In this document: positions 1-64,000 of the stretch, piece by piece
How positions within the stretch are numbered: the first letter of the stretch is position 1
Layout: the number at the start of each line of letters is the position of its first letter
Assembly (NCBI GenBank): GCA_948144175.1
Contig: CANXME010001443.1
Coordinates: 824,394-888,393 of the forward strand
Reading direction: 5' to 3'
Length of the DNA stretch: 64,000 nucleotides
Origin: Closterium sp. NIES-65
Taxonomy: Eukaryota > Streptophyta > Zygnematophyceae > Desmidiales > Closteriaceae
The notes under the pieces: generated by a model
What the model saw: only the letters and a program-made list of their open reading frames with translations
The model's database searches: none
What the model was told of the DNA's origin: nothing
Position numbers and translations under genes: made by a program

Positions 1-3000
1 CCCTCAATGACCGTCTGATTCGTCTCCTCGTCGCGAGAGAAGTGGAACGACGGGTCCTCTTGCGCAAGCTTGATCAGACCGTTCGCCATCTTGTCCACAT
101 CCGCCTTGGTCTTGGGCTCGATCGCGACCTTAATGACTGGGTCGGGGAAGTCCATGCGCTCCAGGACAACCGGCGCGTCAGGGTCGCACAACGTTTCGCC
201 CGTGATCGTATCCTTGAGCCCTGCGAGCGCGATAATGTCGCCCGTGCGCGCGATCTTAACATCCTCGCGCGAGTTCGCGTGCATCTCTAGCAGCCTCCCA
301 ATCCGCTCCTTGCGGTTCTTATTCGCGTTCATCACGTACGTCCCGGCCGTCAGCACGCCCGAGTAAACCCGCACGAACGTCAGCGAGCCCACAAACGTGT
401 CCGTCATGATCTTAAACGCGAGCCCGGAGAAGGGAGCGGAGTCGCTAGGGGGGCGGTCGAGGGCCTTCTCGGGGTCCTCCGGGTCGGACCCCTTCATGGG
501 CGGTAGGTCGAGCGGGGAGGGGAGGTAGTCGATGACTGCGTCCAGCAGCGGCTGCACGCCCTTGTTCTTGAACGCCGTACCGCACAGCACCGGGACGAAC
601 GCCGACGCGATCGTGCCCTTGCGGATGAGGCGCTTGAGAGTGGCTTCGTCCGGCTCCTCGCCCTCCAGATACGCCTCCATCGCGTCGTCGTCCTGTGGTC
701 GGGGAACGAGGGGGAACGACGAGGGTGAAGGAGGGTGAAAGGGGAAGGGGGTATTTAAGGCGCTTCAGAGAGGCTTCGTTCGACTCCTCGCCCTCCAGAA
801 ATGCCTCATCGCATCGTCGTCTTCCAGAGGGGAGAGCGAGAGGAGTGTGTGTGGGCGGGTGGAGCACGAAGGGCGGTTGCAAAGGCGGATCCGGAAGGCA
901 AACGAGGTGGTGAGTAATAGGGCAGCCGGGGGACGGGTTAGAGGGGCAGACCACGACGATTGATTAGAGTAGTTGATTAAAAAATCTTTCGCTCCCTGAA
1001 TTCTCGACCTCCCCTCACCACCCTTCACCCACCACCTTACGCGCACAACCCTCTGCCCACCACCTCCACCAAATAATCCCTCCCCTTCACTCACCAGCTC
1101 AACGACCGACTCGACGAGCTGCGCGCGGTACTCGGCGGCCTTGTCCTGCAGGTCCTCGGGAATGTCGCGGTACTCGAACGCGGCGCCGAGCTCCTCGCCG
1201 GTCCACACGATGGCCTTCATGCGCACGAGGTCCACGACGCCCTGGAACGCGTCCTCCGCGCCGATGGGCAGCTGCAGCACGAGCGGGTTGGCGCCCAGGT
1301 TGCTCACGATCATGTCGCGCGTGCGGTAGAAGTTGGCGCCCAGCCGGTCCATCTTGTTCACGAAGCAGATCCGCGGCACTCCGTACTTGTCCGCTTGCCG
1401 CCACACCGTCTGGGGGGAGGAAGAGGCGGGGGGAATTGGGGGGGAGGAAGAGGCGGGGGGAATTGGAGGGGGGAGGAAGAGGCGGGGGGAATTGGGGGGG
1501 GAGGAAGAGGCGGGGGGAATTGGGGGGGGAGGAAGAGGCGGGGGGAATTGAGGGGAGAGGAAGAGGCGGGGGGAATAGGGGGGGGAGGAAGAGGCGGGGG
1601 GAATTGGGGGGGGAGGAAGAGGCGGGGGGGGGGAGAGAGGCGGGAGGAGAAGAGGCGGGGGGGAGAAGGGGCGGGTGGGGCACGGGGGGGAGAGAGGGAA
1701 TGTGAACAGAGAGGTTGAACGTGCGAACGGACAGTGCACCCGAGGCAGGGCGAACCTGACGTACCTTGGGCAAAGAGCGTATCGGGCAGGGCAGATTCGG
1801 GATGTGCACACATGAGCCCCCCGGGCGGGTCATATCTGGGGCAGGTCGTATCTGGAGCAGGTCGTACCTCGGATTGGGGCTCGACGCCGGCGACGGAGTC
1901 GAAGAGGCAGATGGCGCCGTCGAGCACGCGCAGAGCGCGCTCCACCTCGAGCGTGAAGTCGACGTGGCCGGGCGTGTCGATGATGTTGATGCGGTGGTTG
2001 TTCCACATGCACGTCGTCGCCGCCGATGTGATCGTGATGCCGCGCTCTTGCTCCTGCGAGCGGGGCGGGGCGGGGCGAGGCAGGAAGGGAGGGGGGAGGG
2101 GAGGGGGGGGGGGGGGGTGGGGAGGGGAGGGGGGAGGATCGGGAGAAAGAGGGGGGGAGTGGGAAGGAGTGAGGCGCGGAGTGCACGGTCAGGCGGAGCC
2201 ATGGGCATGAGAGGTGTGACGCAGTCTCTTTATGTCTTGAAAACCCACGAGAAGACATTTCGAGTCGAGAAAAGAATCGGAGCCATGAATATTCGGGTGT
2301 GACAGAGTCCAGTCATGTGTTGGAACACCACGAGTCGATTCGAGAAAGAGTGGGTCCAGAGGCGGTGGTCGCACGTGGTTCGGGAAACTAATCAAGGTGT
2401 TGTTTCGTATTCCACAGCCGTAGTCGCAGCCGAATCCAGTGCAGAAGCTCACCTGCTCCATCCAGTCCACGGTGGCGGTGCCCATAACCCCGTCCTTCCG
2501 TAACAAACGCGTGAAGAGACCCTGTTTAGGCGTCGAGTCTCACCTGCTCCATCCAGTCCATGGTGGCGGTGCCCTCGTGCACCTCGCCGATCTTGTAGTT
2601 CTTGCCTGTGTAGAACAGCACGCGCTCCGTCGTCGTCGTCTTGCCCGCATCGATGTGCGCCATGATGCCGATGTTGCGGTAGTCCTCCAGCGGCACCTGT
2701 CGGCCTGCGCGAGGCACATATATGACATTGTACATGGTACGACTTTGCGGATAATGAGGCACATTATAACGCGTCGACATGCACCATGATGCCGATGTTG
2801 CGTTAGTCCTCCAGCGGCACCTCCCCACCTGCAGGACGCACACGCAACAGTGTACAAGAAGCGAATCGTTCAGAGTAATGAGGCTGCTTATGACGCGTCG
2901 AAGTGCGCCATGATGTCAGGTTGCGGTAGTCCTCCTGCAGTACCTGCGGGCCTGCACCAGTCCTCATATGGCGTTGCGCGTTCGCACATTGCATCTGACG

Positions 3001-3498
3001 TAGGTCCACGACTGTTAACGCCTAGAAATCGTGCGCCTCAATTTTATGGTCTGCAAAGCATTGATCCAGCATGTGACATGGTCGTCGCCTACGACCTTAC
3101 GCGATTCACGGGGTTGCCGAAGCCCCCGGGACGAGCCACGTGGCGGACTAGTATGACTCGAATGGTATCCTATTCGCAAAGTTCGAGCACGGGACGCACA
3201 TCCTTTCAGCCAATCAGAGTCTCAAGCCGAGCCCGCACGCACCTCCCTCGGCCATGCAGATCACGGGGGAGCGTCCAGCGGCGACTGATCGCGACACGGT
3301 CCGCATCTTGCGGTCAGCAGACTTCTTCGCCTGAGAGGCCTTGGCAGCGCCGGGAAGGTCCTTGCCCGCCTTGAGGCCCACGAACGGCATCGCAACAGCC
3401 GCATTGCTCGATGCGACCGTGGCGGACCTGTCGCCTGCGACGGGTGCTGCGACGCTGCTGGCGACCTTTAGAGGACAGCTGGCGAGTGACGACGCCAT
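1..3498 (-). CDS. SCO1: Chloroplast elongation factor G, 5' part (five exons, cut by window edge)
   Basis: This is the translational GTPase that moves tRNA and mRNA through the plastid ribosome. Exons on the minus strand are 3498-3243, 2704-2544, 2053-1868, 1409-1095 and 692-1; all junctions are GT-AG and the phases agree. About 536 residues are visible of roughly 780 in plant homologues. Residues 1-85 are rich in Ser, Ala and Lys with few acids, as in a plastid transit peptide, and the mature part starts near [11 protein letters not shown]. GTPase motifs are all present: AHIDAGKTT (about 101-109), RGITI (143-147), DTPGH (165-169), NKMD (219-222) and CGTA (343-346). The start ATG at 3498 is followed by the transit-like region. 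Introns hold copies of exon edges and a pyrimidine-rich array next to an acceptor. The C-terminal domains lie outside the window. The plastid rather than mitochondrial assignment rests on close similarity to remembered plant cpEF-G. Confidence 0.95.
756..830 (-). repeat. Copy of the 5' edge of EF-G exon 5
   Basis: This intronic stretch repeats the sequence at about 630-700, which is the start of exon 5 (reading [13 protein letters not shown] in the real exon). The copy has drifted and is not needed for the reading frame. It lies just upstream of the real acceptor, as expected for a tandem duplication. Confidence 0.8.
1411..1690 (-). repeat. Pyrimidine minisatellite next to the EF-G exon 4 acceptor
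   Basis: Nine or so units of 26-28 bp fill the intron beside the exon 4 acceptor (AG at 1410-1411). On the gene strand each unit reads roughly AATTCCCCCCGCCTCTTCCT followed by a C run. The array is therefore an amplified polypyrimidine tract. Confidence 0.85.
2446..2492 (-). repeat. Copy of the 3' edge and donor of EF-G exon 2
   Basis: The stretch repeats the end of exon 2 (source about 2538-2580; ATMDWMEQ followed by the GT donor) about 90 bp downstream in the intron. The donor GTGAG is kept in the copy. Confidence 0.8.
2770..2957 (-). repeat. Two copies of the 5' edge of EF-G exon 2
   Basis: The source, about 2650-2709, holds the acceptor and the start of exon 2. Two diverged copies follow in the upstream intron, near 2770-2834 and 2893-2957. 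Each still reads as an intron acceptor followed by a region like VPLEDYRN in at least one frame, but both carry changes that break the reading. Confidence 0.8.
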
Positions 3499-4207
3499 GT
3501 TTCGCTGTTGGCGACGAAATAAGCTTCGCTTAGGGAGCGCTGTGATAAGGGCTTCTAGGAACGCGGCCCTGACTGAAATCGCTGGGAGAGCGATTACACC
3601 AGCGGAAAGTAACGAGCAACAATGGAGGGTTTGGGAGACAAGGGAATCTCGAGTGGTTGCAGCAACGCTGGTGTTGTGGTGAGCATGTCAGGGGGAGGAA
3701 TGTTGGAGCGATGCGCGATTGCAATGTGGCGGGCTGCAATCCCAAAGGTCAGTGGATAGAATTCGCGTGGCCAAGCGAGGTGTCAACGCTGGCACAGTAT
3801 CGCCACGCTGTCTGTTACAGCGTTACAAGATGAGGAGCTTAGACGTGGGCTATTGCCCACCTCGGCATGGAAATTTGTGTTTGAAGCATTCTGGGTACAC
3901 CGTGGCGCTCAGAGTATCCTCCACGTCGGCAAAATGGCCAGAGCGTTGCGGCGCGAAGTCAAGGTGCGTGGAATAATGATGCCACGTCTCACCATACGTA
4001 GGAACAGAAAGAGGTGGGGCACAACGATACGCGATATACGAACTGCTACGATTAGAATTTCGTAAATGTGGAAACCAGATGCAAACATCAATTAGGTAAC
4101 AGCAGAATGTGATTTATGACTTGCAAACAAGCGTAGAAATAATGACCACATCCACCTTGTTATTGACAGTACGATACTTTGTTAGATCTGTACTTCCTTC
4201 CACATCA
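3499..4207. other. Intergenic region: EF-G upstream side, SPT6 downstream side
   Basis: Both flanking genes are on the minus strand, so this stretch holds the EF-G promoter and the SPT6 3' end. I see no convincing open frame, RNA gene or clear core promoter element. Confidence 0.6.
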
Positions 4208-7200
4208 TCAGCCTCTGAGTGGAGTTCTTGCGCCACCCCCCCTTTCAGCCCCTCCAGCTCCCCACCCTCCTCCCGACCCACCACCACCACTCCCAGCTCC
4301 CCATCCCCCTCCTCCCCCTCCCTCGCCACCCCAACCACCTGCATTCTGCCACCCACTCCCACCACCATCCCCAGATTGCCACACTTGCCCCCCTCCCTGC
4401 TCCCCCCCACCTCCCGCACTCCACGCCCCTCCTCCCCATCCAAGCTTCTCCCCACCTCCTCCCCCCACAGCCCCCCAACCACCCGACCCAGCCTGGTCCC
4501 ACCGACCACCCCTCCCCCCTGCCGGTATCGGGGGTGGCGGGGGCAATGCCAAACCACCACCACCACCACCACCAGAAGCTCCTCGGCGCGGCGTCTCTCT
4601 TTTCCCACCACCCCCGCCCGCACCCCCATCGCCACCCTCCACCGGATCATTAAAATGCGCCTGGAAATACTTCACCAGTCGGTCCGGCGTTGGGAACGTG
4701 TGCTTCCGGAACCGAAACCCTTCAGGGGAAACCGTGATATACTCGTGCACGGGGCGGCCGGAGACAGAAGCAGAGCGGATATAAGTGAGCATGAAGGCGC
4801 CAGGGTGGTCATGCGAGAGGGAGAGGTAGTAGGGGATGCGGGCAGGCTCGCGCTCCTTGTCGGTGCGCACTAGAGCGTCCATGTCGCCTTTGGATCCGAG
4901 GCGGAACTTGCGGTATGCCGCCATGTCCCGCATGCGCGCTGCCAAGGGCTCAATGTACCGTGCCATCACCTGGTGGAGAGGGGTGGGGAGCGGTGGAGTG
5001 GGGTGAAAAGGGGTGGTGAGGAGCGTCCATGTCGCCTTTGGAGCCGAGGCGGAACTTGCCGCCATGTCCCGCACCAAGCTGCTAGCGGCTCGATGTACCG
5101 CGCCATCACCTGGTGCGGAGGGGTGGAGCGAGGGGTTGAGAAGAGTGAGAAGGGGTGAAGAGAGAGGGGACGTATGAGAGGGAGAGGTGGTCAGGCAGGG
5201 AGGAGTAAGTGATGAGAAATAGAAACGATGCAAAGATGAGAGAGGGTGCAGCTGAGGAGAGGCAGGGGCATGAACGTCTCTTTACCCATCCAGCCTCCAC
5301 CCTTCACCGCGGCTCACCTCATCCAAGTCTTCGTAGCTCTCGTCCCCAATGGTGAGAGTGCGGCCGAGGCGCAGGAAGCTGGTGGCGCTGGTGCGGTCCT
5401 TGCCGCCCTCGTGCACATCCACGTGTGTGAAGGCCCCGCCCGGTAGCTTCATGGTGATGCTGAGATGCGTGGGGCCGCGGCTGCTGGGACGAATCACCAC
5501 ACTGCCCACGTCCTTGTCTGCCAGGACCTGTGGTGGTGGTGTGTGTTGGCATGTGTGAGATTGATACACAAGGGGAGGACCGAGCGCATGAACACCCAAT
5601 TCAGCAGCTTCATGGTGATGCTCAGATGCGTGGGGCCGCAACTGCCGGGCCGAATCACCACACTGCCCAGCAGCACACTGTCCGCCAGGACCTGAAGTGT
5701 TGACATGAGGAAAATGCACGGGGGAAAAGGCATACAGTGGGGGAAGAACGTGTGCGTGAGGGCAGTGTCCGTCTGGCAGCTTCATGGTGCCTGGCAGGGC
5801 TGAGGGTCGGCATTCTGACGAGGCTGGACCGAACCTGGCCGCTCCCCGGTTGGCTTGCCAACGAAGGCTGGTTCGGGCTGGGCTGGGATGGAGGGGGTGG
5901 GCCCTGGCCCAGGCTGTGCTCTTGAGTCGACTCAAAAGCATGATTAAAACCATGGCGCACCTTCTTAGCGCCTTCCAGCGACACATTGTGGAAGAGCGGG
6001 TAGGTGATCATGCGGGGGCGGAAGGCTGTTTTGCGCTTCTCCTCCTCCTTGCGCTTCCTCTCCTCCGTTGCCGCCTGCTCCTCCTGCTCCACGGCAGCGC
6101 GCTGGTAGTACGGGTCCCACTGCCGCATCTCCCTCCACTCGCTGCTCCTCAGATCGCTGCCCTTGCATGTTAGGATCACCTGCGCTTGTGGTAGGGGGCG
6201 GGTGGGAGGTGGAAGATGATGGGAGGTGGTAGTAATGGGAGGTGGGAGATGGGAGACGGGAGGAGTGGAATGGGGAGAGGGACAAATGCAACGCGAGGCT
6301 GGGGGGAAGCAGTTGATAAAGAGGCAAGTGGAAGAGAAAACCAAGCAGGGACGCGGCAGTCATGAGAAACCCCCAAGCCCACACACACATTGAACCCTTC
6401 CAACTCTCACACACATCCCCCCTCTTTCCTCACCCTTTTTCTTCCCCTCACACACACCTTAGCCTCCTCCGTTTTGACTTCCTTGATGCGGCAGGTCAGC
6501 GGCTGCCCCTCGCTCACCACATCCCTCAACTCCACATTCGAATTGTCACTGAAGTCCGGTTGGTCTTTGAGACACAAGAAACAATTGTGCGGCGCCCAGT
6601 AAATCCTCCCATCTCACCTTAGCTTCCTCTGTCTTCACTTCCTTGATGCGGCATGTGAGCGGCTGCCCCTCGCTCACCACATCCCTCAGCTCCACATTCG
6701 GGTCGTCACTGAAATCCCTCCGGTCCACCTCGCCCAGCACACCGCTCTCCAACGCACACAACACCTTGAACTTCAGCACGCGCTTCACCGTCGCAGTCAC
6801 CACCTTCCCCACCGCAAGACTCTCCTCCGTCTCCCCACTCAGCAGCCAGAACTGCTCGTCCGCATTCAGCGACTCAAACTGAACCCGGCACTCAGCAAAT
6901 CCGTGCATGAGCTCGCGGCGAATCAGCAGCAGCTTCTCCTTCAGCCCGCCCTGCCCCTTCCGAGCCAGCATCACCGCGTAGTCCTCGAAATCGAGCCTGC
7001 GGATCAGGTCCGGGTTGTCCCGAGCCTCGAGGACCACATCTATGCCGCGCTCCTCCACGCTGTGCGGCGTCATGCCGCGGTGGGCCTCGCAGTAGCCGTC
7101 TGTTGCCACTTTGAGCGCCAGACGGTAGTCTGCCGGGTGAATTCGTGAATCATCCAGCATGTCATCTTGCCCTCTCACCCGGATGAATGCTGCTGCGTTG

Positions 7201-10200
7201 ATGAACACGACCTGAGGAAGAGAGGGAAGCAACAGGAATCCAAGGGTGAACCAGTCATGCTGCGGTGTGCCTCGCAGTACCCATCAGTGGCCACCTTGAG
7301 CGCCGGGTGGATCCGGGAGTCATCCAACATGTCATCTTGCCCTCTCACTCTAATTAATGCTGCTGCATTGATGAACACAACCTGCGGGGAGGTTTGGGGG
7401 GGAGAAACCGGGGCAGAGAGGAGGGTGGGAGGAAGAAAAAATAGAAATGATCTCTGCCTTACTCTCGCACGTCGTCCTGCCCTCTCACTCAAATGAACGC
7501 CGCTGCGCTTAAAAACACAACCTGCAGACGAGAGGGGGGCAACAGGGTTCCAAGGCTGAATCAAGTCATGCCTCGGTGTGCCTCGCCGTAGCCATCAGTG
7601 GCCACCAGTGGCGCCGAGCGCCAGGCGGTAGTCTGCTGGGTGGATTCGTTTCGTGAATCATCTAGCATGCTGTCCTGGCCTCTCACTCGACTGAGACAAC
7701 CTGGAACGGAGGGAGAGAACAGGTGTCTAAGGAATGATTAGGGAAATCAGGGCGCACATCGTCTTGCTTTCTGACGCGGATGAATGCAGCAGACCACCTG
7801 CGGGAGGGACAGTTGGGGATACGTGACGAGTGAAAAGAGGGGGACAAGCGTGAGAAGGGGACAGCATGCACAGGAAAGGGGTGGGGGACGAGAACAGAGG
7901 GAAGGGGCAGTTGGGGGGCGGCGCACCAAGGCATGGGCAGGAGCACTTACAAGAATATCACAGGGCAAGGGCAGGGCGGGTGACGAACCTGGTCGAGCAG
8001 GAAGGGCGGGTCGATGAGGTCCTTGCGGCGCCGCACCACGCCCTCCCCCAGTATGCGCACCTGATGGGGGAGGTAATAAGGGCAAGGGGTGAGGTGAGGA
8101 AGAAAGTGCAGGATTTTGGAACCAGATTTCATGGAAGGGCGGACGGCGAAGGGAGGCGCTGTAGCATGCCCCTTCAAAGAGCACCCTTATCGGGTGGTGA
8201 GGAAAGTGTGGGGGAGAGTGGTGAAGGGGAGAGAGGCGAGGGGGGGATCAATAAGGAGAAGTACATCGAATCGAGCATGCGAGACAATGGGAGCAAGAGA
8301 GGAGTGGAGGAGAGACAAGGGGGAAAGGCCGGCAGGTGCGGTGAGGGAGAGCGAACGGGGCACAAGGCGCATCGGACACGGACGAGGGTGGGAGGCGAAG
8401 AGACTCATGACTCACTTTAAGCGTGGAGGCCTTTCTGGGTCCGAGGCCGCACACGAACTGCAGCGGTGCAAAGAGCCAATCCTGCGCCTCCTGTGCCGCA
8501 TAGTTCACATCCACTCCCACCTGGCAGCACAGTGAGAGGAAGGAACAGGTGAGGGTGCATGGGGGTGATTTATGCATGACTGTTCAGCAGACTCAACAGT
8601 TGCTTGCTTTTTGAGGCGCCTCAAAACTCAACAGTTGCTTGCGCCTGTGCATGTGCGTGTGCACACCCACCTGGCAGCACGTGACTGCGGCGGTCAAAGG
8701 GTGAACCTTAGCTGGTAACCTTACTAGCTGGTAACTGCACAGTTCCCACCTGGTTGGTGACGGTAACCATGACGCGTTCAAGCGCGTCGTACACGTCATC
8801 AGGCGGCAGCAGGTCCTGAGAGCGGTGGAACTTGGCAGATAGCACCTCCCTCGCCGGCCCAAACAGACACGCCGCCAGCGCCAGCCGGTTCTGCATATAG
8901 CGCCCGAGCCCTACCGTGCGCCGCACTATGCCTGAAAAAGGGTGGGGCGTGGGATGGAAAAGGGTGCATGCATGTACTGTCCTCCCGCCAGCGCCAGGCG
9001 GCTCTGCATGTAGCGCCCGAGTCCCACCGTGCGCCGCACTATGCCTGCTGGGGGGCCAAGGGGAAAGAGTGGGTGGAAGAGCGGTGTAACTTGGCAGATA
9101 GTTATGTTGACATCACTTTTGAGAATTCTCGAAATCACTTTTGAGAATTCTCGAAATCACTTTTGAGAATTCTCGAAATCACTTTTGAGAATTCTCGAAA
9201 TCACTTTTGAGAATTCTGAAAAATGAGTGGTGGAACTTGGCAGAGACCACCTTGGTGGCCCAAACAGGCAGGCTGCAAGAGCCAACCCATTCTGCATGTA
9301 AAGCTCGAGCCCTACTGTGCGCCGCACTATGCCTGGTGGGAGGGGGTGGGTGTTGGGGAGAGCGGGGACATGGTTGGGAAAAGGGTGTATGTATGTATGT
9401 ACCACCGTGTGTCGCACTATGCCTGGTGGGAATGGGAGGGGTGGGCTGGAGGGGGCTTGCTTGCCTCCCCACTCTTTCTCACACCACTCCATCTAACTCC
9501 TTCATCCTCGCCTCATCCCCTTCCTTCCAGGGCTCTCTCGTCTAAAAAGCTTTCCACATTGAGGGAATGCTCACAAGTGTTACGGCGTGACATATGCCTG
9601 CCTGAGCTGCACAGGGTGCGAGTGCTTGCCTGGCTGCGAGGGCAGGTGCTCCTGCGAGATGGCGGAATTCTCGTACAGCAGCGCGAGTGTCTCGTCTTGA
9701 AACACCACCTGGTGCATGAGGAAGAGAGGGTGCAGGAGGCCAGAGAGGGAGCGAGGAGGCTGTGAGCTTACATGCACAGATGCAAGGCAGCCGTGAGCTG
9801 ACAGTTTCCAGCACAGATGCAAGGCAGCCGGTCAATGAGTGCAGTGAGGGTGTGGTCGGCCAGCCAGGTGACTTTTGAGTCGACTCAAAAGTCACCTCGG
9901 GAGGCCAGAGAGGGAGCGAGGAGGCTGTAAGCTTGCATGCACAGATGCAGGGCAGCCGGTGAATGAGTGTAGTGAGGGTGTGGCCGGCCGGCCAGTGAGG
10001 GGTCGTCGGAGAGCGAGAACAAAATGAAGGCGAGGTGGGGGGTGGAGGCAGGCAGTGGGCAGTGGGCAGTGGGCAGTGGGCAGTGGGCAGTGGGCACGAC
10101 TTGGGCCACAGGAGGCAGAGGAGAGAGAAGGAGGATGCAGGTGCTGCCATGAGCTGACAGTTTTCAGAAGTTGTACAGTTAATCAACCACTTCAACAGGC

Positions 10201-13200
10201 ACGAGCACGGGGGAACACGTCACAGCAGCAAGGAGGCACTTACACGGACGTGAGATCATGCCATTTCAACAGCAGCACTCACACGGACGTTGTCGACATC
10301 AGATGTGAGGTCGCGAGGGAAGTGCTCCACGATCTTGAATATCACCTGGTGGGGTGGGCCGGGGCGCGAGGAGGAGGGGCGCAAGGGAGGAGGCATGCAA
10401 GTGAAGTGAGCGAGCCGTGAGAGGCAGGGCTGATGTTGTGAGGGCAGTGCTCCACGCTGTGAAAATCACCTGGTGGGCGGGAGGAGGGAGGAAAGGAGGG
10501 ATGCGATGGGAGGACGAGTGGAGCTGAATGTCTGAGCCAACAGGGAATGCCAGAGGGGAAGGGTTGAGGGAGAAGCAAGCGGCGCAGGAGGGCTAGAAAC
10601 TAAACAGAGTTACCGTGTCATTGAGAGTAGCAAGCTTTACTGTCTGTCTGTCCTGATCGTTGCACCCACATGCGCACATCCCCCACGCGCGCCCCAACCC
10701 CAACCCCCAGCCCAGCAGCCCACGCACCTCCCATCAGTGCATATCCCATTCGGCCCAATCACCACCACACTTGCCTCCCAGATCTCGTCTTTGAGCCTTT
10801 CGCAAGTGAGGTAGGCCCCGCCCACAAGTGAGGTAGGCCCCGCCCACAAGTGAGGTAGGCCCCGCCCACAAGTGAGGTTGGCCCCGCCCACAAGTGAGGT
10901 TGGCCCCGCCCACCACCACGACATGCGGCTTGTGCTCCTTCACAAACGCCATCAGCCGCCGCTCATCCTCCCACATACATGCCCACATATCCCAGCATGC
11001 ACATGTTATACAACCCACATTCTTTCACGCACCTCCCAGATCTCATCTTTCAGCCGTTCACACGCAAGGTTAGCCCCGCCCACCACCACGACATGCGGCT
11101 TGTGCTCCTTCACAAACGCCATCAGCCGCCGCTCATCCTCCCGCTTCTTCATCACCATCACCTGCTGCTCGCCCCCTCCCCCTCCCCCTCCCCCCGCCCC
11201 CCCCCGCTCCACCCATGCCCCCCCCTGCGCCCCCCCCCAGTGCTGCAGCGTCCCCTTTAGGCTGGCCGGTGCGAGCACAGAGGAAGCCGGTATGGAGAAA
11301 GTCCACCATCTCCCCTGCGGCGTTCAGCATGGCAAAGGTGGTCGCGGGGTTACCAGGCCCCCAGCAGCACGCCATCACTCGCAGCCACGGCTGCCCCCCT
11401 CCCCCGTGCTCCTCCCCTCCCCCATGCCTCCCGCCCCTCCCCCCGCCGCCCCGCATGCCCCCTCCCCCGCCCCCGCCCATCCCTCCGCCCCCACCCCCCC
11501 CCGCCCCCTTCGCCCGGACGTCAAAGGGGGCGACGGAGACGTGTTTCCAGAGGGCGAGAGCGCACTGCTCGGCTACGAATGCCTTGGCGCGGCCGGTGAG
11601 CAGCAGGCGCGTCTCCTTGTGCATCGTCGGCAGCAAGCGGGCGGCGATCGCCGCCCGGAGAATGGTGCGGCGCTGCTCGTTCCATAGCGAGGCGAAGTGC
11701 GAGACGCCGTCTGAGAGGTAGGCTGCTTCAAACTCCTGAGGGAACGGAGGAGAGCCGGGGTGCAGGAAGTGGGCAAATGCGGGTTGGCATGCGATGAGCG
11801 AGGCCACGTGGGAGATGCCATCCGAGAGGTAGGCCGCCTCCAACTCCTGCGAGGAGGTGGGCGAGGGGGCAGAGGGCGGAGAAGCAGGAAGGGGGAAGCA
11901 CCCGTGGGAAAGCGGGGAAATGGGGCAAAAGAAGGGGAATGAGATGAGCGAGGCGAAGTGGGGGTCGTGTGTGCAGCAACACCACCATCAACAGCAACCG
12001 CAGAAGCAGCAGCGACACCACCAGCAGGCGAGGAGGCGGCGGTGGGAGGGCGGCAACAGGAGGAGCAGGTGGAAGGGGGGGGGCGCGGGGGGTGGGCGAG
12101 CAGGGGAGCAGCCTAATGGATCTTGGTGCTTCTGACTCCGACAAAAGAGGGGGCATGAGATGAGCGAGGCGAAGTGGGAGGAGCAGTAGGAAAGGCAGGC
12201 CGGCTTCAAACTCCTGAAAGTACACACAGGGGAGGGGCGGGGTGGGGGGGATTAGGGATGGAGAAGAAACAAGGAAGTGCGGGTGATGAGGTTGGCATGA
12301 CAGTGAGACCAATTGATAGACGTCATCGGAGAAATACGCCAGCTAAATGAGCTCAGACCCTATGCTCTGAAACCTAGAGTTTCAACACTGCAAACCAAAC
12401 CAAGCCAAAAACGCAAATGGATAACATTTGAGTTGAAGGATAGCCATTAGCCCCTGCACCCATCTGCACTCAAATGGATAACATTTTCCTGTACCACAGT
12501 GGGAGGCAGCCCCAGCTCCACCTGCACGAGCCCCTGCGATTCAGCCTTGGCGATCAGCAGCCACTGGTCGTCGCGGAACTCGCCCACCGAATGTCCTCCA
12601 TCCCCCTACCCCTAACCACAAGCCTTGCCCTACACCCAAAATCCGGAACCCTTAGAAAACCGCTTGGATTGGATCGGCTCATACCTTGAACCCTCGAACA
12701 TTCAAGCCCTAAACCCCCCAACCCTGCACAGCACGGACCTGAATCACATTTTCCTGCACCACAGCGGGCGGCAGGCCCAGCTCCACCTGCACGAGCCCCT
12801 GCGCCTCCGCCTTGGCGATGAGCAGCCACTGGTCGTCTCTGAACTCGCCTACCGGCTTGGCTTGTCCACCATCCCCCTCTACCCAGCACGCAAGCCCTGC
12901 CCTACACCCCAAATCCCAAACCCTTAAAAAGATCGTTCAGATCGGCTTAAACCCTGAACCCTGGGACAATTAAGCTGTTAACCCCCTGCACAGCACCCAC
13001 CTGGATCACGTTCTCCTGCACGACAGCCGGCGGCAGGCCCAGCTCCACCTTCACGAGCCCCTGCGACTCCGCCTTGGCGATCAGCAGCCACTGGTCGTCG
13101 CGGAACTCGCCCACTGGCTTGTCCTTGAGGCGCTCTATGCCCGCAAAGCGGTGGAACGTGTCTATCACCTGCCATGCACGCACGCGCAGAGGGGGAGGAG

Positions 13201-16200
13201 GGCAAGAGGAACGCGTTAATCACGTGCAGCCACACGCACACGCACACAGGGGACGTGTGAGGTGTCTGCCTTAAAGGGAACTCGCCCACCGGCTTGTCCT
13301 TGAGCCGCTTGATGCCTGCGAAGCGGTGGAACGTGTCGATCACCTGCCATGCGCGCACGCAGCGGAGGAGGGCGGGAGAGAGGGTGCAGGAGAGGCGGAA
13401 AGAGTGCAAGAGGTTTACAGCGCATGGAGAACGGCGGGTGGGAAGGATGGGAGTAGGGGTTGAATTGCAAAAGGTTGATCAGGTAACGATGGGCGAGGAG
13501 CAAGGCAAGCAGAAGAGGAGGAAGTGCTGCGGGCAGAGTGCAGCAAGGAGATGTCGAACTGAGTACTGGAAGGATTTGATAGACAGGAGAATGATGGACA
13601 GAGGAACATGTTGTAATTACATATTTCATACAACATACATAAGCTAGAAGTGTAGCACATTTATAAATTTGGGGGTTGCTTAGTGTACCCTCCAACCACA
13701 TTTTGTGGTTGGTTGGGATTGGTCCTTAGCTCAACCAATCCCAACCAACACACATTTGTGGTTGCTTGGGTCACAAGCAAGCTCACCCATTGGCCAACTT
13801 ATTGGCCAATAGGGTAAGCTTCCCTCTCATCTCTCTCTTGCTCATTGTTTGTACTAAAGAGCCTCTTGGCTCATTATTCAATGCATCAATTCTCTCTCTT
13901 CTAACATGGTATCATGAGCTAATGGCTCACGCCTACCTCCCTCGGTCCTTAGGCCACCCTCTCCTCCCCGTTCCTCAGATCTAGCCCCACCCACAGAGCT
14001 GCCCTCCCTTCACGCGCCCTTTAGACGCTGTCCTCCCTCCCCGTGCGCCCCCTAAGGCGCTGCCCTCCAAGGCACGTCCAGATCTGCAACTCCAGCACCC
14101 AGATCTGCACTCCCCGCGCTCAGATCTGCAACTCGAGCGCCCAGATCTGCACTCCCCGCGCTCAGATCTGCAACTCCAGCGCCCAGATCTGCACTCCCTG
14201 CGACCAGATCTACTCCTCCCGCGCCTAGATCTGATCATTCCGTGCCCAGATCTGTATTCCGCGCCACCAGATCTCCTCCTCCCGCGCCCAGATCTGAACA
14301 TTTCGCACCCAGATCTGCACTCCGCGCGCCCAGATCTGCACTCCGCGCGCCCAGATCCGCCCTCCGCGCGCTCAGATCTGCCCTCCGCGCGACCAGATCT
14401 GCACTCCGCGCGACCAGATCTGCACTCCGCGCGACCAGATCTGCACTCCGCGCGACCAGATCTGCACTCCGCGCGACCAGATCTGCACTCCGCGCGACCA
14501 GATCTGCACTCCGCGCGACCAGATCTGCACTCCGCGCGACCACATCTGCACTTCGCGCGCCCAGATCTGCCCTCCGTCCGCCCAGATCTGCACTCCGCGC
14601 GACCAGATCTGCACTCCGCGCGACCAGATCTGCACTCCGCGCGACCAGATCTGCACTCCGCGCGACCAGATCTGCACTCCGCGCGACCAGATCTGCACTC
14701 CGCGCGACCAGATCTGCACTCCGCGCGACCAGATCTGCACTCCGCGCGACCAGATCTGCACTCCGCGCGACCAGATCTGCACCCCGCGCGACCAGATCTG
14801 CACCCCGCGCGACCAGATCTGCACTCCGCGCGACCAGATCTGCACTCCGCGCAACCAGATCTGCACTCCGCGCGACCAGATCTGCATCTCCCGCGCTGAA
14901 ATCTGACCATTTCGCGCCCATCTCTGCACGTCCCCGCTCGTTTGCCGCGGGCTGTCCCGCGTGCATTCGCCACGGGCTTCCCAGTCGCGCGGATCTGCCG
15001 CACGGCTGCCCTCTTCGTCCCCTCCCCCCCCCTCTCTCCCTTCCTCCTCCCATTGTACCCGCAGCAGCATCATCAGCGGCACCTCAACGGCACCACCAGC
15101 AGCACCCTCCCCCCTTTCCTCCCCCATAGCATCGCCCTCCTCCTCCTCCACCCAACCCACCCTCCGCTCCTCCCTTCCTCCTCCCATCCTACCTGCAGCA
15201 GCACCAGCAGCAGCACCAGCAGCGGCACCACCAGCAGCACCCTTCCCCCTTGCCTCCCCCATAGCATCGCCTAAGCATGGGCATTTGACCCGGACGGGTC
15301 GGGTAACCCGACCCGACCCGCCCGGGTCGGGTCGGGAAAACCCGGACGGGTCGGGTCGACCCGTGACCCGTCACTGTGATTTAGTGACGGGTTTTTGCGA
15401 CCCGCCGGGTCGGGTTGACCCGTCCCGTCCGGGTCGCGTACCCAGTCAAATGACAGGGTTACCCGACCCGTTTTCGGATTAGGGTAGGGGTTGAACATCG
15501 GTTGGTTTTTTAGGTTTTTTTTCCCTCGACATTCTGATCTAGTCGCTAGACTAGATCAAGGCTAGTACTTCTGCGCTGCAGCTAGGGAGCCTCATACAGT
15601 CTTCACTCTTCAATGTTAGCACTATTTAAACTGCATATTATCTTCAGGTTAGGGTTTGGCGCTCCGACCCGACCCTTCTGCTATGTAGCATATTTTGATC
15701 CGACCCGACCCGACCCGTGGTGTAACCGACCCGGTAACGGGTCACAAATACCCGTTCCCACGGGGCGGGTCGGGTCACCAAAACAGAGTCAAACCCGACC
15801 CGCTAACCCGACCCGACCCGACCCGTTAAGCTAACGGGTCGCCCTCAACGGGACGGGTCGGGCCGGGTCGGGTCAAATGCCCATGCTTAGCATCGCCCTC
15901 CTCCTCCACCGTCCTCCTCCTCCCATCCTACCTGCAGCAGCACCAGCAGCAGCACCTGCAGCGGCACCACCAGCAGCACCCTTCCCCCTTGCATCCCCCA
16001 TAGCATCGCCCTCCTCCTCCTCCACCTTCCCCACCCTCCGCTCCTCCCTTCCTCCTCCCATCCTACCCGCAGCAGCATCCGCAGCGGCACCAGCTGCAGA
16101 ACCAGCAGCGGCACGGGCAGCAGGGCCAGCAGCAGCATTGGCAACGGTGCCCTCGCACCATCCTCCTCCTGCCCTAGCCTCTACCCACCCTCATCTCTAT

Positions 16201-19200
16201 GGCATCGTCGTCCGATTCTTCCGTCGACCTTGCCACTGTTGACGCACTCGAGTTGCTGCCTGACAACTCTGCTGCTAATTGGCACTCTTACGCTCATTCC
16301 GTTGAGGTGCTCCTCTCCTCTGTTGTGGTCAGCGGCTACAACCTTCGCTCGGTTGTTTTTCAGGAAGGCGGTGGACTTCAGCCCGTGGCCCCCACCGCTC
16401 CTACTGGACCTGCCCCCGCCCACCCTGGCGCCGAGCCCTCTCCCCCCGGTGATCCTCCCACCTTCGCGCCGAATGTCAACGACCCGCAGAGCTCGGAAAC
16501 CGCCATTCGCACCTACCGCACCAATCTCCAAGAGCACCTGCGCCTGCAATTGCGTTATGAGGACGACAGGCGCATCTATGACGAGGCCGCTGCCCGCTAC
16601 AACAAGTACCAGGAGGACCTGGACACCTACACTGCAGAACTTGCAGACTACACCACGAAAATTACTGCCTGGCGGGTTGCTGATTGGCGTGCGCTTGCCA
16701 TTCTTCTCGCCACCATCCCCTCCTCCCTCAAACGCGAGCTCTCACCTACCTCCTCCTCCCACCTGTGGCGACTGCTGGTCGACCTTTTCGATCGGCAGGA
16801 CGTTGCCACTCTTTACGCCCTTATCAAGGAGTTTGGAACTCTCTCCATGGATTCCACTTCTGGCGCAGCTGCTTTCACTCGCCGTGTCTTAGACCTTGCT
16901 CGGCGCCTTGCAACACTCGATGTGGTGTACCCGGACACCGTCATCTGCTGCCACCTCCTCGAGGGCCTCACACCTGCCTTCGACGCTCACAAGCTTGCTT
17001 ACATGCAGCTTATCTCCAAGCACCACACCCCTGCCGAAGTCGCTCAGTGGATTATCACCACCGAAGCTGAGATCCTTCGCCACTCTTCCTCCACAGCCGC
17101 AGCAGCCCAGTCGCGCAGCACCCGGGGTGGACGTGGCGGTGGGCGTGGGGGTGGGCATGGTGGTGGGCGTGGGGGTGGACGAGGGGGATCGGCAGGTCGC
17201 GGTGGTGCTGGCAGCAGTGGTGCGGGTCGTGGTACGGCAGCTGCATTTCCTCCCTGTCAGTACCTGCCTCGCTACGGTCCCACTCAGGGACAGCGCTGCG
17301 GCCAAACCACCCATGCCACTGAGACGTGCTTCAAGGCACTCAGTGATGAGTGGTTTGCCCGTGGCAACACCGGCACCCCTCCTCGCTGGTTCGCCCTCAA
17401 CCCTCGCCCCACTCCCCTTGAGGTCCGCTCCTCTCCCCTTTATGAACCTCCCTCCTCCACCCACGCCCACCAGGCCCTCGCCCCTCCCCAGCAGCAGCAC
17501 CAGCAGCAGCAACAGCAGCAGCAGCTTGGGAATCAGCAGCAGGGGTCACAGCAGTATGGGCAGCAGCTTCTCCTCTCTCAGCTCCAGCAGCAGCTCCAAC
17601 ATCTCCAGCAGCAGCTCGACCTCCAGCCGCAACTGCCCCTCCTCCCTCCTCCTCCGGTTTCCCAGCAGCAGCCCTTTCCTACCTGGACTGCTAAGAGTGC
17701 TGCCTCTGCAGCCCATCTCTCGGGTGCGTCCCCGGCGCCGTCTGCAGGTGGCAGTGTGACCGCTTTCCCTTCCTCTGGTTTTGTTGGTTTATTAGGTCAA
17801 CCTGAATCTGTTGCATCTTCCATGTACCCTTCTTCTGCTAATGAAACTTCGATCCAGTACTCTGCCTCACCTTCCTCCACCATTGACTTCGTTCTGGACA
17901 GTGGAGCCACTGACACTGTCCTTCGCGACGCTGGTACACTGCACCCTCTCCCCACACCAACCTCCCTCCTCGGCGCTGATAGCAGTTTTTCCATCCCTTG
18001 TCACAACACCTCCACCCTTCCCTGTCCTCTCTTTCCCTCAGGTACTGTCACCGGTCTCCACATTCCCTCCCTTCGTACTAACCTCCTCTCCCAAAGGTCC
18101 CTCCAACAAGCCATGATCACCACTCTCATCCCAGGTGGTGCTAACCATTGTGACCTATACCAAACCTCCACAGGTCGTTTTCTCGCCCGTATTCCCTATT
18201 GTCCTCGCTCCCGTCTGTACACCCTTCGGATTCCCCGCCCCCTCACCTTCCAAGTTGCCTCCCCCCCCCCTTCCTTCCCCCCCCCCCCTCCCCTCCCCTC
18301 CCACTAACCCACCCCTCCCCCCCCGCCCTCCTGACTCTGACTGTTCCTGTCGTTCCCTCTCCCACCCCACCATCCTCCTCCATCACAGGCTAGGCCACCC
18401 CAACTTCGCTACTCTGCGCTCCTCTGTCTCCTCCGGTCTCCTCCACGGTCTCCCCTCCTCCCTCCCTTCCCTCCCCAAATCCCCTGCCCCCCCCTGCACC
18501 GTCTGCGTTCAGAGCAAGCTCAAGCAGCAGCCGCACCGGAGCTCCCCCTCCGCTGCTGCGCAGCCACTTGATCTTGTTCACATGGACCTATGGGGCCCTA
18601 ATCCCTCTCCCACTCGACAGGGCCATCGCTACCTTCTCGTGCTTGTTGATGATCACAGTCGGTACTCGTCCGTCTCTCTCCTTCGGACGAAGGCGGATGC
18701 CCCGGCTGCGATCATCGCCTGGCTCGAGCGGGCAAACACCCATTTTGGGCGCCCTGTTCGCCGCCTTCACCCTGATGGAGGTGGTGAGTTCCTTAACAAC
18801 CAAGTCTCCTCCTATTGTCAGTCTCGTGGCATCCTTCAGACTTACACCCTCCCTCACTCCCCACAGCAGAACGGCGTGGCTGAGAGTCGTGTTCGAGAGA
18901 TCACCGAAACAGCCCGGTGTCTGCTTGTCCACGCCTCCTGCCCCCCTTCTCTTTGGGGCTACGCCCTCCTTCATGCCGCCCTCCTTACTAACCTTTACCC
19001 TCACCCCCTTCTCCCCTCCATCACCCCCAGTGAGCTGTGGACGAAGGACAAGCCTGATGCCTCATCACTTCGTGTCTGGGGCTCTAAGGCACATGTCCTC
19101 ATTCACCCCTCTGACCGCTCCCGTTCCATGGGAAAGCTTGCCCCTCGTACCCTTCCTTGCATCTTCCTTGGTCATAATCCCTCCTCCCCCGACTACCTTT

Positions 19201-22200
19201 TCCTCCACCCACCATCCGGTTGTCTAATCCGCAGCCGGGATGTGGTCTTTGACGAGTCCACTCCCTACTACTCCTCTCCCACATCTACTGACCCACTCCC
19301 CCCTCTCACCCGTCCCCTTGTCTGGTCTGACACCACCCCTCCCCCACTACTCCCTCCTCCCCCCATCCTCCCACCCCCCCCTTCTCCGCCGTCCCAGTCC
19401 CATGGTGCCCCTCCCTCTTCTGGTGACATCTTTGACCCGGAACCTCTGTCTTCTCCTGTCTCCCCCGCTCACTCCTCTCCTAGTACCCCTCCCCCCCCCC
19501 CCTTCCTCTCCCTCGCCACCAATCCGTCCTCCCCCTTCCCGCACCATACTCACCCGGTAACCCCACACCAGGTCACGTGACGGTATCCTTGGTGCACCGC
19601 CTCCCGTTACCCTCTCTACCTCTACCCTCCCCCCTCTCTCCCCCCTCCTTCGTCACTTCTTCCAGGCTGTCTTGCATCAAGCCCCTCATGCAACAGCCCC
19701 CTCAGCCACCTCCTCTCCAGCAGCGGCACCAGCAGCGGGACCAGCAGCGGCAGCAGCAGCGCCAGCAACCGCAGCAGCAGCAGGACCAGCAGCGGCAGCA
19801 GCAGCGGGAGCGGCATCGGCAATAGCAGCGGGACCAGCAGCGGCACCAGCAGCGGCACCAGCAGCAGCACCAGCAACAGTACCAGCAGCGGCACCAGCAA
19901 CGGCACCAGCAGCGGCACCAGCAGCGGCACCAGCAGCGGCACCAGCAGCAGTACCAGCAGCGGCACCGGCAACGCCTCCACCAGCAGCACCAGCAGCGGC
20001 ACCAGTAGTCATCCGCGCCTTCCACACCTCCCTCTCTGAGGACTCCCATGAAGAGTTCCTTGACCTCCACCTTTTTGACCCCTCGCTTCTACCCATCACG
20101 TTCGACCTCTCTGGCACACCTGTCTTCGCCTTCTCCTCTGCTCCCTCCATTTTCGTTCCTACCACGTACGAGGAGAAAATGGCGTGCCCTGACGCTCCGC
20201 TATGGCTCGCCGCCATCATCAAGGAGCTGGAGGCCTTTATCGGCAACTCCTCTTTTGTCGATGTGCCTCGCCCTCCCGCCCCTACGAACGTGGTGAAAGG
20301 AAAGTGGGTGTTTCGCGTCAAGCAGCTGCCAGGGGAGCCGCCCGTTTATAAGGCTCGTTACTGCGCCAAGGGGTTCACGCAGCGGTATGGTTTTGACTTC
20401 TTCGATACCTTCTCCCCTACTGCCAAGCCTGCTACTGTTCGCGCCGTGCTCGACCTCACCGCTCGCCTCAATATGGAGATCCACTCGATGGACGTTTCTA
20501 ACGCCTTCCTACAAGGCATCCTCCGCGAGCTTATCTACATGGAGCGTCCAGCCGGCTTTCACCTCCCCTTCCCAGCAGACTCTGTCTGGCAGCTGCGTCG
20601 ACCGGTGTATGGGCTCCGACAGGCCCCAAGGGAGTGGCGTGCTAAACTTGCCGCCACCCTTGCTGAACTTGGGTTCTGCACCTCCCGCTCTGACGCCAGC
20701 CTCTTCCTCCGCACCTCCCCCTCCCCATTTTACATCCTTGTGTATGTCGATGACATGATTCCGCTCACTGCAGACCTTGGAGAGTTGGAGCATGTTAAGG
20801 CTGAGTTGGGCACCCGTCTCAAGTGCAAAGACTTGGGAGAGCTTCAGCATTATCTGGGTGTGACCATCACCCGTGACCGCTCTGCCCGCACCATTTCACT
20901 CTCCCAGGGTCATTACTTGCAGCAGGTCTTGGAGCGGTTTGACATGGCCCGTGGCGGCGCCCAACATACACCTCTTTCAGTCGGGCACCACCTCTCTCCA
21001 CCCACCTCCCCCTCAGCCTCCTCCCATCCTTATCCCGAGCTCATCGGCTCCCTCATGTACGCCATGGTCTCCACTCGCCCTAACCTTGCCTACCCCAGCA
21101 GCGTCCTCGCTCGTTTTGTTGGCGCAGGCAAGCATACGGAAGAGCACTGGCAGGCCGCCAAGCGTGTCCTCCGGTACCTTCGTGGCACCAAGGACTATGT
21201 CCTTACCCTTGGCGGCCCCTCCCCACCTCTTCTCAGCGGCTACAGTGACTCCTCTTGGGCTGATTCCCGGCCAGATCGTCGCTCCTCCCAGGGCTATGGC
21301 TTCTCTCTTGGCAGCGGCCTTATCAGCTGGCGCTCCACCCGCTCCTCGGCTGCAGCCCTCTCCTCCTGCGAGGCAGAATTGTATGCCGCCACCATGGCTG
21401 CGCAAGAGGCCCGCTGGCTCACCTTCCTTCTTGAGGAACTTGGTGCCCCCCTAGCGCTGTCCCACAATTTGGTGTGACAATGCTAGTACCATTCACCTCA
21501 CCAAAGATGCTGTGTTTCACGGGCGCTCCAAGCACATTGAGCTCCGTCATTTCTTCATTCGCGATCTTGTTCAGGCGGGGCGCCTTCGCCTCGACAAGGT
21601 TGACTCGGCGGCCAACCTTGCCGACATCTTCACAAAAGCTCTTCCTCATGCCGCTCACTCTTTCCTATTTCGTCTTCTTGGCCTCACTCCTCCTAAGTCG
21701 CCTCCCGCCTCTTGATTCTAGCCTTATAGCCTTATGCATGTTGGGGGGTTGTGTTGTAATTTTATATTTCATACAACATACATAGGCTAGAAGTGTAGCA
21801 CATTTATAAATTGGGGGGTTGCTTAGTGTACCCTCCAACCACATTTTGTGGTTGGTTGGGATTGGTCCTTAGCTCAACCAATCCCAACCAACACACATTT
21901 GTGGTTGCTTTGGTCACAAGCAAGCTCACCCATTGGCCAACTTATTGGCCAATAGGGTAAGCTTCCCTCTCATCTCTCTCTTGCTCATTGTTTGTACTAA
22001 AGAGCCTCTTGGCTCATTATTCAATGTATCAATTCTCTCTCTTCTAACAGAACAGATGGACAAGGAAAGAGAGGGACGATTAGACTGACACAAGGGGACT
22101 GAGGGCAGGGCACGAGGGGGAAATGGGCACCGGGTAAATGTGGGAGTCAGCAACATTGCCCGAACTGCACAGATAATGGGTATTCTATTCAGGAATAGCT

Positions 22201-25200
22201 TCGAGGATACCATCAAGACATGCGTTACCCCAGGTCCTGGGGCCGATAATTGAGTAGTTAGCTCAAGGGATCCAGAGAGGTGCTTGGTTTCCAGAAATCC
22301 ACAGAGGGGCGTTACCCGGCCGCCAAGGCATTACCTGGCGGTCATAAACCCAGGGAGGGGCGTTACCTGGCGGCCGCGCGGGGTGGGGTTGGTGGAGACG
22401 ATGGCGCGCTTGTTGAAGATCTCCCTCACGTGCTCGCGCACCTTGGGCTCTATGCTTATCTCCACCTCCGCCTGCCATTGGCACACACGCAACAAGGGAG
22501 GCACACACGCAACAAGGGAGGCACACACACACAGCATTCGGGTCACTGTATAACATCATCACACCATCCCCCTCACGTGCTCCCGCACCTTGGGCTCCAT
22601 GCTTATCTCCACCTCCGCCTGCCATGCGCACGCAAACATTGGAGTCACTTTTGAGCATCATCTCACCATCTCCCTCAGGTGCTCGAGCACCCTGGCCTGG
22701 CCTGGCCTGGCTGGCTCGATGCTTATCTCCACCTCCGCACACTCCCACTGTCCCACATCGTGTCAGCCAAGCACGGATGTACAAGCTGTGTGACACACAT
22801 CACAGATTCACAGCCACACAAGGGGTGACCACAAACCACAGCGTAGAATGTAAAGCAAAACACCCTCCATTCCACCTTCCACACTGCAGGATCAACGATG
22901 GCTGAACATGCACTCCGCCGTCGTGTACCACAAGGGCAACAGGATGCATGCGGCCTGGCAGCAATATACAGCATGCGGCCTGGCAGCAATATACAGCATG
23001 CAAGAGCGTGAGGATACCCTTTGCTTCCTGCGCTTCAAATCCTGCAACCTTTTGCAAAGTGTACGAGGCAAGGTCACCAGAAGACCAGCCAACCCGCACG
23101 CACCATGTGGCGGGCGCCTCTGAGCACGAGAGCAGGCGAGGGGAATTCAGCACAGATGTACTCCGTTGCCACCTCCTCCGGTGATAGCGCCGTGTCCTCC
23201 ACCTCGTGTTGCTGCCATTACACATGCACACACACACGCATATACAGCCACATAGACACGCACACATGCACACGACGGGTATTGGATGTGGAGTGGTGAG
23301 AGAAGGAGGTGGGGAGGCGGGTTGAAGAAACCTGACTGTGCCGGCCCATGAGGCCGTCAGGAGGCGGCAATCTGAGGAGAGGATCCCAATACCCCTCACA
23401 CCTCTCACACCCCACCCATCCCACCATCCTCCCACGCACCTTGTACATGGAGATGAGATTCTCGCCCAGTTGGAACGCCGACAGCCCAATGCGCTTCACC
23501 ACACCCTTCAACCCAGCCCGCCGGCACACCGAGTACATGGACCGCTTCCGAGGCCGCCTCTGCTGCACCCCTGCCCCTCCCCGCCCGCCCTCCTCCGCCA
23601 CAGCCTCCTCCGGCGGAAACTGCAGGTTGAACTTGGCGTCCACGTCCTCTACGGCGGGCTCCGAGAGCGCACAGTCGAGCGCGTGGAGCACCCCTTGCAT
23701 GGCGAGCTGCCGCTCTGCTTCTTCATCCTCGTCCACTCGCGGCCGCTCGTAGGCGGATCGCAGTGAGCGCTTGCGGCGCTGCAGGAGCAGCCAGCGGCGA
23801 TCCCACTGCTGGATGGCCCACAGAGCCTGGTTGGGAAGAATGTAAACGGAGAGTGGGCGCAGGGAGGGGATAGCGAGGGAGGGTAAGAAATGGGGGTGTT
23901 TACGCATGCAGCCCCAGCCCACGGCTATCCCATTGCTGGATGATTTACAGGGCCTGCGTTGGAGGAGGGAGAAAGGGGGGTGGTGGTGGAGGGGTCGGTT
24001 GTGTGGGGAGAAAAAGGGAGGGGCCAATGGGGAAGAAGGAAGGAAGGAAGGAAGGAAGGAAGGAAGGAAGGAAGGAAGGAAGGAAGGAAGGAAGGAAGGA
24101 AGGAAGGAAGGAAGGAAGGAAGGAAGGAAGGAAGGAGGGAGGAGGCTGATAGGGAGGGTGGAATGGGGGGTTTGTGGATGCGAAGGAATAGAGAGGTAGG
24201 GAGGGAGATCGAGCGAGCATGCAAAGGGAGGAGTCCTGAAGAAGTGCAATGCAGGTGGGCGGCCTGCTACTCCAGTCCAGATCATATGCAGGTGGGCCTG
24301 CTACTCCAGATCACATGTTACAGAACAGACTAACATGCAGATATCCTGCAAGTGCAATCCAGGGGTCAGGTCAGTACCTGGAAGGGCTGCAGCTGCGGCT
24401 CCCCGTCAAGCTTGTCTTGCTCCACGAGGGGGGGGGCAGTGCAGTGCAGTGCAGGTGGGGCTGCATGCCCAGGTTATAGATGTCAAAACTACCTAAATAC
24501 CCGGCAAATCCAAGGGACCACACCTGGAAGGGCTGCAGCTGCGGCTCCCCGTCGAGCTTGTCTTGCTCCACGAGAGCCGGGCAGATGGCCTTCTTGTGTA
24601 TCGCTATGTACGGCACCTGGTGGGAGGGGAGGGGAGGGGGCATGAGAGGAAGGATGTGGCACATGAGATTTCAAGTCGACTCAGCAAGTCTCCACGAGAG
24701 CCGGGCACATGGCCTTCTTGTGCATCGCTATTTACGGCACCTGGTGGGAGGGAGGCATAGGGAGGGTGGGAGTATGGGAGGAGGGCCAGAAAGGGAGGGG
24801 AGGGCCAGGAGGGAGGGGCATGAGGGGAGAGCCAAGGATCCATGGGTGCACTAAAAGCGAGTACAGATGGGATGCGAAGAAGGGGGAAGCAAAGGAGTGG
24901 AGGAGCGGATTGGGGAAACGGGAAACCAGGATGGACAACAACAGTACAGACTGATGCGTCGAATGAGTCGCATCACTTGAGCCGATGCAATGCAGCCTCA
25001 CGAAGTCCGTCACATCCGGACCAGAGCCACTCAGCACAGTGACACTGCACCTCGCATTCGCCCACCCTGCCCCCTCCCCACACAGCACCTCGCACCCATC
25101 CACTCTCTTCCCTCCCCTCTCCTCCCCCCTCCACCGCACCTCCACTTTTGCATCGTGCAGCTCTTCAAGCACAGCCGCGATCTGCTCGATGGCACCGTCC

Positions 25201-28200
25201 CGCGCCGCCACGGCCTCTCTCCGGCATTTCTCCACGTCCTCCCGTGCGCACGTGGCGGCGCGCCTCTCAGCGTCAGCGACGTACGAGAACTCCCCCCGCC
25301 GCAGGTGGTCGGGGGCTAAGGAGCCAAACACGCGCTCGTAGATCCACTCGGCCTCGGGTAGATGGTCCTCGTTCTCAGGGATTACACCCACCACCTCCTC
25401 CAACAGCTGGGGCAGGTGAAGTGGACAAGGGGAGTTGGAGAAGGAGGGGGAGCGGGGAGAGGGGGAAGGGGAGAGAGGGGGAGGGAGGGGGAGTGTGGGG
25501 GAGCGGGAGACGGGGGGGGAAGGAAGCAGAAGGGGGGAGGGAGGAGAAGGGGAGGTGCAGCAATGAGAGAGGGGAACTGATGGGTGCGTGGCAGGTGGCC
25601 GGGGTAGATGGTCCCCAGACGGGCCAGGGCGCCAGACGGGTAGATCCACTCGGCCTCGGGTAGATGGTCCTCGCTCTCTGGGATCAGCTTCGGGGTAGGT
25701 GAGGTGGGCAGGGGGAGTTAAGGGGTGGGGGAGGGGGAGATGCGGTGATGAGCGAGCGAGCACAACGGATGCTGTGCAAGAGGGGGGAGTGCAGTGCAAG
25801 TGGAGTGGAGGGGGGTGGGGGAGGAGAAAAGGGGGGGTGCGGCGGGGGGGTGGAGGAGCCCCTGCCATGCCCGACACCAGAGGAAGAGGAAGAGGAGGAA
25901 GAGGAGCCCATGCCATGCCCTGCCATGCCCTGCCATGCCCTGCCATGCCCGATACCAGCTCTCAATTCTCCACAGAGGAAGAGAACTACATGCCGTGCAA
26001 GAGGCGCGACTACGTTTGCCAAAAGGAAAGCCGGAAGGGGGGGAGAGGCAGGGTGGGGGGGAAAGGGGAAGGGGGAGAGGGAGTCAAGGGTAAGAGCCCA
26101 GGCCCCAGCCCCCATAACTCAATCTCAACTCTCACGTCCCCCCACCCACCTGCAGCCTCTCAGGAACGTCTCTGGCTCGAATGGGTTCATCCCGCCCGCT
26201 CAGTCATATACTTGGCCTCCAACAAGCTCGGCTCATACTGCCTTGCTTCAACAGCACCATCACTCACCCTCACTTCCAAGCACCCACCTGCAGCCTCTCA
26301 GGAACGTCCCTCGCCCACCCACCTGCAGCCTCTCGGGCACATCTCGGGCTTGAATGGCCTCATCCCGATCCGTCATATACTTGGCCTCCAGCAGGCTCGG
26401 CTCATACTGCTCGACACCACCCTCACTCCCTCACTCACCTTCACTCCTCACCACCCACCTGCAGCCTCTCAGGAACATCTCGGGCTCGAATGGCCTCATC
26501 CCGCTCCGTCATGTATTTAGCTTCCAGCAGGCTCGGCTCATACTGCTTCGACAGCGCCGACGCCCCGCCCGCGCCCTCCCGCCCATACTCCTCCCCACCC
26601 TCCGCCCCCATCCCATCCTCATAATAGTACCCCCCCGCGCCCCCCTCCCCTCCCTCCCTCCTCTGCCTCTCCAGCTCCACGCGCCGCCGCTCCAGCAGAT
26701 CCGCCACGTCACCGAAAATATCCTGCGCCTCGAGAAGCGCCTCAGAGGTGACACCTGGCATGCGCGTGCCCTTTTTCTTCTTCTTGCGGCGGCGCCGGCC
26801 GTGCTCGTCCGTGTCGTCTACACCCCCTTCCACGATGAAGTCTGCCATCTCGTCCTCTTCCTCCTCGTCCTCCTCCCCGTCCTCCTCCTCCAACTCCTCC
26901 TCCTCGCCCCTGCCTTCCCTCTCCTGGAAATCTTCAGGCACGTCTGGGGAGACAAGGAGAACAGGAGGAAATGGAGGAGCGACCGAGGGGTGGAGCGAGA
27001 GAAAAGAGATGGGATGGGGGGTGGGGGGGGGGGGGGGGGAGAAGGGGGAGGAGGTGGGAAGGATAGTGGGGAGGAGGAAGAAGAGGCAAAGATGAGGAGT
27101 GAACAGGAATTTATAGTGGGAAACAGCAGCGTGGAGATTTTTTTTTTTTTTTTTTTTTTTTTGAGGCGCCTCAACAGGGGGAAGAGGCAAAAATGAGGAG
27201 TGCACGGTATTCATAGTGAAAAAACAGCAGGAAGGGGAGGGATTGTAGGGAGCCAAAAGACAGGGATGGGGACGTGAGGAGTCAAGAGAGCTAACGCTCT
27301 TCAAACTGTGACGGCACTTGCTACTCAAAACACATGCTGCTTACCCCCCTCACCCCCCAACCCTTCACAACCTCATCCCAGAACAAAGAGTCACTCTCAT
27401 CCCAGAAACCTCTCACCCTGATTGTCCATATCCCTCTCAGCCTGATTGCCCATATCCCTCTCACCCTCATTGTCCATATCCCTCTCACCCTCATTGTCCA
27501 TATCCCTCTCACCCTCATTGTCCATATCCCTCTCACCCTCGTCCCCAAAAATCTCCCTCTCCACGCATTGCTGGGGGCGCATACCGCCCTCCTCGTCCTC
27601 CTCATCGTCCATCAGCAACCCCTCATTCACATCATATGCAAGACACATACCTACCCACCCCCATCCCTGGACGTTCCCCTCACTCACCCTCATCGCCAAA
27701 GATCTCCCTTTCCACGCGCTGCTGCGCGCGCATGCCGCCCTCCTCGTCCTCCTCATCGTCCATCAGCAACCCGTCCTCGTCCCCCCCCATGTGCCTCGCC
27801 TTTTTCAGCCGCCGAAACTTCTTATCCTTCTGCCAAAGCGCACACCACATAACATAACATACCAGCCACGTAAGGCAAACACAGGCCAAGACAAGGCACA
27901 GGGCAGTCACACGCCAAAGGACATGGGGACGGATAAAAGACCAAATGAGCAAGGGAAAGCAGCCCCCCTCCTCCTCGCACCCCCTCCCCTTCCCATGTGT
28001 CGCGAGGCCGTGCGTGCCTTCATCATCAGCCTCCACACCTTCTTGCCCTTCCGCCCCCATGGGAAGGGAAAGCAGAACTTGTTGCCCGATCACGACAGTC
28101 ACAGATCAAAGGCATGTGTGTGCTGTGCAGTGTGCATGCATGGGGAGGAGACAAGCCAGATAAGCGGGGAAAAAACAGCACTGTTCCTGACGTGACGTGA

Positions 28201-29691
28201 CACCCATGAGCTCCGCCGTCATCTGAAGCAGCTGTTGACATTACACACATACACGGCCACACACACACACTAATGACGCGAGGCGAGGCTCAGATTGTCA
28301 CTGCAGCTACCCTATAAGATGCCGTTTCACAGCAGGACAAACAACATATGGCCGCGGTTTCTTAAGCTTGCCCCAATGGACGCACCTTGGCGGGGCGATG
28401 AAAGCCCCCCACACCGCTCTCCTGCAGCAGCGCATAGTCGTCCTCATCCAACTCGTCCTCCTCCTCCTCCCTGCGACACAGCACACGCATGGGGATTGGG
28501 TGATGCCGAATGGGAGGGAGGTTGAGCTTTGAGGCGCCTCAAAGCACACCGCTCTCCTGCAGCAGCGCATAGTGGTCCTCGTCCAACTCGTCCTCCTCCT
28601 CCTCCCTGCTCGCCGGGCCATGGAACATGGGGGTATTGGGGGATGGCGGATGGGGAGCGGGCATGGGGATAGGGGGAGGGGGCAAGGGGCATGGGATGGG
28701 AGGGGAGAGAGGCCAGGCCAGAGTGGGCGGACGTGGCAAGGAGACCAGCAGCACCACACTCAACCGCAGAGCACCTTGTGCTGGCACCCCTTGTATTGTA
28801 TCCCCCTCCTCACCTTTTCCGGCGCTTCTTCTTCTTCTTCTCCCTGCGCTCCTCGTCACTCCCCGGCCCCTCCTCGCCCCCCCCTTCCTCCTCCTCGCCT
28901 TCACCGCCCTCCTCCTCCTCCTCATCACCGTCCACCATCCATCCATCCTTCTCATACTCGTCCTGCCCCTCTTCTGCTCCCCTCACCCGAAAACAAGACG
29001 CAGACACACGCACGGCGATTACGAAAGAGTCACAACGAGCGATAAGAAAAGAAGGACTCGCGCACACGCGATCAGAGGGACTGGCAGGGCAGCAGGCAAC
29101 ATGGCTGCCAGTCGGCGCGATCAGAGGGAATGGCAGGCAACATGGCTGCCAGTCGGCGCGATCAGAGGGAATGGCAGGCAACATGGCTGCCAATCCGCGC
29201 AGCCGACGCACCACCCCGCTGATAGCCAATCACGCTGGGCCTCCTCACCACCCCTATGTTGCCGTGCTTTAAATTCGCCCAATCGAATACAAGTCACTAC
29301 TCTAGATAGCCCAACCAAATATTAATATCTTTTGGCCTACCTCCCTCCTCCCCTCTTTTATCATTCCTCTCTCCCTCCTTCCCTTCCCTCGCCCCATGTC
29401 CGCGCCCTAACTTCCTCCTCTCGCCATCCTCCCGATTCTCGACCAACCTTCCTCCGCGCGCGTCACCTACTTTCGCGCTCTACCCTCCTCTGCGCGCCAA
29501 CCTTCCTCCGCGCGCCTACCCTCCTCTGCGCAACTACCTTCCTCCGCGCGCCTACCTTCCTTCGCCCGCCTACCTTCCTCCGCGCAACCCTACCTTCCTC
29601 TTCATCGTCGTCCTCCCCGTTCACATCGTCGCCCTCCTCTTCCTCCTCCTCCTCCTCGCGCTCCACCTCATCTGCCGGGGCCCCATCGAGA
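4208..29691 (-). CDS. SPT6: Transcription elongation factor SPT6 (21 exons placed)
   Basis: SPT6 is a nuclear histone chaperone and elongation factor that travels with RNA polymerase II. Exons placed: ~29691-29594, 28973-28814, 28470-28386, 27829-27688, 26943-26459, 25406-25140, 24616-24524, 23826-23440, 23211-23104, 22471-22367, 13168-13001, 11735-11033, 10345-10283, 9708-9630, 8931-8750, 8520-8416, 8060-7989, 7211-6618, 6179-5961, 5527-5318 and 4969-4208, about 1,695 residues. Order: acidic N-terminus with Lys-rich clusters, the EDEMADFIV region, a YqgF-like part (VMACCWGPG) in exon 12, helix-hairpin-helix (GLGPRKA) in exon 16, S1 domain in exon 18, tandem SH2 (VIRPSSRGPTHL; HPGAFMLTYIRS) in exons 20-21, and a Gly-rich tail with about six WG/GW motifs. 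Phases agree throughout except inside exon 12, where a C-run stretch (11165-11240) shifts the frame by one base. The start codon is unresolved. The exon 14 donor is GC. Element A lies in the intron between 22367 and 13168. Confidence 0.95.
5022..5120 (-). repeat. Copy of the 5' edge of SPT6 exon 21
   Basis: The stretch repeats about 4875-4980 (acceptor plus MARYIEPLAARMRDMA and the start of the next segment) with small deletions. It sits in the upstream intron next to the real acceptor at 4970. Confidence 0.85.
5605..5702 (-). repeat. Copy of the 5' edge of SPT6 exon 20
   Basis: This repeats about 5445-5535: the acceptor and the part coding for VLADKDVGSVVIRPSSRGPTH. The copy reads VLADSVLLGSVVIRPGSCGP on the gene strand, so it is still partly open. 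A further short fragment lies near 5775-5790. Confidence 0.85.
5922..5935. repeat. Palindrome TTGAGTCGACTCAA
   Basis: A perfect 14-bp palindrome in the intron downstream of SPT6 exon 19. It belongs to a set of similar palindromes at duplication junctions in this gene. No matching duplication was recognised around this one. Confidence 0.7.
6455..6553 (-). repeat. Copy of the 3' edge and donor region of SPT6 exon 18
   Basis: The copy matches about 6612-6715, the end of exon 18 (ELRDVVSEGQPLTCRIKEVK), with a few substitutions. It lies downstream in the intron. Confidence 0.85.
7255..7806 (-). repeat. Four copies of the 5' edge of SPT6 exon 18
   Basis: The source is about 7060-7215 (acceptor then VVFINAAAFIRVRGQDDMLD). 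Copies lie near 7255-7388, 7466-7528, 7563-7705 and 7748-7806. The first is the best preserved and still reads VVFINAAALIRVRGQDDMLD behind its own acceptor. The others are shorter and more diverged. The copies run head to tail along the upstream intron. Confidence 0.9.
8591..8642. repeat. 18-bp palindrome between 17-bp direct repeats
   Basis: The palindrome TTTTGAGGCGCCTCAAAA (8609-8626) lies between two exact copies of ACTCAACAGTTGCTTGC (8591-8607 and 8626-8642), in the intron between SPT6 exons 15 and 16. Confidence 0.9.
8983..9052 (-). repeat. First copy of the 5' edge of SPT6 exon 15
   Basis: This repeats about 8870-8940 (acceptor then GIVRRTVGLGRYMQNRLAL). On the gene strand the copy is open and reads GIVRRTVGLGRYMQSRLALA. 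Further copies lie at 9240-9345 and 9400-9432. Confidence 0.9.
9112..9219. repeat. 22-bp array with palindromic core TTTTGAGAATTCTC
   Basis: About five tandem units, each containing CTTTTGAGAATTCTCGAAAT, lie between two copies of the exon 15 edge. The unit resembles the TTTTGAG-NNNN-CTCAAAA palindromes elsewhere in the gene, with EcoRI-like core GAATTC. Confidence 0.9.
9240..9432 (-). repeat. Second and third copies of the SPT6 exon 15 5' edge
   Basis: A longer copy at 9240-9345 still reads GIVRRTVGLELYMQNGLALA on the gene strand, and a short remnant of the acceptor side lies at 9400-9432. Both are diverged from the source at 8870-8940. Confidence 0.85.
9736..9993. repeat. Intronic tandem duplication of about 100 bp with a palindrome at the joint
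   Basis: The stretch at about 9736-9865 recurs at 9899-9993 with small differences. Between them lies a perfect 32-bp palindrome (9866-9897) whose left half is AGGTGACTTTTGAGTC. Confidence 0.9.
10046..10096. repeat. Short TGGGCAG array
   Basis: About seven units of the 7-bp motif TGGGCAG in the SPT6 intron between exons 13 and 14. Confidence 0.8.
10770..10976 (-). repeat. Copy of the 3' edge of SPT6 exon 12 with an internal 22-bp array
   Basis: The stretch repeats about 11033-11140 (DERRLMAFVKEHKPHVVVVG to LKDEIWE). It is split by about five units of 22 bp (10803-10914) derived from the part coding for GGANL. The donor here reads GGGAG followed by GCAAGT, a GC-type donor, while the preferred exon end at 11033 has a GT donor. 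Confidence 0.85.
11790..12222 (-). repeat. Copies of the 5' edge of SPT6 exon 12
   Basis: Parts of the exon start (EFEAAYLSDGVSHFASL; source about 11675-11740) recur near 11790-11855, where the copy reads EAAYLSDGISHVASL, and more weakly near 12155-12222. CAGCAG-rich sequence fills the space between. Confidence 0.8.
12485..12860 (-). repeat. Two copies of the 3' edge of SPT6 exon 11
   Basis: Copies at about 12485-12595 and 12737-12860 match 12990-13120 (end of exon 11). On the gene strand they stay open: the nearer reads DDQWLLIAKAEAQGLVQVEL and continues to the exon end. They are separated by sequence that is also partly repeated (the CCCTAAACCC-like stretches). Confidence 0.9.
13272..13355 (-). 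repeat. Copy of the 5' edge of SPT6 exon 11
   Basis: The stretch repeats about 13100-13180: acceptor followed by VIDTFHRFAGIKRLKDKPVG, one residue different from the real exon over that stretch. The frame is open and the acceptor is kept. Confidence 0.9.
13609..13906 (+). repeat. 5' LTR of copia A
   Basis: 298 bp, TGTTG...CTAACA, nearly identical to 21752-22049. Confidence 0.95.
14080..14890 (+). repeat. 21-bp array in the leader of copia A
   Basis: About 38 units, each close to CCAGATCTGCACTCCGCGCG plus one base. Because 21 is a multiple of three, several frames on both strands stay open across the array; these are not evidence of genes. It lies between the primer site and gag. Confidence 0.9.
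15272..15889. mobile_element. Non-autonomous hAT-type MITE inside copia A
   Basis: The 618-bp element has terminal inverted repeats starting TAAGCATGGGCATTTGACCC and an exact 8-bp target duplication GCATCGCC (15264-15271 and 15890-15897), the length made by hAT transposases. Subterminal regions are dense in GGGTCGGGT and its complement. No transposase frame is present. It is inserted in the leader of copia A and so is younger than that insertion's ancestor copy. Confidence 0.9.
21752..22049 (+). repeat. 3' LTR of copia A
   Basis: 298 bp, preceded by the purine tract TTGGGGGGTTG and followed by the target duplication GAACA. Confidence 0.95.
22296..22376 (-). repeat. Copies of the donor edge of SPT6 exon 10
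   Basis: The motif around the exon 10 end (CGCCAG followed by GTAACGCC on the gene strand) occurs three times within about 80 bp. The exon end used here is 22367. Confidence 0.7.
22570..22740 (-). repeat. Two copies of the 5' edge of SPT6 exon 10
   Basis: Copies near 22570-22630 and 22675-22740 repeat the source at 22420-22480 (AEVEISIEPKVREHVRE). The nearer one keeps the acceptor; the farther has a CCTGGCCTGG slippage run inside it. A half-palindrome CACTTTTGAG lies between them. Confidence 0.85.
24036..24137. repeat. GGAA microsatellite
   Basis: About 25 units of GGAA in the SPT6 intron between exons 7 and 8; pyrimidine-rich on the gene strand. Confidence 0.98.
24370..24430 (-). repeat. 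Copy of the 3' edge of SPT6 exon 7
   Basis: Repeats about 24518-24575, the exon end (LVEQDKLDGEPQLQPFQ) with its donor side. Confidence 0.85.
24685..24755 (-). repeat. Copy of the 5' edge of SPT6 exon 7
   Basis: Repeats about 24560-24630 (acceptor then VPYIAIHKKAICPALVE). Its far edge meets an imperfect palindrome around TCAAGTCGACTCAG (24671-24684). Confidence 0.85.
25605..25690 (-). repeat. Copies of the 5' part of SPT6 exon 6
   Basis: The segment coding for PENEDHLPEAEWIY (source about 25335-25390) recurs twice in diverged form in the upstream intron. Confidence 0.8.
26143..26418 (-). repeat. Three copies of the 3' edge of SPT6 exon 5
   Basis: The exon end (source 26455-26555: EPSLLEAKYMTERDEAIRAR to DVPERLQ then GT) recurs near 26143-26255, 26278-26312 and 26320-26418. 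Each keeps the CTGCAG followed by GTGGGT donor. The middle copy is a short donor-side fragment. Confidence 0.9.
27079..27229. repeat. Intronic duplication of about 48 bp with poly-T and a palindrome at the joint
   Basis: Sequence at 27079-27128 recurs at 27181-27229. Between them lie a run of about 25 T and the palindrome TTGAGGCGCCTCAA (27161-27174). Confidence 0.85.
27415..27545 (-). repeat. 24-bp array grown from the SPT6 exon 4 donor edge
   Basis: Five or so units, each containing GAGGGTGAGAGGGATATGGA on the gene strand. The unit begins with the exon end GAGG and a GTGAGA donor. Confidence 0.85.
27545..27640 (-). repeat. Copy of the 3' half of SPT6 exon 4
   Basis: Repeats about 27690-27780 of the real exon. 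On the gene strand it is open and reads LLMDDEEDEEGGMRPQQCVE where the real exon has ARHMGG upstream and RAQQRVE. It runs directly into the 24-bp donor array. Confidence 0.9.
28526..28620 (-). repeat. Copy of the 5' edge of SPT6 exon 3 ending in a palindrome
   Basis: About 28546-28605 repeats 28410-28470 with its acceptor (EEEEDELDEDHYALLQESGV). The copy is cut exactly at the perfect 20-bp palindrome GCTTTGAGGCGCCTCAAAGC (28526-28545). Confidence 0.9.
29066..29198. repeat. 37-bp unit, three copies
   Basis: Three units containing GCAACATGGCTGCCAGTCGG in the intron between SPT6 exons 1 and 2. Confidence 0.85.
29445..29600 (-). repeat. 18-bp array grown from the SPT6 exon 1 donor edge
   Basis: Eight or so units close to GAGGAAGGTAGGCGCGCG on the gene strand. 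The real exon ends GAGGAAG followed by GTAGGG at 29594, so each unit repeats the exon end and donor. Confidence 0.85.
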
Positions 29692-29699
29692 CGAGACAG

Positions 29700-31165
29700 G
29701 GACAGGCGAGAAATGAGGAAAAAAACGAGGAGAGCGATGAAAGAGAGGCGTGTGAAAGAAACTGAGCGCATAGAGCTGGAGGGGGAGGGGATGGAGGGAG
29801 AGACGAGGGGATGGGGGGAGGAACGAGGGGATGGAGGCCGAGGGGGAGTCGGGGAAAGGCAACCGTCATTCATTCCGGGCCGAGAAAGCATGTCCTCAAC
29901 TACGCCGGTGTTGGGAAACGATAAAATGCCCTATGAGTGTCTGAACGAGGCTAGAAATAGGCTGATTTCAGAGCGGCGAAAGGGATACTTAATTCATTCC
30001 GGGCCGGAAAAGCATTTCGTCTGCTAAGCGGAAATTGGCCGAACTCGACTGCAGCATCTAGACATTCCAGGAACGCCGCGACCGACGTACGGACTCTAAG
30101 CGTGCAACTCCGATATTAAGAACACTCTGAGTGCTTAGAAACATAAGTAATTGACTTAATCCGTGAACATCCGATCCCGAAGCTTGGGAGATTAGGCCTC
30201 ACGTTGAGACTGCGTACCTGGATCGAAGCCCATGATCGGACGGTTGACAGCACACGCAAATCAGGCAGGAGGAAACGTCCGATCCGCTAAAGCTCTCCCT
30301 TAGTCTACCTTCGACTGAGAGCTGGGATAGGAGCTAAGATAGTGTGAATGAGAATGGCAGTGCGAGCATGGACATGGATGGCAGCAACAAGAACGGTGAG
30401 GTGAGGATGTGGTTGCTTGTCGGTACCGTACATATGCGAGTTTGTAACAGTTCGCATACAAGATGCGTCAGGGAATGACCTGCATCGCAAACGGGTGGAA
30501 GGCTTTCCCAAGACTCGCTTGAATGCGGCTCAATAAGGTGCTTTACATTCGACCTTGTACGAATGAGACCTGTCAGGCAGGGTAAAAAATATTGTTGGGA
30601 GTTGGATATCATGCCCACCAACATCCAGAAGCATATCACTGCTAAGCCACTGGGAACCGCCATCTGACTCCATCCCTGTTGATCGTCTGCAACAGACTAG
30701 TTTATTTGGCGTTTGTTTGCAGAACCTTGTGTTTCCTCCATTTGACAAGTAAGCATGTAGCCGTCATTGCAGAAGAAATTCCAGAGTACAATTAGAAAGA
30801 GGTGTTGCAATGCACAGCACCAGGGCCTCAGATTGGTTGTGGGCTAGGCTGAAAAAACAGAGTTGGTACAAAGAATTATGCTGAAAATCAGGCAGATCAG
30901 CCATTTTATGCCATTATACACTAAATTCATGTTTCATTCCAAAAAAGTGCTGGAAATTCAGCCTCGATTATAAAAAAGGACTGAAATCTCAGCCTTTTTT
31001 ACCTAAATCGGCCTTATTTCGCTGACTTCTGAGGCCCTGCACAGCACACAAAGGCTCTACACATGAGCAGACACCATGTGCACCAGCATGCCAGTGTGCT
31101 AATTGAGTCCACCACACCACAGCAATATGGTTTCATAGCAAACCCCCTCAATGATGGCCAATTAT
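29700..31165. other. SPT6 upstream region and spacer
   Basis: No gene is supported here. The first SPT6 exon and promoter must lie in or near the left part. The stretch is less GC-rich than its surroundings. Confidence 0.5.
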
Positions 31166-31171
31166 TGAGGC

Positions 31172-33748
31172 TTAGAGGCGTACTCGAAGCATTGAGTTAT
31201 TCTTATATATGCTACGAGGCTCTACATAGCCATCACGATCCAGCAACTGCCTGCACCCCTTAACACCCAGATACTGCAGCATCTTCAACTCAGCCATATC
31301 CCAAGGTAGCTCCCTCAACCGCCAACACCCGTCCAAGATAAGCCGCCTCAGTCCAGCCAGCCGCACAAAGTGGGGAGGAAGCGAGGTGATGAGGGAGGAC
31401 GAGAGATTCAGCTCATTCAGGCACACAAGGCAGGTGAGAGAAGCAGGGAGCCGTTTCAACCCCTTGAAGTCTGATAGACTCAGCTTGCGCAGCGTGGTCA
31501 AGGCGCCAATGCCCTCCGGAATGTGAGTGAGCATGCACTCATGAACCTCCAACAACGTCAGCTGCTAAAGCCGCGTGATGCTCTCTGGCAGCTCAGACAA
31601 CTCCTGAGCATCGTGTATCAGCAGCACCCTCAGCTGGTGTAAGTTCGAGCCGATACTCTCTGAAAGACTGGAAATCTTGGCAGCATGATAGATCGCCAAG
31701 GTGCGCAGCTGGGGAAGGCATGTCAGCGGGAATGGAGGCTCGGTTGCAGAGTTTTCTAACACCAGCTCCAAATCCCTCAGAAGCGGCAGGCTCTTGCTGA
31801 AATCCAGTGCTTGGTCGATATGAACCCGAGACAGCTTCAGGTTTCTCAGATTTGGCAGCATTGGGGTTGTCAGCAGAGGGGCAGTGTCGTCCCTGCTCGC
31901 TAGACTCAGCTGCTCAAGAAACGACGGCAGAAATTGGACGGATTCAGGCTGCAACAGGCATTCGACAATCTCCAGGTGTTTGAGCCTCGTGAGTCGGTCC
32001 AGACGCATCGGAGGCCAGGAGAGCCATCGACACGAACGAACGGTCAGGGTTTGGAGACACTTCAGGGCTGAAAGTGATGCGGGCAGGTCGCGTAACCGAT
32101 TGCATGAGGCAATGTGGAGCTGCTTTAAGCTGCTGAGATTCCCCATGCTCTCCGGAAGGATCTCAATCTCGGACTGATTCAGCTCAAGCCTGGTTAGCGA
32201 TTTCAGCTGGGTGAACGAGGGTGGGAGTGGCTGTTTCTGAGAGTTGCCGTCCAGCAGAAGAGTATGCAGTTGCAGCAGCGCGCCAATGTCTTTAGGAAGG
32301 ATTAGCTGCTGCAACCTCACGAGGCAGAGAGTGGTGAGGGATGTGAGGCTGCCGAAGCCTGCTGGCAGCTGCTGAAACCCCTCGTAGTCGAGTATGAACA
32401 GGGTCTCCAGGGATGTGAGTAGGCTGAAAGAACCTGATAGGCTCGTGAGTGCGAGATTCTGTAGAACCAATGTTCTGAGGGCAGGAAGCTGACCGAAATT
32501 CTCGGGCAGGGTGGAGAGACTGCGGCAAATTAAAATCGTCAAGCTTGTCAAGGAACTCGAAAGAACCAGCTGCTGCGATTAGTCAGAAAGATTCTCGAGT
32601 GGCAGAAACTCCAGCACCAAAGTCTTGAGTGCTGCCAGCCGTCCAAAATTCGCAGGTAGGCTCGAGAACGAGGAACAGGAAGAAATCGTCAGGCTCTCCA
32701 AAGCGCTAAGACAGGTGAACTTGTCAGGCAGATGTGAAAAGTTTTTGCAGCTGCTAATACTCAGCTCGCGAAGGCACGGGAGAAGCTCCGCGATGTTTTC
32801 CGGGAAGCTGCTCGAGCTGGTTGGAGTTGGTAATCAGCAGCCGCTCGAGACGGCTACACGGTATTTCTGACGAAATCGTTAGGCAAGATTCCAAGGTCAG
32901 CAGCGGCAGTTGTGAGAGGGTGAGAGCAGCAGCGGGCTGATCGCGGGGAGGGATATCGATTCTATCTGAGATCGAAAGACTGGTGATGCTCGGAAGGCGA
33001 CGCAGACCCGCCAATCGCTTCGAGTTGACATAATACGAGGCGATTCGGAGAGCTGTCAGAGAGGAAAGGCTTGCGAGATGAGGCGATTCGAGCATTGACG
33101 GAGTTGTTAATGTGAGGGAGTGCAGGTGCTGGAGTCGGAAAAAAGAAGCTGGTTGTTTCATGAATGGCTGGAGGCAGAAGAGCGAAAGCTGCTTCAGCTT
33201 CGTGCAACCCTGGAATAGCCGATCCAGACCGGATTCGGTTACTGGGTGGTTGTCCTGGCTTATTCCGTGGTTTCTGAGTGTGATGCTATCTCCCACGTCA
33301 GCTTAGGGCATGACGACGCGAGGCGATCGAGGAGATCGTCGTTGATAGTCGTCACGCTGGCGTCGCACAGATGCAGACGGGTCAGATTCGGGAAGCAAGC
33401 GACAGCCGTCGCGAGGAATTCGAGAGGAACGTCGAGGTCTTCTCGGAGGGAAAGGGTGGAGACGGAGAGCTGCGCGAGTCGCCTCCAGCGACGGCAGACC
33501 GACGCGACGAGGAGATGGTAACCCGCGGAGGTTGCGGAGAGAGGGTGATGCGTTTGCGCGAAGTGCGACTGGTATAGCCGGTTATCGAGGCTAGGTGCGC
33601 GGTGGGGATGAAGGTACCTCGGCTTGGGTCCCAGGGAGGTCCACAGAGCGTCGCTTTCGACTGTGCGGGTGCCCGGATTCGCGGTGTGCCACAGGATTCG
33701 AATGAGAAGATCGTCAGAGAGGCGGTGAATGTGTGCGCGAGGCTCCAT
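31172..33748 (-). pseudogene. F-box/leucine-rich-repeat gene with several breaks
   Basis: The N-terminus (ATG at 33748) has an F-box, RLSDDLLIRILW, followed by a conserved-looking VCRRWRRLAQLS. Such proteins usually hand substrates to an SCF ubiquitin ligase. Downstream are LRRs of about 23 residues of the form LPxxFxxLxxLxxLxLxx, ending near 31172 (LKMLQYLGVKGCRQLL). The reading is broken by about two frame changes (near 33300 and 32800) and two in-frame stops (near 32573 and 31567), after each of which LRR sequence continues in the expected register. It could be a recent pseudogene, or a gene with unrecognised introns or base errors. There is no sign of transfer. Confidence 0.7.
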
Positions 33749-35185
33749 GATAACTCTAGGCCCTGAATGATAATGCTATAACGGATTAACTATATGTACG
33801 AAGTGGATCAACTAATCAGATCTGGTCGAGGCAACCAAGAACCCTGCTGTGGTACCTCGACTCTCCCGCCCGGCAGCGTTTGGTCACTCAATGCGATAGT
33901 TACCAATTTAGCGATGCTCGCGAGTGATCGCTGTGGAGCGAATGAATTGCAGGATGTGCAACCATGTGTTCCTGCCGAAAGGTACAGTTGGACGACCAAG
34001 CGGCTTGGTGACGAAGCGACTCATGCAATCCTTTTCGTGAAGATTCGTGATTCGCAGTTTCGTGACAACACAATCGTGTACTAGTGTCTGAACAATGTCT
34101 GTAAATCTACATTGCTCGGTTTTGTGTTCGAGCACCTGGTAACCGTCGCCGAGGATTCCCGGAATTGGGCCTTAACGCCTCTGAGGTTAGGGGCGGGTCC
34201 ATCTTTGCACATGTACAAATTTCAGATCCGTTACCACATTTTGGCATGTAACAGAACTACAAACGTACCAGAATCCATTTGACGCGAGACTGTGCATATA
34301 TGATGACATTTCGGAAACGTGCCCGGGGGCGTGCAGAACCCGTCCAAAGGTTCACTTCAAACACGTTTTGTGTCAAACACGTCATAAGTTAACCCCCGTT
34401 TTCGCAAAGTGCTTTTCCCCAACGAATCCCAGCTCCGTTACAGGTGCGAAAAAACCTCGCTCTATTGGGTAACCTCTCATCCCCAGATACTGTACCCCGC
34501 AGCGTTACTGCAACAGTCAAACTTGACTGTACACCAGGGCGAACTCCAAACATTTCCATTTTCCGAGTCGTACACTCAGAACTGGACAGGAAATGTTTGG
34601 AGTTTGCCCTGGTGTACAGTCAAGTTTGACTGGTGCATTGACATAAAAAATTAGGAAAAAACGGGAGTGTGCAAAGTTGGACCCGCCCCTAACCCTCTGA
34701 ACCGTCACGACTCCCCCCACCTCCCGCCTCCAACCACTGGTCAGGTCAGCCAAAGTCTTCAATTTCCTCCTTTGATTCAAAGCACGCCGACAGTCTGTGC
34801 GGTGCAGAGCGTTTAGCACAAATCCGAGATGTTTCTATATGTTTAACGGCGGGCGAAAAAGCGGTTGACATGGTCGAACTTTTGATATCTACCGATTTTT
34901 CACAGACCACACCAACCAACCTTGCAAGCTGGTTGACCTTGCATATCACACCGCACTTCCCTTGCGTCGGGAAATTACCCCGCGTAGACATAGACGAGAG
35001 TAAGTTTCCGTGTTACTAGCCATTTGATAGCAGCTGGAGTCGACTTTCTCTTTTGCTCAAACGTCTCGATTTCCCGCGCTGCAACGCGCACAAGACAAAC
35101 CGGACTCACGAACTCCTGAAAGGCGCAACGCGACAGACCCGTCGCCGGATCACGCGGTTCCGGCAAGGCGCGTGCGCGTAGGGTT
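33749..35185. other. Spacer upstream of the F-box/LRR gene
   Basis: No gene is supported. It contains the foldback at 34516-34630 and ends at the target site of copia C. Confidence 0.5.
34516..34630. repeat. Near-perfect 42-bp inverted repeat with 31-nt loop
   Basis: Arms 34516-34557 and 34589-34630 match at 41 of 42 positions by eye. A transcript of either strand would fold into one long hairpin. Each arm starts with GTCAAACTTGACTGTACACC. No target duplication was seen that would prove a MITE. Confidence 0.9.
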
Positions 35186-35190
35186 CGGGC

Positions 35191-35441
35191 TCTGAGACTT
35201 AAACGTAGTGAGTACGTGACTTAGCAGGTCACGAAAGTAGCAGTAGCGGGCTCCAAACTGGATCTGAAAGTTGAGAAATCAGGTTGCTTTCTAACCCAGG
35301 TTGCAAACAGAAAGTTTCACTATGAAAAATTGATACAATGAGGAAAACAGAACATGATATTTAAGCAATCTGAAATCCGAATTTCAATGTGCGCCTCGCG
35401 TAACGCGCCTCGTCGCGAATCCGAATTTCGTAACAGTAACC
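35191..35441 (-). repeat. 3' LTR of copia C, first part
   Basis: Matches 48302-48552 with one difference seen; the rest of this LTR is at 43060-43362, beyond element B. Confidence 0.95.
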
Positions 35442-35572
35442 TGTCAGATTATTATAGCTGATGCATGTTTGTAGGCTATAGTGGGGTAGCACATATGGGG
35501 TACAGTTTGCTAGGGTTGTATTTGTACCCAACTCTGACTTAGTCAATTCATTCCCGTTCAGTTAGTTTCACA
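35442..35572 (+). repeat. 5' LTR of copia B
   Basis: 131 bp, TGTCAG...TTCACA, identical by eye to 42924-43054. Confidence 0.95.
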
Positions 35573-35889
35573 TGGTATAGAGCGGGTCCCTCCTAAGGAC
35601 CGTCCTTTGGGCCCACCCACAATTTTTTTTTTCCTGCCCGGAGCGCGCCCTATTCTCCCCGAGGCGCGCTCCCCCTAGTGCGCGTCGAGCTGCCCTTGTG
35701 GCGCCCCGAGAGTCGCTGCGCGCGACTCATTTTTTTTCGCGCGCGCGGCCTAGGCCCCACTTCGCGCGGCCCTTACAGCCGCGCCGCGCCGCCCTCTCGG
35801 CTCTGCCGCGCCGCGCCGCCCTCAAGACGGCCGCGCGGCCTCTTCGTCGCTGCAGCAGGCCCCCCCCCGCTGCACCTCTGTCGGCCCCC

Positions 35890-36668
35890 GCAGCCGCCTT
35901 ACCTGACGGCCGCCGCCTCACCTGACGGCCCGCCGCCTCGACTTCTGGCCCGCCACCTCACCAGACGGCCCCCCCCGCCTCACCTGACGGCCCCACCGTC
36001 TCACCTGCTGGACCGCCACCTTACCTGACGGCCCCGCCGCCTCACCTGACGGCCCGCCGCCACCTTACCTGACGGCCCCGCCGCCTCACCTGACGGCCCG
36101 CCGCCTCACCTACTGGCCCGCCACCTGACCTGACGGCCCCGCCGCCTCACCTGACGGCCCGCCGCCTGACCTGCTGGCCCGCCACCTCACCTGACGGCCC
36201 GCCGCCTCACCCGCTGGCCCGCCACCTGACCTGACGGCCCCCGCCGCCTCACCTGCTGGCCCGCCACCTGACCTGACGGCCCCGCCGCCTCACCTGACGG
36301 CTCGCCACCTCGCCTGCTGGCCCGCCACCTGACGGCTCCGCCGTCCCCTGTCCCGGCCCCGCCGCTGCACCCTAACGGCCCCGCCGTCCCCTGTCCCGGC
36401 CCCGCAGCTGCACCCTGACGGCCCCGCCGAGCCGCCCAGCAGCAGCCGAGCCGCCCAGCCGCAGCCGAACCGCCCAGCAGCAGCTGAGCCGCCCAGCAGC
36501 AGCCGAGCCGCCCAGCAGCAGCCGAGCCGCCCAGCAGCAGCTGAGCCGCCCAGCAGCTGAGCCGCCCAGCAGCAGCCGAGCCGCCCAACAGCAGCTGAGC
36601 CGCCCAGCAGCAGCCGCGCCGCCCAGCAGCAGCCGAGCCGCCCCAGCAGCAGCCGAGCCGCCCCGGTA
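35890..36668 (+). repeat. Leader arrays of copia B
   Basis: Two arrays lie before gag: units around CCTGACGGCCC/CCGCCTCA to about 36345, and units around GAGCCGCCCAGCAGCAGCC at about 36425-36668. Confidence 0.85.
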
Positions 36669-39600
36669 CCCGAGCTACCCGAGCCGCCCGAGCCGCCCGA
36701 GCCGCCCGACCCAGCCCGAGCTGCCTGCTGCTGTCCTGCCCGACTCTCCTAGCCCGGTGAGACTTTCAGCTGCTACCATGGCCACCCCCAATGTTCTTAC
36801 TTTTGACGCTGAGGGGAGGGCCATTGACTTTGCCGTCTGGATTGAAGACCTGCAGCTGTACTTACTGTGTGATGCGATAGATGAGGTCTCTCTCTTTGAC
36901 TTTGTCTCTGGCGCTGTCCCTGCCCCGCCTGCTGATGCTGCCTCTACTGCTCGCTCCAAGTGGGCGACCCGCGATGCTGCTGCACGTCTTGCTGTGCGTC
37001 GCCACCCTCCCTTCCTCTGAGCGTGCCCACTTTAGTCAGTGCAAGACCGCTCAGGCCTTGTACGACGCTGTAGTTGCACGCTACTCCTCCCCTTCCTCCG
37101 CTACCCTTAGCCGCCTCATGCTACCGTTTCTCTTCCCTGACCTCGCTTCCTTTCCCACTGTTGCTGACCTAGTTACCCACCTCCGCGCTAGTGACACCCG
37201 CTACCGTGCTGCCCTTCCTGCTGAGTTCCGCGCTGCGAACCCTCCTCCCATGTACATTACTCTCTACTTTCTCGTCACCCGTCTCCCTGAGTCCCTTCGT
37301 GTCGTTAGGGACCAGTTTCTCTCTGTCTGTCCCACCACTCTCACTATCGACCTCCTTGAGGAGTCCCTGCTAGCGGCTGAGAAGAGTATTGTCGCTGTAG
37401 GGGCCTCTCGGGGTGACCCTCGCACCCCCATCTTTGAGGGGTGTGGTCCTTCCCCCCTGCTGCCCTCTGTCGCCTCTGCCGCTGCGGCCGACCTCGCTGG
37501 TTTTGAGTCGGTCGGCGCGGCGTCTGCCCCCAGCGGCAGACGCCGCTCTGGCAAGGGCAAGGGGGGCAAGGGGGCGGGTGGAGCTAGAGGGGGCGGTGGA
37601 GGAGGCGCTGGGGGTGGAGGGGGGAGTGGGAGTGGCGGTGGGGGTGGTGGCGGGAGTGGAGGTACTAGTGGTGGCGGTGGAGGCGGAGGGTGGCGGCGGA
37701 GGTGGTAGCGGAGGAGGCGGTGGGAGCGGTGGGAGCGACGGTCCTGGTGGGGGAGGTGGCGGTGGAGACGGGGGTGGCGGTGGAGGCGGGGGTGGCGGTG
37801 GAGGCGGGGGTCGGAGTGGCTCGTCCCAGCGGAGCAGCTCTGGGGGTGGTCAGCGCCAGCAGCAGCAGCAGCAGCAGCAGCCGCAGCAGCAGCAGCGCTC
37901 TCGCACCGTCCCCGGCCCTCAGCAGCTCCGTGAGTGGTACTTGCAGCGTCAGCGCGGTGGTGCACTTGGTCCCTGCCCCTACGTTCTTCGCACCGGTGAC
38001 CGTGCGGGGGAGAGGTGTGGGGGCGCCCACACAGCCCGTCGCTGCTTTGGCCGCCTGACCGACGCCTGGCGTCAGCAGTTTCCGGAGGCCGCTGAGATCC
38101 CCCGCTGGGGAGAGCTGTCTAGGGCTGGAGTAGCTATTTATGATCTTGACTTTGATGCTATTCTCTCTGCTATGTATGCTGTGACTGGTAGTGATGAGGA
38201 TGACTGTTACCGGTGTTTCCCCGCCCGACCCGGGCATTGGTACTGCCGCGTCAGGTACTAGTGAGGCTGCAGCTCTAGGTGCCAGTGCGTCTGTGCTCTC
38301 AGGTGCTGGTGAGTCCGCGCTCTCAGGTACTGTGTCGGCTTCGGCCTCTCACACCTTCACCCTTGACTCTGGAGCGTCTCGCTCCTTCTTTAGGGACCGC
38401 ACCACTCTCACGCCGCTGAGTCGGCCGGTTGCGGTGTCCCTGGCTGACCCCTCTGGGGGACCTGTCCTGTCTCGCTTCTCCACTGTCCTCCCGTGTCCAG
38501 CGGCCCCCTCTGGCACCCTGACTGGTCTCTACCTCCCCTCGTTCTCGACGAACTTGGTGAGTGGTGCTGACCTCCAGGATGCAGGTGTCCACCAGTTCAC
38601 CCCTGCTCGTCAGCGGGTGACCCACTGTACGGAGGCGGATACAGGTCGTCACCTGGCTACGTTTACACGTCGGCCAGGGTCGAGCCTGTACACACTGACC
38701 ACTGCTTCTCCTCCAGGTGCTGCGTCTGGTAGAGTCCCTTCGTCTGGTCAGGTGTTTGATGCAGCGTCCAGGTCTGGTCCTGAGTCTGCCCCCTGTTCGT
38801 GTCGTCGTCTGTCTCACGAGACCCTCCTCTGGCACCACCGCCTTGGCCACCCCTCTCTGCTTCGGCTCAGAGGCATGGCCTCGCGGGTCCTTGTGTCTGG
38901 TCTTCCCCGGTCCCTCCCTCCCCTTCCTCCGGGCCCTGGCCCTGCCTGTGTCCCCTGTGTCGAGGGGCGCCTGCGTGCTGCCCCTCACTCCTCCCAGTTT
39001 CCTCCGACAGAGGCCCCGTTGCAGACGCTTCACATGGACGTGTGGGGCCCAGCCCGCGTCCGTGGACAGGGTCAGGAGCGCTACTTCCTGCTGGTGGTTG
39101 ACGACTACTCGCGTTACACCACAGTCTTCCCCTTGCGCAGCAAGGGTGAGGTCACTGAGGTGTTGATCGCCTGGATCCGCGCAGCTCGTCTTCAGCTTCG
39201 GAGGAGCTTTGGCTCTGACTTCCCTGTTTTGCGTCTGCACTCGGACAAGGGCGGAGAGTTCTCCTCTGGCCTCCTGAGTGCCTAATGTCGTGTGCGAGGC
39301 ATCCGTCAGACCTTCACGCTTCCGGACTCACCACAGCAGAATGGGATTGCTGAGCGCCGCATTGCATGGTCATGGACGTCGCTCGTACGTCCATGATGCA
39401 TGCGGCTGCTCCCCATTTTCTGTGGCCGTTTGCGGTCAGGTACGCTGCGCACCAGATCAACCTCCACCCCAGGGTCTCTCGACCGGAGACCTCCCCAGCC
39501 CTGCTGTGGACGGGGAAGGTTGGCGATGCGTCGGCGTTCCGGGTCTGGGGATCTCGGGCGTTTGTTCGCGACCTGTCTGCGGACAAGCTGTCCCCTCGTG

Positions 39601-39894
39601 CTTCTCCCTGCGTCTTCCTGGGGTTCCCCCCCGACGCCCCTGGGTGGCAGTTTTACCACCCCACCTCTCGACGTGTTCTGTCCTCCCAGGACGTCACGTT
39701 CGACGAGTCGGTACCCTACTACCGCCTCTTCCCCTACCGCACTCCGTCCCTCCCCCCGCCCCCGCTCTTCTTGGTACCAGGCCCCCCCCCGGTAGTCCCC
39801 CTCCCCCCTCAGGGTCCTGCCCCTTCAGGTGTGTCCCAGGTAGACGCGGTCGAGCCTGTCGAGGTCACTGGTGACTCTGGTGCTGCTGCGGGAG

Positions 39895-40115
39895 CTGAGC
39901 CTGGGGGTACTGTGCCTGGGGGTGCTGAGCCTGGAGGTGTCGAGCCTGGGGGGTGCTGTTCCTGGGGGTGCTGAGCCTGGGGGTGCTGAGCCTGGGGGTG
40001 TTGAGCCTGGGGGTGCTGTGCCTGGGGGTGCTGAGCCTGGGGGTGCTGAGCCTGGGGGTGCTGTGCCTGGGGGTGCTGAGCCTGGGGGTGCTGAGCCTGG
40101 GGGTGCTTCGTCTCG
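39895..40115 (+). repeat. 15-bp array in the pol region of copia B
   Basis: About 14 units near GGTGCTGAGCCTGGG, coding for a five-residue repeat of the type GGAEP between the integrase and RT regions. Confidence 0.9.
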
Positions 40116-42923
40116 CCGGGAGCCACTCTCCCCACAGGAGCTGCGTGAGTGGTTTACCAGACGCTGGAGGCGTGCTGCTGGTGCTGGTGGTTCTTCGCCT
40201 GCAGTGGGTACTGCTGCCGCGCGTCCCGACGGTGCTCGTACTGTGGGTGCTGGAGCTGCTCGGTCTTGGAGTTCTCCTGGAGCTGGTGCTGCTGAGGGTG
40301 TTGGCGCTGAGCCTGCCGCTGGTGGTCCGACTGACAGTGCTCGTGGTGCTGCTGCTAGGGGTTCTGGAGCTTCTGGAGGTGCTGCTGGAGGTGCTGCTGG
40401 CGTGGGTGCTCCTGAAGGGGGGACTGGTGCTGTTCCTGCTGTTTCTGGTGTCGCCGTGCGGCCTCGACCGTACTTCGTTCCGCTCCTGCAGCAGGTTCTT
40501 GGTCTTGCACCTCCTCCTGCTTCCTTAGAGGGTCCACAGCCTGTTCGGTCACAGCCACAGCTACAGCCTGCCTCCCCTTTGCCTGCTCCTTCTCCCTACG
40601 CTGGTCCGACTGGAGGTCTTACTGAGCGTCGTGAGCCTGCGTCTCGTCCTGCGTCGCCTGTTCGTACTGAGCGCGCTAGTGGTCGCGGGTCGCGTCAGCG
40701 TCCTCCTCCTGTCCCTGGCACGCACCGGATGTCACTGCGTCCGTCCACTGCTCCTCTGCGTGCCCCTTTGCCTTCTCCTCCTGCTTCCTCTCTTCCTGCT
40801 CTTGCCGACCCGGAGTCGGACTCTCTTCGTGCTGCCAGTCCTACTGTCACGCGTCTCCTTGCTACTGCAGTCACTGACCCTTCCTTTGAGTCGTCTGCTG
40901 CGTCTGCCCTTGTCACTGAGCTTGTCGACTTTGCTGCGCGCTGTCGTCTAGACTACGCTGCTCGTCTTGTCGCTGAGTCTGAGTCCGCCTGTCCTCTGTC
41001 CGTCGGGGGTGAGTGTGCCCTTGGCACGGACGTCCTAGAGGACAGGCAGGAGGAGTTACAGTGTCTAGCGGCTGCTTCACCTCATCTCGCGTCTGTACTG
41101 CTTGCCCCTGAGGGAGACCCGGATGCACTAGACATCCCGACTCCGCGTTCTTACGCGGAGGCCGTAGAGGGTCCCTACTCCTCTCAGTGGCAGGCAGCTA
41201 TGGATGCAGAGATGGCTTCCTGGAAGTCCACAGGCACCTACGTTGACGCGGTTCCCCCTCCTTGGGCGAACATCGTCAGTGGCATGTGGATCTTCAGGGT
41301 GAAGCGGCCGCCGGGCTCCCCGCCTGTCTTCAAGGCGCGTTACGTGGCTCGTGGCTTCAATCAGCGGCAGGGAGTTGACTACTTTCAGACCTTCTCTCCC
41401 ACCCCGAAGATGACCACTCTTCGGGTGCTGCTGCACATTGCCGCTCAGCGCGACTACGAGCTTCACTCCCTCGACTTCAGCACTGCGTTCCTGCAGGGTA
41501 GCCTGCACGAGGAGATCTGGCTGCGCCGTCCGCCTGGCTTCACTGGGACTTTCCCTCCTGGCACCCAGTGGAGCCTCCGACGGCCAGTCTACAGTCTCCG
41601 CTAGGCACCGCGTGAGTGGCACGACACACTGAGGACTACGCTTGCGGCTCTTGGGTTTGCTCCTTCTACTGCTGACCCGTCGCTGTTTCTTCGCACCGAC
41701 ACTTCCCTGCCGCCGTTCTACATCCTCGTGTACGTCGACGACTTGGTCTTTGCCACAGCGGACACTGCTGGACTCGCCTACGTGAAGTCCGAGCTGCTGA
41801 AGAGACACACGTGCACAGACCTGGGTGAACTGCGCAGCTACCTTGGCTTGCAGATCACTCGGGACAGAGCACGTCGCACCATTACCCTGACTCAGTCACA
41901 CATGGTGCAGCAGGTCCTTCAGCGCTTCGGCTTCACGTACTCCTCGCCTCAGGCCACTCCTCTGCCTACTCGCCACTCACTCTCAGCTCTGCCTTCGGAT
42001 GAGTCCGTAGAGTCGAGTGGTCCGTATGTAGAGCTTGTTGGCTGCCTCATGTACCTGATGACCTGCACACGACCTGACCTTGCATACCCTCTGAGCATTC
42101 TTGCACGCTATGTTGCTCCTGGGAGACACAGACCGGAGCACATGGCTGCAGCGAAGAGGGTATTGCGCTACCTGTGCAGTACGTCGGGCATGGGGCTAGT
42201 GCTTGGAGGGCGGAGTCCAGTGGTCCTTACCGGCCACGCGGACGCTTCTTGGGCTGACGACCAGGCTACGCAGCGGTCGTCACAGGGTTACACCTTCAGC
42301 CTTGGTTCCGGTTCTGTCTCGTGGCGGTCTACTCGCTCGTCTTCGGTTCTCGGCTCCAGTTGTGAGGCTGAGATCTACGCCGGGGCCATGGCTGCACAGG
42401 AGCTTCGCTGGCTCACCTACCTGCTGACCGACCTTGGAGAGCCGCCTCGTTCTCCTCCAGTGCTGTACGTAGACAACAAGGCCATGCTGGCCTTGTGTCG
42501 AGAGCAGCGCTTGGAGCACAGAACGAAGCACATTGCTCTCCGCTACTTCCTTGCTCGTGAGCTGCAGCAGCGTGGTCAGTTGCGACTTGCTTACGTGGCC
42601 TCTGAGGCCAACACTGCTGATGTGTTCACCAAGGCACTTGCGCCTTGTGACCATCAGCGCTTTTGTACCCAGCTGGGTCTTGTACCTGTCTTGCCTCACT
42701 TGCTCTCTTCTTGACTTTACTTGTACTTTGTCATATATATACCTGCTCCTGCTTGTCTAGTTTTATATATATGTCTGTACTCCTGCATGTGAACTGGCCT
42801 CTGGCCCTGCTCTTGTGCTCGGACTGTGTGGTGACTTTGTGATCCACCCTGAGCTTGCTTTGCTTTGCTTTGCTTGACTGGTCTTGTGACCCCTTGTTCT
42901 CCCCCACTTTGCCTATGGGGGTG

Positions 42924-43054
42924 TGTCAGATTATTATAGCTGATGCATGTTTGTAGGCTATAGTGGGGTAGCACATATGGGGTACAGTTTGCTAGGGTTG
43001 TATTTGTACCCAACTCTGACTTAGTCAATTCATTCCCGTTCAGTTAGTTTCACA
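42924..43054 (+). repeat. 3' LTR of copia B
   Basis: 131 bp, preceded by a purine-rich tract (TATGGGGGTG) and followed by the target duplication TAACC. Confidence 0.95.
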
Positions 43055-43059
43055 TAACC

Positions 43060-43362
43060 GGCATTGAAAACCGAAATTCAAACTGAACCGTCGGTGAAAC
43101 CGACTTTCTTCAACTCCACCGAACACCGCCTCCAGAAAGGTTGGGAAAATTCTGGCGGTCCAGAACGTTCTCCCTTCTCTTCCTCCTCAAACCCTCGTTT
43201 TCACCAGCTCTTCCTCAGGATCTCTCACCTAACTCTTCCCACCGTCAGAACTCGTTATTCCAGCCTATTCTCTCCCACCGCCATAGGTAAGGCAATTTCC
43301 AAGTGTCCTGTTATGTCGTTTTCATGCTCTAGAGTCGGTGCAGCGGCGAACCACTTCTAACA
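43060..43362 (-). repeat. 3' LTR of copia C, second part
   Basis: Continues the LTR begun at 35191; matches 48553-48855 with one difference seen. Confidence 0.95.
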
Positions 43363-43410
43363 ATCTCCCCTGTGGTTTGCTGCTGCCAACCTTAGATCTG
43401 AAAATCTTAA

Positions 43411-46400
43411 TCATTGTTCCTCCACCCTGCTCCCCTGTAAGTCCTGCAGGGTACGCATCCCAACAAGGTACTTGCAGCGCTCGAAATTAGCCTTCGGAAG
43501 GACCTTAGTAAGGAAGTCGGCTGCTTGATCTTCTGTCCGTACGAACTCAAAGGTAAATGCCTTTTTCTCTAGCTGTTCACGCACCCAATGATATTTAATG
43601 TCCATGTGCTTGGTCCGCCCGTGCCAGTTGTCGTTTTTCGCCAATGCTATGGCCGATTTGCTGTCAGATCTGATGGTTGTTGGACCTTGCACACGTACTC
43701 CCATTTCTTGCAGCAATCGCCTTAGCCACACTCCTTCTTGGCATGCGTAGAATAACGCCATGTATTCCGCTTCCGCGCTCGAGAGTGCAATGTCGTTCAG
43801 CTTCTTCCCTTGCCATGTGATTGCTGTCCCGCCTAGGAGAAAGACGTATCCAAAAGCTCCCTTCCTGTCCTTCTTGTCTGATGCATGGGATGCATCAGCG
43901 TATCCGATTAACTCCATTGCTTCTTCTCCGCCTTCGTATAGTAGTCCCTCTTCTCCCCGTTGCTGCAGATAGGTGATTGTGCGCTGCATCTCCTTCCATT
44001 TTCGGCCTTCTGGCTGCAGTACGTTCTGCCCCAAGAAGCTGGCAGCATGTGCACCGTCTACCCGCGTACAAGAGACAGGGTACATCACCGATCCGACCCG
44101 TGACTGGTAAGCCTTCAATGCTTGCTCCTTGCTGCCCCACTGGATGAGTTCTTCTTCTGGATTGACTTCCTTCTCTGACAGGCTGCTGAGCGGAGTGGTC
44201 ACTGCCTTGGTGCAGTCCCGTGTTCCAAACCTTTCTTGCAACCGATGAATATACTTCTTTTGGTAGAGTAACAGCTTCTTCCCTTCTCGGTCCCGCTCCA
44301 GGTTCATGCCAAGGAACAACGTGGCTCTCGGGATCTGCTTCACTTGAAAAACGGCTGCAAGGTGAGTACACACTTCCTCAACTCTGTAATCCAAAGCTCC
44401 AGCCACTAGGATGTCGTCGACGTAGAGTAGGAGGTAGACTTTCTCCTCTCCTTCGCCTTTCCAGTAAAACGCCCTGTCGCATTTGCTTTTCTGAATTCCC
44501 CCTTCGAGTAGGCGTGCATCCATAGCCTTGTACCACTCTCGAGGGCTCTGTTTCAGCCCATAGAGCGCTTTCAGCAGTTTGCATTTCCTGTCAGTCCCGT
44601 CCTCCATTCCTGTAGGCTGATCCATGTAGATGTCCTCTTCAAGTTCTCCGTAGAGGAAAGCGTTCTTGATATCAAGTTGAACCATGATGTAGTTGCGTAC
44701 CGCAACGATCTTGAAGAGTGTCCGCGCTGTAGTCAATTTGCTGACTGGTGCATATGTCTCCGTGTAGTCGATCCCCTCCACTTGCGTATAACCTTTTGCC
44801 ACCAGCCGTGCTTTGAACCTCTCCAGCTGCCCCTTATCCCCTGTTTTTATCTTGAAAATCCACTTGACGCCAACGGCATGCCTCCCTTCGGGCATTTGGA
44901 CGAGTTTCCAAGTGCCTCTTTCCGCAAGAGTGTCCAACTCTTCTTGTATAGCTGCTTTCCACTGCTCCTTGTATGGTCCAGAGAGTGCTTCCTCCATGCT
45001 CAAGGGTTCATGCGGCAGATTGTAAGTCTCTCTCCTTTCCTTGGTAATCAACGCTGTCACCGTTGAGGTGAGGAGGAGGTGAGTGTGCACGTCTTTCCAG
45101 CATGTCATCAGGACCTGTTGGTATTTTAGATTTGGTTTCTTCGTCCGCTTCCCCCTTCCCAGCTCCTCTCCTTTCACCGAAGCATCACTTGCACCCGTGT
45201 CTGCTGCCATCTCCCCTGCTTTCTCCGTGCTTGTGCCGTCTTCCTCTCTCCCAATAAGAATGGCTCCATCCTGCAGCAAGGTGTCAATCTCTGCAGCTCC
45301 TTTGTCATTGTTGCTCGTCTCGAAAAATTCCCACGGGTCGCTTTTTCCCTCGGTACTTGACTGATCTGCTTGTTCAGCTTCATCCTCTCCAATGTCTCCA
45401 TCTTTGTCGCTCGCTGATTTTGACAGAAGTGGAGTTGCAGGCGCCGCTTCCATATCACTGTTGTCGAGCTTATCCTCCGTTGGCTCCCACACCCATTCCA
45501 CTCCAGCTTGGGTATGTTCTTCTTCATCTTCTTCCCCTTCGTTGTTCGCTGTCCCCAAGCCTTTGTTTTGGGCATCTTCAAGCAGTTCCTCCGCTCGTTG
45601 AGGTATGGCAGGTGCTGTCCTTGGAGTTGTGCCCGTGTTGCTTGCCTTCCAGTCCACGTAGCTGAGGTTTTCGTAGAATGTGACATCCCTGGTCGCCAGA
45701 ACGATCCCAGTCTCCACGTCTTTAATAATCCAGCCTTTGCTCTCCGGGCATGTCCCTAAGTGCACCCCCCAACGTGCTCTTGGCAGGAGTTTGTGATCAG
45801 CTCCAGCAGAGGGCCTGTATTGCGTCATGCAGCCCCATACTCGAAGAAACTTCAGGTTAGGTTTCCGCTTGTAGAATGCTTCGTGAGGTGTCTTGTCCGC
45901 TACAAGTCCCTTTGTCGGTAGGCGATTTTTCAGCCAGCAAGCCATACCCAGCGCGTCTCCCCAGTAGGTTAGAGGTAGCTTGCTGTCCGCTATCATGCTT
46001 CGCACGCTGTTGAGCAGTGTCCTGTTCACCCGTTCCGCAACACTGTTGTGTTGAGGGGTATGGGGAATAGTACGCTGCCGTCGTATTCCCTTGGCTTTCA
46101 GGTAGTCGTTGAACTCCTTGTTGATGAACTCCCCACCATTGTCAGTTCGAAGTACTTTCAGCTGCTTGCCGCTTTGCCGTTCAGCTTCCGCCAACCAGTC
46201 CACAAAGCTCGAAAAAACCTGAGTTTTATCCATAAGTTCCGTCACCCATGTGAGTCTTGTGCCGATGTCTGTGAACGTGACAAAGTATCTGCTGCTATGT
46301 CGTGATGTGACTCTCATGGGACCGCATACATCCGCTGCTACCACTTCCATTGCCCCATATGGCTCCTTCGGTCCATGTCTTGGATGGGGAGCCTTGGTAG

Positions 46401-48234
46401 CTTTCCCTTCGATACATGAGTCGCACTTCGTGTGGGTTTCCTCAGCTCCAGTCACCTTCACTCCCGCTGCCATGTTTTTCTTCATCATTTCCTTGATCCG
46501 TTGAGTGTTCGCATGCCCCATCCTTTTGTGCAGGAGATTGATATCAACCGCTTCCGCCGCTGCTGCTACGGGAAGCTTCAGCTGCTGCAGTTCGGTCACT
46601 GCAGTATTTTCCAGCATGGTACGTAGGTCTTCTCGGGCCTTCTTCCCCTCTTCAGGTTCAGGTTGATAGGTGACCTTGTTTTCACGCGAGTCTTGCTCCT
46701 TCAGCTTCATCTCGTAGAGTCCTTGAGTCCGTGCGCCTTCCGCTAGCAGTTGCCAGTCGGGACCGAACACCCACAGCTTTCCGTTGTCACTGAACGTCTT
46801 GCAACCACTGCTGTCCAGTTGCGTTTGACTTATCAGGTTGAGGGACAGCTTCTCCACCAGGAGAACGTTGTCCATTTTCAGCTCCCCATAGGGGCTCTGT
46901 AAAATGAGGTCCCCTTCTCCTTGCACTTGAAGTTTTCCTTCATCCCCGAGTAGGACGTAAGGGACTCCGGATTCCCGGTAGTCGCGTAGCCAATCAGCGC
47001 GGTGCGTCATGTGCTGTGTGCACCCGCTGTCCATAAACCAAGCCGTCTTCTTGAATCCTTTTGACAGCAGGCACACCTCGGATGCTCGAGCAACGTTGGC
47101 TTTGTGGGCGCCTCCAAGGATGGCGTCCACCTTTGGCGTTTCTTCCACTGCTGCAGGTGCCTCCACCAGGTTTGTCTTCGCTGCTGCTGCTGGTCTTTGT
47201 TGTTGCAGCTCCTTTCCTCGGAAGTTTCTGCTAAATCGGTTGTTGTAGCAATCGGAAGCTTTGTGCCCATATTTGCTGCAATGGTTACAATTTCCATTGA
47301 AACCTCCGCTTGCCTTGTAGCCTTCTCCACGCCTTGCATCGTTGTGTTGTTGCCACTGTCCTTTCCCTTTGTAGTTCCTTCCATGGGGGTTGGAATAACA
47401 GTCGGCAGCTTTGTGCCCCTTCTTCCCGCAGTTGTAGCAGTTGCCAAAATCCCTTGGTGTTGCAGTTGCATTCAGATTTGCAGGCCTGTTGACCTCTGCT
47501 GCCGTTGCCACTGCTTCCCTCCTTTCCAGGTCAGATTTGACCAGCTCCAGCGCTTGGAGGGTCTCGAGCAGCTGGGTCATATCCTTGGGCGTGTTGCAGG
47601 TAAGAATTCCGATCTCTGCTGTCCACTCCTTGGGTAGGCCGCTGATGATGTATCCCATCATGTGCTTCTCTGATTCGGGCGCCCCCATTGCTGTGAGATC
47701 ATCGTTGTAGCTCTTGGCTCGATTCACGTAGTCAATGATCTTCTCCGTTGGCTCCATTGCAAGCAGCAGCAGTTTCTTTCTCACTGCAGTCAAATTCGTG
47801 TCGCTCCGTCCGAGATATACCGCTTCCATGTATGCCCATGCACGTTGTGCTGAATTGATTTCGTCCGCAAACTGGTCCAGCCCCACAGCGATGGAGTCCG
47901 AAACTGAGTGACACAGTTGGAAGAAAGCTTGCAAACTTTTCTTCTTGTATGTCTTCTTTTCTTGTGCCGTTGCCGTTGCAGGTGGAGGTACTCCTTCCTC
48001 TGTCTCCTCGTCCGCTTTGTAGAGGGGCCAGATATCAACTTCTCTTGCCCTCCGCATGAACTTAAGTCGCCATGTGCTGTAGTTGTTGCCATTGAACCGT
48101 TGCGCCTCGCTCAGGCCAATCGTTGGCCTGGCCACCACGTGCCCTTGTGTAAGGGCCTCCAAGAGGGCTTGGACTTGGGGAACTTCAGCACTGACTGAAG
48201 AACCCGAGCTTGCCTCACCATCCCCATTCGGCAT
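43411..48234 (-). CDS. Gag-Pol polyprotein of copia C
   Basis: One open frame of about 1,607 residues from the ATG at 48234; an open extension runs to 48279 without an ATG. Order of parts: gag of the UBN2 type, two classical zinc knuckles (CYNCGKKGHKAADC and CNHCSKYGHKASDC), protease (MDSGCTQHM), the short integrase-leading domain with KRMGHANTQR, integrase core (DNGGEF), reverse transcriptase (LLYVDDILVA) and RNase H (GYADASHASD). All key motifs are present and I see no break, so the element looks whole. Confidence 0.95.
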   Translation of the reverse strand: MPNGDGEASSGSSVSAEVPQVQALLEALTQGHVVARPTIGLSEAQRFNGNNYSTWRLKFMRRAREVDIWPLYKADEETEEGVPPPATATAQEKKTYKKKSLQAFFQLCHSVSDSIAVGLDQFADEINSAQRAWAYMEAVYLGRSDTNLTAVRKKLLLLAMEPTEKIIDYVNRAKSYNDDLTAMGAPESEKHMMGYIISGLPKEWTAEIGILTCNTPKDMTQLLETLQALELVKSDLERREAVATAAEVNRPANLNATATPRDFGNCYNCGKKGHKAADCYSNPHGRNYKGKGQWQQHNDARRGEGYKASGGFNGNCNHCSKYGHKASDCYNNRFSRNFRGKELQQQRPAAAAKTNLVEAPAAVEETPKVDAILGGAHKANVARASEVCLLSKGFKKTAWFMDSGCTQHMTHRADWLRDYRESGVPYVLLGDEGKLQVQGEGDLILQSPYGELKMDNVLLVEKLSLNLISQTQLDSSGCKTFSDNGKLWVFGPDWQLLAEGARTQGLYEMKLKEQDSRENKVTYQPEPEEGKKAREDLRTMLENTAVTELQQLKLPVAAAAEAVDINLLHKRMGHANTQRIKEMMKKNMAAGVKVTGAEETHTKCDSCIEGKATKAPHPRHGPKEPYGAMEVVAADVCGPMRVTSRHSSRYFVTFTDIGTRLTWVTELMDKTQVFSSFVDWLAEAERQSGKQLKVLRTDNGGEFINKEFNDYLKAKGIRRQRTIPHTPQHNSVAERVNRTLLNSVRSMIADSKLPLTYWGDALGMACWLKNRLPTKGLVADKTPHEAFYKRKPNLKFLRVWGCMTQYRPSAGADHKLLPRARWGVHLGTCPESKGWIIKDVETGIVLATRDVTFYENLSYVDWKASNTGTTPRTAPAIPQRAEELLEDAQNKGLGTANNEGEEDEEEHTQAGVEWVWEPTEDKLDNSDMEAAPATPLLSKSASDKDGDIGEDEAEQADQSSTEGKSDPWEFFETSNNDKGAAEIDTLLQDGAILIGREEDGTSTEKAGEMAADTGASDASVKGEELGRGKRTKKPNLKYQQVLMTCWKDVHTHLLLTSTVTALITKERRETYNLPHEPLSMEEALSGPYKEQWKAAIQEELDTLAERGTWKLVQMPEGRHAVGVKWIFKIKTGDKGQLERFKARLVAKGYTQVEGIDYTETYAPVSKLTTARTLFKIVAVRNYIMVQLDIKNAFLYGELEEDIYMDQPTGMEDGTDRKCKLLKALYGLKQSPREWYKAMDARLLEGGIQKSKCDRAFYWKGEGEEKVYLLLYVDDILVAGALDYRVEEVCTHLAAVFQVKQIPRATLFLGMNLERDREGKKLLLYQKKYIHRLQERFGTRDCTKAVTTPLSSLSEKEVNPEEELIQWGSKEQALKAYQSRVGSVMYPVSCTRVDGAHAASFLGQNVLQPEGRKWKEMQRTITYLQQRGEEGLLYEGGEEAMELIGYADASHASDKKDRKGAFGYVFLLGGTAITWQGKKLNDIALSSAEAEYMALFYACQEGVWLRRLLQEMGVRVQGPTTIRSDSKSAIALAKNDNWHGRTKHMDIKYHWVREQLEKKAFTFEFVRTEDQAADFLTKVLPKANFERCKYLVGMRTLQDLQGSRVEEQ

Positions 48235-48301
48235 GATGCAGGAACTTGTCTTGGCCCTTCTTGAATGCTTGAAACGCACTATAACCAGCTCTGATACCAG
48301 C

Positions 48302-48855
48302 TCTGAGACTTAAACGTAGTGAGTACGTGACTTAGCAGGTCACGAAAGTAGCAGTAGCGGGCTCCAAACTGGATCTGAAAGTTGAGAAATCAGGTTGCTT
48401 TCCAACCCAGGTTGCAAACAGAAAGTTTCACTATGAAAAATTGATACAATGAGGAAAACAGAACATGATATTTAAGCAATCTGAAATCCGAATTTCAATG
48501 TGCGCCTCGCGTAACGCGCCTCGTCGCGAATCCGAATTTCGTAACAGTAACCGGCATTGAAAACCGAAATTCAAACTGAACCGTCGGTGAAACCGACTTT
48601 CTTCAACTCCACCGAACACCGCCTCCAGAAAGGTTGGGAAAATTCTGGCGGTCCAGAACGTTCTCCCTTCTCTTCCTCCTCAAACCCTCGTTTTCACCAG
48701 CTCTTCCTCAGGATCTCTCACCTAACTCTTCCCACCGTCAGAACTCGTTATTCCAGCCTATTCTCTCCCACCGCCATAGGTAAGGCAATTTCCAAGTGTC
48801 CTGTTCTGTCGTTTTCATGCTCTAGAGTCGGTGCAGCGGCGAACCACTTCTAACA
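48302..48855 (-). repeat. 5' LTR of copia C
   Basis: 554 bp, full length, next to the primer site. It borders the LRR gene at its outer side. Confidence 0.95.
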
Positions 48856-48911
48856 CGGGCGACGGGCAGCGCGTGCGGCGAGCACACGGGAAAACGCGCG
48901 CGGAACAATCG

Positions 48912-51900
48912 ATGTGGGCCGCGATGGGAAAGCGCGGAGACGTCGTGGTACCGAGAGCGGCCGCGGTGGTGGCGCTGGTGGTGGCGTGCTGCTGCATGTC
49001 GCGGCTCGTTCGCGCTGCACCCGTGCTGGACGCTGAGAGTAAGCCGTGCTGGACACACATTTTTCCCTCCACCTATTCAGCAAGCACAACATAAGTCCGT
49101 ACCGGCAACTACCCATCACTGCTGCTTGCAGCTTTCCCTCCTGCCATCCCCTCCTCGATCCTTCTTCCCTCTCCCTGTTTCTCGCGCCTCTCCCTTGGTA
49201 TCTTCCCAACACGTTTTATGGCATGGCATGGGTGAGAGGCATCATGCCATGGATGGATGCATGCCATGGATAGATGGATGGCATGGCATGGATGGATGAA
49301 TCATGGATGGATGGATGGATGGATGGATCATGGATGGATGGATGGCATGGATGGATAACATTGATGGATGGCAGTGGAAGCTTTGGAGAATCTAGTTCGG
49401 AAGGATGCGCCGGGTATGAGGACATGGAGCAGAGGCACGGATTGCAACAACATGGATTGCGTGGAGTGTGATGTCAATGGGCATGTCATTGCACTGTAAG
49501 GATGTGATCGCACTGTAAGCATGTCATTGCGCTGTAAGCATGTGATCGCACTGTAAGCATGTCATCGCACTGTAAGCATGTGATCGCACTGTAAGCATGT
49601 CATTGCGCTGTAAGCATGTCTTTGCACTGTAAGCATGTCATCGCACTGTAAGCATGTCATCGCACTGTAAGCATGTCATCGCATTGTAAGCATGTCATTG
49701 CGCTGTAAGCATGTCATCGCACTGTAAGCATGTCATTGCACTGTAAGCATGTCGTTGCACTAAAAGCATGTCATTGCACTGTAAGCATGTCATTGCACTA
49801 AAAACATGTCATTGCACTGTAAGCATGTCATTGCACTGTAGGCATGTCATTGCACTGTAAGCATGTCATTGCACTGTAAGCATGCCATTGCACTAAAAGC
49901 ATGTCATTGCACTGTAAGCATGTCATTGCACTGCAAGCATGTCATTGCAGTGTAAGCATGTCATTGCACTGTAAGCATGCTATTGCACTGTAAGCATGTC
50001 ATTGCACTATAAGCATGCCATTGCACTGCAAGCATGCCATTGCACTGCAAGCATGCCATTGCACTGCAAGCATGCCATTGCATTGCAAGCATGCCATTGC
50101 ATTGCAAGCATGCCATTGCATTGCAAGCATGCCGTTGCATTGCAAGCATGCCGTTGCATTGCAAGCATGCCGTTGCATTGCAAGCATGCCATTGCATTGC
50201 AAGCATGCCGTTGCATTGCCAGCATGCCGTTGCATTGCGAGCATGCCATTGCATTGCGAGCATGCCATTGCATTGCGAGCATGCCATTGCATTGCAAGCA
50301 TGCCATTGCGAGCATGCCATTGCATTGCGAGCATGCCATTACATTGCGAGCATGCCATTGCATTGCGAGCATGCCATTGCATTGCGAGCATGCCATTGCA
50401 TTGCGAGCATGCCATTGCATTGCGAGCATGGCCATTCGAGCATGCCATTGCATTGCGAGCATGCCATTGCATTGCGAGCATGCCATTGCATTGCGAGCAT
50501 GCCATTGCATTGCGAGGCATGCCATTGCATTGCGAGCATGCCATTGCATTGCAAGCATGCCATTGCGAGCATGCCATTGCATTGCGAGCATGCCATTGCA
50601 TTGCGAGCATGCCATTGCGGCATTGCGAGCATGCCATTGCATTGCGAGCATGCCATTGCATTGCGAGCATGCCATTGCATTGCGAGCATGCCATTGCATT
50701 GCGAGCATGCCATTGCATTGCGAGCATGCCATTGCATTGCGAGCATGCCATTGCATTGCGAGCATGCCATTGCATTGCGAGCATGCCATTGCATTGCCAG
50801 CATGCCATTGCACTGCAAGCATGCCATTGCACTGCAAGCATGCCATTGCACTGCAAGCATGCCATTGCACTGCGAGCATGCCATTGCATTGCAAGCATGC
50901 CAGTGCATTGCAAGCATGCCATTGCATTGCAAGTATGCCATTGCATTGCAAGCATGCCATGGCATTGCAAGCATGCCATTGCAATGCAAGCATGCCATTG
51001 CAATGCAAGCATGCCATTGCATTGCAAGCATGCCATGGCATTGCAAGCATGCCATTGCAATGCAAGCATGCCATTGCAATGCAAGCATGCCATTGCATTG
51101 CAAGCATGCCATGGCATTGCAAGCATGCCATTGCAATGCAAGCATGCCATTGCAATGCAAGCATGCCATTGCATTGCAAGCATGCCATTGCAATGTACAA
51201 CCTGCATTGCGTAGCAAGCATGGATGGCATGCCGTTACCTCTGATTCCATTTCCTTCGACTCTATGAAGCCCATATTTGAGTCGACTTCAATTCTTCCCC
51301 CTCCTTCCATGCCATTTCTCCCCCTCCTTCCATGCTGTTCCTCCCCCTCCTTCCATGCCCTTCTTCCCCCTCCTTCCATTCCATCCTTCTCCCTCCATCC
51401 ATTCCATCCTTCTCTTCCCACAGCTCCATTGACCAGTGCGCCCGCATCGGCCCACTGACCCCTGCTCTCCTCGCATTGCCCTATCTCAAAGACCTGTGAG
51501 ACTGCTGCTATCTCACTAATTCTCCCCCATGGTCCAATTCACCCCAATGATTCGTCGTTGCTTGTAATGAATTGTCGTTGCTTGTAATGAATTGTCGTTG
51601 CTTGTAATGAATTGTCGTTGCTTGTAATGAACTGTCGTTGCTTGTAACGAATCGTCGTTGCTTGTAATGAATTGTCGTTGCTTGAAATGAATTGTCGTTG
51701 CTTGTAATGAATTGGCTTGTAACGAATTGTCCCTTGCTTTTAATGAATTGTCCATGCTTGTGATGAATTGTCCTTGCTTGTGATGAAATAATTGTCCTCG
51801 CTGGTACATTTCTCACTTATCATCACTTGGACAGACATGTCTTTGCCTGCACTGACTTGCATGTGACTGACTTGCATTGCATTTGATTGACTGAACACAG

Positions 51901-54900
51901 CTTCCTTTGTCTTGCCTGCCGTCTCTTCCATTCTCTTATCTTGTCTCACCCACATCACCCTCTGTGGTACCTCTCCTCATGTTTCCTCCGTTTCACTACA
52001 TTTCTGCCCCTACCCCTGTGTCCATCCTTTCCCCCTTACTCCTATGAACTCCAATCCATCCACCCACCCATGTTCTTACCGCCTCTCCACCATCTTTGCG
52101 TGTGCTGCCTCTCTGGCTGCAGTGAGTTGAGGTACTGCAATCCATTCCCTTGGTTGCCCCCGGATACCCAAGGCAGAAACACCTTTCCCTTGGGACATCT
52201 GCAGCAGCTCACTCGCCTGTGAGTGCACTCGGGGAGGGGATGCAGCAGGTGGGGGAGGAGTGAGTGGGTGAGTGGGTGAGTGGCTGGGTGCTGGGTGGCT
52301 GGGTGGGTGGGTATGCGAAGCGAATTGCTGGGTGGGAGGGTGAGGGGGTGAGGTGGTAAGTGAGTGAGTGAGGTGAGAATGAGTGTAAGTGATGCAACAA
52401 GATGAGGGTTGCAGAGTTGTTCTTCCACCCGACTCTGCGTCGACACCATGTACATGTGGCGCCTCGTCCCATGTCACCCCTCATATCCCATGTCACCCCT
52501 CATATCCCATGTCACCCCTCATATCCCATGTCACCCCTCATATCCCATGTCACCCCTGATATCCCATGTCATCCCTCATATCCCATGTCACCCCTCATAT
52601 CCCATGTCACCCCTCATATCCCATGTCACCCCTCATATCCCATGTCACCCCTCATATCCCATGTCACCCCTCATATCCCATGTCACCCCTCATATCCCAT
52701 GTCACCCCTTGATAGAATTGGAACTGAACTGATTTCTTGATAAGGAAGGCACTAGGCCTTGTACAAACACGGTTGGGTTGAGCAAAGCTAGGGAAAGGAT
52801 GGGATGGGAATCCTAGCAAATCTCGAATTGGTGAGTTGGCAGATTTGCAGGATTACGAGGGACTCCCAACCAGATAGGGTTGGGATTACAAATCTACACC
52901 CAACCTACAAAGTAACCTAACCGATATAGAATATAGTACAAAGTGTTGACTGACTATTTCTAACACCCCTCATATCCCATGTCACCCCTCATATCCCATG
53001 TCACCCCTCATATCCCATATCACCCCTCATATCCCATGTCACCCCTCATATCCATGTCACCCCTCATATCCCATGTCACCCCTCATATCCCATGTCACCC
53101 CTCATATCCCATGTCACCCCTCATATCCCATGTCACCCCTCATATCCCATGTCACCCCTCATATCCCTTGTCATCCCTCATATCCCATTTCACCCCTCAT
53201 ATCCCATGTCATCCCTCATATCCCATGTCACCCCTCATATCCCATGTCATCCCTCATATCCCATGTCACCCCTCATATCCCATGTCACCCCTCATATCCC
53301 ATGTCATCCCTCGTATCCCATGTCACCCCTCATATCCCATGTCACCCCTCATATCCCATGTCACCCCTCATATCCCATGTCACCCCTCATATCCCATGTC
53401 ACCCCTCATATCCCATGTCACCCCTCATATCCCATGTCACCCCTCATATCCCATGTCACCCCTATCAGTCACCCCTCATATCCCTTGTCATCCCTCATAT
53501 CCCATGTCACCCCTCATATCCCATGTCGCCCCTCATATCCCATGTCACCCCTCATATCCCATGTCACCCCTCATATCCCATGTCACCCCTTGATAGAATT
53601 GGAACTGAACTGATTTCTTGATAAGGAAGGCACTAGGCCTTAAGTACAAACACGGTTGGGTTGAGCAAAGCTAGGGAAAGGATGGGATGGGAATCCTAGC
53701 AAATCTCCAATTGGTGAGTTGGCAGATTTGCAGGATTACGAGGGAATCCCAACCAGATAGGGTTGGGATTGCAAATCTACACCCAACCTACAAAGTAACC
53801 TAACCGATATAGAATATAGTACAAAGTGTTGACTGACTATTTGTAACACACCCCCTAGGCTGACAACACTTCAGCCACATGGCGGCCCAACACCTATGGA
53901 CGAGAGGAGGCGGTAGTGGTCTTGGCGAACAAGAGACTTGGTAAACAAGTCAGCAAGGTTGCAGTCGGAGGCAATGTGTTCAGCCTTCAGCTGCTCGCGC
54001 TGCACCAGCTCACGAAGAAAGTAATGACGGACCTCAATGTGCTTGGTGCGGCCGTGGAAGACGGGGTCCTTTGTGAGATGAATGGTGCTCTCGCTGTCAC
54101 ACCAAAGCGTTGGGGCTGGTTGAGGATACCCAAGTTCTGCCAGCAAAAAGGAGAGCCAACGGGCCTCCTAAGCAGCCATGGTCCCGGCATACAGCTCGGC
54201 CTCACAGGTCGACAGTGAGACGGAAGACGACCGAGTGGAGCGCCAACTTACAACCCCACTGCCAAGGGTAAAGCAATACCCTTGGGAAGAGCGCCGATCA
54301 CTCTGGTCATTAGCATAGGAGGAGTCACTGTACCCCTCAAGGCGAACAGGGGAAGAGCCGCCAAGAGTGAGCACATAGTCCTATGTGCCTTTGAGATAGC
54401 GGAGGACCCGCTTGGCGGCAGACCAGTGGAGGCTCGTGAAGCGACTAGGTGCAACGTAGCGAGACAGGACACTGACTTGATAGGCCAAGTCTGGTCGAGT
54501 GCACATCATCGCGTACATGAGGGAACCAACGAGCTCGGGATAAGCTTCATCACAGGGCTCAGGTGAGGGAATAGGTTGCAGTGAGTTGGTGCTGTAGAGA
54601 GAGTGGGGTGGGCATTGAAGCTACTTCCTGCATCTTGAACATGGTCAGAACGTTGTTGATGTAGAACTTCTGAGAGAGGGTGATGGTGCGGGCCGTGCGA
54701 TCACGTGTGATTTCCATGCCCAGATAGTTCATAAGCTTCCCAAGATCCTTCATGGCCAGCTTCTCACCAAGTGCGGTTTCGACTGCTGCCAGCTCAGTCT
54801 GATCCTTGGTGACAAGGATCATGTCATCGACATAAACCAAGATGAAGAAGCGGGATGGTGTTGCTCGGATGAAGAGGCTGGGGTCAGAAGTGGATGGGTG

Positions 54901-57900
54901 AAAGTCGAGGGACCCTAAGGTGCTCTTGAGCTTGTTTTGCCATTTCCCGGGGTGCTTGCTTGAGGCCATAGACTGGTCGATTCAGCTTCCATACAGTGCC
55001 TGGTCGAAAAGGAGCTGGAAATACTTCGGGCCGCACCATGTAGATTTCCTCTCGAAGGATTCCTTGCAGAAACGCAGAAGAAACATCCATGCAGTCAACC
55101 TCCATGTCATCTCGAGCGACAACATCGAGAAGGGTGCGTAGTGTGGGAGGTTTGGCGGTGGGAGAGAATGTCTCAAAGAAGTCCAGTCCATGCTTTTGGG
55201 TAAATCCCTTGGCACAGTACCGGGCTTTGAAGACAGGAAATTCGCCTGGAAGTTGTTTCACCCGGAAAACCCATTTTCCCTTCACAATGTTGACGCCGGA
55301 GGGAGGAGAGAAATCTGTGAAAGTTCCTGTGTGAATGAAGGCCTCACACTCTGCGACAATGGCCCCTAGTCACTGAGCGGCGTGAGGACCAGAAACTGCT
55401 TCAGCGTAGGTGAGAGGTGTGGGAATGGAGGGGTTGTCCGAGAAGTTGAGGGTGGGAGATTCTGCGATATCTGGAAAGAGGGAGTAGAGCGCGTGTATGG
55501 CTGAGTCAATCTGAATCAACTCCTCATGTCTGTCCTCAAGAAGGGAGGGCATGAGCGAAGAATCACCCCCGACAGGAGGAGGATTGAGAGAGACACGAAT
55601 GGAAAGGGAAAGAGGCTTGGGAGCTTTGTGCGAGCGGGTGCGACCAGCGATGGGGGAGGGAGGCGGAGCTGGAGGAGGAGAAGCAGTTGGTGTAGTGGCA
55701 GCATCAAGAGCAGCAGCTGGATCAGGAGCAGGAGCCAGATCAGGAGCAGGAGCCAGATCAGGAGCAAGAGCTGGATCAGGAGGAGCAGCAACAGGAGAAC
55801 GGCGTTGGTAGGTTTTGAGAGGAATGGGCTCGGGGGCGGGAAGGAGCGGGGGAGACTGCGTGGTGCTAGATGGGGAAGCGGGTGACGGGGGGTCGGAAAC
55901 TGTGGAGGGAGCGGGAAGAGGAGATGGAGTGGTGGCAGGAGGAAGGCTGTCAAAGTCAGCCCAAGTAAGAGAAGGAGGCGGAGGAGAAGGAGAAACTGTG
56001 GAGGAGGGGTAGAATGGGTGGGATTCATCGAAGAAAACATCTCGGCTACGATAGAGTTTGTTGGTGGAAGGATGGAGGAAGAGGTAGTCTGGCGAGTCCG
56101 AGTTGTGCCCGAGGTACACGAACGTGATTGTTTTCGGAGCAAGCTTGCCGCCAGCTGCACGACAGGTTTGGGAGTTGAGGAGGACTTAGGAAGTGCACCC
56201 CCATACACGAAGAGGGCGGACGGACGGCTTTTGACCCGTCCACAGCTCTGCGGGGGTGGTGTGGGTGTGGTGAGGATGAGGATGGAGATTGTGGAGGGCG
56301 ACAGCATGGAGCATGGCGTATCCCCAAAGAGAGGGAGGGGCGGAAGCATGAGTGAGGAGGCAGCGAACAATCTGCACCAGGATGCGGTTTCGGCTCTCAG
56401 CAACACCGTTCTGTTGAGGGCTATCTGGGAGAGTGAAGGTCTGACGAATACCCTCAGTAGAGCAGAAAGCTTTGAGAGTGTTGTTGCGGAATTCACTGCC
56501 ACCGTCAGAGTGAAGAATCTTGATTTTTGTTTTGAAGTGTGAATGAGCCTGCCTGACCCATTCCATGATGATGGATGGAGCTTCAGACTTGGCGGTGAGA
56601 AGGTGAACGGACACATAGCGGGAATAGTCATCAATGATGACAAGGAAATAGAAGTGTCCGCCACGGGAACGAACAGGAGCTGGACCCCAAAGGTCCATGT
56701 GTACGCGATCGAGAGGTGCGGTAGAGTTGGACTTAGTGGGAGGATGGGGCTGTTCCCGAAGCTTGCTCTGTGCAACAGTCAAGGCAAGGCGGTCCAGAAA
56801 GAGAGGGGGGTTGTGGAAGTGAGGCGGGCAAGCCCATGAAGGAGTTGTTTGGTGGCAAGGTCTGAAAGTGCGCGGAAGTTGATGTGGCCAAGGCGGTTAT
56901 GAAATAGCATAGTCTTGTCAGTGAGGAGGTGGTAGTGACATGAGGGGGAGTATGAGGATGGAAGCGGAAGGTTGGTGAGGGAGCATGTTTGAACGGGAGG
57001 TACAACTAGTGTGTACAGGTTGTTGGAGTTGAGGGTGAAGCGGGCAAGATGGAGTCCGGTTTTGGCGTCAAACATGTCACAGTAGTCAACATCATTGGGA
57101 AAGATGGTGATCACGCCTGCGTGTTGGATTTCCCGCTGTTCAAGAAGGTTGTAGCGGAGGGTTGGGGCACAAATGCCAGTGCCTGTGCCGGATGGGAAAG
57201 CTGGACAGGAAACTGTGGAGGACCCATGGCATTGGATGGAGAAACTAGAATTGGCTCCAAGGAGTGAGGTGGGAGCCTGGTAGGGAACGAAGGCGGTTTG
57301 GTCTTTAAGCATTGTGTGGGTGGCACCACTGTCTAGTATGAACTCAATTCCCTGTGTGGTTGAAAACACCGATGTACTGCGACCCCTTCTCATTAATAAG
57401 ACCAGCACCAGAGAACAACAGGTTAAGGCGAACATCAGATGGGGCACTAGCAAATGCCTGAGCCGGTTCCTCTACTTGCCTCGACCTGGTTCACGCGACG
57501 GGGTGGTGCCCAGTTGGGAGGGCGCTTGTCCTTGGAGACACCGTGGACGTCATACCACTCGTCATCTCGCTTCTTGAAGCAAGTGGCCTCAGGGTGGTTG
57601 GTACCGTTGCATTTCTGCCCCGCACGTGGACCCTTCCTAATGAGGTACTGGCATGGGGGAAAGGAGTTGCGTCTCTGGCCTTGCTGGGAACGAAATGGGA
57701 TGCCAGGGGAGTAGTGCACAGCATTGACGGATGCCTGGGCTGCAAGGTCCTTTTCGGCAGAGAGAAGGGCCGAAGCGACTTTCTCGAAGGTGAGTTCCTT
57801 GGTGGGGAGCTGCTTGAGCATGGAACTGGTGACGTTGTAGGCCGGGGTGAGTCCAACGAGAAGCCTAGCAGCAGGTGCCTGTTCGGGGAAGGTGATCCCA

Positions 57901-60900
57901 ATGTCCTTGAGCTCCTCATGGATGTTGCGGATTTCAGAGATGTAGTCTGCCATGCCCGAGCATTCCTCAAGGAGGATTTGGAACATGCGAGGAATGAGGA
58001 TTGCAACTCCCACGGCAGATTTGTCATGAGAACGATCCTGGAGGTACTTCCAAATGTCATGCGCAGAGCGGAAGGTGCGGTAGGACTTGACTAACTCAGC
58101 TGGGGTGGTGGTGATGAAAACCCTAATCACTGCCGCATCTGCCTGCTCCCAGAGATTGAAGTCCGTCTCATACTTGGTGGTCTTAGCGTCGAAAGCAAGC
58201 TTGGCTGTGGCAGTGGCGCCTTCGCCGAGAGGATCGGGAGGGAGAGGCATCTTCCCCTTGCGGTGGTTGAGGAGGATGTCCTTGAGGCAAATCCCCTTGA
58301 GCTCTGAGCTAAGAAGGTGCTTCTCCACTCCATAGCACCACTCCCCGAAATTGGTGCTCGTGCCGTTGGGAGCGAGGTTAAGGATGATGAGGTTTCCGAC
58401 GAGAGTGGAAGTTAAAGTTGCCATTTCGCGCGGAGCGCAGCGCTAAAGTCTCCGATACGTAGCGGAACGAAGCGGATTTTGGAAATTGAGGAAGTCCGAA
58501 ACGCGATTTTGACAATAGAATGTCCGTAATATACCCTGCTATACTGCTTCGCCGATGCCCCCTATTCTGCTTCGCTGCTGCCCCTGTTCCGCTTCTCTAC
58601 TGCGCCGCTGACCTGTTCTGCTGCGCCGCTGGACCTGTTCTGCTGCACCGCTGACCTGTTCTGCTGCGCCGCTGAACCTGTTCTGCTGCGCCGCTAGACC
58701 TGTTCTGCTGCGCCGCTGAAAACCTGTTCTGCTGCGCCGCTGGACCTGTTCCGCTGCGCCGCTGAACCTGTTCCGCTGCGCCGCTGGACCTGTTCTGCTG
58801 CGCCGCTGGACCTGTTCTGCTGCCCCGCTGAAAACCTGTTCTGCTGCGCCTCTGGACCTGTTCCGCTGCGCCGCTGAACCTGTTCCGCTGCGCCGCTGGA
58901 CCTGTTCCGCTGCGCCGCTGAAAACCTGTTTGAAGTTAAGAAGATGCGAAAATTGCCACGGAGATTTAAAACCAGAAGCTTACGATGAAGGAAGTCGAAA
59001 ACTGAGAATGTCGCCGTTGAAAAACAAGATGCGCGATGAAGGAAACCGAATGCGCGCTTGACCGGAGCGACGATGTGAAGTTTCTGAAAAAAACGCTAAG
59101 CGTAGGAGCCGGGAACCGAAATAGGCATAGCCTAGAAGGAGAGAACCATCAGGACGCCAAGGATCGGATTCCGCGTGAGCGGAATTTACTAGCTCGATAC
59201 CATGATAGAATTGGAACTGAACTGATTTCTTGATAAGGAAGGCACTAGGCCTTAAGTACAAACACGGTTGGGTTGAGCAAAGCTAGGGAAAGGATGGGAT
59301 GGGAATCCTAGCAAATCTCCAATTGGTGAGTTGGCAGATTTGCAGGATTACTAGGGAATCCCAACCAGATAGGGTTGGGATTACAAGTCTACACCCAACC
59401 TACAAAGTAACTTAACCGATATAGAATATAGTACAAAGTGTTGACTGACTATTTCTAACACCCCTCATATCCCATGTCACCCCTCATATCCCATGTCACC
59501 CCTCGTATCCCATGTCACCCCTCATATCCCATGTCACCCCTCATATCCCATGTCACCCCTCATATCCCATGTCACCCCTCATATCCCATGTCACCCCTCA
59601 TATCCCATGTCACCCCTCATACCCCATGTCACCCCTCATATCCCATGTCACCCCTCATATCCCATGTCACCCCTCATATCCCATGTCATCCCTCATATCC
59701 CATGTCACCCCTCATATCCCATGTCACCCCTCATATCCCATGTCACCCCCTCATATCCCATGTCACCCCTCATATCCCATGTCACCCCTCATATCCCATG
59801 TCACCCCTCAATATCCCATCTCACCCCTCAATCCCATGTCACCCCTCATATCCCATGTCACCCCTCATATCCCATGTCATCACTCATATCCATGTCACCC
59901 CTCATATCCCATGTCACCCCTCATATCCCATGTCACCCCTCATATCCCATGTCACCCCTCATATCCCATGTCATCCCTCATATCCCATTGTCACCCCTCA
60001 TATCCCATGTCACCCCTCATATCCCATGTCACCCCTCATATCCCATGTCACCCCTCATATCCATGTCACCCCTCATATCCCATGTCACCCCTCATAGCCC
60101 ATGTCACCCCTCATAGCCCATGTCATCCCTCATATCCCAGTCACCCCTCATATCCCATGTCACCCCTCATATCCCATGTCACCCCTCATATCCCATGTCA
60201 CCCCTCATATCCCATGTCACCCTCATATCCCATGTCACCCCTCATATCCATGTCACCCCTCATATCCCATGTCACCCCTCATATCCCATGTCACCCCTCA
60301 TATCCCATGTCACCCCTCATATCCCATGTCACCCGTCACCCCTCATATCCCATGTCACCCTCATATCCCATGTCACCCCTCACATCCCATGTCACCCCTC
60401 ATATCCCATGTCACCCCTCATATCCCAAGTCATCCCTCATATCCCATGTCACCCCTCATATCCCATGTCACCCCTCATATCCCATGTCACCCCCTCATAT
60501 CCCATGTCACCCCTCATATTCCATGTCATTCCTCATATCCCATGTCACCCCTCATATCCCCATATGACCCGTCACACCCCATCTTCCCCCTCACACCCCA
60601 TTTTTCCCCTCACACCCCATCTTTCCCCTCACACCCCATCTTTCCTCTCACACCCCATTGCCATGAACTCTTTGCTCCCACCTGCATTGCGTGCAGCTCC
60701 CTACTCCATTCCCATGTCCCTAAACCCTCATATCCCATGTCATCCCTCATATCCCATGTCACCACTCATATCCCATGTCACCCCTCATATCCGATATGAC
60801 CCGTCACACCCCATCTTCCCCCTCACACCCCATCTTTCCCCTCACAACCCCATCTTTCCCCTCACACCCCATCTTTCCCCTCCACACCCCATCTTTCCTC

Positions 60901-61339
60901 TCACACCCCATCGCCATGAACTCTTTGCTCCCACCTGCACTGCGTGCAGCTCCTACTCCATTCTATCTCCTGCCACTCGTTTCTTTCCTTCAGCCTCTGG
61001 TCAACAGACCTCTCTGCCCTGCAGCGCCCACTGATGTTTGCTAAACCCTCCACATTCATGGTGCATGGATGGTGCATGCATGGATGGTGCATGGATGATG
61101 CATGGATGGGTGCATGGAAGCTGCATGCATGGTGCATACATGGTGCATACATGGCGCATGGATGATGCATGCATAATGGATGGTGCATAGATGGTTTATG
61201 CATGGTTGGTTGTATGGTGCATGCATGGTGGATGATTCACGCATGGTGGACGCATGGTGCATTCAGGCATTTGTCCAAAAGCCCTTCTACTCCCCTCGCT
61301 ACCAGACGAGCTCTCCCAGCTGCACAACCTGCAGTCTTT
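48912..61339 (+). CDS. Leucine-rich-repeat receptor-like gene, N-terminal exons (3' end not in window)
   Basis: Exons placed with agreeing phases: 48912-49038 (phase 1 out), 49375-49495, 51424-51495 and 52123-52218 (all phase 2 out). Exon 1 codes for a signal peptide (AAAVVALVVACCCMSRLV). Exon 2 is an LRR N-terminal cap: EALENLVRKD, then CNNMDCVECDVNGHVIAL. Exon 3 is exactly 72 nt, the one-repeat phase-2 exon size typical of plant LRR receptors, and reads SIDQCARIGPLTPALLALPY. Exon 4 continues with LELRYC and LGHLQQLTRL. A further LRR-like stretch (LPDELSQLHNLQSL) ends at a GTAAGG donor at 61339. Its 73-nt segment 61267-61339 enters in a phase that does not match exon 4, so an exon is missing or a base differs. 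A weak candidate exon is 60994-61060. Introns carry huge arrays, a solo LTR and copia D. The product is probably a secreted or membrane LRR protein; whether a kinase follows is unknown. Confidence 0.75.
49486..51195 (+). repeat. 19-bp array grown from the exon 2 donor of the LRR gene
   Basis: About 90 units. At the left they read GCATGTCATTGCACTGTAA, identical to the last exon 2 bases plus the GTAAG donor. To the right they drift to GCATGCCATTGCATTGCAA. Open frames on both strands come from the repeat, not from genes. Confidence 0.95.
51545..51800. repeat. 20-bp array
   Basis: About a dozen units near TGAATTGTCGTTGCTTGTAA in the intron after LRR exon 3. Confidence 0.9.
52710..52965 (-). mobile_element. 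Solo LTR of the copia D family
   Basis: 256 bp, matching the LTRs of element D apart from a few changes, with target duplication CCCCT on both sides (52705-52709 and 52966-52970). No internal sequence remains. Confidence 0.95.
53591..53848 (-). repeat. 3' LTR of copia D
   Basis: 258 bp, TGATAG...GTAACA on the plus strand. Confidence 0.95.
58590..58930 (-). repeat. Leader array of copia D
   Basis: About fifteen units of 20-23 bp containing CTGTTCTGCTGCGCCGCTG on the plus strand, between the primer site and gag. Element E has the same array at 62570-62790. Confidence 0.9.
59203..59460 (-). repeat. 5' LTR of copia D
   Basis: 258 bp, next to the primer site. Confidence 0.95.
60565..60970. repeat. 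20-bp array CTCACACCCCATCTTTCCCC and duplicated unique block
   Basis: Two short arrays (60570-60656 and 60790-60908) are each followed by the same block of about 55 bp (60657-60712 and 60909-60963; both contain GCCATGAACTCTTTGCTCCC). This is a tandem duplication of array plus flank. Confidence 0.85.
61061..61262. repeat. CATGGATGGTG-type array
   Basis: Irregular units of ATGGTGCATGG and variants. It starts exactly where a candidate exon (60994-61060) would meet its donor. Confidence 0.8.
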
Positions 61340-61359
61340 GTAAGGCTGGGTGAGGGGCA

Positions 61360-61525
61360 CGTGATGGCAGGATGCATGTGATGGCAGGATGGCATGTGAT
61401 GGCAGGATGGCATGTGATGGCAGGATGGCTGGATGCATGTGGTGGCATGTGATGGCATGTGATGGCATGGGATGTGCATGTGATGGCATGGGATGGCATG
61501 TGATGGCATGGGCTGGCAAGTGATG
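61360..61525. repeat. GTGATGGCAGGATGGCAT-type array
   Basis: Irregular units in the intron after the LRR-like stretch ending at 61339. Confidence 0.85.
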
Positions 61526-61849
61526 GTAACCCCATCTTGATGGTGCGAAGCCTGACGGTGAAGTGTTGTTGTACAGCTTTGCAGCATGAAAGGAAGATAC
61601 ACATGCTCTCTTCTTTCTGTTGCAGCATGAAAGGAAGATACACATGCTCCCTTCTTTTGCAGCATGAAAGAAGATACTCATGCTCCTTTCTTTTCTTTTG
61701 CCATGCTCCCCCCTCTTGCCATGCTCCCCCTCTTGCCATGCTTCCTCCCCTCCTTTGTACTCCTCGCTCTTCATTCATTTCCACCTTGGCCATCCTACCC
61801 CCTTCCCCACAACTTCCCTATTTCTTGGCTGCTCCTTGCCTCTTTACTG

Positions 61850-61995
61850 CTCCTCCCCTCTTGACGGCTCCCTCTCTTTTGACGGCTCCCTCTCTTTTGA
61901 CGGCTCCCTCTCTTTTTGACGGCTCCTCTCTTTTGACGGCTCCCTCTCTTTTGACAGCTCCCTCTCTTTTGACGGCTCCCTCTCTCTTGGCTGCG
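61850..61995. repeat. 21-bp array TTTTGACGGCTCCCTCTC
   Basis: About seven units containing TCTTTTGACGGCTCCCTC. Confidence 0.9.
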
Positions 61996-62029
61996 CGCAT
62001 CTTCAGGCACGTGGCCAACCATCATCAGG

Positions 62030-62286
62030 TGCTAGAATTAGGCTGTCAACACTTTGTGTACTATATTCTATATCGCGTAGGTTATTTGCAGGTTGGGTGT
62101 AGTTTGTGATCCCAACCCTATTTGGTTGGGATTCCCTCGTAATCCTGCAAATCTGCCAACTCACCAATTGGAGATTTGCTAGGATCCCCATCCCATCTTT
62201 TCCCTCGCCTTGCCCATCCCAACCTCGTTTGTACTTAAGGCCTAGTGCCTTCTTTCCTAATCAATAAGTTCAGTTCCATTCTATCA
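62030..62286 (+). repeat. 5' LTR of copia E
   Basis: 257 bp, TGCTAG...CTATCA. Confidence 0.9.
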
Positions 62287-64000
62287 TGGTATCGAGCTAG
62301 CAAATTCCGCTCACGCGGAATCCGATCCTTGGCGTCGCGATCATTCTCTTCCTCTCGGCTATGGTGTCTCGGTTCACGCCTTCTTCGCTTAGCGTTTTTC
62401 GTCTTCACATCGTCGCACTGGTCAAAGCGCTTTCCCGCTCCGTCTACGTGCATTTCCGATTTCCACGGCGGCACATTTCTCCGTCAATTTCCTTCATCGT
62501 AAGCTCTGAAATTTCAAATTTCCGTGGCAATTTTCTCACATTCTAAACTTCCAGCAGGTTTTCATCGGTGCAGCAGAGCAGGTTCAGCGGCGCGCAGCAG
62601 AGCAGGTTCAGCGGCGCAGCAGAGCAGGTTCAGCGGCGCAGCAGAGCAGGTCAGCGGCGCAGCAGGGCAGGTTCAGCGGCGCAGCAGAGCAGGTTCAGCG
62701 GCGCAGCAGAGCAGGTTCAGCGGCGCAGCAGAGCAGGTTCAGCGGCGTAGCAGAGCAGGTTCAGCGGCGCAGCGCAGGTCAGCAAGGGTCAGCGCGGGGA
62801 ACAGGTCATTGGCGCAGTTGAAAAGGGGTCATCGGCGAAGCATAGAAGCAGAACAGGAATCGCAATCTTATTGGCGAAATTGAACTTCGCTCCGCTTCGC
62901 TCCGCTTCGTATCGTTGACTTTAGCGCTGCGCTCCGCGCGAATGGCGACTTCAACTTCTACCCTAGTCGGAAACCTCATCATTCTCAACCTCGCTCCCAA
63001 CGGCACGAGCACCAACTTTGGAGAATGGTGCTATGGGGTGGAGAAGCACCCCTTAGCACAGAACTGAAGGGGATTTGCCTCAAGGACATCCTCTTCAACC
63101 GCGGCAAGGAAAAATGCCTCTCCCTCCCGATCCCCTTGGCGAAGGCGCCACTGCCGCAGAGAAGGCCGCTCTTGACGCTCAGACCACCAAGTACGAGACT
63201 GATTTCAGTGTGTGGGGAGCAGGCAGATGCAGTAGTTATTAGGGTTTTCATCACCACACTCCGGTTGAGCTCGTCAAATCCTACCGCACCTTTCGTTCCG
63301 CTCATGCGATTTGGAAGTACCTCTAGGACCGTTTCCATGACAAGACAGCAGTGGGTGTTGCCATCCTCATCCCTCGAATGTTCCAGGCTGACTTGAGGAA
63401 TGCCCTGGCATGGCAGATTACATCTCTGAAATCCGCAACATCCATGAGGAACTCAAGGACATTGGGATCATTTTCCCCGAAACAGGCACCTGCAGCTGGC
63501 CTACTTGTGGACTGACCCGGCCTACAATGTCACCAGCTCCATGCTCAAGCAACTTCCCACCAAGGAACTCACCTTCGAAAAAGTCGCATCGGCTCTCCTT
63601 TCCGCCGAAAAAAGACCTTGCAGCCCAAGCATCCGTCAATGCTGTGCGCTACACCCCTGGAAATCCCATTCCGTTCCCAACAAGGACCAAGGCGCAACTC
63701 CTTTCCCCATGCCCTACATCATTAGGAAAGGCCCACGTGCGGGGCAGAAATGCGGAGGCACCAACCACCCTGAGGCAACTTGCTTCAAGAAGCGAGATGA
63801 TGAGTGGTACGACGTCCATGGTGTCTCCACCAACAAGCTCCTCCCAACTGGGCCCACCCCCGTCGCGTGAACCATGCCGAGGCAGTGGAGGTGCCTAGTC
63901 CCTCAGTTGATGCACCCCATCTGATATTCGCCTCAACCTGTTGTTCTCAGTGCTGGTCTTATTAATGAGAAGGGGTCCAGTACATCGGTGTTTCAAACAC
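62030..64000 (+). mobile_element. Ty1/copia element E, same family as D, cut by window edge
   Basis: A 257-bp 5' LTR (62030-62286) matches the D family with many differences. A primer site TGGTATCGAGC, a leader array (62570-62790) and gag from 62941 follow. The start of gag (GNLIILNLAPNGTSTNFGEW) is nearly that of D. The visible part is broken in several places. The LTR divergence from D suggests an older insertion. The right end and target duplication are outside the window. Confidence 0.9.

Follow-up and report, generated by a model that had tools for sequence, protein, structure and literature searches.

The SPT6 locus

We analysed a window of 64,000 nucleotides from Closterium sp. NIES-65 (GCA_948144175.1, CANXME010001443.1:824,394-888,393, forward strand), whose genome measures 874 Mb. 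The minus strand of the window encodes an SPT6 protein, whose domains match solved SPT6 chains in three frames; a single frame of the 5' part gave no match to the solved SPT6 chains. We placed 20 exons by hand from the chain matches and the sequence, and left exon 1 unplaced. The checked exon ends have GT and AG throughout, except for one GC donor, and exon use is predicted from sequence throughout. A copia element is inserted in the gene, and the locus outside the insertion measures 17.5 kb. A gene for a chloroplast-type EF-G lies next to SPT6. Partial copies of exon edges lie beside the live exons of both genes, as follows.

4208..28974, minus strand: SPT6 coding exons 2-21, from chain matches and splice sites (exon 2 start +/- one base)
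28545..28605, minus strand: copy of exon 3 bases 1-61, acceptor AG retained, 97% identity (live exon 28470-28386)
27537..27624, minus strand: copy of exon 4's final 88 bp with donor GT, 89% (live exon 27829-27688)
26150..26456, minus strand: the 3' part of exon 5 copied twice, with donors, 80% each, shifts of 136, 169 and 300 bp (live exon 26943-26459)
25640..25684, minus strand: copy of bases 25-69 of exon 6, 96% over 45 bp (live exon 25406-25140); by eye, weaker similarity runs on toward the acceptor side
24690..24740, minus strand: upstream copy of exon 7 bases 1-51, then a degenerate palindrome, 94% (live exon 24616-24524)
24378..24435, minus strand: downstream copy of the 58 bp at the 3' end of exon 7, donor included, 93%
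23907..23953, minus strand: copy of exon 8 bases 1-47 with an in-frame stop, 74% (live exon 23826-23440)
22566..22738, minus strand: two copies of exon 10 bases 1-53, 69% (farther) and 94% (live exon 22471-22367)
13277..13343, minus strand: upstream copy of exon 11 bases 1-67, 90% (live exon 13168-13001)
12475..12859, minus strand: downstream, the 3' part of exon 11 in two copies with a period of ~262 bp, 90% and 87%
11797..12213, minus strand: two upstream copies of exon 12 bases 1-50, 80% and 82% (live exon 11735-11033)
10775..10972, minus strand: two downstream stretches of the 3' part of exon 12, 93% and 82%, donor GT changed to GC
10431..10469, minus strand: copy of exon 13 bases 1-40, 80% (live exon 10345-10283)
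8985..9332, minus strand: upstream, the 5' part of exon 15 in two copies with a palindrome array between them, 79% and 92% (live exon 8931-8750)
7254..7790, minus strand: upstream, the 5' part of exon 18 in four copies, 74-77% (live exon 7211-6618)
6458..6557, minus strand: downstream copy of the 100 bp at the 3' end of exon 18, donor included, 89%
5589..5789, minus strand: two stretches of the 5' part of exon 20, 74% and 79% (live exon 5527-5318)
5021..5109, minus strand: copy of exon 21 bases 1-97, 82% (live exon 4969-4208)
2453..2946, minus strand: copies in the EF-G gene, upstream 2946-2894 and 2822-2770, downstream 2483-2453 (exon 2702-2544)
758..821, minus strand: copy in the EF-G gene of the 5' 65 bp of the exon beginning at 692, 88%

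The first-pass annotation had reported edge copies for about 14 SPT6 exons, and we found them for 14 of the 20 placed exons (3, 4, 5, 6, 7, 8, 10, 11, 12, 13, 15, 18, 20 and 21); the 12 that it considered clear were all confirmed, with exons 8 and 13 added. There are 28 matched stretches in total, one to five per exon, and the paired stretches at exons 12 and 20 may be one copy each. Those downstream of exon 12 are probably a single copy split by a 22-bp minisatellite. A weak match at exon 2 is low-complexity sequence and was left out of the SPT6 count, while it still stands inside the 68-exon total given below. Self-alignment of the 17.5 kb gave 34 direct pairs (one orientation searched), and ten locally shuffled versions of each piece gave none. 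A two-orientation self-alignment was also done, from which the direct matches alone were tabulated.

Exon-edge copies in 11 gene loci

The pattern extends to other genes: 68 of 145 exons over 11 gene loci, SPT6 included, have a copy. Direct matches in the exon's own intron were found for 89 of the 287 exon sides of these loci, while the controls gave matches for 2 (shuffled intron), 2 (intron of another gene) and 4 (own intron inverted). The earlier description of the copies as tandem direct repeats beside their source is supported. We counted 112 direct local pairs vs 0.8 in the shuffles, and 110 of the 112 lie within gene spans. Two ppc loci were searched and gave no exon-edge copies. The retrotransposon-rich parts of the window have 3 pairs in ~42 kb, a background that says little because the elements there are probably young.

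The repeat unit has a median of 146 bp (IQR 126-167), and 66 of 75 clusters fall at 100-210 bp. The copies reach the exon junction in 112 of 151 cases (upstream to exon base 1-2 in 59/79, downstream to the last two bases in 53/72), and a good part of the aligned pairs extend into the intron. The alignment of the remaining copies (39/151 over all genes) stops short of the junction. Inspection by eye showed no paired splice sites around the copies; the spliced alignments pick one path by construction.

Several definitions apply to these numbers. Most counts omit spliced-alignment exons shorter than 30 bp (15 bp for one count), and pairs lying more than 100 bp outside gene spans were omitted. TRF arrays with units up to 45 bp were masked in the self-alignments. 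The flank and seam tests take only junction-reaching copies. The genome has several valS-like and ppc-like places, from which one valS and three ppc were sampled; the counts of codon position, splice-site retention, flanks and identity are without valS, and those of the 112 pairs, the seams and the 287 sides are with it.

Junction bias and possible splice-junction targeting

Exon junctions are over-represented, as had been claimed from SPT6. The 70 pairs in the first seven pieces include 48 exon-intron pairs vs 24.7 expected when the repeats are rotated against the exon map, and 0 exon-exon pairs vs 8.0 expected by rotation. Intron-intron pairs number 16 vs 21.3 expected, and this deficit is not significant (p 0.11).

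The earlier reading was that either the process targets junctions or only such copies are tolerated. We simulated selection and decay on the real introns with no targeting, and 288 of 521 detected events (55%) spanned a junction; a cruder simulation on shuffled introns, now superseded, had given 51%. Among the observed repeats, an exon is touched by 68 of the 75 clusters or, counted as first-order pairs, by 65 of 81. This excess counts against filtering by selection only and favours something beyond tolerance, while targeting is not proved. The simulation detected 237 of 278 intron-only events on shuffled introns and 233 of 487 on real introns, and it probably decays introns too slowly, underrating intron turnover.

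An alternative hypothesis could be that breaks or template switches are fixed relative to the exon borders, with the units centred on the junctions; exon nucleosomes, Okazaki-fragment ends at nucleosome dyads, and transcription or splicing factors are candidates for the cause. We consider this fairly unlikely. It is favoured by the excess over the simulated 55% and by the nucleosome-sized median unit, and the exonic share of the unit at acceptors is tighter than simulated (0.45, sd 0.12, n=29 vs 0.51, sd 0.26; KS test p 0.019, or 0.014 with 45 bp of intron required, observed values without valS). However, the donors do not differ significantly from the simulation (0.56, sd 0.17, n=19 vs 0.53, sd 0.25; KS test p 0.31), and since splicing requires some intron in the unit, high exonic shares would be removed at acceptors anyway. 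Turnover of introns faster than simulated would also conceal intron-only events, and the deficit of intron-intron pairs is not significant.

Age order and decay of the copies

The nearer copy is the more similar one in 74 of 97 comparisons and the farther one in 23; the copies of ileS exon 10, for example, have identities of 77, 90, 95 and 99%. Therefore the same edges were duplicated repeatedly. Exon-derived parts in the first seven pieces are 88.2% identical and intron-derived parts 75.0%, as expected if the live exon is held constant. The copies have 7 stops in 1,574 codons, where we estimate ~12 if neutral, and of the 33 gap events just 8 have a length divisible by 3. The splice dinucleotides are mostly kept, with AG in 45 of 50 acceptor copies and GT in 28 and GC in 2 of 32 donor copies; by our own calculation, neutral decay at 7% per site predicts ~43 of 50 acceptor AGs. 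Differences between copy and exon are 7.2, 7.1 and 20.7% at the three codon positions, and 11.2, 10.8 and 26.5% between copy and copy. The third-position excess falls to a ratio of 1.7 when restricted to G/C outside CpG, and it is only partly accounted for by neutral copies facing a constrained exon, a point against the mechanism proposed below.

We first suspected from the third-position bias and the kept dinucleotides that the copies could be functional alternative exons or decoy splice sites under selection. The retention fits neutral decay, and the stops and frameshifts speak against function. By eye, acceptor copies have no consistent donor at the inner end, nor do donor copies start with a consistent acceptor. 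The ileS copies differ between haplotypes at 14 of 1,426 first and second positions and 5 of 706 third positions, poorly aligned columns excluded, so there is no codon bias, in a test made weak by the few differences. The ileS gene as a whole has 41 of 872 third-position vs 8 of 1,742 first- and second-position differences. On the haplotype comparison and the copy ends we dropped this explanation, which we consider extremely improbable. The copies look dead: as judged from their sequences, they appear to be decaying and carry no sign of present coding function.

Haplotypes and separate contigs

The copies also differ between haplotypes. At ileS exon no. 14 (13174-13307), haplotype A has a single extra copy of the 5' edge and haplotype B has two. 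The newest copy of ileS exon 10 is 99% identical in the exon, its flank is identical over 45 bp, and it has no palindrome.

Flank similarity is below z = 2 in 30 of the 50 copies with <6% first- and second-position divergence. A plain tandem copy should share the live flank, and therefore such unrecognisable flanks count against tandem duplication. Exchange between diverged alleles, in which a piece of the other allele, homologous in the exon only, is joined beside a break, would yield similar exon parts, unrelated intron flanks and third-position differences. The flanks and codon positions of the copies fit this, and so do the ileS haplotypes, which are strongly diverged beyond ~10 kb, where exons align and introns hardly do, with third-position differences prevailing. 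Haplotypes elsewhere are however near-identical (carB 99.7%, SPT6 99.3-99.6%), and the exon part of the nearest B copy at ileS 13174-13307 is by eye mostly B-like, not A-like. We consider allele exchange very improbable.

The SPT6 locus is present on three separately assembled contigs, whose alignments span the copies at 99.3-99.6% identity, and the differences of at least 4 bp are confined to short-unit arrays or low-complexity runs. Local mis-assembly is therefore unlikely. The genome is rich in near-identical duplicate contigs, otherwise we found no support for an assembly artefact, and for most copies the divergence from the source lies between several percent and 30%. We gave an artefact next to no chance and ruled it out on the recurrence in separate contigs and the divergence of the copies.

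A palindrome family at some of the seams

Some of the duplications are accompanied by palindromes, which in the window include the following.

28526..28545, no strand: perfect palindrome GCTTTGAGGCGCCTCAAAGC following the exon 3 copy, at its seam (seam test)
27138..27176, no strand: palindrome, then A25 on the gene strand, between arms 27230-27181 and 27129-27080 of an intron-only duplication
9866..9897, no strand: 32-bp perfect palindrome between arms 9995-9911 and 9867-9785 of an intron-only duplication
9117..9222, no strand: array of five TTTTGAGAATTCTC palindromes directly after the farther exon 15 copy

The palindrome pattern has 15,729 occurrences in the genome, duplicate contigs counted, and the reversed control has 0. 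The palindromes sit inside longer introns, with one in a doubtful terminal exon of valS. They are found at 8 of 112 exon-copy seams vs 1.25 expected (p 5e-5). Direct repeats abut palindromes in 21 of 36 cases vs 155 of 719 control positions (p 3.7e-6), the controls scoring this often because the DNA is repeat-rich; the sample comprises the 12 gene pieces, part of ileS haplotype B and 10 of the 15 loci cut out in the genome-wide palindrome search. When abutment was not required of the palindrome flanks, random places scored equally high. One ileS site gives a filled and an empty form: B is longer by 108 bp, made up of a 40-bp double palindrome and a 68-bp duplication of the flank, so that at this one site the filled form equals the empty one plus insert plus duplicated target.

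These data raise the possibility of a mobile palindromic element, whose variable and often long target-site duplications would be the exon-edge copies and whose insert would be mostly lost or decayed. The abundance of the family, the abutting repeats, the ileS pair and the palindrome followed by A25 point in this direction, and so does the 126-bp stagger of the R9 retrotransposon, which in the available part of PMC6895275 likewise has an insert flanked by an unusually long direct repeat. The Closterium insert differs from R9 in being a 20-40-bp non-coding palindrome with repeats of variable length, and most exon-edge duplications are insert-free. The element is unlikely as the cause, as 104 of the 112 seams, and the newest ileS exon 10 copy, are without the insert that it should leave. 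The clean abutting repeats (12 of the 21, at least 93% identical) measure just 16-65 bp, shorter than the exon-edge units, and therefore the two may be different processes. On the seams and the repeat lengths we dropped a palindrome with target duplication as the general cause and kept it as a rival. Introner elements, in the available part of PMC9860276, resemble the palindromes as abundant, short, dispersed and intron-associated sequences, whereas the palindromes lie inside longer introns and seemingly are not introns by themselves.

Proposed mechanism and known systems

Our analysis gives about an even chance to the copies being recurrent small tandem duplications, mostly of 100-206 bp, that arise when widely staggered breaks are repaired, in some cases take up a palindromic insert, and are sifted by selection acting on the exons. 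Nicks or breaks on opposite strands, 100-200 bases apart, would be filled in and rejoined, so that the intervening stretch is doubled. Sometimes a 20-40 bp palindrome would be captured or inserted at the seam, and the product would resemble an insertion with a long target-site duplication. Duplications inside exons would be removed by selection. Events straddling one junction would persist, as the complete exon would retain an intact junction and the extra half-exon would be spliced out with the intron. Re-doubling of the live edge would push the older copy outward, where it would decay. What we observe are repeats that are direct and local, the size of the unit, its position at junctions, the order of the copies by age, their decay, the differences between haplotypes and the palindromes at some seams; the staggered breaks, the fill-in and joining, and the source of the palindromes are inferred. 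Beyond the earlier reading, the copies are age-ordered, polymorphic and linked to a palindromic repeat.

Small tandem duplications in plants reportedly arise from paired nicks or breaks (Vaughn and Bennetzen 2014; Schiml 2016). Added sequence at the seam is a feature of the staggered-break class. The available part of PMC8355091 establishes small tandem duplications at staggered breaks as a repair outcome, through fill-in by Pol alpha-primase/CST and end joining, with insertions of <100 bp and tested overhangs of 43-50 bases. The Closterium copies share with this class the direct, adjacent doubling of the stretch between two breaks. They differ in a larger unit, centred at ~146 bp, which counts against this class as their origin, in being tied to exon borders and repeated at the same edges, and in being very frequent. 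The potato RdRp gene has a tandem duplication across an intron-exon border that carried the splicing signals along, as described in the available part of PMC4974935, whereas the extra half-exon in Closterium appears to be left decaying within the former intron. What is duplicated in Closterium is not the exon-internal AGGT unit of the Rogers model. The first-pass annotation knew of no described genome with this pattern. Our literature search likewise found no account of the exon-edge pattern or of the palindrome, although this does not prove absence, and staggered-break duplications and the potato border case, in the parts of their papers available, are already described.

Implications

Intron growth and border duplications are hard to study, the events being old and rare. 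Nearly half of the sampled exons here have ordered, haplotype-variable copies, which permits direct measurement of rate, size, breakpoints and tolerance. Such copies are also natural tests of how the spliceosome chooses among similar splice sites, and the palindrome family, with its >15,000 occurrences, gives a handle on the mechanism. Gene predictors may call the copies exons in such genomes. We speculate that one break-and-insert machinery, with the CTTTTGAGNNNNCTCAAAAG palindrome family as its mark, cuts exon-intron borders with staggers of ~100-200 bases and, by acting on the same borders repeatedly, is the main route of intron growth in this lineage, an idea that we consider decidedly unlikely. 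If it is true, each intron edge would be an age-ordered record of past duplications.

Exon-edge copies in SPT6 and its surroundings

A first-pass annotation had claimed that the exon edges of SPT6, together with their splice sites, are copied in tandem into the neighbouring introns. We placed 20 exons from protein matches and the sequence, checked their splice sites, and compared each exon with its two neighbouring introns. The claim was borne out: 14 of the 20 placed exons have such copies, in 28 matched stretches. An unbiased self-alignment over 17.5 kb of the gene yielded 34 direct pairs; when each piece was locally shuffled ten times, no pair appeared. Exon 14 apparently uses a GC donor (CCAG followed by gcaagc, window 9621-9630).

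The window is the terminal 64 kb of its contig, C1440, in an assembly of 874 Mb and 2,400 contigs. Tandem arrays are numerous in it (125 TRF rows), and its other contents are as follows.

SPT6, minus strand, from protein matches
Chloroplast-type EF-G gene, from alignment to E. coli EF-G
Copia-type retrotransposons, judged by eye from open frames
13609-22049, copia-type element with 98%-identical terminal repeats (13609-13906 and 21752-22049), lying in the intron that separates SPT6 exons 10 and 11
31172-33775, minus strand, open frames of leucine-rich repeat character, judged by eye, internally repetitive
49481-51222, long minisatellite with 19-bp-based units
52467-53590, long minisatellite with 19-bp-based units
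59459-60844, long minisatellite with 19-bp-based units

The SPT6 locus (window 1-40669) is present in three near-identical contigs, namely the window's own, C2152 and C329. The alignments of the other two run through the copia-type element at 13609-22049. Differences of at least 4 bp are confined to short-unit arrays or low-complexity runs, so those sequences change fastest. Two or three similar contigs were found for most loci searched, the exception being ppc. The introns, several hundred bases long, and the duplicated contigs are similar to what PMC10407611 reports for the Closterium peracerosum-strigosum-littorale complex, where introns average 485-554 bp; the passages concerned treat tandem repeats at the gene level only.

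Spread of the copies through the genome

Exon-edge copying is a property of this genome, beyond SPT6. E. coli K-12 proteins, chosen as neutral, served as probes for further loci (six of 14 stretches used); homologues were located by genome search and their exons mapped with a purpose-written spliced aligner. The results include all probes for which the search gave an answer. We analysed 12 sequence pieces covering 11 loci, a set that is small, conserved and not random: SPT6 (two pieces), EF-G, gltB on contigs C1894 and C1653, purL, carB, ileS, valS and three ppc. Exons were mapped from matches to distant proteins together with scores for splice sites, and some terminal exons are uncertain in gltB, purL, ppc and valS. 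Self-alignment of the 12 pieces gave 112 pairs, in 75 clusters, against 0.8 in shuffles. We counted 151 copies, with at least one at 68 of the 145 exons and at 89 of the 290 exon sides. Among the 287 exon sides long enough for a control search, 89 match their own intron directly, 2 the locally shuffled intron, 4 their own intron inverted, and 2 an intron from a different gene, at most as long as their own. The same self-alignment found no repeat pair in the two ppc loci on C2304, and few at gltB on C1653 (3) and ppc on C1914 (2); the genes thus differ.

Size, position and order of the copies

The smallest shift per cluster has a median of 146 bp (IQR 126-167, 75 clusters); 66 of the 75 lie at 100-210 bp and two below 100 bp, in a self-alignment that masked units up to 45 bp and did not seek shifts below 50. 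With breakpoints taken from the alignments, the splice junction is reached by 59/79 upstream and 53/72 downstream copies. In 48 first-order edge pairs the mean exonic share of the unit is 0.50 and its standard deviation 0.15, against a standard deviation of 0.26 in simulated random placement. The difference from the simulation is significant at acceptors (KS p 0.019, or 0.014 with a minimum of 45 bp of intron) and not at donors (p 0.31). The nearest copy is the most similar in 22 of the 34 families with at least two copies, and 74 of 97 comparisons show the greater similarity for the nearer copy (p 1e-7, with comparisons within a family not independent). The live edge, i.e. the source, is therefore duplicated over and over, and older copies are shifted outward.

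Comparison of the ileS haplotypes shows that exon-edge duplication is recent. Over about the first 10 kb the haplotypes, A on C309 and B on C2348, hardly differ; beyond that they are strongly diverged, and exons mostly align and introns hardly do. The switch may mark a site of recombination between old haplotypes or homoeologues. At ileS exon 14 (13174-13307 of the ileS stretch) A has one extra copy of the 5' edge and B two. Ahead of the ileS exon at 12613-12850, B has an array of 244-bp units that are 98.5% identical, and A one 70-bp repeat pair with a shift of 179.

Targeting or tolerance

The first-pass annotation left open whether splice junctions are targeted or only such copies are tolerated. 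For the first seven pieces (70 pairs), we rotated the repeats against the exon maps. Exon-intron pairs number 48 against 24.7 in rotations, exon-exon pairs 0 against 8.0 and complex pairs 6 against 16.0; intron-intron pairs show no significant difference (16 against 21.3, p 0.11). The missing exon-exon pairs are plain selection. To see whether selection is enough, we also simulated single duplications at random positions along the real genes other than valS, discarding harmful events, decaying neutral parts and applying the same detector; a junction is spanned by 288 of the 521 events that the detector picked up (55%). In the real data 68/75 clusters (p 2.6e-11) and 65/81 first-order pairs (p 2.3e-6) touch an exon, although the chance of doing so is higher for a cluster of several copies.

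The junction excess is therefore real against this null. These counts and the narrow exonic share at acceptors speak for targeting beyond selective tolerance. Against it, besides the bias of several-copy clusters, the simulated intron decay is probably too slow, since a 45-bp intron flank is unrecognisable in 30 of the 50 least diverged copies and, in the diverged part of ileS, introns of the two haplotypes hardly align while exons mostly do; intron-only events would then be under-counted. Targeting itself seems to us rather unlikely.

State of the copies

Copies diverge from the live exon by 7% at first and second positions and 21% at third positions, an excess at third positions that initially suggested constraint. 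This was rejected. Over 1,574 codons the copies contain 7 in-frame stops (about 12 expected by our own estimate), gaps in exon parts are multiples of three in 8 of 33 events, showing no preference, and no paired splice sites were seen around copies by eye. Between the ileS haplotypes, copies differ at 14/1,426 first and second and 5/706 third positions; live exons differ at 8/1,742 and 41/872, respectively. Splice dinucleotides are kept in 45/50 acceptor and 28/32 donor copies, a retention that equally follows from neutral decay of 7% per site. Judged by their sequence, the copies look dead. The flanks that cannot be recognised, like the excess at third positions, are explained in part only; possible reasons are a diverged allele as source, fast-changing live edges, or pyrimidine tracts that turn over rapidly.

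Palindromes and a possible mechanism

Introns also carry perfect palindromes of the pattern CTTTTGAG-NNNN-CTCAAAAG, whose centres are mostly self-complementary in the places listed. For this highly repeated palindrome, CTTTTGAGNNNNCTCAAAAG, the listed centres are mostly TCGA, GCGC, AATT or ACGT, and the outer flanks vary between copies yet are symmetric within several. Across the 874 Mb the pattern has 15,729 occurrences (duplicate contigs counted, so that distinct loci are fewer), against 0 for the reversed control; the AATT-centred form alone occurs 875 times. A looser form has 11 matches in the window, five in one array, against 1.3 expected. The main text of PMC10407611 has no word beginning with 'palindrom'. 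The window palindromes are:

5920-5937, palindrome
8609-8626, palindrome
9117-9222, array of five palindromes
9866-9897, palindrome between the arms of an intron-only duplication
27159-27176, palindrome, followed by A25, between the arms of an intron-only duplication
28526-28545, palindrome

Palindromes and duplications are linked, though most seams, i.e. the joins between copy and adjoining sequence, lack a palindrome: 8 of 112 exon-copy seams have one, against 1.25 expected, and the seam of a very young copy (ileS exon 10) has none. In the fetched sequence a direct repeat abuts 21/36 palindromes or palindrome clusters against 155/719 control positions, a high control rate because the DNA is repeat-rich; at the stricter score of 30 the counts are 12/36 and 127/719 (p 0.02). 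Abutting repeats range from 16 to about 160 bp, and the 12 whose identity is 93% or more span 16-65 bp; the clean repeats are shorter than the exon-edge units. At one ileS site haplotype A is empty and B has palindromes totalling 40 bp together with a 68-bp duplication of the flank.

Small tandem duplications are described at breaks with long overhangs in PMC8355091; the mechanism proposed below works alike, but the units here are larger. Among single precedents the potato case (PMC4974935) comes closest to a unit that straddles an intron-exon border. R9, whose target-site duplication measures 126 bp (PMC6895275), is a precedent for long ones. The most likely source of the copies in this Closterium genome is staggered breaks, which would lie 100-200 bases apart; the gap between them would be filled in and the ends joined, with a palindromic insert occasionally added.
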